Shown here: positions 1-64,000 of the stretch, piece after piece | Numbering within the stretch: position 1 is the stretch's first letter | Layout of the letters: every line of letters begins with the position of its first letter | NCBI RefSeq assembly: GCF_900107175.1 | Contig: NZ_FNOZ01000003.1 | Span: 124,001 to 188,000, forward strand | From: Modestobacter sp. DSM 44400 | GTDB taxonomy: Bacteria; Actinomycetota; Actinomycetes; Mycobacteriales; Geodermatophilaceae | Direction of reading: 5' to 3' | DNA: 64,000 nt | Translations under genes and position numbers: made by a program | The notes under the pieces: model-generated | The model's database searches: none | The model's input: the letters and a program-made list of their open reading frames with translations, nothing else | What the model was told of the DNA's origin: nothing

Positions 1-2
1 GT

Positions 3-50
3 GCTGTACTGGTCGCGATGTACGCCACCGACACGATCATCATCACCTAG
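3..50 (+). CDS. possible 3' end of an upstream gene (partial)
   Basis: An open frame enters from the left edge and ends at a TAG at 48-50, directly before two hairpins that look like a transcription end. Only about 15 residues are visible, with a hydrophobic, Thr/Ile-rich end (...YATDTIIIT). Nothing can be said about the product. The main support is the terminator immediately behind it. Confidence 0.25.
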   Translation, partial: AVLVAMYATDTIIIT

Positions 51-103
51 CGCGCAGTCCTCCCCGACTGCGCGCCGACCTCCCGTACCCCGGGGGGTCT
101 TTT
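50..103 (+). terminator. double hairpin with T-tract upstream of cimA
   Basis: Two consecutive inverted repeats. The first pairs 50-59 (GCGCGCAGTC) with 66-75. The second pairs 77-84 (GACCTCCC) with 92-99 (GGGGGGTC, one G-T pair) and is followed by TTTT at 100-103, a classic intrinsic terminator. It probably ends the transcript of the gene upstream of the window and separates it from cimA. Confidence 0.7.
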
Positions 104-144
104 CGCGTTCAGGGCCTGCGCACACCTCATCCCCGGAGCGACCC

Positions 145-1788
145 GTGCCCACCGAGCTGGACTTCCACGTCTTCGACACCACGCTGCGCGACGGCGCGCA
201 GCGGGAGGGTGTCAGCTACTCCGTCACCGACAAGCTGGCCGTCGCCCGGCTGCTGGACGAGATCGGTGTCGGGTTCATCGAGGGCGGCTGGCCGGGGGCG
301 CTGCCCAAGGACACCGAGTTCTTCGCCCGGGCGCGCACCGAGCTGACGCTGCGGCACGCCCAGCTGGTCGCCTTCGGCGCCACCCGCAGGGCCGGCGTCC
401 GGGTCGAGGACGACCCGCAGGTGAAGGCCCTGCTGGACGCCGGAACGCCGGTGATCTGCCTGGTCGCCAAGTCCGACGTCCGGCACGTGCGAGAGGCGCT
501 GCGCACCACGGTGGCGGAGAACCTGGCGATGGTGGCCGACACCGTGGCCTTCCTGGTGGACCACGGACGCCGCGTCTTCCTCGACTGCGAGCACTTCTTC
601 GACGGGTACGCCGCCGACCCCGACCACGGCGTTCAGGTGCTGCAGGCCGCCTTCGCCGCCGGCGCCGAGGTCGGCGTCCTCTGTGACACGAACGGCGGCA
701 TGCTGCCGATGGGCGTCGGGCGCGTGGTGGCCGACGTGCGGGCCCGCACCACGGGCCGGCTGGGCATCCACTGCCAGGACGACACCGGCTGCGCGGTGGC
801 CAACACGCTGGCCGCGGTGGAGGCCGGGGTCACCCATGTGCAGGGGACGGCGAACGGCTACGGAGAGCGCGCCGGCAATGCCGACACCTTCGCCCTGATC
901 GGCAACCTGGTCACCAAGATGGGGCTGCCGGTGGTGCCGGCCGAGTGCCTGCCCGAGCTCAAGCGGGTCAGCCACGCCATCGCCGAGCTGGCCAACATCG
1001 CCCCCGACGACCACCAGCCCTTCGTCGGCGCGTCGGCGTTCGCGCACAAGGCCGGCCTGCATGCCAGCGCGATCAAGGTCAGCCCGGGGCTCTACAACCA
1101 CCTGGACCCGACGGTCGTGGGCAACGACATGCGCATCCTGGTCACCGAGATGGCCGGGCGCGCCTCGGTCGAGCTGAAGGGCCGGGAACTCGGGGTCGAC
1201 GTGACCGACCAGTCCGACGCGATCGGCCGGGTGGTCGACCGGGTGAAGGTGCTGGAGGCCGACGGCTGGTCCTTCGAGGCCGCCGACGCCTCCTTCGAGC
1301 TGCTGCTGCGCGCCGAGCTCCCCGGCGCGCCGGAGCCGCTGTTCGAGCTGGAGAGCTACCGCACGTCGGTCGAGCACTGGGGCAACGGGGTGGTGGTGAG
1401 CGAGGCGACGGTCAAGGTGCACCTCCCCAACGGCGACGGGACGGCGGAGCGGATCATCAGCACCGGCGAGGGCAACGGCCCGGTCAACGCTCTGGACAAC
1501 GCCCTGCGTCAGGCGCTGGTCGCCCGGTATCCCCACCTGGCCGGGGTCTCGCTGGCCGACTACAAGGTGCGCATCCTGGGCTGGAAGGGCGGCACCGGCG
1601 CCACCACCCGGGTGCTCGTCGACACCACCGACGGGGTGGGGGAGTGGACCACGGTCGGGGTGCACGCCAACATCGTCGAGGCGTCCTGGCACGCGCTGGT
1701 CGACGCGCTGACGTACGCCGTTCGTCACCGTGACACTGTCGGCCTTCGGCCGACACCGCGGCCGGGTGCTGTGCCCGAGGGGCGCTGA
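145..1788 (+). CDS. cimA: citramalate synthase / 2-isopropylmalate synthase-like enzyme
   Basis: A 547-residue member of the HMGL-like acyltransferase family. Family knowledge: CimA condenses pyruvate with acetyl-CoA to (R)-citramalate, a threonine-independent route to 2-oxobutyrate and isoleucine. The catalytic N-terminal motif FDTTLRDGAQ (about residues 8-17) opens a TIM barrel carrying the metal-binding HCQDDTGCAVAN and GTANGYGERAGN motifs. A C-terminal LeuA-type regulatory domain follows (about 400-530, with GNGPVNALDNAL). The frame is open to base 1, but the GTG at 145 directly precedes the conserved N-terminus and lies after a terminator, so it is the preferred start. leuCD lie 8 kb downstream. 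Homocitrate synthase is a less likely alternative. Confidence 0.9.
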   Translation: MPTELDFHVFDTTLRDGAQREGVSYSVTDKLAVARLLDEIGVGFIEGGWPGALPKDTEFFARARTELTLRHAQLVAFGATRRAGVRVEDDPQVKALLDAGTPVICLVAKSDVRHVREALRTTVAENLAMVADTVAFLVDHGRRVFLDCEHFFDGYAADPDHGVQVLQAAFAAGAEVGVLCDTNGGMLPMGVGRVVADVRARTTGRLGIHCQDDTGCAVANTLAAVEAGVTHVQGTANGYGERAGNADTFALIGNLVTKMGLPVVPAECLPELKRVSHAIAELANIAPDDHQPFVGASAFAHKAGLHASAIKVSPGLYNHLDPTVVGNDMRILVTEMAGRASVELKGRELGVDVTDQSDAIGRVVDRVKVLEADGWSFEAADASFELLLRAELPGAPEPLFELESYRTSVEHWGNGVVVSEATVKVHLPNGDGTAERIISTGEGNGPVNALDNALRQALVARYPHLAGVSLADYKVRILGWKGGTGATTRVLVDTTDGVGEWTTVGVHANIVEASWHALVDALTYAVRHRDTVGLRPTPRPGAVPEGR

Positions 1789-1812
1789 GCCGCTGCCCGT
1801 TGGGCCCGCTCG

Positions 1813-2205
1813 TCACAACGGGGCGACCCGGGAGCGCAGCAGGCAGAACTCGTTGCCCTCGGGGTCGGCCAGCACGTGCCAGGTCATCGCCTCGGTGAGC
1901 GGGCCCTGTCCCACGTCGGCCCGGGTGGCGCCCAGGGCCAGCAGCCGCTCCAGCTCGGCGTCCTGGTCGCGGTCGGTGGCGTTGAGGTCGAGGTGCAGCC
2001 GCACCTTGCCCGGGGTCGGGTCGGCCACCGGGACGAACGCCAGCGTCGGCACGAGGCCACCAGCCCCCTGGTCGGGAGTACCGATCTCGGTGAAGCCGTC
2101 GGCGTCGGTGGCCACGACCTCGTAGCCGAGCACCGTGCGCCACCACTCGGCCAGGGCGGCGGGGTCGCGGCTGTCGATGGTCACGGCGGTGATCCGGTTG
2201 GCCAT
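1813..2205 (-). CDS. VOC-superfamily (glyoxalase-like) protein
   Basis: A single-domain protein of 130 residues with the vicinal-oxygen-chelate layout. The N-terminal strand is ITAVTIDSRDPAALAEWW, followed by a central HLDLNATDRD segment and a C-terminal DPEGNEFCLL, the usual place of a metal-ligand glutamate. Such proteins include glyoxalases, dioxygenases and resistance proteins. The substrate cannot be read from sequence. It converges with cimA (24-bp gap) and diverges from the FAH-family gene. Confidence 0.8.
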   Translation of the reverse strand: MANRITAVTIDSRDPAALAEWWRTVLGYEVVATDADGFTEIGTPDQGAGGLVPTLAFVPVADPTPGKVRLHLDLNATDRDQDAELERLLALGATRADVGQGPLTEAMTWHVLADPEGNEFCLLRSRVAPL

Positions 2206-2254
2206 CCCGGGACGGTAGCGGGCGACCGATCCGGGGAGCGATCTCGCTGACGAC

Positions 2255-2260
2255 TAACCT
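2255..2260 (+). promoter_or_regulatory. putative -10 box for leaderless transcription
   Basis: TAACCT, a TANNNT actinobacterial -10 box, ends 7 nt before the GTG start at 2268. That spacing would place transcription initiation at or next to the start codon. The same layout recurs before ddl, the DAK2 gene, smc, lepB and rnhB. Confidence 0.5.
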
Positions 2261-2267
2261 CGGCGAC

Positions 2268-3080
2268 GTGCGCATCGTCCGCTTCGCCCACCCGGCCGGC
2301 ATGTCCTTCGGGGTCCTCGACGGGGACGGCCAGGTCGCCCAGATCGAGGGCCATCCCTTCGGTCAGATCTCCTTCACGGGCCAGCGGTACGCCGCCGCCG
2401 ACGTCCGGCTGCTCTCCCCGATCCTGCCCAGCAAGGTGGTGGGCATCGGCAAGAACTACGCCGACCACGTCACGGAGATGGCCACCGGTGACGCGCCGGA
2501 GGAGCCGCTGATCTTCCTCAAGCCCTCCACGTCGGTGATCGGCCCCGGCGACGCCATCCGCATTCCGGCCGGCAGCACCAACGTCCACCACGAGGTCGAG
2601 CTGGCCGTCGTCATCGGCGCCCGCGGGGCCCGCTCGGTCAGCCCGGAGCAGGCGATGGCCAGCGTCTTCGGCTACACGATCGGCAACGACGTCTCCGAGC
2701 GGGACATGCAGAAGAGCGACGGGCAGTGGACCCGGGCCAAGGGCTTCGACTCCTTCTGCCCGCTGGGCCCGTGGATCGAGACCGACCTGGCCGGGCTGGG
2801 CAAGGACCCCGCCGACCTGGAGATCACCTGCCGGGTGGACGGCGAGCTGCGCCAGTCCGGACGCACGAGCCGGCTGTTGTTCGGCCTGCCCACGCTGATC
2901 TCGCACATCTCGCAGGTGATGACCCTGTTGCCCGGCGATGTCATCCTCACCGGCACACCGTCCGGCGTCGGCCCGATCGCGCCCGGACAACGGGTCGAGT
3001 GCTCGATCGAGAGCCTCGGCTCGCTGACCAACAGCGTGGCCGGCGCCGACCCCACCTCCACCGCCGGCGTCACCCGATGA
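2268..3080 (+). CDS. fumarylacetoacetate hydrolase (FAH) family protein
   Basis: A 270-residue FAH-family hydrolase/isomerase. Visible family motifs are [11 protein letters not shown], the metal-binding [11 protein letters not shown] (acidic residues about 109 and 111), GNDVSERD and [12 protein letters not shown], and the C-terminal [10 protein letters not shown]. Relatives act on 2-hydroxyhepta-2,4-diene-1,7-dioate, acylpyruvates or oxaloacetate, so the substrate is open. In mycobacteria the equivalent gene also precedes gltX, which points to a conserved, probably housekeeping, metabolite-clearing role. It overlaps gltX by 4 bp (ATGA), so the two are likely cotranslated. Confidence 0.85.
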
Positions 3081-4564
3081 GTGCGCCGGACGCCACCGTC
3101 CGCACCCGGTTCTGCCCCTCGCCGACGGGGATGGTGCACGTCGGGCTGGTCCGCACGGCGTTGTTCAACTGGGCGCACGCCCGGCACAACGGGGGCGCCT
3201 TCGTCTTCCGGATCGAGGACACCGACGCTGCCCGCGACTCCGAGGAGTCCTACCGGCACCTGGTCGACAGCCTGCGCTGGCTGGGTCTTGACTGGGACGA
3301 GGGCCCCGAGGTCGGCGGCCCGCACGGGCCCTACCGGCAGTCCGAGCGGGGCGAGGTCTACCGCGAGGTGGCGGCGAAGCTGCTGGCCTCCGGGCACGCC
3401 TACGAGTCCTTCTCCACCAACGAGGAGGTCGACGCGCGTCGCCGGGCGGCCGGCCAGGACCCCAAACTGGGCTACGACAACAACGACCGGTTCCTGACCG
3501 ACGCGCAGCGGACCGCCTTCCGCGACGAGGGCCGCTCGCCGGTGCTCCGGCTCCGGATGCCCGACGAGGACCTCGTCTGGAGCGACCTCGTGCGTGGCGA
3601 GGTGCGGTTCGCGGCCGGCTCCGTGCCCGACTTCGTGCTGGTGCGCGGCAACGGTGCGCCGCTGTACCCGTTCGTCAACCCGGTCGACGACGCGCTGATG
3701 CAGATCACCGACGTGCTGCGGGGAGAGGACCTGCTGCCCTCCACCCCGCGGCAGCTGGCCCTCTATGCCGCGCTCACCGACATCGGGGTCGCCTCGGGCA
3801 CCCCGCGGTTCGGCCACCTGCCCTACGTGATGGGAGAGGGCAACAAGAAGCTGTCCAAGCGCGACCCGCAGGCCAACTTCGACGTCTACCCAGAGCGCGG
3901 CTTCCTGCCCGAGGGGCTGGCCAACTACCTGTCCCTGCTGGGCTGGTCGATCGCCGAGGACCGCGACATCTTCTCCGTCGCCGAGCTGGTCCAGGCCTTT
4001 GACGTCACCCGGGTCAGCGCCAACCCGGCCCGCTTCGACCTGAAGAAGGCCGAGGCGATCAACTCCACGCACCTGCGGGCGCTGCCGGTCTCGGAGTTCA
4101 TCGAGCGGGTGGTGCCCTACCTGGCCGGTGCCGGGCTGGTGGGCACCCAGCCCACCGCCGAGCAGCTCGCCGTCCTCGAGGCGATCGCCCCGCTCGCCCA
4201 GGAGCGGATGATCGTGCTCTCCGACGCCGTCGGGCTGCTGGGGTTCCTGTTCACCGACGAGGTGGAGATCGACCCCGCCGCGGCGGCCAAGCAGCTGGCC
4301 GGCGCGGACGCCGCCGAGGTGCTCGACGCCGCCACGCGGGCGCTCACCGAGCTCGAGGACTGGACGACGCCGGCGCTGGAGAGTGCGCTCAAGGACGCCC
4401 TCGTCGATGGGCTGGGTCGCAAGCCCCGGCAGGCGTTCGGGCCGGTGCGGGTCGCGGTCAGCGGCCGCACGGTGTCCCCGCCGCTCTACGAGTCGATGGA
4501 GCTGCTCGGCCGGGAGCGCACGCTCGCCCGGCTCGCGGCCGCCCGGGCGCAGACGGGCGCATGA
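3077..4564 (+). CDS. gltX: glutamyl-tRNA synthetase
   Basis: A class I aminoacyl-tRNA synthetase of 495 residues that charges tRNA-Glu. It begins with [12 protein letters not shown], the HIGH-type ATP site (about residues 12-23), and carries the KMSKS-equivalent KLSKR at 258-262. An anticodon-binding helical C-terminus follows. The start ATG lies inside the stop of the FAH-family gene and the end overlaps the CPBP gene by ATGA, giving a tight three-gene unit. Two tRNA-Glu genes lie about 1.5 kb downstream. Many actinobacteria use a non-discriminating GltX for Gln-tRNA as well; the sequence alone does not decide that. Confidence 0.97.
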
Positions 4565-5916
4565 CCGGCGCGGGGTGGGGGAGCGCTCCGGTCGGAGGGC
4601 CCGGTCCAGCGCAGCCCTACGCCGGGCCCCCAGCCACCGGCCGCTACGCCGCACCGCCGCGGGTGGCGCTCGGCCCGCCGTCCGCTGCCTGGTACGGCCC
4701 TGTCCGGCCTCCGGTCCCCGCCGGGCGGCGGGCGACGCCCGTGACGCCTCCGGGAGCGCCGCCGCACGACGTCCCGCAGCCGCACGCGCTGCTGATGCGC
4801 ACCCGGGACTGGTCGTGGTGGCGTCCGCTGCTGGGGCTGCTGTTGTTCGCCGTCCTCTACGGCGTCTCCGCGCTGCTCCTGGGCTTCACCGCCGCGATCG
4901 GCGGCCTGACCGGTGACCTGCTGGTCGACCTCACCGATGCTGGTGTGCTGCTGCTCACCAACGTCTCGCTGATCGTCGCCATCCCGATGATCTGGCTGTG
5001 CTGGCTGGTGCCGCACGGCCTGCGGATCGGTTGGTCCTCCTCGGTGCTGGGCAGGTTGCGCTGGCGGCTGTTCGTGCCGCTCACCTGGCGCGCGCTCGCC
5101 TCGCTGGGCCTCGCCGTCGCGCTGACCGTGCTCATCAGCGTGCTCACCGGTGCCGACGGACTCACCGGCCCGGCGTCCTCCTTCGGCTGGCTGGTGCTGG
5201 TCGTGCTGTTCACCACGCCGCTGCAGGCCGCGGCGGAGGAGTACGTCTTCCGCGGCTACCTGAGCCAGGCCATCGCCGGTTGGATCGGCCGGCCGCGGGC
5301 CGGGGCGATCGTCGCCGCCGTGGTGACCGCGGTCCTGTTCTCCCTCGCGCATGCGCCACCGGGCGGGGTGTTCAGCCAAGCTTTCCTGTACCGCTTCGCC
5401 ATCGGGCTGGCGTTCTCCGCCGCGGTGTGGCTGACCGGCGGACTGGAAGCGGCGATCGTCCTGCACGCGGTCAACAACGTCGTGGTCTTTCTCCTGGGTG
5501 GTTTGCTGGGCGGTGAGGTGGCCGCGGACGCGACCGGTCTGCTGGGCTGGGGCACGACCGTGCTGGGGGTGGTCGGCATGGCCGGCTTCGTGGTCTGGGT
5601 CGCATTCCTCCGGGAGCGGCTGCATCCCGAGCTACTCAGCCCCGCCCTGGACCTGCGGGGTGCCCGGCCGGTCGCGGGACCGCCGCTCCAGCCCCCGTTC
5701 CAGCGCCCGTTCCCGCCCCCCGCCCCGTCCTGGGGCCCGGTGCCGTACTCGGGTCCGGGTCCGGGCTGGTATCCGCCGCCGGGTCTTCCGGCGCCGCGTC
5801 GGGGTGGGCCGCCGCCGGACGAGCGCTGGGCTCGTCCCCCCGCTGACCAGGGCCAACGTCCTGGAAGTGGCCCCGGGAGCAGCCTCGGTGGAGAAGCGGG
5901 ACGCCCCCGGTGGTGA
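4561..5916 (+). CDS. CPBP-family intramembrane glutamic protease
   Basis: A 451-residue integral membrane protein. A Pro/Gly-rich cytoplasmic head of about 80 residues precedes the membrane core, and a long Pro-rich tail follows (about 370-451). The core carries the CPBP (Rce1/ABI) signature: E226-E227-x-x-x-R231 in EEYVFRG, H264 in FSLAHAPPG, and the HxxxN motif H302-A-V-N-N306. Family members cleave prenylated or membrane proteins or act as bacteriocin immunity factors. No substrate is evident here. The proline-rich ends may mediate protein contacts (inference). It overlaps gltX by ATGA. Confidence 0.88.
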
Positions 5917-5960
5917 GGGCGGGTGCGGGTCCCCGGCCGGCATCGGGTACAGTTCTCTCC

Positions 5961-5978
5961 CGGCGCCATGAGGCGCCG
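5961..5978 (+). terminator. hairpin after the CPBP gene
   Basis: CGGCGCC (5961-5967) and GGCGCCG (5972-5978) form a 7-bp stem with a 4-nt loop, 45 bp after the CPBP stop and just before tRNA-Gln. There is no T-tract. TACAGT at 5948-5953 could instead be a -10 box for the tRNA, in which case the hairpin would lie in its leader. Confidence 0.4.
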
Positions 5979-5987
5979 CACCACCCT

Positions 5988-6059
5988 TGGGGTATGGGGT
6001 AATTGGCAGCCCGACGGTTTCTGGTTCCGTTAGTCTAGGTTCGAGTCCTGGTACCCCAG
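5988..6059 (+). tRNA. tRNA-Gln (CUG anticodon)
   Basis: A 72-nt cloverleaf. The acceptor stem pairs TGGGGTA with TACCCCA, the discriminator base is G, and the T-arm contains GGTTCGAGTCC. The anticodon loop TTCTGGT gives anticodon CUG. The last pair of the anticodon stem is a T-T mismatch. The CCA end is not encoded. Confidence 0.93.
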
Positions 6060-6110
6060 CGAGGAAGCACGATCTCCTCTGCGGCACGATCCAGCACCAC
6101 AGCACGGCCT

Positions 6111-6183
6111 GGCCCCGTCGTCTAGCGGCCCAGGACGCCGCCCTCTCACGGCGGTAGCGAGGGTTCGAATCCCTTCGGGGCTA
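6111..6183 (+). tRNA. tRNA-Glu (CUC anticodon), copy 1
   Basis: A 73-nt cloverleaf with acceptor pairing GGCCCCG/CGGGGCT (first pair G-T) and discriminator A. The anticodon stem is CCGCC/GGCGG with loop CTCTCAC, giving anticodon CUC. It is identical to the copy at 6310-6382 and is followed by its own strong hairpin. Confidence 0.95.
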
Positions 6184-6189
6184 CACCAC

Positions 6190-6226
6190 GCGAGAGCCCC
6201 CGACCTCCCCGGTCGGGGGCTCTCGC
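6190..6226 (+). terminator. 16-bp perfect hairpin after tRNA-Glu copy 1
   Basis: 6190-6205 pairs perfectly with 6211-6226 (GCGAGAGCCCCCGACC and its complement) across a 5-nt TCCCC loop. There is no T-tract. Position and strength suggest a transcription end or 3' processing barrier for the tRNA. Confidence 0.7.
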
Positions 6227-6309
6227 CGTCCCTGCGGCCGTCGCCGGCCGGCCGCACCCCTCGGCTCGATCCCCGGCGGTGGGCATGCCATCATCGATGC
6301 AGCAGCACT

Positions 6310-6382
6310 GGCCCCGTCGTCTAGCGGCCCAGGACGCCGCCCTCTCACGGCGGTAGCGAGGGTTCGAATCCCTTCGGGGCTA
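6310..6382 (+). tRNA. tRNA-Glu (CUC anticodon), copy 2
   Basis: All 73 nt are the same as the first copy: acceptor GGCCCCG/CGGGGCT, loop CTCTCAC, anticodon CUC. The downstream hairpin is shared too, so this looks like a tandem duplication of a tRNA-plus-terminator unit about 199 bp apart. Confidence 0.95.
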
Positions 6383-6388
6383 CACGAT

Positions 6389-6425
6389 GCGAGAGCCCCC
6401 GACCTCACCGGTCGCGGGCTCTCGC
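6389..6425 (+). terminator. hairpin after tRNA-Glu copy 2
   Basis: 6389-6404 pairs with 6410-6425 over 16 positions with one C-C mismatch and a TCACC loop. It is the diverged twin of the hairpin at 6190-6226. Confidence 0.65.
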
Positions 6426-6596
6426 CGTCTCGGGGTGGGTGCAGTGATCATCCATCTGCGGATGGCGCGGACCGGTGTTAGCGTCGCCGGTGTTGATCAC
6501 CGGGTCGCACGGACCGCGCCCGGCCCGACAGCACCAGGGGTCCGCCGGTTCACCAGGTCGTCGGCTCGAGGTACCTGATCTGAGGAGAAGACCCCC

Positions 6597-8279
6597 GTGG
6601 TCCTCGCTGCGGACGACACCCTGCGGCTCGACGCCTCGTTCGTCGACTACGCGTTGGTGGCCGCCTACTTCGCCGTCGTCCTGCTGATCGGCTTCGCTGC
6701 CCGTCGACGGGTGTCGGACAGCCTCGACTTCTTCCTGTCCGGCCGGTCGCTGCCCGCCTGGGTCACCGGCCTGGCGTTCATCTCGGCCAACCTCGGTGCG
6801 GTCGAGATCATCGGCATGTCGGCCAACGGCGCCCAGTACGGCATGCCGACGATGCACTACTTCTGGATCGGCGCCGTCCCGGCGATGCTGTTCCTCGGCA
6901 TCGTGATGATGCCCTTCTACTACGGATCGAAGGTCCGCAGCGTCCCGGAGTTCATGCGCCGCCGCTTCGGCACCGGAGCGCACCTGGTGAACGCACTGAG
7001 TTTCGCGCTGGCCCAGGTGCTCATCGCCGGGATCAACCTGTTCCTGCTGGCCACGATCGTCAACGCGCTGCTGGGCTGGGCGCTGTGGATATCGCTGATC
7101 ATCGCCGCCATCATCGTGCTCAGCTACATCACCCTCGGTGGGCTGTCCGCGGCGATCTACAACGAGGTGCTGCAGTTCTTCGTCATCGTCGCGGCGCTGC
7201 TGCCGCTGACCGTGATCGGCCTGCACCGGGTCGGCGGCGTGGGCGGTCTCATCGACCGCATCAACGGCTCACCGGGCGGCGCCGGCGAGCAGTTGTCCTC
7301 CTGGCCGGGCACCGAACTGTCCGGGTTCCAGAACCCGGTGCTCTCGGTCGTCGGCATCGTGTTCGGCCTGGGCTTCGTGCTGTCCTTCGGCTACTGGACG
7401 ACGAACTTCGTCGAGGTCCAGCGAGCGATGGCGACCAAGTCGATGTCCGCGGCCCGCAGCACCCCGGTCATCGGGTCGTTCCCGAAGATGTTCGTGCCGT
7501 TCATCGTGGTGATCCCCGGAATGATCGCCGCCGTCCTGGTGCCGGAGATCACCCAGCTGAAGAACGGCGGCGACAGCTCTCTCACCTACAACGAGGCGAT
7601 CCTGGCCCTGGTCCGGGACGTGCTGCCCAACGGACTGCTCGGCATCGCGATCGCCGGACTGCTGGCCGCCTTCATGGCCGGCATGGCCGCCAACCTGTCG
7701 GCCTTTAACACCGTCTTCAGCTACGACCTGTGGCAGCAGTACGTGAGAAAGGACCGGCCCGACGCCTACTACCTGAAGGTCGGCCGGTGGGCCACGGTCG
7801 GCGGCACCGTCATCGCGATCGGGACGGCACTGATCGCCGCCGGTTACAGCAATCTGATGAACTACCTGCAGACGCTGTTCGGCTTCTTCAACGCCCCGCT
7901 GTTCGCCACGTTCATCCTGGGCATGTTCTGGAAGCGGATGACGCCGACAGCCGGCTGGACGGGACTGGTCTCGGGCACGGGGGCCGCGATCGTGGTGTTC
8001 GTGATGAACGAGACAGGGGTCATCAGCCTGCCGGGTCAGGGTGCCGCGTTCGTGGCCGCCGCCGCCGCGTTCGTCGTCGACATCATCGTCAGCGTGGCGG
8101 TCAGCATGGTCACCGCACCCAAGCCGGTCGCCGAGCTCGCCGGGCTGGTCTACTCCGAGACGCCCAAGGAGGTGCGTACCGACCCTGACGCGCACCGGCT
8201 GCCGTGGTACCGGTCGCCGACCAGGCTGGCCGGCATCTCGCTGGTCATGGTCATCGTCCTCAACGTGATCTTCCGCTGA
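6597..8279 (+). CDS. sodium:solute symporter (SSS) family transporter
   Basis: A 560-residue polytopic protein with about 13 hydrophobic segments. It has the SSS hallmark FFLSGRSLPAWVTGLAFISANLG near the N-terminus and a conserved core (GGLSAAIYNEVLQFF, FMAGMAANLSAFNTVF, GFFNAPLFATFILGMFWKR). Members couple Na+ to uptake of sugars, carboxylates, proline or other solutes; the solute is not predictable. The GTG start is chosen because GAGGAG lies 9 nt upstream (6582-6587). A small two-TM protein follows in the same unit. The 171 bp upstream show no clear gene. Confidence 0.88.
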   Translation: MVLAADDTLRLDASFVDYALVAAYFAVVLLIGFAARRRVSDSLDFFLSGRSLPAWVTGLAFISANLGAVEIIGMSANGAQYGMPTMHYFWIGAVPAMLFLGIVMMPFYYGSKVRSVPEFMRRRFGTGAHLVNALSFALAQVLIAGINLFLLATIVNALLGWALWISLIIAAIIVLSYITLGGLSAAIYNEVLQFFVIVAALLPLTVIGLHRVGGVGGLIDRINGSPGGAGEQLSSWPGTELSGFQNPVLSVVGIVFGLGFVLSFGYWTTNFVEVQRAMATKSMSAARSTPVIGSFPKMFVPFIVVIPGMIAAVLVPEITQLKNGGDSSLTYNEAILALVRDVLPNGLLGIAIAGLLAAFMAGMAANLSAFNTVFSYDLWQQYVRKDRPDAYYLKVGRWATVGGTVIAIGTALIAAGYSNLMNYLQTLFGFFNAPLFATFILGMFWKRMTPTAGWTGLVSGTGAAIVVFVMNETGVISLPGQGAAFVAAAAAFVVDIIVSVAVSMVTAPKPVAELAGLVYSETPKEVRTDPDAHRLPWYRSPTRLAGISLVMVIVLNVIFR

Positions 8280-8301
8280 CGCGGACGACAGGAGCACCGT
8301 C

Positions 8302-8613
8302 ATGAGCGACCCCACCGCCGCCCCCGCCGAGCACACCGCAGGCAAGCACACCGCCGGGGCCTTCGACGTCCGCAACGTCATCGCCGGGCTGATCGGGCTC
8401 TACGGCATCGTGCTGGTGGTCCTGGGCATCGTCGGCAGCTCCGCGGAGGACCAGGCCAAGACCGGCGGGTGGAACGCGAACCTGTGGTCGGGCATCGTGA
8501 TGATCGTGGTCGCGCTGGTCTTCGCCGTCTGGACGCGGTTGCGCCCGGTCGTCGTGGACGCCCCGGCCGCGACCACCACCGGCGACGAGCAGTCCTCGGC
8601 CCGCGAGCCCTGA
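8302..8613 (+). CDS. small two-helix membrane protein next to the SSS transporter
   Basis: A 103-residue protein with a hydrophilic, His/Ala-rich N-terminus and two hydrophobic helices (about residues 30-48, NVIAGLIGLYGIVLVVLGIV; about 65-82, SGIVMIVVALVFAVWTR). A short polar tail follows. AGGAG lies just before its ATG, 22 bp after the transporter stop. The tight coupling suggests an accessory subunit or stabiliser of the symporter, but that is inference. No function is known to me. Confidence 0.75.
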   Translation: MSDPTAAPAEHTAGKHTAGAFDVRNVIAGLIGLYGIVLVVLGIVGSSAEDQAKTGGWNANLWSGIVMIVVALVFAVWTRLRPVVVDAPAATTTGDEQSSAREP

Positions 8614-8619
8614 CCGGAC

Positions 8620-9321
8620 TCAGCGCGCGGCGCGGCCGATCGCCGAGGCCGCGTCCAGCACCGCGCTGACCACCTCCGGGCTCGGCCGGCGGCCCACCCG
8701 CTCGACCGGGCCGGAGATCGACACCGCGCCAAGCACGTGGCCCGCGCCGTCCCGGACCGGTGCCGAGAGCGACGCCACCCCGGACTCCCGCTCGGCGACA
8801 CTGTGCGCCCAACCCCGGCGCCGGACGTCGAGCAGCGTCCGGGCGGTGAAGCTGGCCGTCGGCAGGAGCGCGGTGACCTCCTCGACCGGGGCGAAGGCGA
8901 GCAGCGCGTGCGCCGCCGACCCCGCGGTGAGCGGCAGCCGGGCGCCCACCGGAACGGTGTCGCGCAGCCCGCTGGCCCGTTCCGCGGCGGCGATGCACAC
9001 CCGGCTGCCGCCGTCGCGGACGTAGAACTGCGCGCTCTCCCCGCTGACGTCCCGTAGCGCGGGCAGGTGCCGGCCGGCCACCTCGGCCAGATCGGCACCG
9101 GCCCGGGCGAGCTCGCCCAGCGCCGCGCCCGGTGCCCACTCACCTGCGTTGGTGCGTCGCAGCAGGCGGTGTCCCTCGAGGGCGCTCGCCAGCCGGTGGG
9201 CGGTGGCCCGGGGCAGCCCCGTGCGGGCCACCAGGTCGGCGAGGCTGGCCGGTTCGTCGGCCACGGCGCGCAGGATGGCCACGACTTTGTCGAGCACGGC
9301 AACGGGGTTAGGCTGTCCCAC
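8620..9321 (-). CDS. IclR-family transcriptional regulator, probable leuCD regulator
   Basis: A 233-residue protein: an N-terminal winged helix-turn-helix (about residues 5-60; [22 protein letters not shown]) and a C-terminal IclR effector domain (about 75-230; [18 protein letters not shown]). It is divergent from leuC. Family knowledge: IclR-type proteins next to leuCD (LtbR in Corynebacterium, NdgR in Streptomyces) control leucine and related amino acid genes. The GTG at 9319-9321 ([12 protein letters not shown]) is preferred. A longer TTG start at 9357 would run across the operator-like palindrome and add a Cys-rich, non-conserved stretch. Expected role: repress or activate leuCD through the palindrome at 9336-9352. 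Confidence 0.88.
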
Positions 9322-9335
9322 GCAGCAATACTTAC

Positions 9336-9352
9336 ATCTCACTGCGTGAGAT
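9336..9352 (+). promoter_or_regulatory. operator-like perfect palindrome between iclR-type gene and leuC
   Basis: ATCTCAC-TGC-GTGAGAT is a perfect 7-bp inverted repeat with a 3-nt spacer, 15 bp from the regulator start and 38 bp from leuC. A related half site (CTGCGTGGGA on the minus strand, 9315-9324) overlaps the regulator start. The placement fits an autoregulated IclR-type operator. Confidence 0.65.
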
Positions 9353-9389
9353 GACAAACCGTGGGACGACAGACCCGAGGAGGACCGTC

Positions 9390-10802
9390 ATGGGCCAGAC
9401 CCTGGCGCAGAAGGTGTATGAGCAGCACGTCGTCCGGCGCACCGAGGGCGAACCCGACCTGCTCTACATCGACCTCCACCTCGTGCACGAGGTGACCAGC
9501 CCGCAGGCCTTCGACGGCCTCCGGGTGGCTGGGCGCACCGTCCGCCGACCCGACCTCACCATGGCCACCGAGGACCACAACGTCCCGACGCTGGACATTC
9601 TGAGCCCGATCGCCGACCCGGTGTCCCGGGCCCAGGTCGACGCGCTGCGCCGCAACGCCGCCGAGTTCGGCATCCGGCTTGCGCCGATGGGCGACCGCGA
9701 CCAGGGCATCGTGCACGTCATCGGCCCGCAGCTGGGGCTGACCCAGCCGGGCATGACGATCGTGTGCGGGGACAGCCACACCTCCACCCACGGCGCGTTC
9801 GGCGCGCTGGCCTTCGGCATCGGCACGAGCGAGGTCGAGCACGTGCTCGCCACCCAGACGCTGCCGCAGTACCCGGTCAAGCAGATGTCGGTGACCGTGG
9901 ACGGCGAGCTGCCGCCGGGGGTCTCGGCCAAGGACGTCATCCTCGCCGTCATCGCCCAGATCGGCACCGGGGGTGGCCAGGGCCACGTTCTCGAGTACCG
10001 CGGAAGCACCATCGAGGCGCTGTCGATGGAGGCCCGGATGACGATCTGCAACATGTCGATCGAGGCGGGGGCCCGCGCGGGGCTGATCGCGCCGGACCAG
10101 ACGACCTTCGACTTCCTGGCGGGCCGCCCGCACGCCCCGCAGGGCGCCGACTGGGATGCCGCGGTCGCGCACTGGTCGACGCTGCACACCGACCCCGACG
10201 CCGTCTTCGATCGCGAGGTGCACATCGACGCCGCGTCGTTGAGCCCCTACGTCACCTGGGGCACCAACCCCGGCCAGGGGCTGCCGATCGGCGCCAGCGT
10301 GCCGGACCCGGCCGCCATCGTCGACGAGGGCGACCGCCGGGCCGCGGAGTCCGCGCTGGCCTACATGGGCCTGACCGCCGGTACGCCGCTGCGCGAGATC
10401 GACGTCGACACCGTGTTCCTGGGCTCGTGCACCAACGGCCGGATCGAGGACCTGCGGGTCGCCGCGGCCCTGCTGAAGGGCCGGAAGGTCGACGCGCACA
10501 CCCGGATGCTCGTCGTCCCCGGGTCGGTGGCGGTCAAGCTGCAGGCCGAGGAGGAGGGGCTGGACCGGGTCTTCCTCGACGCCGGCGCCGAGTGGCGCGG
10601 CGCCGGGTGCTCGATGTGCCTGGGCATGAACCCCGACCAGCTCAAGCCGGGGGAGCGGTCGGCCTCCACCAGCAACCGCAACTTCCAGGGCCGGCAGGGC
10701 AAGGGCGGGCGCACCCACCTGGTGTCCCCGGCCGTCGCTGCCGCGACCGCGCTGACCGGGAAGCTCACCGCCCCCGCCGACCTCGAGACTGCTGGAGTCT
10801 GA
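9390..10802 (+). CDS. leuC: 3-isopropylmalate dehydratase large subunit
   Basis: Isopropylmalate isomerase large subunit, 470 residues, an aconitase-type 4Fe-4S enzyme. The three cluster cysteines are visible in GSCTNGR and in CSMC ([13 protein letters not shown]). The N-terminus [15 protein letters not shown] and [26 protein letters not shown] are conserved. The ATG at 9390 has GAGGAGG 6 nt upstream. leuD follows after 2 bp. LeuCD converts 2- to 3-isopropylmalate in leucine synthesis. Confidence 0.97.
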
Positions 10803-10804
10803 CC

Positions 10805-11407
10805 ATGGATGCCTTCACCACGCACACCGGCACCGCGGCCCCGCTGCGCCGCTCGAACGTCGACACCGACCAGATCATCCCGGCGGAGTACCTCAAGCGG
10901 ATCACCCGGACCGGGTTCGAGGACGGGCTCTTCGTCGCCTGGCGCACCAACGAGCCGGAGTTCGTCCTCAACCAGCCTCAGTACGCCGGCGCCTCGATCC
11001 TCGTGGCCGGCCCGGACTTCGGCACCGGCTCCTCCCGCGAGCACGCCGTCTGGGCGCTGCTGGACGGCGGGTTCCGGGTGGTCATCAGCTCGCGGTTCGG
11101 CGACATCTTCCGCAACAACTCGACCAAGGCCGGCCTGCTGACGGTGCTGCTGTCGCAGGAGGAGGTCGAGCTGCTGTGGAAGGAGCTCGAAGCCGACCCC
11201 GACCTGGAGGTCACGGTCGACCTGGAGGCGGGCGAGGTGCGCTACGGCGCCCGCGTGGTGGGCTTCCAGGTGGACGGCTACACCCGGTGGCGGCTGCTGG
11301 AGGGTCTGGACGACGTCGGGCTCACCGAGCGGCACCTCGAGGACGTCACCGCGTTCGAGGAGCGCCGTCCGGCCTGGCTGCCCCGTTCGCAGCCGGCGTC
11401 GGCCTGA
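10805..11407 (+). CDS. leuD: 3-isopropylmalate dehydratase small subunit
   Basis: The swivel-domain partner of LeuC, 200 residues (usual length). Visible motifs are [17 protein letters not shown] at the N-terminus, [17 protein letters not shown] in the middle and [18 protein letters not shown]. It starts 2 bp after leuC, so both subunits are made from one transcript. It ends at the long palindrome shared with the convergent mutT1-like gene. In mycobacteria hupB follows leuD; it is absent here. Confidence 0.97.
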
Positions 11408-11411
11408 CTCT

Positions 11412-11443
11412 CGAGCGGCCATTGTGGCCACAATGGCCGCTCG
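11412..11443. terminator. 32-nt perfect palindrome between convergent genes
   Basis: Every base of 11412-11427 pairs with 11428-11443; the core is GGCCATTGTGG/CCACAATGGCC. It sits in the 42-bp gap between leuD and the convergent mutT1-like gene, so it could end transcription in both directions. A spacer-free palindrome is unusual for a terminator (no loop), so a repeat element or protein site is an alternative. Confidence 0.6.
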
Positions 11444-11449
11444 GGCCGG

Positions 11450-12394
11450 TCAGCCGGCCGGGTTCGGACCGACATTGCGGTAGTAGTCGGCGGACAGCTC
11501 ACCGCCCCGGCGGCCCAGGGCCCACACGCTGCCCTTGGCCGACGGTGGCCACAGCGCCCCGGCGGTGGCGTGCCAGCGCACGCCCAGCGCCAGCAGCACC
11601 GAGGGGATCGCCCCGCCCTGGCTGCACACGATCGTCACGCCCGGCGTGCCGTCCGCACGGTTCGACAGCAGGCGTTCGACCACGGCCAGCCCGGTCGCCG
11701 GGTCGTCGCCGAAGGCCTCCTCGCCGAGTTCGGGGACTTCCCGCACGGTGAGGCGCAGTCGCTCGGCCAGCGGCGCTACGGTCTGCCCGCAGCGGACCGG
11801 CGGTGCCGAGAGGACGTCGACCGGGCCGAAGAGGGCGAGCACCTCGGCCAGCCGGCGGGCCTGCGCCCGGCCGCGCCGGTCGAGTGGGCGGAGCTCGTCG
11901 GGGCCGTCGAAGTCCGACCGATCGCCGGCGCTCGCGTGCCGCACCAGCAGCAGCGTCGGGGTGCGGGGGACGTCGGTGCGCGCCAGGTCGGCGAGCACGG
12001 CGCGGTCGTGCTCGTGGCTGACCAGCCCGGCGGCGTCGTCCAGACCGAGCCAGCACAGCTGGTCGACCTCGTCGTTGGGCACGAAGTCGCCGCTGCCGTG
12101 CATGAGCCAGTAGTCGACCTCCTTGGGCGCCGCCCGGCCGTCCCGCAGGGTCACCGGGTAGCGGGTGCGCACGCTGCGCCGCCCAGCCACCACCGACAGG
12201 CCGGTCTCCTCGACCACCTCACGGACGGCGGTCTCCAGCGGATGCTCTCCGGCATCCGGCTTGCCCTTGGGCAGCGACCAGTCGTCGTACTTGGGCCGGT
12301 GCACCAGCGCGGTCTCCAGCCGGCCGTCCGTGTCGCGCCGCCAGACCACGCCGCCGGCCGCGCGCACGACTGTGGGGTCAGCCAGCGTGCTCAC
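11450..12394 (-). CDS. mutT1: MutT1-type NUDIX hydrolase / histidine phosphatase fusion
   Basis: A 314-residue two-domain protein. The NUDIX domain (about 1-140) has the box [22 protein letters not shown]. The histidine-phosphatase domain (about 147-314) has [10 protein letters not shown], with RHA in place of the usual RHG. Mycobacterial MutT1 has the same fusion and cleans oxidised nucleotides (8-oxo-GTP/dGTP) and dinucleoside polyphosphates. The GTG start overlaps the end of ppk1 by 17 bp on the same strand, so the two are probably cotranscribed; a later start around residue 9-10 is possible. Confidence 0.9.
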
Positions 12395-14462
12395 CCCGGA
12401 CGGCGAGCAGCTCGGCCTGGTGGTCCCGCTCCCCGGACCGGGTCCAGCCGGCGTCCGCGGCCAGCTGCCAGCAGCGCACGTCGGGGGCCAGCGCGGCGTC
12501 GAAGACCCGCTGCAGGTCCCGCTGCGCCACCGGGTCGTTGACCCGCAGCAGCACCTCGACCCGGCGGTCGAGGTTGCGGTGCATCAGATCCGCACTGCCG
12601 ATCCACCACTCCGGCGACCCGGCGTTGCGGAAGGACATCGCGCGCGAGTGCTCCAGGAAGCGGCCCACGATCGAGCGGACGTGCACGTTCTCGCTCAGGC
12701 CCGGCACCCCGGGGCGCAGCGTGCAGATGCCGCGGATCAGCAGCTCGACCCGGACGCCGGCGTTCGACGCCTCGTACAGCGCATCGATGATGACCTCGTC
12801 GACCAGCGAGTTGACCTTGATCCGGATCCCAGCCGGCTTGCCCTCGGTGGCGTGCCGGGCCTCCCGGCGGATCTTCTCCACCAGCCCGGCGCGGATGCCG
12901 TGCGGGGCGACCATCAGCGACCGGTAGGTGGTCTGCCGGGAGTACCCGGTGAGGGTGTTGAACAGGTCGGTGAGGTCGGCGCCCACCCGCGGGTCGGCGG
13001 TCAGGATGCCGATGTCCTCGTAGATCCGGGCGGTCTTCGGGTTGTAGTTGCCGGTGCCGATGTGGCAGTAGCGGCGGAGCACGTCGTTCTCCCGACGGAC
13101 CACGAGCGCGGTCTTGCAGTGCGTCTTCAGTCCGACCAGCCCGTAGACGACGTGGCAGCCGGCCCGCTCCAGCGAGCGGGCCCAGCTGATGTTGGCCTCC
13201 TCGTCGAAGCGGGCCTTGATCTCGACCAGCACGACGACCTGCTTGCCGGCCGACGCCGCCTCGATCAGCGCCTGCACGATCGGGGAGTCACCGGAGGTGC
13301 GGTACAGCGTCTGCTTGATCGCCAGCACGTTCGGGTCGGCTGCGGCCTGCTCGATGAAGCGCTGCACGCTGGTGGCGAAGGAGTCGTAGGGGTGGTGCAC
13401 CAGGACGTCGCCCTCGCGCAGGGTGGCGAACACGCTCTTGGGCGTCTCACCCTCGCTCAACCGCGGATGGGTGGCGGGGACGAACGGCTCGTCCTTGAGC
13501 TCGGGGCGGTCCAGGTCGTAGAGCGCCATCAGCGCGGCGAGGTCCAGCAGACCCGGCACGTGCACCACGTCGGCGGGGCTGATCTCCAGCTCGTGCACCA
13601 GGACGTCGAGGATCTGCGGGTCCATCGAGTCGGTGACCTCCAGCCGCACCGCCGGGCCGAACCGGCGACGGGCCAGCTCGCGCTCGAGGGCCTGCAGCAG
13701 GTCCTCGTCCCGGTCCTCCTCGACCTCCAGGTCGGCGTTGCGGGTCACCCGGAACAGGTGGTGGTCCAGCACGTCCAGCCCGGGGAACAGCGAGGAGAGG
13801 TGCGCGGAGATGAGGTCCTCCAGCGGCAGGAACACCGCCTCGGAGTCCGTGCCCAACGACCCGCCCGCCCCCACAGGGATGAACCGGGGCACGTTGTCGG
13901 GCACCTTGAGCCGGGCGAACCGGGGGGCGCCGCTCTCCGGGTCGCGCACCGAGACGGCCAGGTTCAGCGACAGGCCGCTGATGTAGGGAAAGGGATGCGC
14001 CGGGTCGACCGCGAGGGGGGTCAGCACGGGAAAGACCTGGTCGCGGAAGTATTCGCGCAGCCGCATCGCGTCGGCGTCGTCCAGGTCGGCCCAGTGCACG
14101 ATCGCGATGCCCTCGGCCTCCAGGCGCGGGGCGACGTCCTTGTCGAACACGCTCGCGTGCCGGTGGACCAGGTCCTGGGTCCGCTCGGTGACCCGGGCCA
14201 GCTGCTCGCGGATGGTGAGCCCGTCGGGGGACCGGACGCTCAGGCCGGTGTTCTGCCGGCGCTTGAGCCCGGCGATGCGGACCATGAAGAACTCGTCGAG
14301 ATTGCTGGCGAAGATGGCCAGGAACTTCACCCGCTCCAGCAGGGGGGCGGCGTCGTCCTCGGCCAGCTCGAGCACCCGGGCGTTGAAGTCCAGCCAGGAC
14401 AGCTCCCGGTTGAGGAATCGGTCGGCCGGGAGGGGGGCGCTCGGTGTCGTCTCTCGGGGCAC
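12378..14462 (-). CDS. ppk1: polyphosphate kinase 1
   Basis: A 694-residue PPK1 that reversibly makes polyphosphate from ATP. Family landmarks: [18 protein letters not shown] and [16 protein letters not shown] at the N-terminus, [16 protein letters not shown], and [19 protein letters not shown], which holds the phosphorylated catalytic histidine. The GTG at 14460-14462 ([16 protein letters not shown]) gives the usual length; a GTG 18 bp further upstream is possible and neither has a strong RBS. The order fbiD-ppk1-mutT1 matches M. tuberculosis Rv2983-2985. Confidence 0.95.
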
Positions 14463-14515
14463 GTGGCCATGGTGCCGCACCCAGGTGGACGGCGGGCGGC
14501 GGACGCGGGCGCCCG

Positions 14516-15169
14516 TCAGTCGCCGGTGAGCGCCCCGGTGGCCGGGCCCAGGCCCAGCAGCGCGGCGGCCCGCAGGTCGGCCGGGGTGTCCACGTCGCGG
14601 GCGAGCCCGGGCCACCGCGCGGGCAGCCGCACCGCCCCCGAAGCCTCGTGGGCGGCCGCGGAGCCGGGCCCGAAGTGCGGGTCCAGGTCGCCGGTGGCCG
14701 CGGCCAGCAGCGTCGTCCCGGTGCCGGCGGCGTCGGCGGTGAAGCAGCGGTCGCCGCCGGCAGCGGCGGCCAGCCGGCCGGCCTCGGCCAGCGCGCCGGC
14801 CAGCTCCGCGGGCCGCAGCGCCGGCAGGTCGGAGGAGACGGCGGCCACCGGACCGGTGCCGGCGGTGCGGGCGCCGTGCACCAGGGCGGCGTTGAGCCCC
14901 CGGTCCGGCTCGTCGGCGACCGTCCGCGCACCCAGCCCGGTGACCAGCGCGGCGGCCCGCGGGTCGTCGGTGACCACCACGATGTCGCCCACCGCGGGGC
15001 ACGCGGTGATCGCGGCGACGGTGTCGGCCAGCAGCGCCAGCACCAGCTCGTCGTGGCCGCCGCCGGTGCCGTCCGGGCGGTCGGTGAGCGGGCGGAGCCG
15101 GGTCTTGGCGACGGCGAGCCGCTTGGCCGGCACCACCACCGACCACCGCCGCTCCGGCCTCCCCTCCAC
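14516..15169 (-). CDS. fbiD: 2-phospho-L-lactate / phosphoenolpyruvate guanylyltransferase (F420 biosynthesis)
   Basis: A CofC/FbiD-family nucleotidyltransferase of 217 residues. It opens with [17 protein letters not shown] and has [18 protein letters not shown] and [11 protein letters not shown], matching the GTP-binding Rossmann-like fold. In actinobacteria FbiD activates phosphoenolpyruvate with GTP as the first step of coenzyme F420 assembly. It lies upstream of ppk1 on the same strand, 53 bp apart. The presence of F420 is inferred from this gene only; fbiA/fbiB are not in the window. Confidence 0.88.
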
Positions 15170-15235
15170 CTGGGAAGCTCAGCACACGCGCGCGCCCGGA
15201 GTCGCGCCGCCCACCTCGACGAGGAGCGCCCCGCG

Positions 15236-16666
15236 ATGAGCACTGCCCCGGACCCGGCCCGAGACGTCGCCGAGGTCGCTGCCGCGGCTGCGCCCTACCT
15301 GGAGTCCTGGCTGGAGCACCAGCGCCGCCGGCTGCGGGTGCCCGGCGTCCAGGCGGCGATCCGGGTCGGCGGCCGCCTGGTGCTGTCCACCGCCCTCGGC
15401 GTCGCCGATCTCGACACCGCCGAGCCGCTGACGCCCCGGCACCTGTTCCGGATCGCCTCGCACTCCAAGACCTTCACCGCCACCGCGGTCCTCCAGCTGG
15501 TCCAGGCCGGGCGGATGCGGCTGGACGACCCGATCGCCCAGTGGGTGCCGGCGGTGGCCGACCGGGCGCCCGCGCTGGCCGGGGTCACCGTGCGCGAACT
15601 GCTGGGGCACCAGGGCGGCGTCGTCCGGGACGGCCGGGACAACGACCACTGGCAGCTCCTGCAGCCCTTCCCCGATGCCGATCAGCTGCTCGCGCTGGCC
15701 GCCGACGGTGGGGCGGTGTTCGAGCGGAACGAGCACTTCAAGTACTCCAACGTCGGCTACTCGCTGCTGGGCATGGCGATCGAGGCGGTCACCGGCACCA
15801 GCTACGCCGAGCACGTCCAGCAGGCCGTCGTCGACCCGCTGGGCCTGGCCGACACCGCGCCGGAGTGGGATCCCGGCCGGGCCGCCGACCACGCGGCCGG
15901 GCACACCGGCCTGCTGGACGGCGAGGACACCCGGTCGACCATTCCGCACGTCGACACCCGGGCGATGGCGGCCGCGACCGGCTTCGCCTCCACCGCCGAG
16001 GACCTCACCGCCTACTTCGCGGCCCACGTGCCCGGCGACGACCGGCTGATCACCGACGCCAGCAAGCGGCTCATGCAGCGGGCGGAGTCCGAGATCCGGG
16101 TGCACGGGCAGGAGCCGCGGCACTACGGCCTGGGCATGGATCTGCGCACCCAGGGCGAGCGTCGGTTGGTCGGTCACAGCGGCGGCTATCCGGGCCACAT
16201 CACCCGCAGTTGGGTCGACCCGGCGGCGCAGGTGGTGGTCAGCGTGTTCACCAACGCCGTCGACGGGCCGGCCGACGTCCTCGCCCGGGGCCTGTTCCGG
16301 CTGCTGGACCTAGCGCTGGAGGCGCCCGAACCGCCGGCCGACGGCGGCCCCGCGGCCCCCTCGGCGTTCGCCGGGCGGTTCGCCAACCTATGGGGCGTCA
16401 CCGACGTCGCGCTGCTGGGCGGTCGGCTCGTGCTCCTGCACCCCAGCGCGCCCGACCCCACCGAGGACCACCTGGAGCTCACGGTGGAGAGCGGGTCCAC
16501 CCTGCGGCAGGAGTCGGTGGCCGGCTTCGGGTCGCCGGGGGAGACCGTCGAGTACGAGTGGGCGGACGACGGCACCGCCGCCCGGGTCCGGCTGGGCGGG
16601 ATCTCCGCCTGGCCGGTGGAGGTCTTCCGAGCCCGCCGCGCCCAGCAGTTCGCCGGCACCGCCTGA
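15236..16666 (+). CDS. serine hydrolase, class C beta-lactamase fold
   Basis: A 476-residue beta-lactamase-like (AmpC/esterase/DD-peptidase) protein. The nucleophile motif SxxK is S-H-S-K in [12 protein letters not shown], the Tyr motif is YSN ([15 protein letters not shown]), and the third motif is HSGG ([10 protein letters not shown]). There is no signal peptide at the start, so it is probably cytoplasmic. A C-terminal extension of about 120 residues resembles the small beta-rich domain of other family members. The ATG at 15236 has GAGGAG 9 nt upstream. The substrate is unknown (esterase or peptidase more likely than resistance). Confidence 0.85.
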
Positions 16667-16748
16667 CCGGGGGCCAGTGCGGACCCGGGGGTGGGCGAGG
16701 AGCACGATCGTGAACAGGACCACCCGTCGAGACCGGAAGAGGTGTCAG

Positions 16749-17573
16749 GTGCCGCACGAGCAGGCCGGGACCGCCGCTCCCGGCGGGCCCGCCCCGCGGC
16801 CGACCCGGCGGCAGACCCGGCGCCCCGTCCCGTGGGCGCTGCGACTGTGCGTCCTGGTCGTCTACCCGGTGGCGTCGCTGTTGTTCGCGCTGCGCTACCG
16901 GTACCTGTCCCGCATCCCGCCCACGGGCGGGGTGCTGCTGGTGGCCAACCACGTGTCGGTCCTCGACCCGTTGGCGTGTGCGCGGCTGGTCTGGGACGCC
17001 GGGCGCGTGCCGCACTTCCTGGCCAAGGACTCGGTCTTCGTGGGGTTGGCCGGCACGATCCTGCGCGCCGCCGGCCAGATCCCGGTCTCGCGCGGCTCCA
17101 GTGCGGCCAGCTCCTCGGTACACACCGCGAAGGCCGCGCTCGATGCCGGCGACCTTGTGGTCATCTACCCCGAGGGCTCGGTCACCCGGGACCCGGACTG
17201 GTGGCCCATGGAGGGCCGCACCGGCGTCGCCCGGCTGGCGCTGACCACCGAGGCCGTCGTCCTGCCGGTCGCCCAGTGGGGCCCGCAGCGGGTGCACGAC
17301 TACCACTCCGGCAAGCTCCACCCGCGGCTCCGGGCGCCGGCGGACTACCTGGTCGGGGAGCCGGTCGACCTGTCCGACCTGCGGGCCAGGGTGCGGGCCG
17401 GCCAGCCGTTGAGCGGGCAGCTGCTGCACGAGGTGACCGAACGGCTGATGGTCGGTGTGCGCGACCAGCTCGCCGAGCTGCGCGGCGAGCAGCCCCCGAG
17501 GGCGTTCCACCCACGCCCGCGCCGCACGCTGCCCGGTGACGTGCCCGGTGACGTGCCCGGGGACGCCGGGTGA
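16749..17573 (+). CDS. plsC: 1-acyl-sn-glycerol-3-phosphate acyltransferase
   Basis: A 274-residue acyltransferase with one N-terminal membrane helix (about 35-52, [19 protein letters not shown]). The PlsC catalytic box is NHVSVLD (NHxxxxD class) and the substrate box is YPEGSVTRD. It makes phosphatidic acid from lysophosphatidate. The GTG at 16749 is preferred (AGAGG 7-8 nt upstream); longer in-frame starts add a basic, unconserved stretch. Its stop overlaps gpsA by GTGA, which supplies glycerol-3-phosphate for the same pathway. Confidence 0.9.
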
Positions 17574-18565
17574 CGCGGGCCGCGGTGCTCAGCGCCGGGT
17601 CCTGGGGGACCACCTTCGCCAAGGTGCTGGCCGACGCCGGCGGTGACGTCACCCTCTACGCCCGCCGTCCCGAGCTGGCCGCCGCCATCACCGCCACCCG
17701 GGTGAACGCCGACTACCTGCCCGGGGTGCGGCTGCCCGACCGGGTCCGGGCGACCGGGAACGCCGCCGAGGCCCTCGACGTCGCCGACGTCGTGGTGCTG
17801 TCGGTGCCGTCCCAGTCGCTGCGGGAGAACCTTGCGATGTGGGCGCCGCTGCTGCCGCCCGAGGCGACCCTGTTATCGCTGATGAAGGGCGTCGAGCTGG
17901 GGACGACGAGGCGGATGAGCGAGGTCATCTGTGACGTGACCGGCGCCTCCGCCGACCGGGTGGCGGCGCTGTCCGGCCCCAACCTGGCCCGCGAGATCGC
18001 GGAGGAGCAGCCGGCGGCCACGGTGATCGCCTGCGCGGACATCGACCGGGCGGAGGCGCTGCAGGTGGCCTGCCACACCCGCTACTTCCGGCCGTACACC
18101 AACGCCGATCTGGTCGGCTGCGAGCTCGGCGGGGCGGTGAAGAACGTGATCGCGCTGGCCGTCGGGATCACCGAGGGCATGGGCTTCGGCGACAACACCC
18201 GGGCCTCGCTGATCACCCGGGGTCTCGCCGAGACCGCCCGGCTCGGGGTCGCCCTGGGCGCGGAGCCGTCCACGTTCGCGGGGCTGGCCGGTCTCGGTGA
18301 TCTGGTGGCCACGTGCTCCTCGCCGCTGTCGCGCAACCGGACCTTCGGTGAGCGGATCGGGCGGGGCATGTCGGTGGCCGAGGTCCAGCGGACGACCCGG
18401 CAGACCGCCGAGGGCGTGAAGACCTGCCGTTCGGTGCTCGACCTGGCCCGCGCGCACGGGGTCGACATGCCGATCACCGAGGCCGTCGTCCGGGTCTGCC
18501 ACGAGGGCGAGTCGGCCGCGCAGATGGTGCGCGAGATGATGACCCGCGAGGCGAAGCCCGAGTAG
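17570..18565 (+). CDS. gpsA: glycerol-3-phosphate dehydrogenase [NAD(P)+]
   Basis: A 331-residue GpsA that reduces dihydroxyacetone phosphate to sn-glycerol-3-phosphate for phospholipid synthesis. It has the dinucleotide motif [35 protein letters not shown], and the conserved catalytic Lys in [16 protein letters not shown]. Translation is likely coupled to plsC through the GTGA overlap. Confidence 0.96.
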
Positions 18566-18604
18566 CAGTGCCGGGACGCCGGCCCCCGAGCAAGAGGACG
18601 ACGC

Positions 18605-19756
18605 GTGTCCATTCCTGAACTCCCCTCCCCGCTCGGTGACGGCACCCGGCTGGTTCACGCCGGCGACGACCCCGCCGTGCCCGGCACCCCGCTGCGGCCC
18701 TCCCCGGTGTTCGCCGCGCCCTACCACCTGGGTGACCAGCCCCCGGGCTGGCAGGGCGCCGACGGCTACGCCCGGCCCGACAACCCGACCCTGCGGGTGT
18801 TCGAGCGCGCTGTCGGCGAGCTCGACGGCGGCGACTGCCTGTCCTTCGCCACCGGCATGGCGGCGATCAGCTCGGCCGTGCTGGCCGTCGTCCGGCCCGG
18901 TGACCGCGTCGTGCTGCCCTCGGACGGCTACTACGCGACCCGGGTGCTGGCCCGCGACGAGCTGGAGCGGTTCGGGGTGCGGGTCGACCTCGTAGCGACG
19001 CCGGAGATCGAGGACGTCGCCGCCCGCGGGGACCTGGACGGCGTCCGGCTGGTGCTGCTGGAGACGCCGAGCAACCCGCGGCTGGAGATCTGCGACATCG
19101 CCGCCGTCGCCCGGGCCACCTCCGCCACCGGCGCCGTTCTGGCGGTGGACAACACCACGGCGTCCCCGATCGGGCAGCGGCCGCTGGCGCTGGGCGCCGA
19201 CATCACCATCGGGTCGGACACCAAGGCGCTCACCGGGCACAGCGACGTCCTGCTCGGGCACGTCAGCACGGCCCGCACCGAGACCGGCCGGCAGCTGCAC
19301 ACCCGGATCGCGGCCTGGCGGAAGACAACCGGGAACACCCCGGGCGCCTTCGAGGCGTGGCTGGGCCACCGGTCGATGGGGACCCTGGACCTGCGGCTGG
19401 CACGGCAGGCGGCCAACGCGGCGGCGATCGTCGAGGTGCTGGCCGGGCACCCCGCGGTGAGCGGCGTCCGGTGGCCGTGGCGGCCGCAGGACCCGTCCTA
19501 CGCGCTGGCGCAGCGGCAGATGCTGCGGCCCAACGGCGTGGTCTCCGCCGAGTTCGCCGACGAGGCCGCCGTGCTGCAGTTGGTGCGCAGCAGCCGGTTC
19601 TTCCTGGCCGCGACCAGCTTCGGTGGCGTACACACCACGGTCGACCGGCGCGCCCAGTGGGGCGGGGACGCGGTCCCGGAGGGTTTCCTCCGGTTTTCCT
19701 GCGGCATCGAGGACACCGCCGATCTGGTCGCGGATCTGACCCAGGCGCTCGGCTAG
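18605..19756 (+). CDS. cystathionine gamma-lyase/synthase-type PLP enzyme
   Basis: A 383-residue Cys/Met-metabolism PLP-dependent (trans-sulfuration) enzyme. Visible elements: [37 protein letters not shown] (phosphate-binding loop), [22 protein letters not shown] (Asp to PLP nitrogen) and [13 protein letters not shown] with the Schiff-base lysine. Family members include cystathionine gamma-lyase, gamma-synthase and methionine gamma-lyase, which sequence alone does not separate here. AGAGGA lies before the GTG. Its TAG stop forms part of the -10 box proposed for ddl. Confidence 0.9.
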
Positions 19757-19759
19757 GGT
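19754..19759 (+). promoter_or_regulatory. putative leaderless -10 box for ddl
   Basis: TAGGGT, which includes the stop codon of the upstream gene, ends 8 nt before the ddl ATG. This fits the TANNNT-N7-9-start pattern. Confidence 0.45.
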
Positions 19760-19767
19760 CGGCGGCG

Positions 19768-20919
19768 ATGAGCGGGGCGAGGAAGTTGCGGGTCGCTGTG
19801 GTGTTCGGAGGGCGCAGCGCGGAACACGCCATCTCCTGTGTCTCGGCCGGGAGCGTGCTGGCCGCGCTGGACCCGGACCGCTACGAGGTGGTGCCGGTGG
19901 GCATCACCCGGAACGGGCGCTGGGTGCTGACCGACGGCGACCCGAGCCGGCTGGCGATCACCGGGGGAGTGCTGCCGGAGGTGTCAGCGGGCACCGCCGT
20001 CTCGCTGGTCGGTGACCCGGCCGGGCGCGGCCTGGCGGTGCTGGAGGCGGGGCAGGCGATCGGCCGGCTGACCGAGGTCGACGTCGTCTTCCCGGTGCTG
20101 CACGGCTCCTACGGCGAGGACGGCACCATCCAGGGTCTGCTGGAGATGTCCGGACTGCCCTACGTCGGCTCCGGAGTCTTCGCCAGTGCGGCGTCGATGG
20201 ACAAGGAGTTCACCAAGAAGCTCCTCACCGCGGCCGGCATCCCGCAGGGCGACCACGTCGTCCTCCGCGACGGGACCGGTGCGCTGCGCGCCGACCCGGA
20301 CCTGCTCGACGAGGCCGCGCGGGAGCGGCTGGGCCTGCCGGTGTTCGTCAAGCCGTCGCGGGCCGGATCGAGTATCGGCATCACCAAGGTGACCGACTGG
20401 GCGCAGTTCACCGACGCCGTGGCCACGGCGGCCGCGATCGACCCGAAGGTGATCGTGGAGGCCTCCGTCCCCGGTCGGGAGGTCGAGTGCGGCGTGCTGG
20501 CCGGCGTCGGCGGCGGGCTGCCCGAGGCGAGCCTGCCGGCGGAGATCCGGCTGCGGTCGGGCACCGACTGGTACGACTTCGACGCCAAGTACCTCGAGGA
20601 CGCCGTGGAGTTCGACGTCCCCGCCGACCTGACTGCGGCCCAGACCGCCGCGGTGCAGGAGATGTCCCGCCGCGCCTACCTGGCGATGGACTGCCGCGGC
20701 CTGGCCCGGGTCGACTTCTTCCTGACCACCGACCCCGCGACGGGCGTCGACCGGCTGGTGGTCAACGAGGTGAACACGATGCCCGGGTTCACCCCGATCT
20801 CGATGTTCCCTCGGATGTGGGCGGCGTCGGGCGTGTCTTATCCGGAGCTGGTGGACCGGCTGGTGGCCAGCGCGCTGGACGGCGCCGGCCCGATCGGTGC
20901 CGACCCGACCACCGGATGA
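19768..20919 (+). CDS. ddl: D-alanine--D-alanine ligase
   Basis: An ATP-grasp ligase of 383 residues that makes D-Ala-D-Ala for peptidoglycan. It shows [57 protein letters not shown] and the C-terminal metal-binding [18 protein letters not shown]. The ATG at 19768 begins the conserved N-terminus; a longer in-frame extension upstream runs across the previous gene and is rejected. gpsA-ddl-DUF3515-thiL order is as in mycobacteria. Confidence 0.97.
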
Positions 20920-20926
20920 CCTCGGG

Positions 20927-21589
20927 ATGACGTCGCGGGGCCTGCGCAGCGCCGTGCTCACGGCGCTCGTGTTCGCCATTCCGGCCGGCACCGGGTGCAC
21001 CGCCGCCGAGGGGGAGCAGCCGGGCGCGGCGAGCGCGAGCGGCTCCACGGCTGCGACGCCCTCGGCCACTTCCGGACTGGCGGCACTGCTGCTCGCCGAG
21101 GTGCCGTCCGGGCTGCCGCGGGTACCCGACGACGAGCTGGACCCGCCGGCGGGCCGTAAGTCGGTCGAGGACGTCGCCGGGTACGCGCCGGACGCCGGCC
21201 ACCAGCGGCAGGTGCTGCAGGACTACGGCTACCAGTGGGGCTGGGAGCGGTTCTGGCGCACCGGTGACCGGCTGACCAGCGTCTTCCTGGACCAGTTCAG
21301 CGGCCGCGAGGGCGCGGAGGTCTACGCCGACGACCTGGCCCGCAATGACGCCGAGTACTACGGCGGGGTGCCCGACAGCGCCCCGGCCGGGCTGCCCGTG
21401 GGCTGCACGCTGCTGACGGTGGACGCCCCCGACCCGTCGGGGAAACTGTCCGGCCCGGCGGCGTTCGTGTGGTGCGCCGCCGGCGTGTTCACCGTGTCGG
21501 TGGCGGTGGTCTCCACGAGCCCGGCGGAAGCCCGCGCCGAGGTCGAGTCGGTCACCGCAGACCAGCTGGACCTGCTGCCGGTCGGCTGA
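20927..21589 (+). CDS. putative secreted or lipid-anchored protein, unknown function
   Basis: A 220-residue protein. A short N-terminal hydrophobic stretch (about 5-22) precedes a Cys near residue 24 (PAGTGC), which could be a lipidation site although the -3 residue is not typical. An Ala/Ser/Gly-rich linker follows, then a folded part with many Trp/Tyr (YGYQWGWERFWR) and two further Cys (VGCTLL, VWCAAG). It has no family that I recognise. It starts 7 bp after ddl and probably shares its transcript. A surface or periplasmic role is inference. Confidence 0.65.
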   Translation: MTSRGLRSAVLTALVFAIPAGTGCTAAEGEQPGAASASGSTAATPSATSGLAALLLAEVPSGLPRVPDDELDPPAGRKSVEDVAGYAPDAGHQRQVLQDYGYQWGWERFWRTGDRLTSVFLDQFSGREGAEVYADDLARNDAEYYGGVPDSAPAGLPVGCTLLTVDAPDPSGKLSGPAAFVWCAAGVFTVSVAVVSTSPAEARAEVESVTADQLDLLPVG

Positions 21590-21841
21590 GACAACGGGCG
21601 GGAAAATGTTCCTCCTCGGCCTACAAGGGCCGCGCGCTCCCGAGCTGCTGCCGACGGCTCGACCACTGCGAGGCGCGCATCGCCCGGGCGGCGGCCAGCA
21701 GATCGGGCCCGCCCGGCCCGGCGGCCGGCCGGACGCCGGCGGACGAGCCAGTCGCGACCGCCGCGGTCGGGAAGCGAGGACAGCGATGAGGCGCTCGACA
21801 GTTCGGCGAAGCCGTTCCGCTCCTGCACCGGAGGTGGGTCG

Positions 21842-22589
21842 ATGAGCGAGCCGGTGCTGGTGCTGCGCGCTGGACCGCGTCCACGCCCAGGGTGGAACCA
21901 CCGTGACCGCGCTGCGCGCAGTCGACCTGACGGTGTGCGCCGGCGAGCTGGTAGCGGTGATGGGCCCCTCGGGATCGGGGAAGTCGACCCTGCTGCACAT
22001 CGCCGGCGGCCTGGACACCCCAACGGCCGGCTCGGTGGAGGTCGAGGGCCGCGACCTGGCCGAGCTGTCCGCGGCCGGATCGGCGGCGGCCCGCCGGCGC
22101 AGCGCCGGCTACGTCTTCCAGGACCTCAACCTGCTGCCCACGCTCACCGCGGCCGAGAACGTCGCGCTGCCCCGCGAGCTGGACGGCGTCCGCGCCCGCC
22201 AGGCCCGCCGGGAAGCGCGGCAGGCGCTGGAGGAGGTCGGCGTCGACGAGCTCGCCGACCGCTTCCCCGACGAGCTGTCCGGCGGTCAGCAGCAGCGGGT
22301 CGCGATCGCCCGCGCCCTGGTCGGCCCCCGGCGCCTGCTGCTCGCCGACGAGCCGACCGGGGCGCTGGACTCGACCACGGGGGAGGAGGTGCTGCGGGTG
22401 CTGCGCGCCCGGTGCGAGGCCAGGCGCGGCCGGCGTGCTCGCCACCCATGGGCGGGGTGTCCGGGCACGTGCTGGACGTCCCGCGGACGCTGCTGGGCGC
22501 CGTCGCCCGTGGCGGTGCCCCTGCTCGCCGTCACGGTCACCGGGCTGGTCGTCCGCTCCCGGTTGCCGATGGAGCGGCGGCTGACCTGA
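21842..22589 (+). pseudogene. remnant of an ABC transporter (ATPase fused to permease tail)
   Basis: The body encodes a LolD/MacB-type ATPase: Walker A GPSGSGKST, Q-loop VFQDLN, signature LSGGQQQRVAIARAL, Walker B LLLADEPTGALD. It is broken. After the ATG at 21842 (MSEPVLVLR), the family continuation ALDRVHAQGGTTVTALR is in another frame (a 2-nt loss near 21866-21870). After LRARCEA the H-loop AGVLATH is again out of frame (near 22425). What follows is not ATPase but resembles an FtsX-type permease end in two frames (VLDVPRTLLGAV, then PLLAVTVTGLVVRSRLPMERRLT). A deletion has joined the two genes. The 252 bp upstream hold no recognisable gene. Confidence 0.82.
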
Positions 22590-22593
22590 CCGG

Positions 22594-23148
22594 TCAGCCG
22601 GCGGGGACCGGCTCGGTGTAGGGCAGCGCGGTGGCGATGATCGGGCTCAGCGCGGTCGGGACGGCGCTGTCCGCACTGGCCGGCACCCGGACCTCGACAG
22701 GCACGATGCGGTCCACCGTCGTCCACACGACGGTGTCGGGGTCGCTGGTGTCGACGAACCACTGGACGCCGCTGACAACCAGGGTGGCCGCGTCGGCGAC
22801 GAAGCCGGCCGGCGGGGCGACGCCGCAGATGAGCACGACCGCGGGGTCGCCCCAGGCGTAGGCGTACGGGGAGTCCGACCGGACCATCCGCGAGTTCTCG
22901 CCGGCCAGCTCCAGGGGCAGCTGTCCCATCAGCACCGGGCAGGCCAGCTCGGCCTCGGCGGTCACCTCGGGGGTGTCCACGACGATCGTGGGCAGGTCGC
23001 CGCGCGGGGCGGACGTCGTCCCCTCGATGTCGGCGACCGGCCCGTTCCCGCCGTCGCCGTCCGGGCCGAGGACGTTGACCAGCACGACCAGGGCGACCAC
23101 CACCGGGACCACGACCGCGGCCGCCAGCACCGCCGCCCGGCGCAGCAC
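22594..23148 (-). CDS. DUF3515 family protein
   Basis: A 184-residue protein with one N-terminal membrane anchor (about 5-28, Val/Ala-rich) and an extracytoplasmic domain. Recognisable DUF3515 features are CPVLMGQLPLEL, SPYAYAWGDPAVVLICGV (two conserved Cys) and VQWFVDTS...VWTTVDR..VEVRVP. DUF3515 proteins are actinobacterial and of unknown function; the gene lies between ddl and thiL in mycobacteria as well. The GTG start is the first sensible one before the anchor. Confidence 0.85.
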   Translation of the reverse strand: MLRRAAVLAAAVVVPVVVALVVLVNVLGPDGDGGNGPVADIEGTTSAPRGDLPTIVVDTPEVTAEAELACPVLMGQLPLELAGENSRMVRSDSPYAYAWGDPAVVLICGVAPPAGFVADAATLVVSGVQWFVDTSDPDTVVWTTVDRIVPVEVRVPASADSAVPTALSPIIATALPYTEPVPAG

Positions 23149-23236
23149 GGGGTCGGTGCCGGGCCGGGCGGCCGACGGTTGCGGGGCCGGCGGGGGAGGA
23201 CCCGACGGGGCGGGCGGGGGGGCGGTGCTCAGGGCG

Positions 23237-23470
23237 TCAGATGTTCACGACAGGGCAGGTCAGCGTACGGGTGATCCCGTCCACCGACTGCACGCGGGCG
23301 ACGACCAGCCGGCCGAGCTCGTCGACGCTGCCGGCCTCGGCGCGCACGATCACGTCGTAGGGACCGGTGACGTCCTCGGCCTTGGTCACCCCGGCGATCT
23401 CTCCGATGGCCGCGGCGACCGCGGCTGCCTTGCCGACTTCGGTCTGGATGAGAATGTAGGCGTGGACCAC
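23237..23470 (-). CDS. stand-alone Lrp/AsnC ligand-binding (RAM) domain protein
   Basis: A 77-residue protein consisting only of the RAM/SMC alpha-beta sandwich of Lrp/AsnC regulators (VVHAYILIQTEVGKAAAVA..VTKAEDVTGPYDVIVRAEAGSVDELGRLV), without a DNA-binding domain. Such small proteins form dimers or oligomers that bind amino acids. The GTG at 23468-23470 has GAGGAAGG upstream and matches the family's usual length of about 75-80. It is followed by DUF3515 on the same strand and is divergent from thiL. Confidence 0.88.
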   Translation of the reverse strand: MVHAYILIQTEVGKAAAVAAAIGEIAGVTKAEDVTGPYDVIVRAEAGSVDELGRLVVARVQSVDGITRTLTCPVVNI

Positions 23471-23577
23471 GGGCTGACCTTCCTCGGGCGTCACCGATCC
23501 GGCAACGGCTGGGGGCAGAACCGGCCCGCCGAACAGCGGGCCGACCGGCAACGTACCGCAGTGCTGCGGGGTGACCG

Positions 23578-24612
23578 GTGACGCGCCCCCGGCCGCTGGT
23601 GCCCACCCCGGACCGGGCGGACAGCGTCGGGGTGGTCGGCGAGTTCGGGGTGATCGCGCGGGTGCTGGCCCGGTCCGGGACCGCCGCGCTCGCCGACGTC
23701 GGCCCCGGCGACGACGCCGCGGTGCTGCGCACCCCCGACGGCCGCGTGGTGGCGTGCACCGACGTCCTGGTCGAGGGGCGGCACTTCCGTCGCGACTGGT
23801 CCTCCGGGGCCGACGTCGGCCACAAGGCCGCCGCCGCCAACCTCGCCGACATCGCCGCGATGGGCGCCGTCCCGACCGCGCTGCTGGTCGGGCTGGCCTG
23901 CCCGGCCGACACCCCGGCGACCTGGCTGGAGGAGGTCGCGGACGGGCTGGCGGCCGAGTGTGCCCCGTTCGGCGCCGCCGTCGTCGGCGGCGACACCGTG
24001 GCCAGCGCGCCGGGCTCCGCGGCCGTCGTGCTGTCGGTGACCGCCCTGGGCGACCTCGGTGGCCGGGCGCCGGTGACCCGCGGCGGCGCCCGCCCCGGAG
24101 ACGTCGTGGCGGTCGCCGGCCGGCTGGGCTGGTCGGCCTGCGGCCTGGCGGTGCTGCGCCGCGGCTTCGCCAGCCCGATCGCCGCGGTCACTGCGCACCG
24201 TCGCCCGATCCCCCCTTACGCCGCCGGCCCGGCCGCCGCCGACGCCGGGGCGACCGCGATGTGCGACACCAGCGACGGACTGCTCGCCGACGCCGGCCAC
24301 CTCGCCGCCGACAGCGGGGTGGTGGTCGAGCTCGACCGGGACGCGCTGACCCGTGCGTTCCTCGACCCGCCGGGCCCGCTGCAGCAGGTCGCGGCCGCGC
24401 TGGGCGGAGACCCGATGCTCTGGGTGCTCACCGGCGGGGAGGACCACGCCCTGGTCGCCACGTTCCCCGCCGACGCGGCGCTGCCCGCCGGCTGGCAGGT
24501 GGTCGGCCGGGTCGGGGCGGGTGGCCCCGCCGTCCGGGTCGACGGCCGCCCGGCGGCCGACGTCGCCGCCGACCTGGGGGCGGAGGGGACCGGGCATGTG
24601 CACTTCGGATGA
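23578..24612 (+). CDS. thiL: thiamine-monophosphate kinase
   Basis: A 344-residue ThiL that phosphorylates thiamine monophosphate to the active diphosphate. Motifs typical of the PurM/ThiL fold: GVIARVL, VGPGDDAAVL (metal/ATP binding), CTDVLVEGRHF, HKAAAANLADIAAMGA, GGDTVAS, DTSDGLLADAGHLA and LTGGEDHALVATF. The GTG start lies 107 bp from the divergent Lrp-like gene. Confidence 0.96.
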   Translation: MTRPRPLVPTPDRADSVGVVGEFGVIARVLARSGTAALADVGPGDDAAVLRTPDGRVVACTDVLVEGRHFRRDWSSGADVGHKAAAANLADIAAMGAVPTALLVGLACPADTPATWLEEVADGLAAECAPFGAAVVGGDTVASAPGSAAVVLSVTALGDLGGRAPVTRGGARPGDVVAVAGRLGWSACGLAVLRRGFASPIAAVTAHRRPIPPYAAGPAAADAGATAMCDTSDGLLADAGHLAADSGVVVELDRDALTRAFLDPPGPLQQVAAALGGDPMLWVLTGGEDHALVATFPADAALPAGWQVVGRVGAGGPAVRVDGRPAADVAADLGAEGTGHVHFG

Positions 24613-24658
24613 CATAGCCACTTCGGCTGAACGGTGGGTTGAGCAGACGAGGAGTGCG

Positions 24659-25171
24659 GTGCGGCTGTGGGCGGTGCGTTACGACGACGCGGTGGCGATC
24701 CAGCTGGTCGAGCAGGTGCAGCACGAGTACGTCGTCCGGTACGGGGGCCGGGACGCCGCACAGGTGGACCCGGACGAGTTCGCCGCCCCACACGGGCTGT
24801 TCCTCGTCGCCGAGGCGGACGGGGAACCGGCCGGGTGCGGCGGCTGGCGGGTCCACGGCACGGATGCGAGCGGAGGCACGGTGGTGGAGCTCAAGCGGAT
24901 GTACGTCGCGCCCGGTTTCCGCCGGCACGGCATCGCGCGCACCCTGCTCGCCGCGCTGGAGGCGACCGCCGCCCGGGCCGGTCATCGGGAGGTGGTACTC
25001 AACTCCGGGGGACGCCAGCCGGAGGCGCTGGCGCTCTACGCGCGCACGGGGTACACACCGGTGCCCGGCTACGGCGTCTACGCGCAGTCCCTGGAAGCGG
25101 TGTTCCTGGGCAAGCCGCTCGAGGAACTCGAGCTCGACGAGCAGGAGGAGGTCGACGGATGGGCGTCGTGA
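24659..25171 (+). CDS. GNAT-family N-acetyltransferase
   Basis: A 170-residue acetyltransferase with the acetyl-CoA loop FRRHGIARTLL preceded by ELKRMYVAPG, and the C-terminal LYARTGYTPVPGYG. The substrate is unknown. GAGGAG stands 4 nt before the chosen GTG (a short spacing). Its end overlaps the next gene by 13 bp, so the two form a unit. The C-terminus is very acidic (EELELDEQEE). Confidence 0.88.
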   Translation: MRLWAVRYDDAVAIQLVEQVQHEYVVRYGGRDAAQVDPDEFAAPHGLFLVAEADGEPAGCGGWRVHGTDASGGTVVELKRMYVAPGFRRHGIARTLLAALEATAARAGHREVVLNSGGRQPEALALYARTGYTPVPGYGVYAQSLEAVFLGKPLEELELDEQEEVDGWAS

Positions 25172-25785
25172 CGGTGTCGGCGTCGTTCGGCGCCGGCGGA
25201 GCGGACATCGCCCCGGCCGTGGCCGCGCGCCTGGGCCTGCCCTTCCACGACCGGGCCATTCCGGTCCAGGTCGCCGGCCGGCTCGGTGTGCCGGTGGCCG
25301 AGGCGGAGGCCAACGACGAGACGATCGCCCGCGGGCTGTGGCGCCTGATCACCTCGCTCGGCTCGATGCCCGACCCGGTCGGCGGCGTGCTGCTGACGTC
25401 CACGCTGCCCGACGAGCGGGCCTACCGGGAGCAGACCGAGCGGGTGCTCGGCGAGATCGCCGCCGGGCCCGGTGGAGTCGTGCTGGGCCGGGCCGCCGCG
25501 ATGGTCCTCACCGACCGTCCCGACGTGCTGCACGTCCGGCTCGACGGCCCGCCGGAGCGGCGGCTGGCCGCCGCCGTGGGGCACCTGGGCCGGCCCGAAG
25601 AGGAGGTGCGCCGGGAACGGGACGCCGCCGACGCCGCGCGGACCGCCTACGTCCGGCACTTCTACCGGTGCGACCCGGCGCAGGCCAGGCACTACCACCT
25701 GGTGGTCGACAGCACCGCCCTGCCGCACGCGACCGTGGTGGACCTGGTGGTCGCCGCGGCGCGCGCCCTGGGCATCGGCGACTGA
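25159..25785 (+). CDS. cytidylate kinase-like family protein
   Basis: A 208-residue P-loop-like protein of the cytidylate kinase-like family. The glycine-rich N-terminus reads VTVSASFGAGGADIAPAVAARLGLPFHDR, with FGAGGA in place of a classic Walker A, followed by GGVVLGRAAAMVL and VLHVRLDGPPERRL. The family is typically annotated without a proven substrate, and true CMP kinase is unlikely. It overlaps the GNAT gene (13 bp) and converges on rpmB. Confidence 0.82.
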   Translation: MGVVTVSASFGAGGADIAPAVAARLGLPFHDRAIPVQVAGRLGVPVAEAEANDETIARGLWRLITSLGSMPDPVGGVLLTSTLPDERAYREQTERVLGEIAAGPGGVVLGRAAAMVLTDRPDVLHVRLDGPPERRLAAAVGHLGRPEEEVRRERDAADAARTAYVRHFYRCDPAQARHYHLVVDSTALPHATVVDLVVAAARALGIGD

Positions 25786-25801
25786 GGCCAGGAACGCGAC
25801 A

Positions 25802-25832
25802 GACCCCGGAGGTCACGAGGACCTCCGAGGTC
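25802..25832. terminator. hairpin between convergent genes
   Basis: 25802-25814 (GACCCCGGAGGTC) pairs with 25820-25832 (GACCTCCGAGGTC) over 13 positions with one non-Watson-Crick pair and a 5-nt loop. It lies 16 bp after the cytidylate-kinase-like gene and 42 bp from the end of rpmB, so it can serve both convergent genes. Confidence 0.65.
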
Positions 25833-25874
25833 GATCAGCCCGGCGTCAGCGGGCGGGTGGAGCCGAGCGGAGCG

Positions 25875-26066
25875 TCAGCCCCGGACGACCTTGCCCGCCC
25901 GGATGCAGGAGGTGCAGGCGTTGATGCGGCGGCGGGTGCCCGCACCGACGACTGCCTTCACAGCCTGGATGTTGGGGTTCCAGCGGCGCGGCGTGCGGCG
26001 GTGCGAGTGCGACACCGACATACCGAAACCGGGCCCCTTGCCACAGACATCGCACACGGCAGCCAC
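25875..26066 (-). CDS. rpmB: 50S ribosomal protein L28
   Basis: A 63-residue L28 of the zinc-binding type: [11 protein letters not shown] at the N-terminus and CTSCIRAGK at the C-terminus give the CxxC...CxxC ligands. The middle [16 protein letters not shown] is characteristic. The GTG start has GGGAG upstream. It is divergent from the DAK2/FakA-like gene as in other actinobacteria. Zinc-dependent L28 usually has a zinc-free paralogue under Zur control elsewhere in the genome (family knowledge). Confidence 0.96.
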
Positions 26067-26223
26067 GGTCGATCACTCCCAGGAAGTTGGTTCAGAAGAC
26101 ATTCAGGAGACGCGGGGCGCAGAGTGCACCCGCATCAGGCTCGGTCCACTGTAGCCGGTGCCGCGCGGCGGTGTCGCCGGGGCCCGCCGGGCTCGCCCGG
26201 CCGGAGCTGTCGGTGCCCGCAGG

Positions 26224-26229
26224 TAACCT
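26224..26229 (+). promoter_or_regulatory. putative leaderless -10 box for the DAK2 gene
   Basis: TAACCT ends 7 nt before the GTG at 26237, the same hexamer and spacing as before the FAH-family gene. It supports that GTG over longer in-frame starts. Confidence 0.5.
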
Positions 26230-26236
26230 CCCGCAC

Positions 26237-27859
26237 GTGCTGCAGGCGCTGGACGGAGCGGCGGTCGGCCGGTGGAGCCGCACCGTCGTCGACGGCCTGT
26301 CCGGCGCGCGCTCGCGACTCGACGAGCTCAACGTCTTCCCCGTGCCCGACGGTGACACCGGCACCAATCTGCTGCTCACCGCCGAGGCAGGGCACGCCGC
26401 CCTGACCGCGCGGGGCGACGGGCCGGCGGAGTCGCCGTGGACGGTGCTCGCCCGTGGTGCGGTGCTCGGCGCCCGCGGCAACTCCGGCGCGATCCTCGCC
26501 CAACTGCTGCGCGGGCTGGCAGACGACCTCGCCGGCGCCCGCGAGGTCGACGGCGCCACCCTGGCCGCCGCGCTGTCCGGCGCCGCCCGCACCGCTTACG
26601 GCGCCGTCGCCGAACCCGAGGAGGGCACCTTCCTCACCGTGGCCAGGGCCGGCGCGGAGGCCGCCACCGCCGCGGTGGCGGCCGGGCACCCCGAGCTGGC
26701 CGACGTCGTCCGGGCGGCGGCCGACGGTGCGCGCACCGCCCTGCTGGCCACCACCGGCCAGCTGGCCGTGCTGCGCGACGCCGGCGTCGTGGACGCCGGC
26801 GGGGCCGGCTGGTGCGTGGTGCTGGACGCCCTCCTCACCGTCGTGACCGGCATCGAGCCCAGCCGGCCCCCGCTGTCCGGGGCGAACGCTCGCCCCGGCC
26901 GCCGGCCCGTGCCGCCCCCGGTGCACCAGCCGGCCGACGGCCCGGGCAGCGAGGTGCAGTTCCTGCTCGCCAACTCCGACGAGGACGCCGTGGGTCGCCT
27001 GCAGGCCCGGCTGGGCGAGCTCGGCGACTGTCTGGTGGTCGTCGGCGTCGACACCCCCGGCGGCCGCGAGTGGAACGTGCACGTCCACGTCAGCGATGTC
27101 GGTGCCGCCGTCGAGGCCAGCATCGAGGCCGGCCGGCCGCACCGCATCTCGGTGACCCCGCTGGCCCGGCTGCGCCCGCCCGCGCCGGCCGCCGGCGAAC
27201 GCGCGGTCGTCGCCGTCGCCTGCTCCGCCGGGCTGGCCGACCTCTTCGGCGGCGAGGGCGTCGCGGTCCTGACCGCGCCGGCCGACCAGGTCGAGGAGCA
27301 GGCGGTGCTGGCCGCCGTGCTGGGCACCGGGGCGGAGCAGGTCGTCGTGCTGCCCAACCACCCCGGGCTCACCGCTCTGGCCGCCCGCGCGGTCGAGCGG
27401 GCCCGCGAGGAGGGCCGGGACGCCGTCGTGGTGGCCACCCGCTCGCCCGTGCAGGGCCTGGCCGCCCTGGCCGTCGCCGACCCCACCCGCCGCTTCGGCG
27501 ACGACGTCGTCACGATGGCCGAGGCGGCCGCGGCCACCCGCTGGGCGGAGGTCGTCGTCGCCGACGGGGAGGCGCTGACCTCCGCCGGTCGCTGCTCGGC
27601 CGGCGACGTGCTCGGCTCCGCGGAGGGCGACGTCGTCGTCCTGGGCAGCGACCCGGCCGCCGTGGGCCGCGAGCTGCTGGACCGGCTGCTGTCGGCCGGC
27701 GGCGAGCTGGCCACGCTGGTCGTGGGCGACGAGGACGACGTCACCCGGGGGCTCGGCGACGCGGTCTGCGCACACCTGGCCACCGAGCACCCGACCGTCG
27801 AGGTGGTCCGCTACACCGGCGGCCCGGGGGCGGTGCCGCTGTTGATCGGGGTGGAGTGA
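26237..27859 (+). CDS. DAK2 domain-containing (FakA/YloV-like) protein
   Basis: A 540-residue protein. The N-terminal DAK2 domain (about 10-200) has NVFPVPDGDTGTNLLLT (Mg-ATP site), GARGNSGAILAQLLRG and DAGVVDAGGAGW. A FakA-C/DegV-associated domain follows (about 230-540; VLPNHPGLTALAARAVE, VVATRSPVQGLAALA). Family knowledge: FakA is the ATP-binding subunit of fatty acid kinase with a DegV-type FakB partner. Actinobacterial versions next to recG are usually uncharacterised. The GTG at 26237 is chosen from the -10 box and homology. It overlaps recG by GTGA. Confidence 0.88.
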   Translation: MLQALDGAAVGRWSRTVVDGLSGARSRLDELNVFPVPDGDTGTNLLLTAEAGHAALTARGDGPAESPWTVLARGAVLGARGNSGAILAQLLRGLADDLAGAREVDGATLAAALSGAARTAYGAVAEPEEGTFLTVARAGAEAATAAVAAGHPELADVVRAAADGARTALLATTGQLAVLRDAGVVDAGGAGWCVVLDALLTVVTGIEPSRPPLSGANARPGRRPVPPPVHQPADGPGSEVQFLLANSDEDAVGRLQARLGELGDCLVVVGVDTPGGREWNVHVHVSDVGAAVEASIEAGRPHRISVTPLARLRPPAPAAGERAVVAVACSAGLADLFGGEGVAVLTAPADQVEEQAVLAAVLGTGAEQVVVLPNHPGLTALAARAVERAREEGRDAVVVATRSPVQGLAALAVADPTRRFGDDVVTMAEAAAATRWAEVVVADGEALTSAGRCSAGDVLGSAEGDVVVLGSDPAAVGRELLDRLLSAGGELATLVVGDEDDVTRGLGDAVCAHLATEHPTVEVVRYTGGPGAVPLLIGVE

Positions 27860-30075
27860 GTGACGTGGTGATCGCGATGGACACCGTGCTGGTCAGGGTG
27901 CTGGGGCCCAAGACCGCCACGGCCATGGCCGACCAGCTGGCCCTGCACACCGTCCGCGACCTGCTGCGCCACTACCCGCGTCGGTACGCCCGCCGCGGAG
28001 AGATGAGCAAGCTCGACGACCTCGAGGTCGGCGACCGGGTCACCGTGCTGGCCCAGGTGAAGTCGGCCAGCACCCGGCCGATGCGGCAGCGCCGCGGCAC
28101 CCTCACCGAGGTCACCGTGGGCGACGGCGCGGGCAGCATGCGGCTGGTCTTCTTCACCAGCAAGCACGCCCACCTGAAGGTGGGGGAGTGGGGCCTGTTC
28201 GCCGGCACCGTGGGCAAGTGGCAGGGCGCGTTGCAGTTCACCCACCCCGACTGCCACGTGATCACCGGTGACGACGACGACTGGGCCCGTGCCCTGGTGC
28301 CGATCTACCCGGCGAGCAAGGACGTCTCCAGCTGGGTGATCCAGCGGTCGGTGAAGCTGCTCCTGGACGACCCGCACTCACTCGATGCCGCCCTCGACGA
28401 CCCGATCCCCGAGCCGGTCCGCCGTCGGCACGGGCTGATCACCCTGGCCCGGGCGCTGGTCGACAAGCACCGCCCGGAGACCCTCGAGGACGTCGAGCGC
28501 GCCGACGAGCGGCTCAAGTGGGACGAGGCGCTGGTCCTCCAGGTGACCCTGGCCGCCCGCCGCCGGGCCGCGGCGCTGGAGCCTGGCATCGCCCGGCCGC
28601 GACGCAGCGGCGGCCTGCTCGATGCCGTCGACTCCCGGCTGCCGTTCAGCCTGACCGAGGGGCAGCGGGAGGTCGGCGACGAGCTGGCCGCCGAGCTGGG
28701 CCGTGAGCAGCCGATGAACCGGCTGCTGCAGGGCGAGGTGGGGTCCGGCAAGACGGTGGTGGCGCTGCGCGCGATGGCGCAGGTCGTCGACGCCGGCGGT
28801 CAGGCCGCGCTGTTGGCCCCCACCGAGGTGCTCGCCGCCCAGCACGCCCGCAGCCTCACCGCGATCCTGGGCCCGCTCGGCCGCGCCGGCGAGCTCGACG
28901 GCGACCCGGCCGGCACCCGGGTCACGCTGCTCACCGGCTCGCAGAAGGCCGCCGCCCGCCGCACCGCCCGGGCGGCGGCCGCCGACGGCAGCGCCGGCAT
29001 CGTCGTCGGCACGCACGCCCTGCTCCAGGAGGGCGTGGAGTTCGCCGACCTCGGGCTGGTGGTCGTCGACGAGCAGCACCGCTTCGGGGTCGAGCAGCGG
29101 GACGCGCTGCGGGCCAAGGGCACCCGGCCGCCGCACGTGCTCGTGATGACCGCGACGCCGATCCCCCGCACGGTGGCGATGACCGTCTACGGCGACCTGG
29201 AGACCTCCACGCTGCGCCAGTTGCCCGCCGGCCGCGGCGGGGTGTCCAGCTCCGTGGTGCCGGTGGGAGAGAAGCCCGCCTGGCTGGACCGGGCCTGGGT
29301 GCGGGTGCGCGAGGAGGTGGCCGCCGGGCGACAGGCCTACGTCGTCTGCCCGCGGATCGGCGAGGAGGAGGGCAACGCGAACGACGGCAGAGGCCCCGAC
29401 GAGGGCCCGGACGACGCCGACGGTGCGCCCCCCGACGAGAAGGGCAGCAGCAGCGACCGCCGTCCGCCGCTGGCGGTGCTCGACGTCGCCGAGGGCCTGC
29501 GCGCCGGACCGCTGTCGACGCTACGGGTCGAGGTGCTGCACGGCCGCCTGCCGCCCGAGGAGAAGGAGGCCCGGATGCGGGCCTTCGCCGCCGGGGAGGT
29601 CGACGTCCTGGTGGCCACCACTGTGGTGGAGGTCGGCGTCGACGTGCCCAACGCGACGGTCATGGTCGTGATGGACGCCGACCGGTTCGGGGTCAGCCAG
29701 TTGCACCAGCTGCGCGGCAGGGTGGCCCGCGGTGCGCACGCCGGGCTGTGCCTGCTGGTCAGCGAGGCGTCCAGCTCCTCGCCCACCGGGCAGCGGCTGG
29801 CCGCGGTGGCCGCCACCACCGACGGGTTCGAACTGGCCCGGCTCGACCTGGAGACCCGCCGGGAGGGCGACGTGCTCGGCGCCGCCCAGTCCGGCCGCCG
29901 CTCGGGGGTGCGCCTGCTGTCGCTGCTGGACGACGAGGCGCTGATCAGCGAGGCCCGGGTCGAGGCCACCGCGCTCGTCGAGAGCGACCGGGGGCTGGCC
30001 GACCACCCCGAGCTGGCCGCCGCCGTCGCCGCGCTGGCGACGGACGAGCGCGCCGACTGGCTGGAGAAGGCGTGA
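27856..30075 (+). CDS. recG: ATP-dependent DNA helicase RecG
   Basis: A 739-residue SF2 helicase that remodels stalled forks and branched DNA. It has an N-terminal OB-fold wedge domain (about 50-150), Walker A GEVGSGKTVVALRAM, the DExx box as VVVDEQHRFG, TATPIPRTVAMT, and the C-terminal QLHQLRGRVARG. An acidic, Gly/Asp/Ser-rich insert of about 35 residues lies after VVCPRIGEEEG. The GTG overlaps the previous stop; an ATG 7 codons later is an alternative. Confidence 0.95.
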   Translation: MSDVVIAMDTVLVRVLGPKTATAMADQLALHTVRDLLRHYPRRYARRGEMSKLDDLEVGDRVTVLAQVKSASTRPMRQRRGTLTEVTVGDGAGSMRLVFFTSKHAHLKVGEWGLFAGTVGKWQGALQFTHPDCHVITGDDDDWARALVPIYPASKDVSSWVIQRSVKLLLDDPHSLDAALDDPIPEPVRRRHGLITLARALVDKHRPETLEDVERADERLKWDEALVLQVTLAARRRAAALEPGIARPRRSGGLLDAVDSRLPFSLTEGQREVGDELAAELGREQPMNRLLQGEVGSGKTVVALRAMAQVVDAGGQAALLAPTEVLAAQHARSLTAILGPLGRAGELDGDPAGTRVTLLTGSQKAAARRTARAAAADGSAGIVVGTHALLQEGVEFADLGLVVVDEQHRFGVEQRDALRAKGTRPPHVLVMTATPIPRTVAMTVYGDLETSTLRQLPAGRGGVSSSVVPVGEKPAWLDRAWVRVREEVAAGRQAYVVCPRIGEEEGNANDGRGPDEGPDDADGAPPDEKGSSSDRRPPLAVLDVAEGLRAGPLSTLRVEVLHGRLPPEEKEARMRAFAAGEVDVLVATTVVEVGVDVPNATVMVVMDADRFGVSQLHQLRGRVARGAHAGLCLLVSEASSSSPTGQRLAAVAATTDGFELARLDLETRREGDVLGAAQSGRRSGVRLLSLLDDEALISEARVEATALVESDRGLADHPELAAAVAALATDERADWLEKA

Positions 30076-30626
30076 CCCGGGTCATCTCGGGTCAGGCACG
30101 CGGACGGCGGCTGGCGGTGCCGGCCTCCGGGGTCCGGCCCACCGGCGATCGGGCCCGCGAGGGCCTGTTCAACTCCCTCGGCTCGCTGCTCGATCTCGAC
30201 GGCGCCCGGGTGCTCGACCTCTACGCCGGCTCCGGCGCCCTCGGGCTCGAGGCGTTGTCGCGGGGGGCGGCCGAGGCAGTGCTGGTCGAGAACGGCCCGA
30301 AGGTGCTGCCCGTGCTGCGCGCCAATGTCGCTTCCCTCGGGCTCGCCGGCGCGCGCGTGGTCGCGGGTTCGGTGCCCTCGGTGGTGGCCGGGGCGGCGCT
30401 CGGGTCCTTCGACCTCGTGCTCGCCGACCCGCCCTACTCCCTCGGCGTCGTACCGGTGCTCAGCGTGCTGCAGGCGCTCGCTGACGGCGGCTGGTTCGCT
30501 CCCGAGGCGGTCGTGGTGGTGGAGCGTTCCAGCCGGGAGGAGCTCTGGGCGTGGCCGACACCCCTGACCGGGCTCCGCGATCGGCGCTACGGCGAGGCGT
30601 TGCTCCGGTACGGTCGGGCACCGTGA
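30072..30626 (+). CDS. rsmD: 16S rRNA (guanine(966)-N(2))-methyltransferase
   Basis: A 184-residue SAM-dependent methyltransferase. VISGQARGRRLAVP and RPTGDRAREGLFNSL are the RsmD N-terminal signature. LDLYAGSGALGLEALSRGA is the SAM motif, and DLVLADPPYSLG the NPPY-type catalytic motif. GTGA overlaps link it to recG and coaD. Confidence 0.94.
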   Translation: MTRVISGQARGRRLAVPASGVRPTGDRAREGLFNSLGSLLDLDGARVLDLYAGSGALGLEALSRGAAEAVLVENGPKVLPVLRANVASLGLAGARVVAGSVPSVVAGAALGSFDLVLADPPYSLGVVPVLSVLQALADGGWFAPEAVVVVERSSREELWAWPTPLTGLRDRRYGEALLRYGRAP

Positions 30627-31117
30627 GGCGAGCGGTCTGTCCCGGTTCGTTCGACCCGGTCACCAACGGCCATGTCGACGTAATCACCCGTGCCGCCGCG
30701 CTGTACGACGAGCTGGTGGTCGCGGTCCTGGTGAACCCCGGCAAGGCGGGGCTCTTCGGGGTGGATGAGCGCATGGCGCTCATCCACGAGGCCGTGGTCG
30801 ACCTGCCCAACGTGACCATCGACAGCTTCGAGGGCCTGCTGGTCGACTACTGCAGGGCACACGACGTTCCCGTGGTGGTCAAGGGTCTGCGCGCGGTCGG
30901 GGACTTCGAGTACGAGCTGCAGATGGCCCAGATGAACCGCGAGCTCGCCGGCGTGGAGACCCTGTTCGTGCCGACGGCCCCGCAGGTCGGCCACCTGTCC
31001 TCCAGCCTGGTGAAGCAGATCGCCAAGTTCGGCGGCGACGTCTCCTCGCTGGTGCCCAAGGCGGTCAACGACCGGCTGGTCGCCGCCCGCCCGACCAGTG
31101 CAGGAGGTACCTCATGA
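30623..31117 (+). CDS. coaD: phosphopantetheine adenylyltransferase
   Basis: A 164-residue enzyme for the penultimate step of coenzyme A synthesis. It has the nucleotidyltransferase motif CPGSFDPVTNGHVDVI (T/HxGH class) at the N-terminus and SSSLVKQIAKFGGDVSSLVP near the end. The GTG overlaps the rsmD stop (GTGA) and the end overlaps the next gene by ATGA, so recG-rsmD-coaD-sepIVA-like is a continuous coupled unit. Confidence 0.97.
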   Translation: MRRAVCPGSFDPVTNGHVDVITRAAALYDELVVAVLVNPGKAGLFGVDERMALIHEAVVDLPNVTIDSFEGLLVDYCRAHDVPVVVKGLRAVGDFEYELQMAQMNRELAGVETLFVPTAPQVGHLSSSLVKQIAKFGGDVSSLVPKAVNDRLVAARPTSAGGTS

Positions 31118-31803
31118 CCGAGGTCGTCTACCGGCTCTACGAGACCGTCGACGAGCTGACCACGGTCATCGAGAACGCCCGCAGCCTGCCGATGTCCAGC
31201 TCCTGCATGGTCCCGCGCGACCACCTGCTCGACCTGCTCGACGACCTGCGGGAGTTCCTGCCCGAGGAGGTGCAGCAGGCCGGCGCCATCGTCGAGCAGC
31301 GCACCGAAATCCTCCAGCAGGCCCAAGCGGAGGCGGAGCGGCTGACCGGGCGCACCCGCAGCGAGAGCGAGTCGGTGATCGGCACCGCCCGCCGTCAGCG
31401 CGACGAGCTCATGGGCACCGCCCGCCGTCACCGCGACGAGCTGCTCACCGCAGCCCAGGCCGAGGCGGACGACCTGCTGACCCGCGCCGAGGCCGCGGCC
31501 GAGCGCTTGGTCACCGAGGGTCGCCGCCGACGCGACCAGCTGATCGCCGACGGCGAGGCGCAGCACGACGAGCTGGTGGCTGCCGGGCAGGAGGAGCACG
31601 ACCGGTTGGTCACCGAGACCGAGGTCTACCGTGGCGCGGTCGACCGGGCCGATGAGCTGGGGGCGCAGACCGCCGCCGAGGTGGCGCGTATGCGCGCCGA
31701 GGTCGACGAGTACGTCGACACGCGGCTGGCCGACTTCGGGAACACCTTGTCCCACATGATGCGTTCGGTCGATGCGGCGCGGGGGACCCTGCGCCAGCCC
31801 TGA
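31114..31803 (+). CDS. SepIVA/DivIVA-like coiled-coil cell-division protein
   Basis: A 229-residue, highly charged protein. A short globular head (about 1-45; VYRLYETVDELTTVIENARSLP) precedes a long, nearly uninterrupted coiled coil (about 50-200) with repeated Arg/Glu/Gln/Ala heptads (ARRQRDEL, ARRHRDEL). By locus (next to DUF177-rpmF-rnc) and architecture it is the counterpart of mycobacterial SepIVA (Rv2927c), a DivIVA-domain septation/elongation factor. An F0-subunit-b-like label is a common misannotation. Expected site: inner face of the membrane at septum or pole. Confidence 0.78.
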   Translation: MTEVVYRLYETVDELTTVIENARSLPMSSSCMVPRDHLLDLLDDLREFLPEEVQQAGAIVEQRTEILQQAQAEAERLTGRTRSESESVIGTARRQRDELMGTARRHRDELLTAAQAEADDLLTRAEAAAERLVTEGRRRRDQLIADGEAQHDELVAAGQEEHDRLVTETEVYRGAVDRADELGAQTAAEVARMRAEVDEYVDTRLADFGNTLSHMMRSVDAARGTLRQP

Positions 31804-31806
31804 CCG

Positions 31807-31832
31807 CCCGGTGCCCGGATCCGCGCACCGGG
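31807..31832 (+). terminator. hairpin after the SepIVA-like gene
   Basis: CCCGGTGC (31807-31814) pairs with GCACCGGG (31825-31832), 3 bp after the stop, with no T-tract. A TAGGCT at 31855-31860 downstream could be a -10 box for the DUF177-rpmF-rnc unit. Confidence 0.5.
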
Positions 31833-31929
31833 ACGGCGCGTGCACAGCATCGGGTAGGCTCGACGTCTGTCCGGTCGCTGACCGCCCCCGCACCCGTGGG
31901 GGCCGCGCCGGCCGCCCCCACTGCCGACG

Positions 31930-32586
31930 ATGAGTACTGACATGCCTGCTGCACCCTCGCCCCGCCCAGGCGCCGCGTCTCCGGACGCCCGGCGTCCCGC
32001 TGCCGACCCGTGGAAGGTGGACCTGCGTGAGCTCGGCCGCCGGGCCGGCTCGATGCGCGACTGGAAGAAGACCATCCCCGCCCCCGAGCGCTGGGGGATC
32101 GAGCTGATCGGCGTACCCGAAGGCGCCCCGGTGGAGCTGCACCTGCGCCTGGAGTCGGTCATGGAGGGCGTGCTGGTCTCCGGCGAGGTCGACGCGCCGG
32201 TCACCGGCCAGTGCGCCCGCTGCCTGGAGCCGCTGTCGGACACCCTGCACCTGCACGTCCAGGAGCTCTACGCCTACGCCGGCAGCACCACCGAGGCGAC
32301 CAGCGAGGAGGACGAGGTCCGCCGCATCGAGGGCGAGCGCCTCGATCTCGCGCCGCTGGTCCGCGACACCGTCGTCCTCACCCTGCCGCTGGCCCCCACC
32401 TGCACCCCGGACTGTGCCGGCTTGTGCGTCGATTGCGGCGAGCGCCTCGACGACCTCCCCGCCGACCACTCGCACGAGGTCATCGACCCCCGGTGGGCCG
32501 GGCTCGCCGCCCGTCTCGCCGATCAGACCGACAGCGCGGAGGGGTCCCAGCCGGGATCCACCCGCACCAACCCAGAGGAGAACTGA
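31930..32586 (+). CDS. DUF177 (YceD-type) metal-binding protein
   Basis: A 218-residue YceD/DUF177 protein with a likely zinc site: CARC in the middle ([11 protein letters not shown]) and [18 protein letters not shown] near the C-terminus. DUF177 genes nearly always precede rpmF. The plant and bacterial versions are needed for 23S rRNA accumulation or processing (family knowledge). It lies 2 bp before rpmF. A Pro/Ala-rich N-terminal 25 residues may be disordered. Confidence 0.92.
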
Positions 32587-32588
32587 CC

Positions 32589-32768
32589 GTGGCCGTCCCG
32601 AAGCGGAAGATGTCCCGGAGCAACACCCGCTCCCGCCGGTCGCAGTGGAAGGCCACGGCCCCCACCCTGGCGCCCTGCCCGAACCCGGCCTGCCGCGAGC
32701 TCAAGCCGCCGCACCAGGCGTGCCCGACCTGCGGTCAGCACGACGGCCGCCAGGTCCTCGCGGTCTGA
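32589..32768 (+). CDS. rpmF: 50S ribosomal protein L32
   Basis: A 59-residue L32: [20 protein letters not shown] at the N-terminus, then a zinc ribbon with Cys pairs in CPNPAC and CPTCG. The GTG start lies 2 bp after DUF177. rnc follows after 23 bp, a common bacterial DUF177-rpmF-rnc order. Confidence 0.97.
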
Positions 32769-32791
32769 CCCGATCCTCCGCAGAACCCAGC

Positions 32792-33577
32792 GTGGCGACG
32801 ACAACCACTTCTGAGGTGTCCCCGGCCGGCCGGACGGCGGCCGGGGAGGCCAGCGGTGGGTCGCCCGCTGGACCTGAGCACGGCCGGACGGCGGCCGCCT
32901 GGCTGCTCGACGCCCTCGGCGTCGAGCTCCCCGGGGACCTGCTGTACCTGGCGCTGACCCACCGCTCGTACGCCTACGAGCACGGCGGCCTGCCGACGAA
33001 CGAACGTCTGGAGTTCCTGGGCGATTCGGTTCTCGGCCTGGTCGTCACCGATGAGCTGTACCGCAGCCACCCAGAGCTGCCCGAGGGGCAGCTGGCCAAG
33101 CTGCGGGCCTCGGTGGTGAACATGACCTCGCTGGCACGGGTGGCCCGCGCCCTCGGCGACGGCGGCATCGGGCCGTACCTGCTGCTCGGCCGCGGGGAGG
33201 TGACCACCGGCGGCCGGGAGAAGGACTCGATCCTGGCCGACGCCCTCGAGGCGTTGCTGGGCGCGGTCCACCTCGGACTCGGCCTGGACACTGCCTCACA
33301 GTTGGTGCACCGGCTCTTCGACCCGCTGCTGGCCGAGTCGGCCACCCGCGGCGCCGGCCTGGACTGGAAGACCAGCCTCCAGGAGCTGGGCGCCGCCCGG
33401 GGGGTGGGCGCCCCCATCTACGCGGTCGAGGACGACGGTCCCGACCACGCCAAGACCTTCACCGCCGCGGTCCTCCTCGGTGGCACCGTCTACGGCCGCG
33501 GCACCGGGCGCACCAAGAAGGCTGCCGAGCAGGAGGCCGCCGAGACCGCCTGGCGCGCGTTGACCACCGAGGACTGA
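32792..33577 (+). CDS. rnc: ribonuclease III
   Basis: A 261-residue RNase III that cleaves double-stranded RNA, including rRNA precursors. The nuclease signature is [14 protein letters not shown], the acidic metal-binding segment is [15 protein letters not shown], and a C-terminal dsRNA-binding domain follows (about 185-258; [16 protein letters not shown] ... [16 protein letters not shown]). An N-terminal tail of about 40 low-complexity residues precedes the fold; a later start cannot be excluded. Confidence 0.95.
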
Positions 33578-33580
33578 GCC

Positions 33581-34462
33581 GTGCCCGAGCTGCCCGAGGT
33601 CGAGGTGGTCCGGCGCGGACTGGACCGCTGGGTCATCGGCCGGCCGATCGCCGCGGTCGAGGTGCACCATCCGCGCGCGGTCCGCCGGCACCTGGAGGGC
33701 GGCGACTCCTTCATCGCCACCCTGACCGGTCGCACCCTCACCGCCGCGCACCGCCGTGGCAAGTACCTCTGGCTGCCGCTGGCCGAGCCGGACGGCGCGT
33801 CGTCCGGGCGGGCGCTCGTCGCCCACCTCGGGATGAGCGGACAGCTGCTCGTGGAGAAGCCCGAGGAGCCCGACGAGGTGCACCTGCGCGCCCGGTTCCG
33901 GTTCGCCGACGGTGGGCGCGAGCTGCGCTTCGTCGACCAGCGCACTTTCGGCGGACTGGTGGTCGAGGACGCCGACGGGGACGGCTTCCCACCGCGGCTG
34001 GCGCACATCGCGATCGATCCGCTGGACCCCGGTTTCGACGAGGCCGCGTTCACCGCCGCGCTGCGCCGGCGGCGCACCGAGGTCAAGCGCGCCCTGCTGG
34101 ACCAGACGCTGATCGGCGGGGTCGGCAACATCTATGCCGACGAGTCGCTCTGGCGCGCCCGGCTGCACGGCGCCCGCCCCACCGACCGGCTCACCCGGGC
34201 GCAGGTGGCCGACGTGCTGGACGGCGTCCGCAGCGTGCTGGCCGAGGCGCTGGCCCAGGGGGGCACGTCCTTCGACTCCCTCTACGTCGACGTCAACGGC
34301 CAGAGCGGCTACTTCTCCCGGTTCCTGGCCGTCTACGGGCAGGAGGACCGGCCGTGCCCGCGCTGCGGGATGGCGATCGTCCGGGAGTCGTTCATGAACC
34401 GGTCCAGCTACAGCTGCCCGAGCTGCCAGCCACCCCCGCGGCCCCGTCGGAGCGCGAGATGA
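33581..34462 (+). CDS. mutM: formamidopyrimidine-DNA glycosylase
   Basis: A 293-residue Fpg/MutM that removes 8-oxoguanine. After Met removal the catalytic Pro and Glu lead the protein ([13 protein letters not shown]). The beta-elimination Lys is in [11 protein letters not shown]. The helix-two-turn-helix segment includes [23 protein letters not shown]-terminal zinc finger has CPRCG and CPSC pairs (YSCPSCQ). It overlaps the acylphosphatase gene by ATGA. Confidence 0.96.
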
Positions 34463-34734
34463 GCGACCGGGTGCGTGTCGTCGCGCAGGTGGGCGGGCTG
34501 GTGCAGGGCGTCGGCTACCGCGCCTTCGTCGTCCGCCGGGCCGCCGCGGGTGGAGTGTCCGGCTCGGCGACCAACCTGGCCGACGGGCGGGTCGAGGTCA
34601 TCGCGGAAGGTCCCGCCGCCGACGTCCGTGCGCTCGTCGCGGACCTGTCCGGGCCGGACGCTCCCGGCCGGGTCGCGGGGGTGGAGCAGCGCGAGGAGGA
34701 GCCGCGGGGTCTAGCCGGCTTCACCGCGGGGTGA
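34459..34734 (+). CDS. acyP: acylphosphatase
   Basis: A 91-residue acylphosphatase. The phosphate-binding loop is [11 protein letters not shown] with the catalytic Arg, and the catalytic Asn is in [15 protein letters not shown]. The usual Trp-Val of GWVRN is replaced by SGSATN, a mild deviation. It hydrolyses acyl phosphates and is coupled to mutM by ATGA, just upstream of smc as in mycobacteria. Confidence 0.93.
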
Positions 34735-34884
34735 CGAAGATGACATCCTGCCGAGCTCGGGGACTGCGCCGCGCCGTTGACCGCGGTCCCCGCTGGTGTC
34801 ACCCTGAGTGCACCCCACCCGCGCCGACCGCCCTCACCGACGGTGCGACGGGATCCCTCTCGCACTCGGAAAGGCCGCTCAGCC

Positions 34885-35091
34885 ATGGCCAAGGCACTGT
34901 TCGGTTCGATCGTCGCTCCGCACGAGCTTCGAGTAGCCGAGGAGAACGCCGCCCTGCGCACCCGGGTGCGCCGCCTGGAGCAGCAGCTGGCCGAGCTGCG
35001 CGAGGAGCGCGACGCGGCGATCGCCCGCGAGCTGCTCAGCATGGCCGGCGAGCACACGGCCGAGCCCGCGCTCGCCAGCACCTCCGCCTGA
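34885..35091 (+). CDS. small coiled-coil protein of unknown function
   Basis: A 68-residue protein. A short hydrophobic N-terminus (MAKALFGSIVAPHELRVAEE) precedes about 35 residues of strong coiled coil (ENAALRTRVRRLEQQLAELREERDAA). A G/A-rich RBS (GGAAAGG) lies upstream. The N-terminal KALFGSI segment recalls small conserved actinobacterial proteins, but I cannot name a family. It lies between acyP and smc, and the 57-nt repeat follows its stop. A scaffold role is speculative. Confidence 0.72.
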   Translation: MAKALFGSIVAPHELRVAEENAALRTRVRRLEQQLAELREERDAAIARELLSMAGEHTAEPALASTSA

Positions 35092-35114
35092 CGCCGTAGG
35101 CGTGGTGGCCCCCT

Positions 35115-35171
35115 GAAGGACCCCGTCCTCCCCACCCTTCGCACGCTCAGGGCGGGCTCCGGGACGGGGCC
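35115..35171 (+). repeat. 57-nt inverted-repeat element, copy 1
   Basis: The ends GACCCCGTCC (35119-35128) and GGACGGGGCC (35162-35171) pair over 9 of 10 positions; a 33-nt loop lies between. Two more elements of exactly the same length are at 48921-48977 (inverted) and 55096-55152. Identity to the third is 47 of 57. It lies 23 bp after the small coiled-coil gene and 33 bp before smc. Confidence 0.8.
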
Positions 35172-35190
35172 GGCAGTGCAGCCGCTGGAC

Positions 35191-35196
35191 TAGATT
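35191..35196 (+). promoter_or_regulatory. putative leaderless -10 box for smc
   Basis: TAGATT ends 8 nt before the GTG of smc, consistent with a transcript that starts at or next to the start codon. Confidence 0.5.
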
Positions 35197-35204
35197 GTGC
35201 TCCT

Positions 35205-38200
35205 GTGCATCTGTCTAGCCTGACGCTCAAGGGCTTCAAGTCCTTCGCGTCCGCCACGACGTTGCGCCTGGAGCCTGGCATCACCGCCGTCGTCGGCCCC
35301 AACGGTTCGGGCAAATCCAACGTCGTCGACGCCATCGCCTGGGTCCTCGGCGAGCAGGGCGCCAAGAGCCTGCGCGGCGGCAAGATGGAAGACGTCATCT
35401 TCGCCGGCACCGCCGGCCGTCCGGCGCTCGGCCGGGCCGAGGTGACCCTGACCATCGACAACACCGACGGTGCGCTCCCAATCGCGTACACCGAGGTGTC
35501 GATCACCCGCCGCATGTACCGCTCCGGGGAGAGCGAGTACGAGATCAACGGCGACAAGGTGCGGCTGCTCGACGTCCAGGAGCTGCTCAGTGACTCGGGC
35601 ATCGGCCGGGAGATGCACGTCATCGTCGGCCAGGGACAGCTGGACGCCGTGCTGTCCGGCCGCCCAGAGGACCGGCGTGCGTTCGTGGAGGAGGCGGCCG
35701 GCGTCCTCAAGCACCGCAAGCGCAAGGAGAAGGCGCTCCGCAAGCTCGACGCGATGCAGGCCAACCTCGACCGGCTGGCCGACCTGACCGCCGAGCTGCG
35801 CCGCCAGCTCAAGCCGCTGGGCAAGCAGGCCGAGGTGGCCCGCCGGGCCGCCGGGGTGCAGGCGGACCTGCGCGATGCCCGGCTGCGGCTGCTCGCCGAC
35901 GACCTGGTGCAGCTGCGCGACGCCCTGGACTCCGATGTCGCCGACGAGAACGCGGCCCGGGCGCGCCGGGCCACCGTCGAGGCAGCCCTCGGGACGGCGG
36001 CCGGCACCGAGTCGGCGCTGGAGACCCAGCTCGCCGCCGACGCCCCTCGGCTGGCCACCGCCCAGGACACCTGGCACCGGCTGTCCACCCTGGCCGAGCG
36101 CTTCCGCGGTGTCGGACAGCTCGCCGGCGAACGGCACCGCCACCTCACCGCCGTCGCCCCGGCCAGTGCCCCCGGCCGGGACCCCGACGCCCTGGACGCC
36201 GAGGCCGACCGGATCGAGGCCACCGAGCGCGAGCTGGCCGACAACCTCACCGCCGAGCGGTCCAGGCTGGCCGCCGCGGTGACCGCCCGCACCGAGGTCG
36301 AGCAGGCCCTCACCGACGCCGAACGGGCGCTGGTCGCCGCCGCCCGGGCGCTGGCCGACCGGCGCGAGCAGCTCGCCCGGCTCTCCGGTCAGGTGGCCGC
36401 CGGCCGGTCCCGGGCCGCCGCCGGGCAGGCGGAGATCGAGCGGCTGGCCGCCGCGGCCGCCGAGGCCGCCGACCGCGCCGAGACCGCCGCCGATCGGCTC
36501 GTCGAGCGGCGCGGGTCGCTGGACGACGCCGCCGACTCCGACCTCGGCCTGGTCACCGCGCACGCCGACGCGGTCACCGCGCACACCGCCGCCGTCCGGG
36601 CGGTGACCGAGCTGGCCGCGGCCGAGCGCTCCGCCGAACGGGACCGGGCCGGCTGGCTGGCCCGCCGCGACGCCCTCGCCCAGGGCCTGACTCCGGCCGA
36701 CGGCGCCGCGGTCGTGCTGGCCGGCGACCTGCCCGGGGTGCTTGGCCCCCTCGCCGAGTGCCTGCACGTCCGGACCGGGGACGAGGTGGCGATCGCCGCG
36801 GCCCTGGGCGGCATGGCCGATGCCGTCATCGTCGCCGGGGTCGCCGAGGCCGCGGACGCGCTCACCCACCTCAAGGACGGCGCCGGCGGCCGGGTCGGGC
36901 TGCTGGTCGCCGCCGGCCTGCCGCCGGTGACCCGGGACGGCTGGCCGGAGCTGCCGGCCGGGGCCTGCTGGGCGCTGGACCTGGTGGCGGCTCCTCCCGA
37001 GCTCGCCCCTGCGTTGGCCCGCGCGCTGGAGCGGGTGGCCGTCGTCGCCGACCTGCCCGCGGCGGTCGCCCTGCTCCGCACGCACCCCCGGGTCCGGGCG
37101 GTCACCGCCGACGGGGACCTGCTGGGCGCCGACTGGTCCCGCGGCGGCCAGCCCGACGCACCGTCCGGGCTCGAGCTGCGGGCCCGCGTCGACGAGGCCG
37201 CCGCCGAGCTGACCCAGGCGACCGCCGGCGCCGAGGACCTCGCCGAGCGGCTGGCCCAGGCTCGGCAGGCCGCCGCCGACCGGTCCGCCGACGTCGAGGC
37301 GGCGTTGGCCGCCCGGCAGGTCGGCGACCGGGCGCGTTCCGCGGTGGCTACCGAGCTGGCGGAGCTGGGGGCGGCGGCCCGGTCCGCGGTCGCCGAGGCC
37401 GAACGGACCGACGCCGCGCGGGTCCGGGCCGAGCAGGCATGGGAGCAGGCCGGTGCGGGGCTGATCGAGTGGGAGCAGCGGCTGGCCGAGGCCGAGGCCG
37501 CACCGATGGACGCCGAGCCGGCCCCCGACGAGCGGGACCGGCTGCGCGCCGCGGCCGGCGCCGCGCGGCAGGCCGAGACCGAGGCCCGGCTGGCGGTGCG
37601 CACCGCCGAGGAGCGTGCCCGCTCCCTGGCCGGGCGCGCCGAGTCGCTGCGCAGGCAGGCCCGCGCCGAGCGTGCGGCACGGGAACGGGCGGCCGCCGCC
37701 CGGGTGGCCCGGGAGCGTGGCGCCGGGGTGGCCGCCGGCGTCCAGGCCGGCGCCGAGGCCGTGCTCACCGCGTTGGCGACCTCGCTGGCCCGGGCCGAGG
37801 CCGAGCGGGAGGCCCTGGCCGAGGCCCGCACCGGGCGGGAGGCGCAGCTGCTCGTCGTCCGGGCGCAGGTGCGGGAACACACCGCCGAGCTGGACCGGCT
37901 CACCGACGAGGTGCACCGCGACGAGGTCGCCCGCGCCGAGCAGCGGCTGCGCATCGAGGCGCTGGAGGCGCGGGCCGCCGAGGAGTACGGCGTCGACCTG
38001 CCCACCCTGGTCGCCGAATACGGCCCGGCCGCGCTGGTGCCGCCCACCCAGGCGCAGGTCGCGGCCGCCGAGGCGGCTGGCGACCCCGAGCCGCAGCCGG
38101 TCCCCTACGACCGGGCCACCCAGGAACGGCGGGCGGCCCGCGCGGAGCGCGACCTCGCCACCCTGGGCAGCGTGAACCCCCTGGCCCTGGAGGAGTTCGC

Positions 38201-38771
38201 GGCGCTGGAGGAGCGGCACACGTTCCTGGCCACTCAGCTGGAGGACCTCAAGGCCACCCGGCGTGACTTGCTGACCGTCGTCCGCGAGGTCGACGCGCGC
38301 ATCCACGACGTCTTCGCCGCCGCGTTCGCCGACACCCAGCGGGAATTCACCGAGGTCTTCGCCACCCTCTTCCCGGGCGGGGAGGGGCGGATCTTCCTCA
38401 CCGACCCCGACGATCTGCTCACCACCGGCGTCGAGGTCGAGGCCCGGCCACCGGGCAAGAAGGTCAAGCGACTGTCGCTGCTGTCCGGCGGGGAGCGCTC
38501 GCTGACCGCCGTCGCGCTGCTGGTCGCCATCTTCCGGGCCCGGCCCTCGCCGTTCTACGTGCTCGACGAGATCGAGGCCGCCCTGGACGACGTCAACCTG
38601 GGCCGGTTGCTCACCCTCGTCGAGCAGCTGCGTGGCACCTCGCAGCTGATCGTCATCACCCACCAGAAGCGGACGATGGAGATCGCCGACGCCCTCTACG
38701 GGGTCAGCATGCGTGGCGACGGCATCACCGGGGTGATCAGCCAGCGGCTGCGGGAGCCCGACGTCGCCTGA
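35205..38771 (+). CDS. smc: chromosome segregation protein SMC
   Basis: A full-length SMC of 1188 residues. The N-terminal head has Walker A GPNGSGKSNVVDAIAWVLGE and the Q-loop region. Two long coiled coils, very Ala/Arg/Glu-rich, flank a hinge around residues 500-630 (LPGVLGPLAECLHV ... AALGGMADAVIV). The C-terminal head has the ABC signature LLSGGERSLTAVALL and Walker B YVLDEIEAALDDVN. It works with ScpA/ScpB as condensin. ftsY follows in mycobacteria; here an accessory island of about 4.3 kb intervenes. Confidence 0.98.
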   Translation: MHLSSLTLKGFKSFASATTLRLEPGITAVVGPNGSGKSNVVDAIAWVLGEQGAKSLRGGKMEDVIFAGTAGRPALGRAEVTLTIDNTDGALPIAYTEVSITRRMYRSGESEYEINGDKVRLLDVQELLSDSGIGREMHVIVGQGQLDAVLSGRPEDRRAFVEEAAGVLKHRKRKEKALRKLDAMQANLDRLADLTAELRRQLKPLGKQAEVARRAAGVQADLRDARLRLLADDLVQLRDALDSDVADENAARARRATVEAALGTAAGTESALETQLAADAPRLATAQDTWHRLSTLAERFRGVGQLAGERHRHLTAVAPASAPGRDPDALDAEADRIEATERELADNLTAERSRLAAAVTARTEVEQALTDAERALVAAARALADRREQLARLSGQVAAGRSRAAAGQAEIERLAAAAAEAADRAETAADRLVERRGSLDDAADSDLGLVTAHADAVTAHTAAVRAVTELAAAERSAERDRAGWLARRDALAQGLTPADGAAVVLAGDLPGVLGPLAECLHVRTGDEVAIAAALGGMADAVIVAGVAEAADALTHLKDGAGGRVGLLVAAGLPPVTRDGWPELPAGACWALDLVAAPPELAPALARALERVAVVADLPAAVALLRTHPRVRAVTADGDLLGADWSRGGQPDAPSGLELRARVDEAAAELTQATAGAEDLAERLAQARQAAADRSADVEAALAARQVGDRARSAVATELAELGAAARSAVAEAERTDAARVRAEQAWEQAGAGLIEWEQRLAEAEAAPMDAEPAPDERDRLRAAAGAARQAETEARLAVRTAEERARSLAGRAESLRRQARAERAARERAAAARVARERGAGVAAGVQAGAEAVLTALATSLARAEAEREALAEARTGREAQLLVVRAQVREHTAELDRLTDEVHRDEVARAEQRLRIEALEARAAEEYGVDLPTLVAEYGPAALVPPTQAQVAAAEAAGDPEPQPVPYDRATQERRAARAERDLATLGSVNPLALEEFAALEERHTFLATQLEDLKATRRDLLTVVREVDARIHDVFAAAFADTQREFTEVFATLFPGGEGRIFLTDPDDLLTTGVEVEARPPGKKVKRLSLLSGGERSLTAVALLVAIFRARPSPFYVLDEIEAALDDVNLGRLLTLVEQLRGTSQLIVITHQKRTMEIADALYGVSMRGDGITGVISQRLREPDVA

Positions 38772-38908
38772 CGACAGCCACGGGAGCATCGACCGAGCTC
38801 TGCGAGGAGGGAGCGGATCGGGGCGCGGGGTCAGGCCGGCGGGCACCGCCTGAGCCCGTCGAGGGCTGCAGCGAGGCCGTCACGTCGTTCGCGGCGTCGC
38901 CTCTCGGC

Positions 38909-39397
38909 TCAGGGCCGGTCCGGCGCGAGTCGGAGGCACGCGGTCACGGTCGCCAGGATCAGCAGGCCGGCGGCTACGTCGGTGGCGGTCGCCAGCCTGG
39001 CTGCGAGCAGGGCTCCGGCGACCAAGAGCGCGGCCGAGGCCGCCCCACCGATCCCTCGCAACGCGAGCAGCAGCGCCAGGTCCGGGGTGGCCGCACAGCC
39101 GAGCAGGCTGATCGTCGCCACCGCGGCGCAGCTCCGCAGCGTGGTCGTCAGCCCGACGCGCGCCAACAGCGCGGGGAGGCCCAGGGCGCCGGCCAGATAG
39201 CCGACCGCGTTGGCGGTCTCCAGCAGTCCGGCCTGGGCGTAGCTCCAGCCCAGCTCCGCCCGCATCGCCGGCAGCAGGACGCCGTAGCCGAACCGGGACA
39301 GTCCTAGCACGGTCGCCGCCAGGCTCAACATGATCGCTGCGCCGATCCATCGCCGGCCGGCGATGTCGGCGACCGGTGCGGTCGCGGGCGCGTCCAT
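38909..39397 (-). pseudogene. truncated MFS transporter (YbfB/YjiJ-type)
   Basis: A 162-residue frame with five to six hydrophobic helices. The N-terminal part is typical of YbfB/YjiJ-type MFS proteins (LGLSRFGYGVLLPAMRAELGWSYAQAGLLETANAVGYLAGAL). Family members have about 380-400 residues and 12 helices. Here the middle is missing: after LRGIGGAASAALLVAGALLAARL the sequence runs into what looks like a last helix (AAGLLILATVTACLRL) and stops. An internal deletion is the simplest reading. Confidence 0.7.
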
Positions 39398-39405
39398 CCG
39401 GCGGC

Positions 39406-39933
39406 CTACAGGTCCCGTGCCCAGTTCTGCCCGACGAGGTCGTGTCCGAAGCTGGCGTGGCGCTCCTCGTCGACGAGCTCGAACCCGGCCGCCACGTAGA
39501 TCCGGCGGGCCGAGGCCAGCGCGTCATTGGTCCACAGGGTCATGCGCCGGTAGCCGGCCGCCCGGGCGAAGTCCAGGCACGTGCCGACGAGGAGGCCCCC
39601 GGCACCGAGGCCGCGCGCAGCGGGATGGATAAGGAGAATCCGCAGCTGGGCGGTCGCCTCGTCCGCCGTCACGCAGAAGACGCACCCGGCGCGCTCGCCG
39701 TCGACCTCCGCGATCCAGGCGGCCTCCCTCGCCGGGTCGTCATCGCCGGCGTAGTCGGCCACGATGCGGGCCACCAGGGCTTCGAAGCTGGTGTCCCAGC
39801 CGAACTGCTCGGCGTAGACCTCGCCGTGCGCCATCACCACCCAGCCGAGGTCGCCCGGCCGTCCGAGCCGGCGGATCACGACCTGCGGAGGACCGCCCGC
39901 GGGTCGAAGACCCTGACCTCCCGACTGCACCAT
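39406..39933 (-). CDS. GNAT-family N-acetyltransferase
   Basis: A 175-residue acetyltransferase of the MarR-associated GNAT type (PGDLGWVVMAHGEVYAEQFGWDTSFEALVARIV). It has the acetyl-CoA loop HPAARGLGAGGLLVGTCLDFAR and the end LTLWTNDALASARRIYVAAGFELVDEE in family-typical form. The substrate is unknown. It is divergent from a TetR-type gene across a 64-bp gap with an operator-like repeat, so it is a likely target of that regulator. Confidence 0.88.
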   Translation of the reverse strand: MVQSGGQGLRPAGGPPQVVIRRLGRPGDLGWVVMAHGEVYAEQFGWDTSFEALVARIVADYAGDDDPAREAAWIAEVDGERAGCVFCVTADEATAQLRILLIHPAARGLGAGGLLVGTCLDFARAAGYRRMTLWTNDALASARRIYVAAGFELVDEERHASFGHDLVGQNWARDL

Positions 39934-39965
39934 GTCTGTTCCTCGCTCAATGCGCGCCCAACTGA

Positions 39966-39984
39966 CACAACTGTTTCAGTCGTG
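39966..39984 (+). promoter_or_regulatory. operator-like inverted repeat
   Basis: CACAACTG-TTT-CAGTCGTG is an inverted repeat matching at 7 of 8 positions per arm. It lies between the divergent GNAT gene and the TetR-family gene, where a TetR dimer could block both promoters. Confidence 0.55.
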
Positions 39985-39997
39985 CCAGCATGGCGGC

Positions 39998-40648
39998 ATG
40001 CGGGACCGGGAGGCAACCCCATCGGCACGACAGACGGAGTTGCTCGAAGCTGCCTACGGCTATGTCCTGCAGCATGGGCTGGGCGCTCTGTCGCTGCGGC
40101 CGCTCGCAGCCGCGATCGGATCGAGCCCTCGAGTTCTGCTCTACCTGTTCGGGAGCAAGGAGGGCCTGGTCCGGGCGCTGCTGGTACGTGCCCGCACCGA
40201 CGAACTGGACCTGCTCGCCCGGCTGCGTACGGGAGACCGACGGGACGACGGGAACGGAGCCGGGCTGGCCGAGGTCGCCGAACAGGTGTGGTCCTGGCTG
40301 GCGGCACCGGGACACCGGGACCTGCTGACCCTGTGGGTCGAGGGGTACGCGCGCTCCCTGGTCGATCCGGAGGGGCCGTGGGCCGGCTTCGCCCTCGCCA
40401 CCGTCGAGGACTGGCTCGCCGTGCTGGCCGGCGCGCAAGATCCCAGCCAGCGGCACACCGCGACCGGACGAGCGGAACGGACGCTCGCCCTGGCCGTGCT
40501 GCGCGGCGGACTGCTCGACCTGCTCGCCACCGGCGAGCTCGAACGGACGACCGCCGCGGTGCACCGGCACCTGACGGTGCTGGCCGGAGCCGACCGGCAG
40601 GGTCAGACGCCGGAGCGGACCCCGAGGTCGACCAGCAACGGATGGTGA
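39998..40648 (+). CDS. TetR-family transcriptional regulator
   Basis: A 216-residue regulator. The N-terminal HTH (about 10-55) reads RQTELLEAAYGYVLQHGLGALSLRPLAAAIGSSPRVLLYLFGSKEGLV, shown here in family order; the C-terminal ligand domain is divergent. The ATG at 39998 is chosen because the upstream in-frame stretch crosses the operator-like repeat. Its 3' end overlaps the convergent nuclease-fold gene by 46 bp. It probably controls itself and the GNAT gene (inference). Confidence 0.85.
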   Translation: MRDREATPSARQTELLEAAYGYVLQHGLGALSLRPLAAAIGSSPRVLLYLFGSKEGLVRALLVRARTDELDLLARLRTGDRRDDGNGAGLAEVAEQVWSWLAAPGHRDLLTLWVEGYARSLVDPEGPWAGFALATVEDWLAVLAGAQDPSQRHTATGRAERTLALAVLRGGLLDLLATGELERTTAAVHRHLTVLAGADRQGQTPERTPRSTSNGW

Positions 40649-41346
40649 TCGGAGCACGCCGAGCCGTCGAGCACCTGGGCCGCGGGAACGGTCACGCCCG
40701 CCGACACCCAGACCTGGTCGATCCGGACGTGCGGACGGCGGGCGGGGTGCGTGCGGCCCTCGTCGCGGTGCAGCGACCACCGGCCGCCCTGGTCGGCCCG
40801 CACCGAAGCCAGGGGCCAGGCGTCGGCGAACCGCTGGCGCAGTGCGTCGAGCTCCGGGGCACCGGCGTCGGCGTTGAGGTCACCGGCCACCACGCCGGCC
40901 TCGCCGGGTCCGGTGTGCAACTCCACGACCGCCGCGGCCTGGGCGGCCCGGTCGGCCGCCGACCGGGAGCTCAGGTGGGTGGTGGTCACCCACAGCGCGC
41001 AGCCGTTCAGCCGCACCCGGACGCGCAGGGCGCTGCGCGGCTCCCCGCCGCCGGGCAACAGGTGCACGGCGCGGTCCAGGACGGGCAGTCGGGACAGCAG
41101 CGCGTTGCCGTACTGCCGGCGCTCGGGCGTGCCCGGCCGGTCGATCGCCGGGCCCCAGGCCAGCCCCATGTCCAGCGCCCGAGCCAACAGCAGCGCCTGG
41201 TCGACCCCCTCGCTGCGCGGCCCGAAGTGCCGGTCGACCTCCTGAAGGCAGATCACGTCGGCGTCGGTCGAGGCCAGCAGCTGGGCCACCCGGGCCAGGT
41301 CGTGCCGGCCGTCGTCGCCCACGCCGTGGTGAACGTTGAACGTCAC
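40603..41346 (-). CDS. endonuclease/exonuclease/phosphatase family protein
   Basis: A 247-residue EEP-fold hydrolase. Motifs: VTFNVHHGVGDDG (Asn ligand), VICLQEVDRHF (catalytic Glu), THLSSRSA, VVAGDLNADAGAPEL (D-L-N) and CSDHHPLLVDL (terminal S-D-H). Members cleave DNA, phosphodiesters, phosphoinositides or sphingomyelin. The GTG at 41344-41346 begins the fold exactly; a longer frame upstream has no supported start. It lies 38 bp after the PhoD-like phosphatase gene on the same strand. Confidence 0.85.
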   Translation of the reverse strand: MTFNVHHGVGDDGRHDLARVAQLLASTDADVICLQEVDRHFGPRSEGVDQALLLARALDMGLAWGPAIDRPGTPERRQYGNALLSRLPVLDRAVHLLPGGGEPRSALRVRVRLNGCALWVTTTHLSSRSAADRAAQAAAVVELHTGPGEAGVVAGDLNADAGAPELDALRQRFADAWPLASVRADQGGRWSLHRDEGRTHPARRPHVRIDQVWVSAGVTVPAAQVLDGSACSDHHPLLVDLGVRSGV

Positions 41347-41384
41347 CAGGCGAACCGGGACGGCGGCCGGGCCTGGCGGGCGGG

Positions 41385-43046
41385 TTACGACAGCTCGGCG
41401 TCCAGCACCTGGTCGAAGTGCGGGCGCCCGTCGTCGTCCCGGCTGGTGGCGAACAGCCGGAACCGGGCATTGCGGCCCTCGAGCACCAGCTCGCCCAGTT
41501 CGTTGCCGAAGAACGGACCCGCCTCCTTCTCCCACCGCAGCTGGGACGTGCCCACCCGGGCGAGCCCGCCGATGCCCCGGGTGATCGCCCGGGCCCATCG
41601 GCTCCAGCCGACCTTGAAGCCGATCTCGATGGCGTGCGGAGCCTGGTTGTGCAGCGGGGAGACGGTGAGTTGGTGCACCCTGCTACGCAGCCCACCGGGC
41701 CGCACCAGCTCGGCGGCGTAGGCGTGGTGGACGTCGCCGGAGAGCACCAGGGCGGTGGCCGGTGCCGCGCCGAAGTCGCCGCGGGCGGCGGCGACCAGGG
41801 TGCGGCCCAGCCGCTCGAAGGACTGCCCGAAGGCGGCCCAGTGCTCGAGGTCGGCGGCCTGGCGCAGCTTCTCGGCCAGCTTCCCCAGCGGCCGGCCGGC
41901 GTGCCGGGCGGCGAGCGTCTCGTTCCAGCGCTCGATGTGGTGGACGGCGTGTGGCAGCAGCCAGGGCAGCGAGGTGCCGATGAGCAGGTGATCCACGCCG
42001 TCCTCGACCGAGCGCTGGACCGCGGCGTCGATCCAGGCGAACTCGTCGTCGTCGAGCATCTTTCGGTCGTTCTCGGTCAGCACCCGGCCGGCCCGGCTGT
42101 CGACCATGATCAACCGGGCGGAGCCCCAGTGCCGCACGTAGCTCCAGCGCACCGACTCCGGCTCCTCGTCGGCGGCCCGGGCCATCTCGTCCAGCATCGG
42201 GCCGGCGTCGTCGGACCCGTCGTCCCGGGTGCTGATCGCCTGCCAGGTCACATTCTGCGACAACTCGTGCGGGGACAGGTTGCCCAGGTGCTGGTAGACC
42301 CAGTAGCTGGTCAGGCCGCCGCAGATGCGCTTCTTCCACCAGTCGGTCGGCGTCACCTGCGCGCGCCAGGTCGCCGAGGTGTTCCAGTCGTCGATCATCT
42401 CGTGGTCGTCGAAGACCATCGAGGACGGGATGGTCGACATCAGCCAGCGCACCTGCGGGTCGCCCCAGGACTCCGCGTAGAGCCGGGTGTACTCCTCGAA
42501 GTCCGAGGCCTGGGCGTCGGTGCCCGGCTCCAGGTCGCGGCGCAGCGCCAGCCAGTTCTCCGTCCCCGGCGCCACCTCGTCGGCGTAGACCTGGTCGCCC
42601 AGCAGGACCAGGGCGTCGGGCCACTCGCCCTCGGGGGTGTCGGAGATCTGCCGGGCGTAGCTGTCCAGCGCGTCCGGCGGGATGCCGTCGCGCACGTCGA
42701 CCGTGGTGGGCGTGGCGTAGCGGCACGAGCCGAAGGCGATCCGGAAGGGCCCCGGGCGACCGACGGTGCGGATGCGGCTGGGCGGGAGGGCCGAGTGCGG
42801 CTGCGGCCAGACCGGTTGCCCGTCCAGGTGCACCTCGTAGGGCGTGGTGCTGCCGGGCTCCAGGTCCTCGACGACGACCAGGGCGTAGTGGTGGCCGTGC
42901 ACGCAGAACGTGCGGGCACTGCGGCCGAGCACGGTGACCTCGCACGGCCGGTCGGTTTCCACCCAGATGGTGGCCGAGACGGGGTCGACGTGGCGCAGCG
43001 CGGGGCCGAGGAGCAGAAGGGGCCGGGTGCCGGGGGTCTCGGGCAT
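41385..43046 (-). CDS. PhoD-like alkaline phosphatase, apparently cytoplasmic
   Basis: A 553-residue protein with an N-terminal beta domain (about 1-95) and a PhoD-type metallophosphatase domain: FGSCRYA, LVLLGDQVYADE, VFDDHEMIDDWN, LIGTSLPWLLPH and VLSGDVHHAYAAEL. Classical PhoD is Tat-exported, but no signal peptide or twin Arg is present here. Related cytoplasmic proteins are widespread in actinobacteria; substrates are probably phosphodiesters. It is divergent from ftsY and upstream of the EEP-fold gene. Confidence 0.87.
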   Translation of the reverse strand: MPETPGTRPLLLLGPALRHVDPVSATIWVETDRPCEVTVLGRSARTFCVHGHHYALVVVEDLEPGSTTPYEVHLDGQPVWPQPHSALPPSRIRTVGRPGPFRIAFGSCRYATPTTVDVRDGIPPDALDSYARQISDTPEGEWPDALVLLGDQVYADEVAPGTENWLALRRDLEPGTDAQASDFEEYTRLYAESWGDPQVRWLMSTIPSSMVFDDHEMIDDWNTSATWRAQVTPTDWWKKRICGGLTSYWVYQHLGNLSPHELSQNVTWQAISTRDDGSDDAGPMLDEMARAADEEPESVRWSYVRHWGSARLIMVDSRAGRVLTENDRKMLDDDEFAWIDAAVQRSVEDGVDHLLIGTSLPWLLPHAVHHIERWNETLAARHAGRPLGKLAEKLRQAADLEHWAAFGQSFERLGRTLVAAARGDFGAAPATALVLSGDVHHAYAAELVRPGGLRSRVHQLTVSPLHNQAPHAIEIGFKVGWSRWARAITRGIGGLARVGTSQLRWEKEAGPFFGNELGELVLEGRNARFRLFATSRDDDGRPHFDQVLDAELS

Positions 43047-43129
43047 GTCCGACAGCCTGCCCGATCCACGGGGCCACCGGGTGCGACGGTGCCCGGCCGG
43101 GGACGTGCAGGGGCTGGGAGACTGGCGGC

Positions 43130-44338
43130 ATGGAGTTCGTGCTGATCGCGATCGCGATCCTCGTGGTGGCCCTGCTCGTCGGGGTCAGCCTGCTAGTCGG
43201 CCGGGGACGCCGGACCACCCGGCTGGACGCCGACGACGCGGCGGGCACGACGCTGACCCGGCCGCGGCCACCGCAGCCGACAACGGACAGCGCACCGCCG
43301 CCCGCCCTCGGAGGAGCGACGGCCGCGGACCTCTACACCGGGCCACCCGCCCCGCCCGAGGCACCGGTGGAGCTGCCGCCGGCCGAGCCGGAGCCGGGGC
43401 TGGTCTTCGAGACCCCACTGCCCTCGGCCGGCCGGCTGGTGCGGCTGCGCTCCCGGCTGGCCCGGTCCCAGTCCTCGCTCGGTCGCGGCCTGCTCACGGT
43501 GCTGGCCCGGGAGAAGCTCACCGAGGACGACTGGGAAGAGGTCGAGGAGACGCTGCTGGCCGCCGACGTCGGCATCTCCGCGACCACCCAGATCGTGCAG
43601 CGGCTGCGCACCCAGACCCTGGTGCTGGCCACCGCCTCCGGTGCGGACCTCCGGTCACTGGTGGTGCGGGAGCTGACCGCCGTCCTGGGGCCGGACCTGG
43701 ACCGCACGCTGGCCACCGACCGGCACGATGGCCTGCCGGCCGTCATCCTGGTGGTCGGGGTGAACGGCGCCGGCAAGACGACGACGGTGGGCAAGATTGC
43801 CCGGGTGCTCGTCGGCGACGGCAAGAGCGTGCTGCTGGGTGCCGCCGACACCTTCCGCGCGGCGGCGGCCGACCAGCTGGAGACCTGGGGGGAGCGGGTC
43901 GGCGTGCTCACCGTGCGTGGCAGGGAGGGCGGCGACCCGGCATCGGTGGCCTTCGAGGCGGTGCGCACCGGCGCCGAGGCCGAGGTGGACGCCGTCCTGG
44001 TCGACACCGCCGGCCGGCTGCACACCAAGTCGGGGCTGATGGACGAGCTGGGGAAGATCAAGCGAGTGGTGGAGAAGCAGGCACCGGTCAGCGAGGTGTT
44101 GCTGGTGCTGGACGCGACCACCGGCCAGAACGGCATCGTCCAGGCCCGGGTGTTCACCGAGGCCGCGCACGTCACCGGCATCGTGCTGACCAAGCTCGAC
44201 GGCACCGCGAAGGGCGGGATCGTCGTCTCCGTGCAGCGCGAGCTGGGCATCCCGGTGAAGCTCATCGGCCTCGGCGAGGGCCCCGACGACCTCGCGCCGT
44301 TCGAGCCGGAGGCGTTCGCCGAGGCGATCGTCGGCTGA
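43130..44338 (+). CDS. ftsY: signal recognition particle receptor FtsY
   Basis: A 402-residue SRP receptor. An N-terminal membrane helix (about 3-25, FVLIAIAILVVALLVGVSLLV) and an acidic/Pro-rich linker precede the NG GTPase: G1 GVNGAGKTTTVGKIA, DTFRAAAADQLETW, G3 DTAGRLHTKSGLMDEL and G4 TKLDGTAKGG. It docks Ffh-ribosome complexes at the membrane; ffh lies 4.8 kb downstream. Confidence 0.97.
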   Translation: MEFVLIAIAILVVALLVGVSLLVGRGRRTTRLDADDAAGTTLTRPRPPQPTTDSAPPPALGGATAADLYTGPPAPPEAPVELPPAEPEPGLVFETPLPSAGRLVRLRSRLARSQSSLGRGLLTVLAREKLTEDDWEEVEETLLAADVGISATTQIVQRLRTQTLVLATASGADLRSLVVRELTAVLGPDLDRTLATDRHDGLPAVILVVGVNGAGKTTTVGKIARVLVGDGKSVLLGAADTFRAAAADQLETWGERVGVLTVRGREGGDPASVAFEAVRTGAEAEVDAVLVDTAGRLHTKSGLMDELGKIKRVVEKQAPVSEVLLVLDATTGQNGIVQARVFTEAAHVTGIVLTKLDGTAKGGIVVSVQRELGIPVKLIGLGEGPDDLAPFEPEAFAEAIVG

Positions 44339-44403
44339 TCCGCTGAGGGGTCACTGAGGCCCCTGAGGGCCGCGCAACAGGACTGGAACACGGGGGCCGA
44401 CAC

Positions 44404-44430
44404 GCAGTGGTGAGTTCACCACTGCGAAAC
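44404..44430 (+). promoter_or_regulatory. palindrome with GlnR-like half sites upstream of amt
   Basis: GCAGTGGTGA-GT-TCACCACTGC (44404-44425) is a perfect 10-bp inverted repeat with a 2-nt centre, followed at once by GAAAC (44426-44430). Read otherwise, TTCAC-N6-GAAAC resembles the GlnR a/b-site consensus (GTnAC-N6-GAAAC) expected before amt-glnB-glnD. A second GAAAC lies at 44449-44453. The identity of the regulator is inference. Confidence 0.5.
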
Positions 44431-44523
44431 ACGTCCGCGCCGCCTGCGGAAACACGGTGTCGGCACGGTTGTCCCCGCGTCGCCGTCCCCGGCAGCGCCT
44501 TCCCGACTCCTCAGGAGGTTGCC

Positions 44524-46226
<1,703 letters not shown>

Positions 46227-46236
46227 CCTCCGGGGA

Positions 46237-48620
46237 ATGGCAACCGTGCTCGACACCGACGTACTGCCAGGCCTGAGCCGCACTGAACGGGGGGCGGTGC
46301 TCGAGAGCTGGCTGACCGGTCTGCTGACCGAGGCGGTGGCCGGCACGCCGCGGCCCGCGCCGCGCCGTGGTGCGGCCTCCGTCCCGGACGACACGGGGGT
46401 GGCGCTGGTGGCCGTGGGCAGCCTCGGACGCCGGGAGCTACCGCCGCACGGGGACCTGGACCTGGTCCTGGTGCACGATGGCCGCGCCGGGATCGGGGCG
46501 ATCGCCGACGCACTCTGGTACCCGATCTGGGACGCCGGCCTGCGGCTGGACCACTCGGTGCGCACCGTCGGGGAAGCGGTGTCGGTCGCCGCGGGAGACG
46601 TCAAGGCCGGCCTCGGTCTGCTCGACGTCCGGCTGGTCGCCGGCGACGCCGCACTCGCCGCGACCCTGCGCAGCGCCACGCTGTCCTCCTGGCGCCAGCA
46701 CGCGAACGAGCTGCTGCCGCAGCTGCGCGACCTGCGGCGCACCCGGGGCCGGCAGGTCGGCGAGCTGGGCTTCCTGTTGGAGCCTGACCTCAAGGAGGCC
46801 TACGGCGGGCTGCGGGAGGGGCAGGTGCTGCGGGCGCTGGCCGCGGCCCAGTTGGCCGACGAGCCGCCGGCCGATGCGGGGGAGGCCTACGCCTTCCTGC
46901 TCGACGTCCGGGACGCCCTGCGCCGGTCCAACGGCCGGGCCGGCGACGCCCTCGTCCGGCAGGCGCAGCGCCCGGTCGCCGAGGCGCTCGGGATGGCCGA
47001 CGACGACGTCCTGCTGCGCCAGGTCAGCCTGGCCGGACGGCGGCTCGCCTTCGTCGCCGACGAGACCTGGCGCCGGGTGGATGCCGCGATGGTGCGCCGT
47101 CCCCGCTCGCGCTACCGCCGGGTCCGCCGCGAGCCGCTCGCCGAGGGGCTGGTGCGGCAGGGCGACGAGGTCGTGCTCGCCCGCGACGCGCGTCCGGCCG
47201 TCGATCCGGGCTGGTGCTGCGCGGCGCCGCCGCGGCCGCCCGGGCCGACCTGCTGCTGTCGCCCTACACGCTCAAGGTGCTGGCCGCGCACGCTCCGCCG
47301 CTGCCCGAGCCGTGGCCGCCGGAGGTCCGCTGGTCCTTCCTGCGGCTGCTGGCCAGCGGGCGCAGTGCGGTGCCGGTTCTGGAGCAGCTGGACCAGGAGG
47401 GGCTGCTGTCCCGGATGCTCCCCGAGTGGGACCGGGTGCGCTCGCTGCCCCAGCGCCATCCGTGGCACCGGTTCACCGTCGACCGGCACCTGGTCGAGGC
47501 CGCGGCTGCGGCGGCGGAGCTGACCCGCGACGTCGACCGGCCCGACCTGCTGCTGGTCGGGGCCCTGCTGCACGACATCGGCAAGGGGTGGTCCGGCGAC
47601 CACAGCGTCGTCGGGGAGGTCATCGCCGCGGAGATGGCCGCCCGGATGGGCTTCTCCCCGCCCGACGTCGCGGTGCTGGCCGCGCTGGTGCGCCACCACC
47701 TGCTGCTGCCGGCGACCGCCATCCGGCGCGACATCGACGACCCGGCGACCATCGAGCGGGTCGCCGCCACCATCGGCGGGGACCCGGGGCTGCTGCAGCT
47801 GTTGCACGCGCTGGCCCAGGCCGACGGCGCCGCCACCAGCACGTCGGCGTGGTCGCCGTGGAAGGCGCACCTGGTCGCGGCGCTGGTGGCCCGGGTGCAC
47901 GCGCACCTGGTCGCCGCGCCGGCGCCCGGGCCGGTGCTCGAACCGACCGAGCCGCAGGTCACTGCATCCACGCCGGGGGTGCCGGGGAGCGGTGGAACGG
48001 TCACCGTCGGGGTGCAGAACGTTGCCGACGGGCAGCAGGTCACCTTCGGGGCCCCCGACCGGCCCGGCCTGTTCAGCCGCTGCGCGGGGGTGCTGGCGCT
48101 CAACCAGCTCGACGTCCGGGCCGCGAGCATCTCCGTCGCGGACGGGCGGGCCACGTCGATCTTCGCCGTCCGGCCGCGGTTCGGCCGGGCACCGGTGCCC
48201 GAGATCCTCGCCGACGGTCTGCGGGCTGCGCTGGAAGGCACGTTGCCGCTGGCGGAGCGGCTGCGGCAGCGGGAGGTCGACTACCGCCAGGACGGCGCAC
48301 GGTCGGCTGCGCCGCGGGTCTCCTGGCACGATGCGGAGGTGGCCGACGCGGCCAGCACCATCGTCGAGGTGCGCGCCGGCGACCGGGCCGGGCTGCTCTA
48401 CCAGCTCACCACCGCGCTCGCCGACGAGGGACTGGACGTCACCTCGGCCCGGATCGAGACGCTGGGTGCTGACGCGCTGGACTCCTTCTACGTCTGCGAT
48501 CCGGGGGGCACGGGGATGGATGCGGAGCGGCGACGGCGGGTCGAGGTGGCGCTGACCGCCGCCGCCCGCGGGGTCGCACCAGACCTGGCCGCGGAGGGCA
48601 AGGCCGACACGCCGGGCTGA
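46237..48620 (+). pseudogene. glnD: PII nucleotidyltransferase GlnD, frameshifted
   Basis: The locus encodes a GlnD of normal layout: nucleotidyltransferase domain (VAVGSLGRRELPPHGDLDLVLVH), GlnD helical domain, HD domain (LLVGALLHDIGKG) and two C-terminal ACT domains (DRPGLFSRCAGVLA; DRAGLLYQLTTALA). The frame is broken near 47206-47210. Up to DARPAVDP it is read in one frame; GLVLRGAAAAARADLLLSPYTLKVLA continues in the next. One extra G in the GGG run at 47208-47210 would restore a single frame of about 795 residues. This is either a recent mutation or a sequencing error. Start ATG at 46237, 10 bp after glnB. Confidence 0.85.
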
Positions 48621-48712
48621 GGTCTCCGAATCCGTCGTACCCCCGTGCCACCGTGGACGGCAGCCGGTGGGGAGCGCCCCGCCGAGCTGATCGCGGACAA
48701 GGGGGACGTGTC

Positions 48713-48901
48713 GTGGAGCACCCGACGTGGCCCTGCCCCACCTGTGGGCAGGACACCGAGTTCGAGCAGCCGACCTGCATCGACGGGCACACCGAGGACG
48801 GCGGGGAGTGCCCAGAGTGGGCGTGCGTCCACTGCGGCACGGCGATGATCAGCGGCGACATCGCACCGGCCGCGGCCGAGGTCTGGCACCGCGCCGCCTG
48901 A
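48713..48901 (+). CDS. small double CxxC (zinc-ribbon-like) protein
   Basis: A 62-residue protein with CPTCG near the N-terminus and CVHCG in the middle, the spacing of a zinc ribbon. Two further Cys (TCIDGH, GECPEW) and a conserved-looking acidic centre (HTEDGGECPEWAC) lie between. The GTG has a purine-rich GGGGGA region upstream. I recognise no family; nucleic-acid or protein binding is possible. It lies alone between glnD and ffh, and its stop is followed by the 57-nt repeat region. Confidence 0.68.
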   Translation: MEHPTWPCPTCGQDTEFEQPTCIDGHTEDGGECPEWACVHCGTAMISGDIAPAAAEVWHRAA

Positions 48902-48920
48902 AGAAGGACCTCTCTGCCCC

Positions 48921-48977
48921 GGCCCGCTCCTGGGGCCCGGCCCGAGCGTGCGAGGGTCGGGGAGGAGCGGGTCCTTC
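48921..48977 (-). repeat. 57-nt inverted-repeat element, copy 2 (inverted)
   Basis: Read on the minus strand it begins GAAGGACCCGCTCC and ends GGAGCGGGCC, exactly 57 nt like the other two. At two stem positions it has GC where the others have CG, and both partners on the other arm have changed too, so pairing is kept. An outer inverted repeat (48906-48917 with 48996-49006) encloses it, making a larger hairpin upstream of ffh. Confidence 0.75.
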
Positions 48978-49133
48978 CCTTCGCGGCGGGCCCCTGCAGA
49001 GGAGCCATTACGCTGGGGATGGTGGCGTGACGGCCCCGGGGTGGCCCCGGGAGCCCGAGCCGTGCTGCCCGGTTGCCGGCTCCGCCCGGCAGGCCGGCCG
49101 GCGGCTGCACGCCTGACTGTTTGAGGACGTGTT

Positions 49134-50696
49134 GTGTTCGAGACCCTCTCCGACCGCCTGGACAAGGTCTTCACCGGTCTGCGCGGCAAGGGCCGGCTCT
49201 CCGACGAGGACATCGACGCCACGGCGCGGGAGCTCCGCATCGCGCTGCTCGAGGCCGACGTCGCGCTGCCCGTCGTCCGCTCGTTCATCGCGGCGGTCAA
49301 GGAGCGCGCCCGGGGGGCGGAGGTCTCGCAGGCGCTGAACCCGGCGCAGCAGATCATCAAGATCGTCAATGAGGAGCTGGTCGGCATCCTCGGCGGGGAG
49401 ACCCGGCGGATCCGGTACGCCAAGACGGCGCCGACGGTGATCATGCTCGCCGGGCTGCAGGGCGCCGGCAAGACCACGCTGGCCGGCAAGCTGGGCCGCT
49501 GGCTGAAGTCCCAGGGCCACACGCCACTGCTGGTGGCCGCCGACCTGCAGCGCCCCAACGCCGTCCAGCAGCTGTCGGTCGTCGCCGGGCAGGCCGGGGT
49601 CGACGTCTTCGCCCCTGAGCCGGGCAACGGCGTCGGCGACCCGATCGCGGTGGCCGCGGCGTCCATCGACCACGCCCGCCGCACCATGCACGACGTCGTC
49701 GTCGTCGACACCGCCGGCCGGCTGGGCATCGACGCGGAGCTGATGGCCCAGGCCGCCGGCATCCGTGACGCCGTGCATCCCGACGAGACGCTGTTCGTGG
49801 TCGACGCGATGATCGGCCAGGATGCCGTCACCACGGCGACGGCGTTCCAGGAAGGCGTCGGCTTCACCGGCGTCGTCCTGACCAAGCTCGACGGCGACGC
49901 CCGCGGCGGTGCCGCGCTGTCGGTGCGGCACGTGACCGGCCAGCCGATCATGTTCGCTTCCACCGGTGAGAAGCTCGCCGACTTCGACGTCTTCCACCCC
50001 GAGCGGATGGCCTCGCGCATTCTGGGGATGGGCGACGTGCTCACCCTCATCGAGCAGGCCGAGCAGGCGTTCGACGCCGACCAGGCCGAGGCGATGGCGA
50101 ACAAGCTCGCTTCCCGGCAGGGCTTCACCCTCGAGGACTTCCTCGAGCAGATGCTGACCATCCGCAAGATGGGGCCGATCGCCAACCTGCTCGGCATGCT
50201 CCCGGGGGCGGGTGCGATGAAGGAGCAGCTCAAGCAGGTCGACGACCGCGACCTGGACCGGACTGCGGCGATCATCCGGTCGATGACCCCGACCGAGCGG
50301 GTCACCCCGAAAATCATCAACGCCTCGCGCCGGGTGCGGATCGCGAACGGCTCGGGTGTCAGCGTCACCGACGTCAACCAGCTGCTGGAGCGGTTCGGCC
50401 AAGCCCAGAAGATGATGGGCCAGATGGCCGGCAGCATGGGCCTGCCCGGCATGGGCCCGATGTCGAAGAAGCAGCGCGGCCGGCAGATGCAGGCCAAGAG
50501 CAGCAAGAAGGGCAAGGGGAAGGGCAAGGGCGGCCCGGCCCGCCGGCCGATCGGCGCCCCGGGCGGCATGCCTGGCGGTGGATTCCCCGAGGGCGGGATG
50601 CCTGGTGGGATGCCTGGCCTGCCGCCGGGGCAGGGACTGCCGGACCTGACGAAGCTCCGCTTCGACACCCCCGGGGACGAGCGGCCCGGCCGGTGA
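49134..50696 (+). CDS. ffh: signal recognition particle protein Ffh (SRP54)
   Basis: A 520-residue SRP GTPase that binds signal sequences and 4.5S RNA. The NG domain has GLQGAGKTTLAGKLG, DLQRPNAVQQL, DTAGRLGIDAEL and TKLDGDARGG. The M domain (about 300-440) carries the Met-rich signal-binding groove and the RNA-binding SRRVRIANGSGVSVTDVNQLL. A Lys/Gly then Gly/Met/Pro-rich tail ends the protein. The GTG start is preceded by TTGAGGA. The end overlaps the amidohydrolase gene by GTGA. Confidence 0.97.
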   Translation: MFETLSDRLDKVFTGLRGKGRLSDEDIDATARELRIALLEADVALPVVRSFIAAVKERARGAEVSQALNPAQQIIKIVNEELVGILGGETRRIRYAKTAPTVIMLAGLQGAGKTTLAGKLGRWLKSQGHTPLLVAADLQRPNAVQQLSVVAGQAGVDVFAPEPGNGVGDPIAVAAASIDHARRTMHDVVVVDTAGRLGIDAELMAQAAGIRDAVHPDETLFVVDAMIGQDAVTTATAFQEGVGFTGVVLTKLDGDARGGAALSVRHVTGQPIMFASTGEKLADFDVFHPERMASRILGMGDVLTLIEQAEQAFDADQAEAMANKLASRQGFTLEDFLEQMLTIRKMGPIANLLGMLPGAGAMKEQLKQVDDRDLDRTAAIIRSMTPTERVTPKIINASRRVRIANGSGVSVTDVNQLLERFGQAQKMMGQMAGSMGLPGMGPMSKKQRGRQMQAKSSKKGKGKGKGGPARRPIGAPGGMPGGGFPEGGMPGGMPGLPPGQGLPDLTKLRFDTPGDERPGR

Positions 50697-51796
50697 CCGG
50701 CCTGCCCGCCCCGGACCTGCCCGACCTGCACCTGGCCGGGGTGCTGCTGCCCGAGGGCGACGACCGCGACCTGTGGGTGCACGGCGGGCGGATCACCTTC
50801 GAACCGGTGCCGGGCGCCGAGACGGTCAGCCGCGACGGTTTCGTCGTCCCGGGGCTGGTCGACGCGCACTGCCACGTCGGGATCTCCCGCGGCGGCGGGC
50901 GCGTCCCGACCCTGGCCGGTCTGCGGGAGCAGGCGCTCAGCGAGCGGGCCGCCGGGGTGCTGGCACTGCGCGACTGCGGGTCGCCGGTCGACACCCGCGC
51001 CCTGGACGACGACCCGGAGCTGCCCCGGATCATCCGGGCCGGCCGGCACCTCGCCGCCCCCCGTCGCTACATCCCCGGCCTTGCCCTCGAGATGGAGCCG
51101 GGCGACCTGGTGGAGGCCGTGCGGACGCAGGCCCGCCGCGGTGACGGCTGGGTCAAGCTGGTGGGCGACTGGATCGACCGCGGCGTCGGGGACCTGGCGC
51201 CGGAGTGGCCGGCCGACGTGCTCGCCGAGGCGATCGCGGCGGCGCACGCGGAGGGCGCCCGGGTCACGGCGCACACCTTCGGCACCGACGCGCTCCCCGG
51301 GCTCATCGGGGCCGGCATCGACTGCATCGAGCACGGCACCGGCCTGACCGAGGAACTGGTCGGGGAGATGGCCGCCCGCGGCACGGCCGTCGTCCCGACG
51401 CTGGTCAACGTGGAGAACTTCCCGGGCTTCGCGACGGCGGGGGAGAGCAAGTTCCCGGCGTACGCCTCGACGATGCGGCGGCTGTACGCCGGGTCCGGCG
51501 CGGTGGTGCGCGCGGCGTACGAGGCCGGCGTCCCAGTCTTCGCCGGGACCGACGCCGGTGGTGGCATCGACCACGGCCGGGTCGCCGACGAGGTCCGGGC
51601 GCTGCACCGGGCCGGCCTGCCCGCTGAGGCGGCGCTGGCCGCGGGCTCCTGGGCGGCGCGCACCTGGCTGGGGTTGCCCGGCATCGAGGAGGACGCCGAG
51701 GCCGATTTGGTGGTCTACGAGACCGATCCGCGCAAGGACCTTGACTCGCTACAGCGACCGCAGCGGATGATCCTGCGTGGTCGCGTGGTCGCGTAG
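50693..51796 (+). CDS. metal-dependent amidohydrolase family protein
   Basis: A 367-residue TIM-barrel amidohydrolase. Metal ligands: H-x-H in VDAHCHVG, Lys in GWVKLVGDW, His in VTAHTFGTDAL and CIEHGTG, and the catalytic Asp in AGTDAGGG. It resembles imidazolonepropionase/prolidase-like members. Its substrate is unknown. The same gene follows ffh in mycobacteria (Rv2915c position). GTGA coupling to ffh. Confidence 0.87.
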   Translation: MTGLPAPDLPDLHLAGVLLPEGDDRDLWVHGGRITFEPVPGAETVSRDGFVVPGLVDAHCHVGISRGGGRVPTLAGLREQALSERAAGVLALRDCGSPVDTRALDDDPELPRIIRAGRHLAAPRRYIPGLALEMEPGDLVEAVRTQARRGDGWVKLVGDWIDRGVGDLAPEWPADVLAEAIAAAHAEGARVTAHTFGTDALPGLIGAGIDCIEHGTGLTEELVGEMAARGTAVVPTLVNVENFPGFATAGESKFPAYASTMRRLYAGSGAVVRAAYEAGVPVFAGTDAGGGIDHGRVADEVRALHRAGLPAEAALAAGSWAARTWLGLPGIEEDAEADLVVYETDPRKDLDSLQRPQRMILRGRVVA

Positions 51797-52031
51797 ACCG
51801 CTCCGTAGCGAGCGCCAGCAACCGGGTCGCAGGGTGTGGATCAGTGTGTCGCTTGTTCCTGTCTCGCCCGTGGTCAGCACCGGCGGCTCGTCCATTCCGA
51901 CGTCGAGTCGCGGCGCCTGCTCGCCGACCCACCCGGGGCGCCCCGGGCCGTCGCCGACCTGGTCTTCTCGCGGTGGGCGAGCGGCTTCCTGGCGGTCATC
52001 CGGGATTGAGCCACGCTGGTCTCGCCCGAGA
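51797..52031. other. spacer with no supported gene
   Basis: No gene with a plausible start and family is visible. One plus-strand frame (51875-52009) reads like a protein C-terminus (RLLADPPGAPRAVADLVFSRW) but has no start or recognisable family. Together with the P1-peptidase remnant downstream this looks like decaying DNA. Confidence 0.4.
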
Positions 52032-52477
52032 TCACCGCACGGCGTGCCGGGCGACCTCAGTGGCCAGCACGCCCAGTGCGATCGTGTCGAGGTCGTGGGG
52101 CCGTCGTCGGTGCGCTGACGGTCAGAGGACGTCGCCGTCCTCAGGGGTGTGGAACGGGTTGATGGCGCGAGCCATGCGGCGTGCACGTAACGGCCCAGCT
52201 GCGCCAGTCCCCGATCGTCCAGCTGGGCGTCGGCGACCACCGGGGTGAGCATGGTGTTGTCCCTGTGCCGGGCCGCTCGCGCGCTGCCGAGAGTTGCTTC
52301 GGCGCGATCGGCTGCGGCGTGCCGACGACCCGTGATTGGGTCGAGGTGTCCGCGCACCACCCGTCCGCTGCGGTCGTGGACGGCGCCAAGGGATAGTTGA
52401 CCACGGTGAGCACGGCCACCGTCACCGGCCCGGCTGTCGGGCAGCGGGACCGCACCGGTGAGCTTGCTGTCGGCCAC
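52032..52477 (-). pseudogene. remnant of a P1 (DmpA/S58) family peptidase
   Basis: Pieces of the C-terminal half of a P1-family aminopeptidase occur in order on the minus strand in different frames. VTVAVLTVVNYPLG comes first, then AVHDRSGRVVRGHLDPITGRRH and RDNTMLTPVVADAQLDDRGLAQL, then ARAINPFHTPEDGDVL. An in-frame TGA (52122-52124) follows, and finally DLDTIALGVLATEVARHAVR to a stop at 52032-52034. At least two frameshifts and one nonsense codon are needed to explain it. The N-terminal half is absent. Assignment is from remembered family patterns. Confidence 0.62.
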
Positions 52478-52529
52478 GAGATCAGTGTGCGAGGGGAACC
52501 GTGATGTCGGCGACCAGGGAGTCGTGGGG

Positions 52530-52955
52530 TCAGGACACCAGCCGGACCGGTAGCCCGAGGTCAGCCGCGTTGCGGGCCAATGGGTTGTCCAAGGTCCACA
52601 GGGCTGTACCGAGCCGTTCTGCCAGGCATATGTAGGTCGAGTCGGTGGCGTGCCGTCTGCGGAGACGAGTGGTGATGGCAGCCACTTCCCGGCCGTCCCG
52701 AATCAGCTCGAACGGATGCAGGACCAGCCCTAGGGCCGTGAGATCGGTCCAGATCGCGTTCACGTCACTGAGCTCGAGCGCACCGTCGAACACCAGGCGG
52801 GCGAGAACGTCGGCGACCTCGTACGGCAATACGGCGGGGGCGTGCATGTCCTCACCGGCGTTCATCCAGCTCTGCAGCTGTGTTTGGACGGCATCCTGTC
52901 GTTCGTCAGCGACGACCACGGCGATGATGACGCTGGCGTCGACAACCACGCTCAC
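52530..52955 (-). CDS. PIN-domain toxin, VapC-like
   Basis: A 141-residue PIN-domain protein. The conserved acidic residues are visible: Asp in VVVDASVI, Glu in LPYEVADVL, Asp in HATDSTYICLAERLG and Asp in LWTLDNPLARN. VapC toxins are Mg-dependent RNases that cut tRNA or rRNA. The GTG start overlaps the stop of the upstream antitoxin-like gene by 4 bp (GTGA), the usual VapBC layout. Confidence 0.85.
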   Translation of the reverse strand: MSVVVDASVIIAVVVADERQDAVQTQLQSWMNAGEDMHAPAVLPYEVADVLARLVFDGALELSDVNAIWTDLTALGLVLHPFELIRDGREVAAITTRLRRRHATDSTYICLAERLGTALWTLDNPLARNAADLGLPVRLVS

Positions 52956-53212
52956 CGGTGCGGGTCGAGCGCGTCCCGGGCGTCGGCGACCAGCGCCACG
53001 GCGTCACCCGGGGTCCGCTGCTGAGACCGGGCCACCAGCCGGTCGAGCGCCGTTCGAGCGTTCTCGCGGCCTGTAGCGGACACGTCCGCGCTGAGGCCCG
53101 CGTGTACCAGCATGCGGGCCAGCGTGCCTGGGCGGACCCGAAGTTGCCCGGCCTGCTTCGCCAACTCAGCGTGGTCCGCCTCGTCGAGGCGAACGGTGAT
53201 GGCCCTGGTCAT
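52952..53212 (-). CDS. antitoxin-like protein paired with VapC
   Basis: An 86-residue protein. It starts MTRAITVRLDEADHAELAKQA, a ribbon-helix-helix-like beginning that would bind DNA as a dimer; an Ala/Arg-rich C-terminus follows, suited to wrap the toxin. The ATG at 53210-53212 is chosen over a longer frame that runs into the proS promoter. Overlap with the PIN gene supports a toxin-antitoxin pair; autoregulation is inferred. Confidence 0.8.
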   Translation of the reverse strand: MTRAITVRLDEADHAELAKQAGQLRVRPGTLARMLVHAGLSADVSATGRENARTALDRLVARSQQRTPGDAVALVADARDALDPHR

Positions 53213-53345
53213 GACTGTCAGACTACTTGCACGGCACAGAGCGATGCGTTTCGCATCGCCACAAGAGTGCGCACGGCTACCGGCCCGGCACGACGTGAGA
53301 AACCCGCTGGCCGTGGTGTGAGTCCCTAGGGCGACAATCAGCACC

Positions 53346-55094
53346 GTGTTGTTGCGGATGTCCTCCCTGTTCCTGCGCACCCTGCGCGATGATCCGGCCG
53401 ATGCCGAGGTCCCCAGCCACCGCCTGCTCGTGCGCGGCGGGTACATCCGGCGGGCCGCGCCGGGTGGCTTCACCTGGCTGCCGCTGGGCTGGCGGGTGTT
53501 CCGCAACGTCGAGCGCGTCGTCCGCGAGGAGATGGACGCGATGGGTGCGCAGGAGGTGCACTTCCCGGCGTTGCTGCCCCGCGAGCCCTACGAGGCGACC
53601 GGCCGGTGGACCGAGTACGGCGACAACGTCTTCCGGCTCAAGGACCGTCGCGGCAACGACTTCCTGCTCGGCCCCACCCACGAGGAGATGTTCACGCTCC
53701 TGGTGAAGGACCTCTACGGCTCCTACAAGGACCTGCCCGTCTCGCTCTACCAGATCCAGACCAAGTACCGGGACGAGGCGCGGCCCCGGGCCGGGCTGTT
53801 CCGCGGCCGCGAGTTCACCATGAAGGACAGCTACTCCTTCGACGTCGACGACGCCGGGCTGGACCGCTCCTACGCCGCGCACCGCGATGCCTACATCAGG
53901 ATCTTCGACCGGCTCGGCCTGGACTACGTGATCGTCTCGGCGATGTCCGGGGCGATGGGCGGGTCCAGGAGCGAGGAGTTCCTGCACCCGACCGCGATCG
54001 GCGAGGACACCTTCGTGCGCTCGCCCGGCGGCTACGCGGCGAACGTGGAGGCGGTCACCACCGTCGTCCCCGACTCCGTCCCGTTCGACGGGCTGCCCGA
54101 GGCGCACGTCGAGGACACCCCGGACACCCCGACCATCGACAGCCTGGTGGCCGTGGCGAACGAGCGGTTCCCGGACGCCGGGTACACCGCTGCGTCCACG
54201 CTGAAGAACGTCGTGGTGACCCTGGCGCACCCCGACGGCACCCGGGGACCGCTGGTGATCGGCCTGCCCGGCGACCGGGAGGTCGACGCCAAGCGACTGG
54301 AGGCGCAGGTCGCCCCGGCTGAAGTGGAGCCGTTCACCGACTTCGCCGCCCACCCCGACCTGGTCCGCGGCTACATCGGACCGCAGGTGCTGGGCACCGA
54401 GGGGAAGTCGGGCATCCGCTACCTGGTCGACCCCCGCGTCGTCCCCGGTACGCGCTGGATCACCGGGGCCAACGAGGCCGGCAAGCACGTCTTCGACCTG
54501 GTCGCCGGCCGGGACTTCAGCTGGGACGGCGTCGTCGAGGCCGCCGAGGTGCTTCCCGGTGACCCCGCGCCCGACGGCTCGGGACCGCTGGAGCTGGCCC
54601 GCGGCGTGGAGATGGGTCACATCTTCGCCCTGGGTCGCAAGTACGCCGAGGCGCTGGACCTGAAGGTGCTCGACGAGAACGGCAAGCTGGTCACCGTGAC
54701 CATGGGCTCCTACGGGGTCGGGGTATCCCGCGCCGTCGCTGCCATCGCCGAGTCCACGCACGACGAGCTGGGGCTGGCCTGGCCGCGGGAGATCGCCCCC
54801 GCCGACGTGCACCTGGTCGCCACCGGCAAGGACCCGGCGATCTTCGAGGCCGCCGAGGCCCTCGCCGGCGAGCTGGTCGCCGCCGGGCTCACCGTGCTGT
54901 TCGACGACCGGCCGAAGGTCTCGCCCGGGGTCAAGTTCAAGGACGCCGAGCTGCTCGGGATGCCCACGATCGTGACCGTGGGCCGCGGGGTCGCCGAGGG
55001 CGTGATCGAGCTGCGGGACCGGGTCACCGGGGAGCGCACCGAGGTGCCGGTGGCCGACGCGGCCAGCTCGGTCCTCACCGCCGTCCGCGGCTGA
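53346..55094 (+). CDS. proS: prolyl-tRNA synthetase
   Basis: A bacterial-type class II ProRS of 582 residues: [24 protein letters not shown] at the N-terminus, motif 2 around [25 protein letters not shown], and an editing INS insertion (about 230-390, containing TLKNVVVTL and GYIGPQVLG). Motif 3 is [17 protein letters not shown], followed by an anticodon-binding C-terminus. The GTG at 53346 fits the family N-terminus; an ATG 4 codons later is possible. Confidence 0.96.
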
Positions 55095-55095
55095 A

Positions 55096-55152
55096 GAAGG
55101 ACCCCGTCCTCCTCACGCCTCGCAAGCTCGGCGCGAGCCTCTGGACGGGGCC
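55096..55152 (+). repeat. 57-nt inverted-repeat element, copy 3
   Basis: GAAGGACCCCGTCC...GGACGGGGCC, 57 nt, beginning 1 bp after the proS stop. It has the same arms as the element at 35115-35171; differences are confined to the loop (10 of 57 positions). In this place it could act as the proS transcription end. Confidence 0.8.
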
Positions 55153-55169
55153 GACCGAGGCCGGTCCGC

Positions 55170-55622
55170 TCAATGGGCGGCTACGAGCTCAACTTCGTAG
55201 CCGTCGGCGTCGGCCAGGTAGGCGGCCCGGTGCTCCGGACCGCCGGCGAACGGGTGGCGGTCGGGGAACAGCAGCTCCCACCCGTGCGCGGGCGCCTCGG
55301 TGACCAGGGCGTCCAGTTCGACGGCCGATCCCGCGCGCAGAGCCAGGTGGTTCAGCCCCGGAGAGCGGCGGTCGTGCCGGTCGCTGGTCAGCGCCGGCGA
55401 CTGCTCCAGGACGACGTACACCCCGCCGCGACGCCAGGACCGGCCGTGCTCCCAGGTCTGGAACCGTTCGGCCCCCAGCGACTCCAGCAGCCAGCCCCAG
55501 GACCACTCGGCGCGGGCCAGGTCCGGCACCCAGAGCTCGACGTGGTGCAGCAGCTCGGGAGCCGGCTCCGACGCTGGGATGGGGCACCTCCGGGTCGTCT
55601 GGCATGATGGGGGGGCGAACAC
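55170..55622 (-). CDS. VOC-superfamily (glyoxalase-like) protein
   Basis: A 150-residue frame with a clear VOC domain from about residue 25: [59 protein letters not shown] and the terminal [16 protein letters not shown] with its Glu ligand. The only conventional start in this frame is a GTG at 55620-55622, which adds a basic, Pro-rich leader. An ATG in another frame ([10 protein letters not shown]) would need a frameshift. The start is therefore uncertain. Divergent from rpsP. Confidence 0.72.
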
Positions 55623-55739
55623 GGCGGTGGGCGGCCCTCTCACCGTTGCCGTCCGTGTCCCTCGCTCCGCCCCGGCGTGCCCCACGCGTCCGTCCGGCGG
55701 GCAACACCGAATCTCAGTACGAGGAGTACACCACCCACC

Positions 55740-56342
55740 GTGGCCACCAAGATCAAGCTCATGCGACTGGGCAAGATGCGCGCGCCGTACTACCGCATCG
55801 TTGTCGCCGACGCCCGCACCAAGCGGGACGGCCGGTCGATCGAGACCATCGGCAAGTACCACCCGAAGGAGGATCCCTCCTTCATCGAGGTCGACGCCGA
55901 GCGCGCCGCCTACTGGCTCGGTGTCGGCGCGCAGCCGACCGAGGCCGTTGCCGCCATCTTCCGGGTGACCGGTGACTGGCAGAAGTTCAAGGGCGAGGCC
56001 GCGCCGCCGCCCATGAAGGTCGCGGCCCCCAAGGCCGACAAGAAGGCCATCTACGAGGAGGCCGCCCGCGCCGCCATGGGTGAGCCCGCCGCCGACGCGA
56101 CCACCCCGCGCAAGAAGGCTGCTCCCAAGGCCGCCGCCGCCGACGAGGCGCCCGCCGCCGCGCCGGCTGCCGACGAGGCGCCCGCCGCCGCGCCGGCTGC
56201 CGACGAGGCGCCCGCCGCTGCGCCGGCTGCCGACGGGGCGCCCGCCGCTGAGCCGGCTGCCGACGAGGCGCCCGCCGCTGAGCCGGCTGCTGCTGAGCCG
56301 GCTGCTGCCGCGCCGGCCGCGACCGAGACGCCCGCCGAGTAA
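55740..56342 (+). CDS. rpsP: 30S ribosomal protein S16 with long Ala/Pro/Glu tail
   Basis: The first 80 or so residues are S16 ([27 protein letters not shown]...[18 protein letters not shown]). Then comes a tail of over 100 residues, dominated by a decapeptide repeat ([10 protein letters not shown]) encoded by near-identical 30-bp units. Total 200 residues versus 80-90 in most bacteria; longer tails are known in actinobacteria. GTG start after a GAGGAG-containing leader. First gene of the rpsP-khpA-rimM-trmD-nudix block. Confidence 0.95.
56139..56288 (+). repeat. five tandem 30-bp units in rpsP
   Basis: Five head-to-tail units encoding Ala-Asp-Glu(Gly)-Ala-Pro-Ala-Ala-(Ala/Glu)-Pro-Ala. Units 1 and 2 are identical, unit 3 differs by one silent base, and units 4 and 5 share two further changes. 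Units differ by whole codons only, so the repeat can expand or contract without loss of frame. Degenerate half units follow up to about 56330. Confidence 0.9.
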
Positions 56343-56345
56343 GAC

Positions 56346-56582
56346 GTGCTCGAAGAGGCGCTCGAGCACCTGGTCAAGGGCATCGTCGACAATCCCGACG
56401 ACGTCGCCGTCGACCTGGTCAACGGCCGGCGTGGCAAGACCCTCGAGGTCCGGGTGCACCCCGATGACCTCGGCAAGGTCATCGGCCGCGGCGGGCGGAC
56501 CGCCAAGGCGCTTCGCCAGGTGATGACCGGCGTCGGCGGGCGTGGCCTCCGGGTCGACGTCGTCGACACCGACGGGCGCTGA
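56346..56582 (+). CDS. khpA: KH-domain RNA-binding protein (KhpA-type)
   Basis: A 78-residue single KH domain: LEEALEHLVKGIVDNPDDVAVDLVNGRRGKTLEVRVHPDDLGKVIGRGGRTAKALRQ, given here in its family order, with the GxxG loop as IGRGGRTA. It is always placed between rpsP and rimM in actinobacteria and Firmicutes. It binds RNA and in other species forms a complex with KhpB/EloR. GTG start 3 bp after rpsP. Confidence 0.93.
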   Translation: MLEEALEHLVKGIVDNPDDVAVDLVNGRRGKTLEVRVHPDDLGKVIGRGGRTAKALRQVMTGVGGRGLRVDVVDTDGR

Positions 56583-56593
56583 GCACCCCGCGC

Positions 56594-57139
56594 GTGGGTG
56601 CCACACCTGAGCCCATCGACACCGTGGTGGTCGGCCGCATCGGCCGGCCCCACGGTGTCCGTGGTCTGGCCACCGTCGAGGTCCGCACCGACGACCCCGA
56701 CCTGCGGTTCGCCCCCGGTGAGGTGCTGACCACGGAGCCGGCCGAGCGTGGCCCGCTCACCGTCCTGGACAAGCGCTGGCACAGCGGCACGCTGCTGCTC
56801 CAGCTGGCGGGTCCGGACGGCCGGGTGTTCGGCGACCGCGAGTCCGTCGACACCCTCCGCAACACCCTGCTGATCGTCCCGGTCGCCGAGCTTCCCGAAC
56901 TCGAGGACCCGGACTCCTTCTACGACCACCAGCTCGTGGGGCTGCGCGCCCAGCTGTCCGATGGGACGCCCCTGGGCGAGGTCACCACGGTGCGCCACGA
57001 GGGCACCGAGCTGCTCGTCGTCCGCCGGCTGGACGGCCGCGAACTGCTGATCCCCTTCGTCAGCGCCATCGTGCCGGCCGTCGACGTGGCCGCCGGTCAC
57101 CTCGTCGTCGACCCGCCCGAGGGCCTGCTGGAGCTCTGA
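56594..57139 (+). CDS. rimM: ribosome maturation factor RimM
   Basis: A 181-residue RimM for 16S processing and 30S assembly. The N-terminal barrel contains VVGRIGRPHGVRGLATVEVRTDDPD. The PRC-barrel C-terminus contains FYDHQLVGLRAQLSDGTPLGEV and LLIPFVSAIVPAVDV. The GTG lies 11 bp after the KH gene; trmD starts 6 bp later. Confidence 0.95.
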   Translation: MGATPEPIDTVVVGRIGRPHGVRGLATVEVRTDDPDLRFAPGEVLTTEPAERGPLTVLDKRWHSGTLLLQLAGPDGRVFGDRESVDTLRNTLLIVPVAELPELEDPDSFYDHQLVGLRAQLSDGTPLGEVTTVRHEGTELLVVRRLDGRELLIPFVSAIVPAVDVAAGHLVVDPPEGLLEL

Positions 57140-57145
57140 GGGCCT

Positions 57146-57886
57146 GTGCGCATCGACGTCCTGACCATTTTCCCGGAGTATCTGGCGCCCCTCGGCCAGT
57201 CGCTGCTGGGCAAGGCCGCGGCCCGCGGGCTGGTCTCCATCAGCGTGCACGACCTGCGGCAGTGGACCGACGACGTCCACCGGACCGTCGACGACGCCCC
57301 CTACGGCGGCGGGCCGGGCATGGTGATGCGCCCCGAGCCCTGGGCTCGCGCGCTGGACGCCGTCCGTCCGCCCGGCACCCGGCTGGTGGTGCCCACCCCG
57401 GCCGGCCGTCCCTTCACCCAGGCGACCGCTGCGGCCTGGGCCACCGAGCCCGGCCTGGTCTTCGCCTGCGGCCGCTACGAGGGCATCGACCAGCGGGTCG
57501 CCGACTGGGCGGCCGACAGCGGCCCGGTGTCGGAGATCTCGATCGGTGACTACGTGCTGGCCGGCGGCGAGTCCGCGGTGCTGGTCATGGTGGAGGCCGT
57601 CACCCGGCTGATCCCCGGCGTCGTGGGCAACGCCGACTCCGTCGAGTTCGACTCGCACGCCGACGGCCTCCTCGAGGGGCCGAGCTACACCCGGCCGGCC
57701 AGCTGGCGCGGTCACGAGGTCCCGGCGGTGCTGCTGTCCGGCGACCACGCCGCGATCGCCCGGTGGCGGCGCGCGCAGTCGCTGCGGCGCACCGCCGACC
57801 GCCGTCCCGACCTGCTGGGTGCGCTGCCCGACGGCGCCCTCACCGTCGCCGACCGGGCGGCCCTGGACGCCGACCTGCGCCCGTGA
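57146..57886 (+). CDS. trmD: tRNA (guanine(37)-N(1))-methyltransferase
   Basis: A 246-residue SPOUT methyltransferase: [53 protein letters not shown], and the trefoil-knot SAM site [18 protein letters not shown]. It methylates G37 and prevents frameshifting on proline codons. It overlaps the next gene by GTGA. Confidence 0.97.
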
Positions 57887-58380
57887 CCGCCCCGGTCTGG
57901 GTCCGCCCGGCCAGCCGTGTGCTCGTGCTCGACCCGCAGCAGCGGGTGCTGCTGCTCGGCTCCCGCGGGCCGACGCCGGACCCGCAGGGGCCGATTCACT
58001 TCTGGTACACCCCCGGCGGCGGCGTCGAGGACGGCGAGGACCTGCGCACTGCGGCCGCCCGCGAGCTGGCCGAAGAGATCGGCCTGGTGGTGCCCCCTGC
58101 CGCGCTCGAGGGCCCGGTGTGGCTGCGTCGGCACGTGTGGCCGTGGGGGGACACCCTCATCGACTCCCGCGAGACCTTCTTCGTGCTCCGCGACGTCGTC
58201 CACGAGGTCGACCCCCGCGGGCGGATGCCGGAGGAGCTGCTCGGCGACGAGCCGCACCGCTGGTGGAGCGCCGAGGAGATCGCCGCGGGCGCGGTCGATT
58301 TCGTGCCGCGAGAGCTCGGGACGGTGCTGCCGGACCTGCTGACGGGTCCGTGGGGTGGCCCCCCGCGCGTCGTCGACTGA
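57883..58380 (+). CDS. NUDIX hydrolase
   Basis: A 165-residue NUDIX protein. The box is [24 protein letters not shown], and [24 protein letters not shown] begins the fold. The substrate (nucleotide, NDP-sugar or capped RNA) is open. Translational coupling to trmD (GTGA) suggests a role linked to translation or nucleotide pool hygiene, but this is inference. Confidence 0.9.
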
Positions 58381-58483
58381 AGTTGTGGCACAGTAGAGAG
58401 CTGCTGCAGGCCGTCGGCTGATGTCGACGGTGGCTCCGTGTCCACCGGTCTGGCGACCAGGCGGGTGCAGAGCGCAGCCCCCC

Positions 58484-58518
58484 GGTACGGAGCACCGGGA
58501 CACCCCGCTGTCCGTACC
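58484..58518 (+). promoter_or_regulatory. hairpin in the rplS leader
   Basis: GGTACGGA (58484-58491) pairs perfectly with TCCGTACC (58511-58518) in the 171-bp space before rplS. Leader hairpins often control ribosomal protein genes; no known L19 leader family can be assigned by eye. Confidence 0.4.
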
Positions 58519-58551
58519 GCGTACGAGCCACCGAGACTGAGGACTGCTGCG

Positions 58552-58908
58552 ATGAACACCCTGGACGCCCTCGACGCCGAGTCGCTGCGCGACGACATCC
58601 CCGAGTTCCGCCCCGGCGACACCGTGAAGGTGCACGTGCGGGTCATCGAGGGCAACCGCTCGCGCATCCAGGTCTTCCAGGGTGTCGTCATCCGCCGTCA
58701 GGGCGGTGGCATCCGGGAGACCTTCACCGCCCGCAAGGTCAGCTTCGGCGTCGGCGTGGAGCGCACTTTCCCGGTGCACACCCCCGTGGTGGAGAGGATC
58801 GAGGTCGTCACCCGTGGTGACGTCCGACGGGCGAAGCTCTACTACCTCCGTGAGCTGCGCGGCAAGGCCGCCAAGATCAAGGAGAAGCGCGAGACCGTCG
58901 CGCGCTGA
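58552..58908 (+). CDS. rplS: 50S ribosomal protein L19
   Basis: A 118-residue L19 of usual length: [34 protein letters not shown], and [28 protein letters not shown], continuing to [19 protein letters not shown]. It lies at the 30S-50S interface. ATG preceded by a GAGGA-like stretch; a strong terminator follows. Confidence 0.97.
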
Positions 58909-58928
58909 CGCGACCCCTCGTACTCACC

Positions 58929-58965
58929 CGACCGGGCCGGCTGCTTCCTGCAGCCGGCCCGGTCG
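58929..58965 (+). terminator. strong hairpin after rplS
   Basis: 58929-58944 pairs perfectly with 58950-58965 (16 bp, GGGCCGGCTGC core) around a TTCCT loop, followed by CGTTTG. It lies 20 bp after the rplS stop and before the lepB -10 box. Confidence 0.82.
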
Positions 58966-58994
58966 CGTTTGCCGGCCTGTCCAGCCCCGGAACG

Positions 58995-59000
58995 TAAGCT
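58995..59000 (+). promoter_or_regulatory. putative leaderless -10 box for lepB
   Basis: TAAGCT ends 7 nt before the lepB ATG at 59008, directly downstream of the rplS terminator. Confidence 0.5.
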
Positions 59001-59007
59001 GTCCGCG

Positions 59008-60090
59008 ATGAGCACCGACCGGCCCGCGGGGCCTGCCGACGCCGCCGGGAGGCGGACCCGCGACGAGGCCCCGGCCGGTCCGGAACAGGACGGCGTGTCG
59101 GCGGCCGCGTCCTCCTCCGCCGAGGCTGCCCCTGCGGCGGCCCGCTCCTCCCGGTTCGGGCGCCGCCGGCCGGCCGAGGCCGAGAAGAAGGGCTCGCTGC
59201 TGCGCGAGCTGCCCGTGCTCCTGGTGATCGCCTTCGTGCTGGCCCTGCTGGTCAAGACGTTCCTGGTGCAGGCCTTCTTCATCCCGTCCGGGTCGATGGA
59301 GCAGACCCTGCACGGCTGCACCGGCTGCACGGGTGACCGCGTCCTGGTCAACAAGATCCCCTACTGGTTCGGTGAGCCCGAGCCCGGCGACATCGTGGTG
59401 TTCAAGGGCCCGGACACCTGGGACCCCGAGATCTCCGTGGCCGAGCCGAGCAATTGGTTCTCCGGCGCCCTGCTGGCCCTGGGCCGTGCCGTCGGCGTGG
59501 CTGCCCCCAGTGAGGATGACTACGTCAAGCGGGTCATCGCCACCGCCGGGCAGACCGTGCAGTGCTGCGACGCCGAGGGCCGGGTCACCGTCGACGGCCA
59601 GCCGCTCGACGAGCCGTACATCTTCGAGCCCACCCCGATCGAGAGCCGCGCATTCGGGCCGGTGATCGTGCCCAAGGGCCGGTTGTGGGTGATGGGCGAC
59701 CACCGTTCGATCTCCGGTGACTCGACCAAGCACATCACCGACAAGTACTCCGGCACCATCGCCGTGGACGACGTCATCGGCAAGGCCGCGCTCATCGTCT
59801 GGCCGCTGGACCGCATCACCGTGCTGGACAGTCCGGACATCCAGGGCCAGGACCAGGCCGCTGCCTCGGCCGAGGGTGCGCCCATGGCGCTGGGTACGGC
59901 TGCGGTGGCGGTTCCCTACGCCGTCGGGCTGGTGGGCGCTGTCCCGCTCACCGCCCGGCGGCGCCGGCGCCGCTCCGGAGGCGGTGCCACGCGGATGAGC
60001 GGGCCGTCCCGGCGGCCGCCGGGCACCGGTTGGCGGCGCATCCGGCCGGCGCCGCGTACCCGTCCGGGTCGGGAGCCGTCGGGCGACTGA
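59008..60090 (+). CDS. lepB: signal peptidase I
   Basis: A 360-residue type I leader peptidase. A long Ala/Glu-rich cytoplasmic head (1-63) precedes one membrane helix (about 66-90, LPVLLVIAFVLALLVKTFLV) and the extracytoplasmic catalytic domain. The catalytic Ser96 is in FIPSGSMEQTL, the Lys174 in DDYVKRVIATAG, and GDHRSISGDS is the family box. An unusual HGCTGCTGD follows the Ser motif, and VQCCDAEG carries two more Cys. The C-terminus has a second hydrophobic stretch and a very Arg-rich tail. Confidence 0.94.
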   Translation: MSTDRPAGPADAAGRRTRDEAPAGPEQDGVSAAASSSAEAAPAAARSSRFGRRRPAEAEKKGSLLRELPVLLVIAFVLALLVKTFLVQAFFIPSGSMEQTLHGCTGCTGDRVLVNKIPYWFGEPEPGDIVVFKGPDTWDPEISVAEPSNWFSGALLALGRAVGVAAPSEDDYVKRVIATAGQTVQCCDAEGRVTVDGQPLDEPYIFEPTPIESRAFGPVIVPKGRLWVMGDHRSISGDSTKHITDKYSGTIAVDDVIGKAALIVWPLDRITVLDSPDIQGQDQAAASAEGAPMALGTAAVAVPYAVGLVGAVPLTARRRRRRSGGGATRMSGPSRRPPGTGWRRIRPAPRTRPGREPSGD

Positions 60091-60292
60091 TCCGCTATTC
60101 CGGGAAGTGCGCGGCCCGCTGGACCGCGCCGTCAATGCCGATCGACGCCTATTCTCTCGAGTGGGAATGGGCTTCGCGCCAATCGTGTGGCGTGTTCGGC
60201 AAAGTAATTGTACGAGGTTGTTAAAGCACTCCGTTCACCCTTCCGATGGAGAAGTCAAGAGCCACCGGAAATCGAAACGGAGAGTCACAGTC

Positions 60293-60997
60293 ATGTCTGC
60301 CCCCCTGGCGAACACCCGCGGCGTCACCCGCGTTCTCATCCTCGCTGACGCCCCGGTCCTGCGCCGCGGGCTGCTCAGCATGGTCAACGAGACGGCCGGC
60401 ATGCAGGCCGTCGGGACGCCGGGCGAAGCCCGCCGTGCGCTCACCCTGGCCGAGTCCGCCCGCCCCGACGCCGTCGTGGTGGAGCTGGGCTCCGGCCGGG
60501 CCGAGACGCTCAACGCCTGCCGCGACATCCGCCGCCGCTTCCCCCAGGTGGCGATCGTCGCCCTGGCCACCTCCGAGGATGCGGCCGTGGTCAACGAGGC
60601 GCTCGCCGCCGGCGTCCGGGGCTACCTGCTGATGAACACCTCGCCGACGCTGCTGGGCTGGGCAATCCTGGCCGCCCGCGCCGGCCGCACCGTGGTCGAC
60701 CCGCAGATCCGCCGCACCGAGGGCGCCGAGGCGCCCGTGGCCAAGGAGCTCACCCCGGCCGTGCCGCTCACCCGGCGCGAGTCCGACGTCCTCGACGAAC
60801 TCATCCAGGGCCAGTCGAACCGCCAGATCGGCCGCAACCTGTTCATCAGCGAGGACACCGTGAAGTCCCACGTCAAGGCGATCCTGCGCAAGCTGGGCGC
60901 CCGCGACCGGGCGCACGCCGTCTCCCTGGTGCTCTCGGCCCGCAACCCGGGCTGTACGTGCCACTCGCACAACACGCTGACCCCCGCCGAGGCCTGA
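60293..60997 (+). CDS. LuxR-type regulator with a degenerate receiver domain
   Basis: A 234-residue NarL/FixJ-like protein. The N-terminal receiver fold (about 11-130) lacks the phosphorylation site. The position of the usual Asp is Glu64 (AVVVELGSG), the acidic pair is A18-D19, and the usual Lys is Met114 (YLLMNTSP). The C-terminal LuxR HTH (about 158-217) is intact: PLTRRESDVLDELIQGQSNRQIGRNLF, SEDTVKSHVKAILRKLG. A Cys/His pair (CTCHSH) lies near the C-terminus. No kinase gene is nearby, so phosphorylation-independent control is likely. The upstream 200 bp are richer in A/T than the surroundings. Confidence 0.85.
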   Translation: MSAPLANTRGVTRVLILADAPVLRRGLLSMVNETAGMQAVGTPGEARRALTLAESARPDAVVVELGSGRAETLNACRDIRRRFPQVAIVALATSEDAAVVNEALAAGVRGYLLMNTSPTLLGWAILAARAGRTVVDPQIRRTEGAEAPVAKELTPAVPLTRRESDVLDELIQGQSNRQIGRNLFISEDTVKSHVKAILRKLGARDRAHAVSLVLSARNPGCTCHSHNTLTPAEA

Positions 60998-61016
60998 GCC
61001 GCCGGCCGTTCCTCTC

Positions 61017-61171
61017 GTCGGGGCGGGTGCCCGCCTCCTCGGCACCCGACCCGACCGCGCGACCGGTTCGCCCACCTCGTGGTGGGCGGACCGGTGGCCG
61101 CGCCGGACCTCCCAACGGTCCGGCGCGGTCGTCCCGCGAGTCGGTCCCCGTTCCCCGGGGACCGGCTCGCG
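61017..61171 (+). other. array of four consecutive strong hairpins
   Basis: Four inverted repeats follow one another. 61017-61031 with 61041-61055 (14 of 15 paired); 61062-61076 with 61081-61095 (15 positions, one G-T); 61098-61109 with 61117-61128 (12 perfect); 61135-61150 with 61156-61171 (16 positions, one G-T). Stems differ in sequence, loops are 4-9 nt, and there is no T-tract. It fills most of the 295-bp gap between the LuxR-type gene and rnhB. A terminator cluster or a structured RNA are the options. Confidence 0.7.
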
Positions 61172-61277
61172 GTTCCATGTCCGGGCATCGTCGCCCCTGC
61201 GCTGCCCACTCGCGGGGAGGCCGGACGGTGCGTCCGCCCGCCGTCCGCCCCGCCTCCGCCGGCCCTCCACACCGACG

Positions 61278-61283
61278 TAGGGT
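61278..61283 (+). promoter_or_regulatory. putative -10 box for rnhB
   Basis: TAGGGT ends 9 nt before the ATG at 61293, downstream of the hairpin array. Confidence 0.4.
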
Positions 61284-61292
61284 CGGACGGCG

Positions 61293-62051
61293 ATGACCGT
61301 TCGTGCCGCTCCCGCTCCCGCCCCCGCGCCGGAGGACCTCTGGGCGATGGAGACCTCCGTGCGCCGACGCGGTTTCGCCACGATCGGTGGCGCGGACGAG
61401 GCCGGCCGGGGTGCCTGCGCCGGGCCGCTGGTGGCCGCCGCGTGCGTGCTCCCGGCCGGCCGCCGCGGCCGGGTGCCCGGCCTGGCCGACTCCAAGCTGC
61501 TCACCGCCGCCACGCGCGAGGAGGTCTACGCCGAGGTCGTCGACCGCGCCCTTGCCTGGTCGGTGGTCGCCATCCCGGTGGACGAACTGGACGCCCGGGG
61601 GATGCACGTGACCAACATCGAGGCGCTGCGGCGCGCGGTCTCGGTGCTCGACCCGGAGCCGGAGTACGTGCTCACCGACGGCTTCCCGGTCAGCGGCCTG
61701 GCCCAGCCCACCCTGGCGGTCTGGAAGGGTGACCGGGTCGCGGCCTGCGTCGCGGCCGCGTCCGTGCTCGCCAAGGTCACCCGCGACCGGATGATGCGCG
61801 AGTTGGACGCCCGCTTCCCGCAGTACGGCTTCGCCGAGCACAAGGGCTACATCACCGAGGCGCACAGCGAGGCTCTCGACCGCCACGGTCCGTGCACCGA
61901 GCACCGGATGCGCTTCGTGAACGTCGCCCGCGCGCGCGACGCACACGCCGCCCGGACACCGCCGCTGTCGGACCGGGCACCCATGCACGATGATGGGGGA
62001 GTGAGCACCCAGCCGACCGACTCTCCGGTGCTCGTGGAGCAGCGGCAATGA
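61293..62051 (+). CDS. rnhB: ribonuclease HII
   Basis: A 252-residue RNase HII that removes RNA from RNA-DNA hybrids and single ribonucleotides. Catalytic acids lie in GGADEAGRGACAGPL (Asp-Glu) and VLTDGFPV; AAASVLAKVTRDRMM and YGFAEHKGYITEAH are conserved. A C-terminal extension of about 35 residues is not typical. It overlaps the next gene by ATGA. Confidence 0.96.
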   Translation: MTVRAAPAPAPAPEDLWAMETSVRRRGFATIGGADEAGRGACAGPLVAAACVLPAGRRGRVPGLADSKLLTAATREEVYAEVVDRALAWSVVAIPVDELDARGMHVTNIEALRRAVSVLDPEPEYVLTDGFPVSGLAQPTLAVWKGDRVAACVAAASVLAKVTRDRMMRELDARFPQYGFAEHKGYITEAHSEALDRHGPCTEHRMRFVNVARARDAHAARTPPLSDRAPMHDDGGVSTQPTDSPVLVEQRQ

Positions 62052-62368
62052 GCACCGAGGATCTCGAGAAGTACGAGACCGAGATGGAGCTGCAGCTCTA
62101 TCGCGAGTACAAGGACATCGTCCGCCAGTTCTCCTACGTCGTGGAGACCGAGCGCCGGTTCTACCTGGCCAACTCCGTCGACCTGCAGGTCCGGGACGCC
62201 GGCGGCGAGGTGTTCTTCGAGCTCAGGCTCTCCGACGCCTGGGTCTGGGACATGTACCGGCCTGCCCGCTTCGTCAAGAACGTGCGGGTGGTGACGTTCA
62301 AGGACGTCAACGTCGAAGAGCTGGACAAACCCGACCTCGAGCTGCCGGACAACCCCCGCATCAGCTGA
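62048..62368 (+). CDS. DUF2469 family protein
   Basis: A 106-residue actinobacterial DUF2469 protein: SAEDLEKYE-type beginning (MSTEDLEKYETEMELQLYRE), VVETERRFYLANSVDL and VWDMYRPARFVKNVRVVTFKDVN. Function unknown. It always sits between rnhB and yraN in actinobacteria (Rv2901c position). Very acidic N-terminus. Confidence 0.93.
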   Translation: MSTEDLEKYETEMELQLYREYKDIVRQFSYVVETERRFYLANSVDLQVRDAGGEVFFELRLSDAWVWDMYRPARFVKNVRVVTFKDVNVEELDKPDLELPDNPRIS

Positions 62369-62483
62369 TCGCCCCGGGTACGTCGGCGCAGGCTGCCACC
62401 CGGCGGGCTGACCAGCCGGGCGTCGTCCACAGCGCGGGTCGTCGTCCACAGAACCGTCCTGGCGGTGGTCCGGCAGCTCCCCG

Positions 62484-62891
62484 GTGGCGCACGGTCGGTG
62501 CGTGCAGCCACCGACCCTCCCGATCCCGCAGCCCGTGCCGTTCCGCGCCGCCCTCGGCGCCTACGGCGAACGCGTCGCGGTCCGCCTCCTCACCGACGCC
62601 GGCCTCCAGGTGCTCGACCGCAACTGGCGCTGCCGGACCGGCGAGCTCGACATCGTCGCCCGCGACGGCTCGGCCCTGGTCTTCTGCGAGGTGAAGACCC
62701 GCACCGGCAGCGGGTTCGGTCACCCGGTCGAGGCGGTGACTGCGGTCAAGCGCAGGCGCCTGCGGTTGCTGGCCCGGGCGTGGCTCGACGCCCACGACCA
62801 CCACGCGCCCGACCTCCGCTTCGACGTCGTCGGCGTGCTCGTCCCCGCGGTCGGCCCCGCCAGGGTCACCCACCTGCAAAATGCGTTCTGA
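62484..62891 (+). CDS. YraN (UPF0102) family protein
   Basis: A 135-residue YraN protein with a restriction-endonuclease-like fold: [43 protein letters not shown] (the E-x-D...ExK motif of nucleases), FDVVGVLVP. Its biochemical role is not established. The start is uncertain: GTG at 62484 or GTG at 62502, neither with a clear RBS. It precedes comM. Confidence 0.88.
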
Positions 62892-62919
62892 TGAGCCTCG
62901 TCGTCGTGGGCGCGGTCCG

Positions 62920-64000
62920 ATGAGCCTGGCCCGGACGTGGTCGGTGGGGCTGGCCGGTGTGCAGGGCGCGATGGTCGAGGTCGAGGTGGACCTGGCGTCG
63001 GGGGTGCCGACGGTGGTCCTGGTCGGGCTGCCCGACGCGGTCGTCCGGCAGTCGGTGGACCGGGTGCGCGCCGCGGTGGTCAACAGCGGCCACGAGTTCC
63101 CGTTGCGCCGGGTCACCATCGGGCTGTCACCGGCGGCGATGCCGAAGCAGGGGAGCGGCTTCGACCTGGCGCTGGCGGTTGCCGTGCTCGCCGGTGCAGG
63201 CGTCGTGCCGCGCGACGCGGTCACCGACCCCGTGCTGCTGGGCGAGCTTGGCCTCGACGGGTCGCTGCGCACGGTCCGCGGCGTGCTGCCCTCGGTGCTG
63301 GCCGCCGCGGCGGCGGGCCACCGGCAGGTGGTCGTCCCCGCCGACAACGCCGACGAGGCGGCCCTGGTAGCCGGCGTGGAGGTACTGGCGGCGCACAGCC
63401 TCAGCGAGGTCGTCGGCCACCTCGCCGGGCGCGCCCGGCTGAGGGGGCACGTCCGGCGACCCGGGCCTCCGGAGCGTCCGGGGCCTGACCTGGTCGACGT
63501 CGTGGGCCAGGCGGCCGGCCGGCGCGCGGTCGAGGTGGCCGCCGCGGGTGGCCACCATCTGTTCCTGACCGGCCCGCCGGGGGCCGGCAAGACGATGCTC
63601 GCTGAACGGCTGCCCGGGCTGCTGCCCCCGCTGGACGAGCGGGCCGCTCTGGAGGTCACCGCCATCGCCTCGGTGGCCGGTACTCTGCCGGCCGGTTCAC
63701 CGCTCGCGACCCGGCCGCCGTTCGAGGCGCCGCACCACTCGGCGACGACGGCCGCGCTGGTCGGCGGGGGCTCCGGCCACATCCGGCCCGGCGCGCTGTG
63801 CCGCGCCCACCGGGGCGTGTTGTTCCTCGACGAGGCGCCGGAGTTCCCGCGGGCGGTGCTGGACAGCCTCCGTCAGCCGCTGGAGCGGGGGCAGGTGACC
63901 ATCCACCGGGCCAACGGTTCGGCGACCTTCCCGTGCCGCACGCAGCTGGTGCTGGCCGCGAACCCCTGCCCGTGCGCGAGTGCGGCCGGCGACACGGCCT
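62920..64000 (+). CDS. comM: YifB/ComM family Mg-chelatase-like ATPase (5' part)
   Basis: The first 360 codons are in the window and the frame is open at the right edge. The N-terminal LonC-like domain ([27 protein letters not shown] at 62920) is followed by the AAA+ Mg-chelatase domain with Walker [16 protein letters not shown], Walker [18 protein letters not shown] and the sensor region [10 protein letters not shown]. ComM is a branch-migration helicase in natural transformation in Vibrio and Haemophilus; dprA usually follows in actinobacteria. Confidence 0.94.

Follow-up and report, generated by a model that had tools for sequence, protein, structure and literature searches.

The stretch of the Modestobacter sp. 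DSM 44400 genome analysed here (64,000 nt, the window) carries three copies of a short inverted repeat between its genes, and the question is whether these represent a mobile REP- or MITE-like unit, a reusable terminator or a small RNA, possibilities that the original prediction had placed side by side. All three predicted elements were recovered from the sequence and as covariance model matches; each is exactly 57 nt long, with GAAGGACCC at the start and GGGCC at the end. Copy 1 (35115-35171, plus strand, 81 bits) starts 23 nt past the TGA at 35089-35091 and ends 33 nt ahead of the start of smc, a gene assigned by NCBIfam TIGR02168. Copy 3 (55096-55152, plus strand, 85.9 bits) follows 1 nt behind the TGA (55092-55094) of proS, the proline--tRNA ligase gene (53346-55094, plus strand). 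Copy 2 (48921-48977, minus strand, 69.5 bits) is indeed an inverted element of 57 nt, but it constitutes the inner part of an overlooked 104-nt composite (48903-49006, plus strand), in which an outer element, 48903-48920 together with 48978-49006, is split by the inverted copy. This nesting of element in element was seen again at 14 of 15 further places, which had been chosen for their resemblance. The composite starts 1 nt past the TGA (48899-48901) of a small open frame of 62 codons (48713-48901, plus strand), whose likeness to a zinc-binding family is weak, with a score under the family cut-off. The predicted closeness to a stop codon holds for all three, at distances that differ: 1 nt for copy 3 and for the composite, 23 nt for copy 1.

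The covariance model was built from 42 genome copies, out of 52 found; half, merged or diverged copies were excluded from the alignment. In the window the model matched the three elements at E values of 4.6e-18, 6.6e-17 and 3e-14, and the next-best match (6184-6226, E 0.0017) was without the inner hairpin. Since the three window copies were part of the training set, an independent test was sought in the genome and in outgroups. A BLAST search of the genome with one copy as query gave 44 matches, the covariance model at least 146 with 150 of 6742 candidates scored. Genome counts are lower bounds because limited numbers of candidates were scored (150, 85 or 25), and the model is blind to diverged copies. 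In 863 kb of the same genome 60 copies reached at least 33.9 bits, four of 64 matches (21-24 bits) having been dropped; extrapolated from this density, a total of about 350 copies is suggested. Two of the 60 overlap a predicted gene. The family was present in nine of 12 sampled Geodermatophilaceae genera and is rare beyond the Geodermatophilaceae; one genus includes both an element-rich and an element-poor relative. In 65 outgroup loci, totalling 1.24 Mb, the model had zero matches at E ≤ 0.1. A scarcity of further copies, which would have spoken against the original prediction, was not observed. The element is palindromic, extragenic and present in more than 100 copies per genome, as are REPs. 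Among the 146 listed copies of the one-contig genome, 88 lie on the presumed leading strand, a bias that is not decisive because the positions of origin (position 1) and terminus (2.6 Mb) were assumed.

Selection for structure had been proposed from the inverted copy, which has GC for CG at two neighbouring stem positions and a partner arm changed to match. Both changes were confirmed, and paired exchange extends through the family. Stem changes in the 42-copy alignment were two-sided in 56 cases and one-sided in 4, with a covariation score equalled by none of 500 shuffles; in 105 copies, aligned by fitting to the model, 270 two-sided changes stood against 15 one-sided ones, the reverse of the missing pair excess that would have argued against a structure. 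The 10-position terminal inverted repeat is present as described, except that its second pair is an A.C mismatch, conserved in 82 of the 105 copies. Overall, the element consists of a double, stacked stem with this mismatch, a fixed 10-nt loop and a GAAG foot. The loop TCGCANGCTC is nearly invariant, as eight of its ten positions hold the same letter in 96-101 of 105 copies. The foot consensus is TGA-N-RAA preceding GGACC; of the 25 copies that lack the TGA, a minority have a GTAG-like foot (five of 108 copies were not anchorable). The three copies, folded on both strands, had energy z-scores of -0.81, -1.08, +1.12, -0.15, -0.93 and -1.90; the composite had -3.11 and -0.99. The structure is evidenced by covariation, not by folding energy.

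Strong as they are, the paired changes alone do not show selection on an RNA, because one-step departures from C-G pairs were equally rare as U.G (15) and as C.A (17), and because close species have different whole copies at a given site. Copies inherited in place gave mixed signs of stepwise paired change, judged by eye only. Paired changes among dispersed copies need not imply selection at the RNA level, and this caution applies to the original reading of the stem. A small regulatory RNA encoded at many places might account for the covarying stem and the nearly fixed loop; with hundreds of dispersed copies and strong differences between close species, this explanation is extremely improbable. 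An Rfam search of the window at gathering scores gave three tRNAs and no match to the 57-nt element.

The position of the copies relative to genes is the most peculiar property of the family. An in-frame stop codon lies exactly 1 nt ahead of 28 of the 60 copies, versus 15 of 4000 random intergenic placements. A stop was near one end in 47 copies and at both ends in 13. Nineteen copies lacked a qualifying 5' stop, although in four of these a TGA in the usual position had been discarded by the frame test; genes were called with a simple in-house caller. With respect to orientation, 25 copies were located between convergent genes, 26 in tandem sense, 7 in tandem antisense and 2 between divergent genes (comparison set: 113, 541 and 112 gene pairs), thus 58 of 60 were not in divergent spacers. 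In this they resemble REPs, which likewise sit close to the 3' ends of ORFs where genes converge or run in one direction. The same 863 kb contain 719 intergenic CTGAs that are not stops, some of which may be stops of genes overlooked by the caller. Because these sites exist, a plain insertion model fails to explain the registration to stop codons. One conceivable reading is that the copied DNA hairpin is directed, without a known REP transposase, to functional stop codons rather than to just any TGA, always at the same distance; in this new kind of targeting the gene-end context, translation or transcription, would guide the event, and the unit may carry its own stop. We regard such targeting as doubtful.

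The preference for gene ends also suits a reusable RNA module, selected behind stops and swapped as a cassette, that would act as a terminator, perhaps bidirectional, or as a barrier to 3'-exonucleases. Copies behind stops, the avoidance of divergent spacers and the 13 copies with stops at both ends are in line with it. In all 26 tandem-sense cases the net gap between the genes measured 33 nt or more, whereas 33% of tandem gaps in the genome are below 20 nt. On the strand antisense to the upstream gene the three window copies fold better by 4-7 kcal/mol, the conserved A.C mismatches become G.U, and the tail CTTCNTCA contains 3.26 T per 8 positions, compared to 1.06 in the background. The sense side, however, has 1.29 T in 8, and five or more T occurred in 0 of 108 tails there and in 2 of 108 on the opposite side. 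A GC-rich hairpin followed by a U-tract, the signature of an intrinsic terminator, was not found, and the tail composition speaks against the canonical form; for the predicted reusable terminator the U-tract is missing on the sense side, and opposite it is weak. Terminator scans picked out none of the copies; they permitted loops of 3-8 nt and were not counted, because a 10-nt loop is invisible to them. The equal rarity of U.G and C.A and the rapid differences between species at housekeeping genes also argue against such an RNA module, which, judged from the sequence, appears possible though unlikely.

Four close genomes were compared at 24 sites, three of which lacked one or two species and were excluded. 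At the 21 fully comparable sites the element was present in one species at ten sites, in two at two, in three at three and in all four at six, presence being a profile score of at least 4 bits; a few 'empty' sites showed short remnants on visual inspection, which were left unscored. In one set of 22 loci, four that had been read in reverse were left out. Presence in one species only may also reflect loss in the other three. Two of the 24 sites had an inverted copy and others had differing copies. Spacers, inspected by eye, were often exchanged whole between close species, and copies at housekeeping genes differ fast.

Which enzyme moves the element was approached through known transposases. 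The domain PF01797 (Y1_Tnp) was detected neither in the Modestobacter genome nor in 56 family genomes, in a search whose controls matched in five of 14 genomes. At the level of this domain (0 of 56 family genomes) no RAYT or IS200-type transposase was detected that could be the mover, and a REPtron, a RAYT gene flanked by repeats, was not found. By eye, no transposase was noticed among the proteins of 14 stretches that separate close copies in the own genome. A MITE, i.e. a shortened derivative of a classical transposon with terminal inverted repeats, moved by the DDE transposase of its parent, could explain short, dispersed elements with inverted-repeat ends and presence/absence between species. 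The ends of the element vary freely in pairs, unlike conserved transposase sites, and no consistent target duplication was seen by eye at empty sites; with no parent transposase seen either, the MITE proposal in its strict sense gains no support, and we consider it very improbable.

Proteobacteria are the best-known hosts of REPs, and RAYT transposases are the usual explanation for how these repeats spread. ERIC sequences, Rickettsia palindromic elements and mycobacterial MIRUs are interspersed repeats at or in genes with unknown or uncertain movers; the likeness of the element to them as interspersed repeats is drawn at the level of description. The Rickettsia elements (RPEs) are mentioned in an account of the GTAG and CGTC REP super-families (Di Nocera et al. 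2013, PMC3733652), which describes these REPs as palindromic, high-copy sequences that lie close to the 3' ends of ORFs, in spacers where the genes converge or point the same way; GTAG ends often provide a stop codon, dimers and composites occur, and CGTC REPs have no dedicated transposase. The 57-nt element resembles them in these traits, with the undetected transposase as the parallel to the CGTC REPs. Unlike the GTAG and CGTC REPs, which measure 20-40 bp and have an unpaired GTAG or CGTC at one end, the Modestobacter element has 57 nt, two stacked stems, a fixed 10-nt loop, a GAAG foot and a 1-nt registration to TGA. The main text of that paper nowhere uses the word stem 'actinobacter'. With the RAYT-mobilised REPs and REPINs (TnpA-REP; PMC8266576, PMC3116915) the element shares a hairpin with an internal irregularity, a preceding foot and composites with an inverted partner; it differs by the undetected Y1_Tnp gene and, from REPINs with their two neighbouring REPs, by the nested composite. 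At the level of search listings, no description of this repeat was found in the open PMC literature.

A mobile REP-like unit, the first of the kinds originally proposed, is supported by the many dispersed copies, by their position at the 3' ends of genes, and by sites that are filled, empty or replaced from one close species to the next. The 57-nt element probably represents a new REP-type DNA family in the Geodermatophilaceae, one whose copying or movement does without the known REP transposase. A structured hairpin would be copied or inserted at new places and exchanged at old ones, and copies would persist chiefly between genes, at 3' ends. Spread may proceed through a single-stranded hairpin processed by some enzyme, for which loop and foot could be the recognition sites, while the (C)TGA might belong either to the target or to the unit that is copied. 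The family stands for an abundant, fast-changing group of REP-like elements in high-GC actinobacteria, sharply registered to stop codons and without a detected RAYT domain. As filled, empty, replaced and inverted sites are available in close species, the spread of transposase-less REPs becomes directly testable.

The three 57-nt elements of the original prediction, at 35115-35171 (+), 48921-48977 (-) and 55096-55152 (+), are correct in position and length, and the stem change described between them is present in their sequences. All three were recovered from the window by a covariance model built on 42 element copies of the same genome (E 4.6e-18 to 3e-14). The next-best match (6184-6226, E 0.0017) lacks the inner hairpin; it is a plain stem directly behind one of three tRNA genes in a row (5988-6382). 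The element consists of GAAG, an outer stem (GACCCCGTCC/GGACGGGGCC type), an internal loop, an inner stem and a 10-nt loop, TCGCANGCTC, with 8 of 10 positions fixed in 96-101 of 105 copies. The expected excess of paired over unpaired substitutions was found: a MAFFT alignment of 42 copies, scored on a structure written by hand from the copies themselves, contained 56 two-sided versus 4 one-sided stem changes, and 105 copies aligned to the model gave 270 versus 15. The covariation score of the 42 copies was matched by none of 500 shuffles and fell from 0.224 to at most 0.062 once the pairing partner was slid. An A.C mismatch occupied the second outer pair in 82 and stood within the inner stem in 59 of the 105 copies. 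The remaining 16 pairs comprised 1570 Watson-Crick, 15 U.G, 17 C.A and 26 A.C cells, 13 of the latter at one inner pair. If an RNA of the element strand were under selection, U.G should be tolerated far better than C.A; the equal rarity of both is contrary to this. On the opposite strand A.C reads as G.U, and the three window copies are 4-7 kcal/mol more stable when folded as that strand, so an RNA of the opposite strand may be under selection.

Further copies are many. In the own genome, BLAST with one copy as query yielded 44 matches, and the model at least 146 with the best 150 of 6742 candidates scored. A sample of 863 kb, the window and four contigs, held 64 model matches, 60 of them retained at ≥33.9 bits; this extrapolates to about 350 copies per 5.0 Mb, a density that may be slightly high as the contigs were long and already known to bear copies, the stretch within them not being picked for elements. 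Among 59 genomes of relatives, own genome included, 32 had matches. All 23 of the own genus did, as did 9 of the 12 from the rest of the family (9 of its 12 genera), whereas the 24 from other families had none. An order-wide sample of 200 genomes gave 31 with matches, three of which belong to two other families (1-2 copies each). Fifteen loci of named relatives, from the family or close to it, contained 13 matches; these lay in 7 loci, of Modestobacter, Blastococcus and Geodermatophilus. A model search of 65 outgroup loci (1.24 Mb) gave none. Copy number was uneven within one genus (g11), with 1 match in one genome and at least 85 in another.

By our own gene caller, used also for random intergenic placements, 2 of the 60 elements overlapped a predicted gene; 25 lay in convergent, 26 in tandem sense, 7 in tandem antisense and 2 in divergent spacers, the gene pairs of the 863 kb being 113 convergent, 541 tandem and 112 divergent. 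That the elements keep out of divergent spacers and short operon gaps suits a terminator-like effect as well as purifying selection. The usual terminator was rejected, as the T-tract is missing: eight positions held 1.29 T on the sense and 3.26 on the opposite side (background 1.06), and at least five T occurred in 0 and 2 of 108 copies, respectively. An unusual terminator role may exist, because transcript 3' ends of Streptomyces, as described from term-seq, fall into three classes and include bidirectional ends (PMC8269248).

Stop codons, scored from open frames alone (≥50 codons, GC3 > 0.75), lay at -8 to +6 of the element 5' end in 41 of 60 copies and exactly 1 nt away in 28, versus 227 and 15 of 4000 random placements. 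With both ends considered, 47 copies had such a stop, 13 at both ends. Pooling the own and four related genomes, TGA was nearby in 78 of 103 anchored copies, and the gap from TGA to GGACC was exactly four nucleotides in 64. The base before position -7 on the GGACC side (-7 is mostly the T of TGA) was C in 66 of the 78, and 27 of the 30 exact cases in the own genome had C before TGA, versus 427 of 695 TGA stops. The 863 kb contain 2009 non-stop intergenic TGAs, including 719 CTGA and possibly some stops of missed genes, thus sequence alone does not account for the stop preference. Eighteen copies from other genera and families were usable: 7 began exactly 1 nt past a stop, including one from each of the three other-family genomes, and 8 had no such stop. 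As to the fixed spacing, the unit may bring its own TGA and itself be tolerated only where it lies in register; gene-end context may determine the target; or selection may retain a function at gene ends.

The inverted window copy is nested within a second element of opposite orientation (48903-48920 and 48978-49006), forming a 104-nt composite that starts 1 nt past the TGA closing an open frame of 62 codons. Of 15 places selected because they resembled the composite, 14 showed this architecture; 12 of the 15 lay behind TGA, and the outer stems also varied in paired fashion. Tandem, half and nested copies, a second copy beginning at the end of the first copy's loop, were seen at loci L019:2139-2234, L020:2139-2233, L016:7709-7866, L036:2119-2224 and L018:12493-12549.

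Turnover was compared among four genomes, each represented by a syntenic stretch of 200 kb (ffh region identity 93.9-96.5%; element-site flanks 78-100% identical, mostly >90). At the 21 of 24 sites comparable in all four, the element occurred in one species at 10, two at 2, three at 3 and four at 6; inverted copies appeared at 2 of the 24. In one convergent spacer the four species carried four stem variants, one inverted, each fitted between both stops. Spacers were often replaced whole, and at six sites read by eye the junction varied among species between TAG and TGA, not always with the element. Behind proS, which carries a copy in the window, most relatives have none; in two or three, a different or an inverted copy is found there or close by. 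A possible remnant in G018 (site G013:59755) has the outer arms joined and the middle gone (TGAAGAAGGACCCCGGGGGTCC), as a hairpin deletion would leave. In a one-contig relative, only 12 of the 146 copies listed lay in one quarter of the genome (G007:C1, 1.8-3.25 Mb; ~38 expected). Other repeats coexist: 31 of 82 repeat regions of the 863 kb had no overlap to the element. An unrelated interspersed repeat of ~65 nt containing CCCACCTCCGGTGCCGGAGCGGAACGGCTACGCCGTGCTGTCGAGC occurs at 21784-21847 in the window and at C111:26666-26730, C104:79585-79648 and C104:108733-108798 elsewhere in the genome. G063, a relative with one element copy, has a different ~110-nt family with inverted-repeat parts (L267:8220-8327, L271:8625-8733, L278:13819-13925), which would fit lineage-specific repeat families.

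Of the proposed REP/MITE-like mobile unit, the REP-type behaviour fits, whereas Y1_Tnp (PF01797), the domain of the RAYT transposase, was found in none of 56 genomes of the host family nor in the own genome, and empty sites read by eye showed no consistent duplication. TnpA-REP is described as working on REP hairpins in single-stranded form that contain a bulge and are preceded by a motif (PMC8266576); by analogy, a hairpin-recognising enzyme of another kind would handle the element. The REPs described by Di Nocera et al. (PMC3733652) measure 20-40 bp, are tagged by GTAG or CGTC and lie near the 3' ends of ORFs, where the spacer is convergent or unidirectional; GTAG REP ends frequently provide a stop codon, and CGTC REPs are presented there as lacking a transposase. 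The element behaves like these REPs, yet its length, foot, loop and fixed spacing set it apart. Copy number, structure, position and turnover all fit a REP-type palindromic repeat, and most likely the element is such a repeat, spreading and being exchanged within these genomes.
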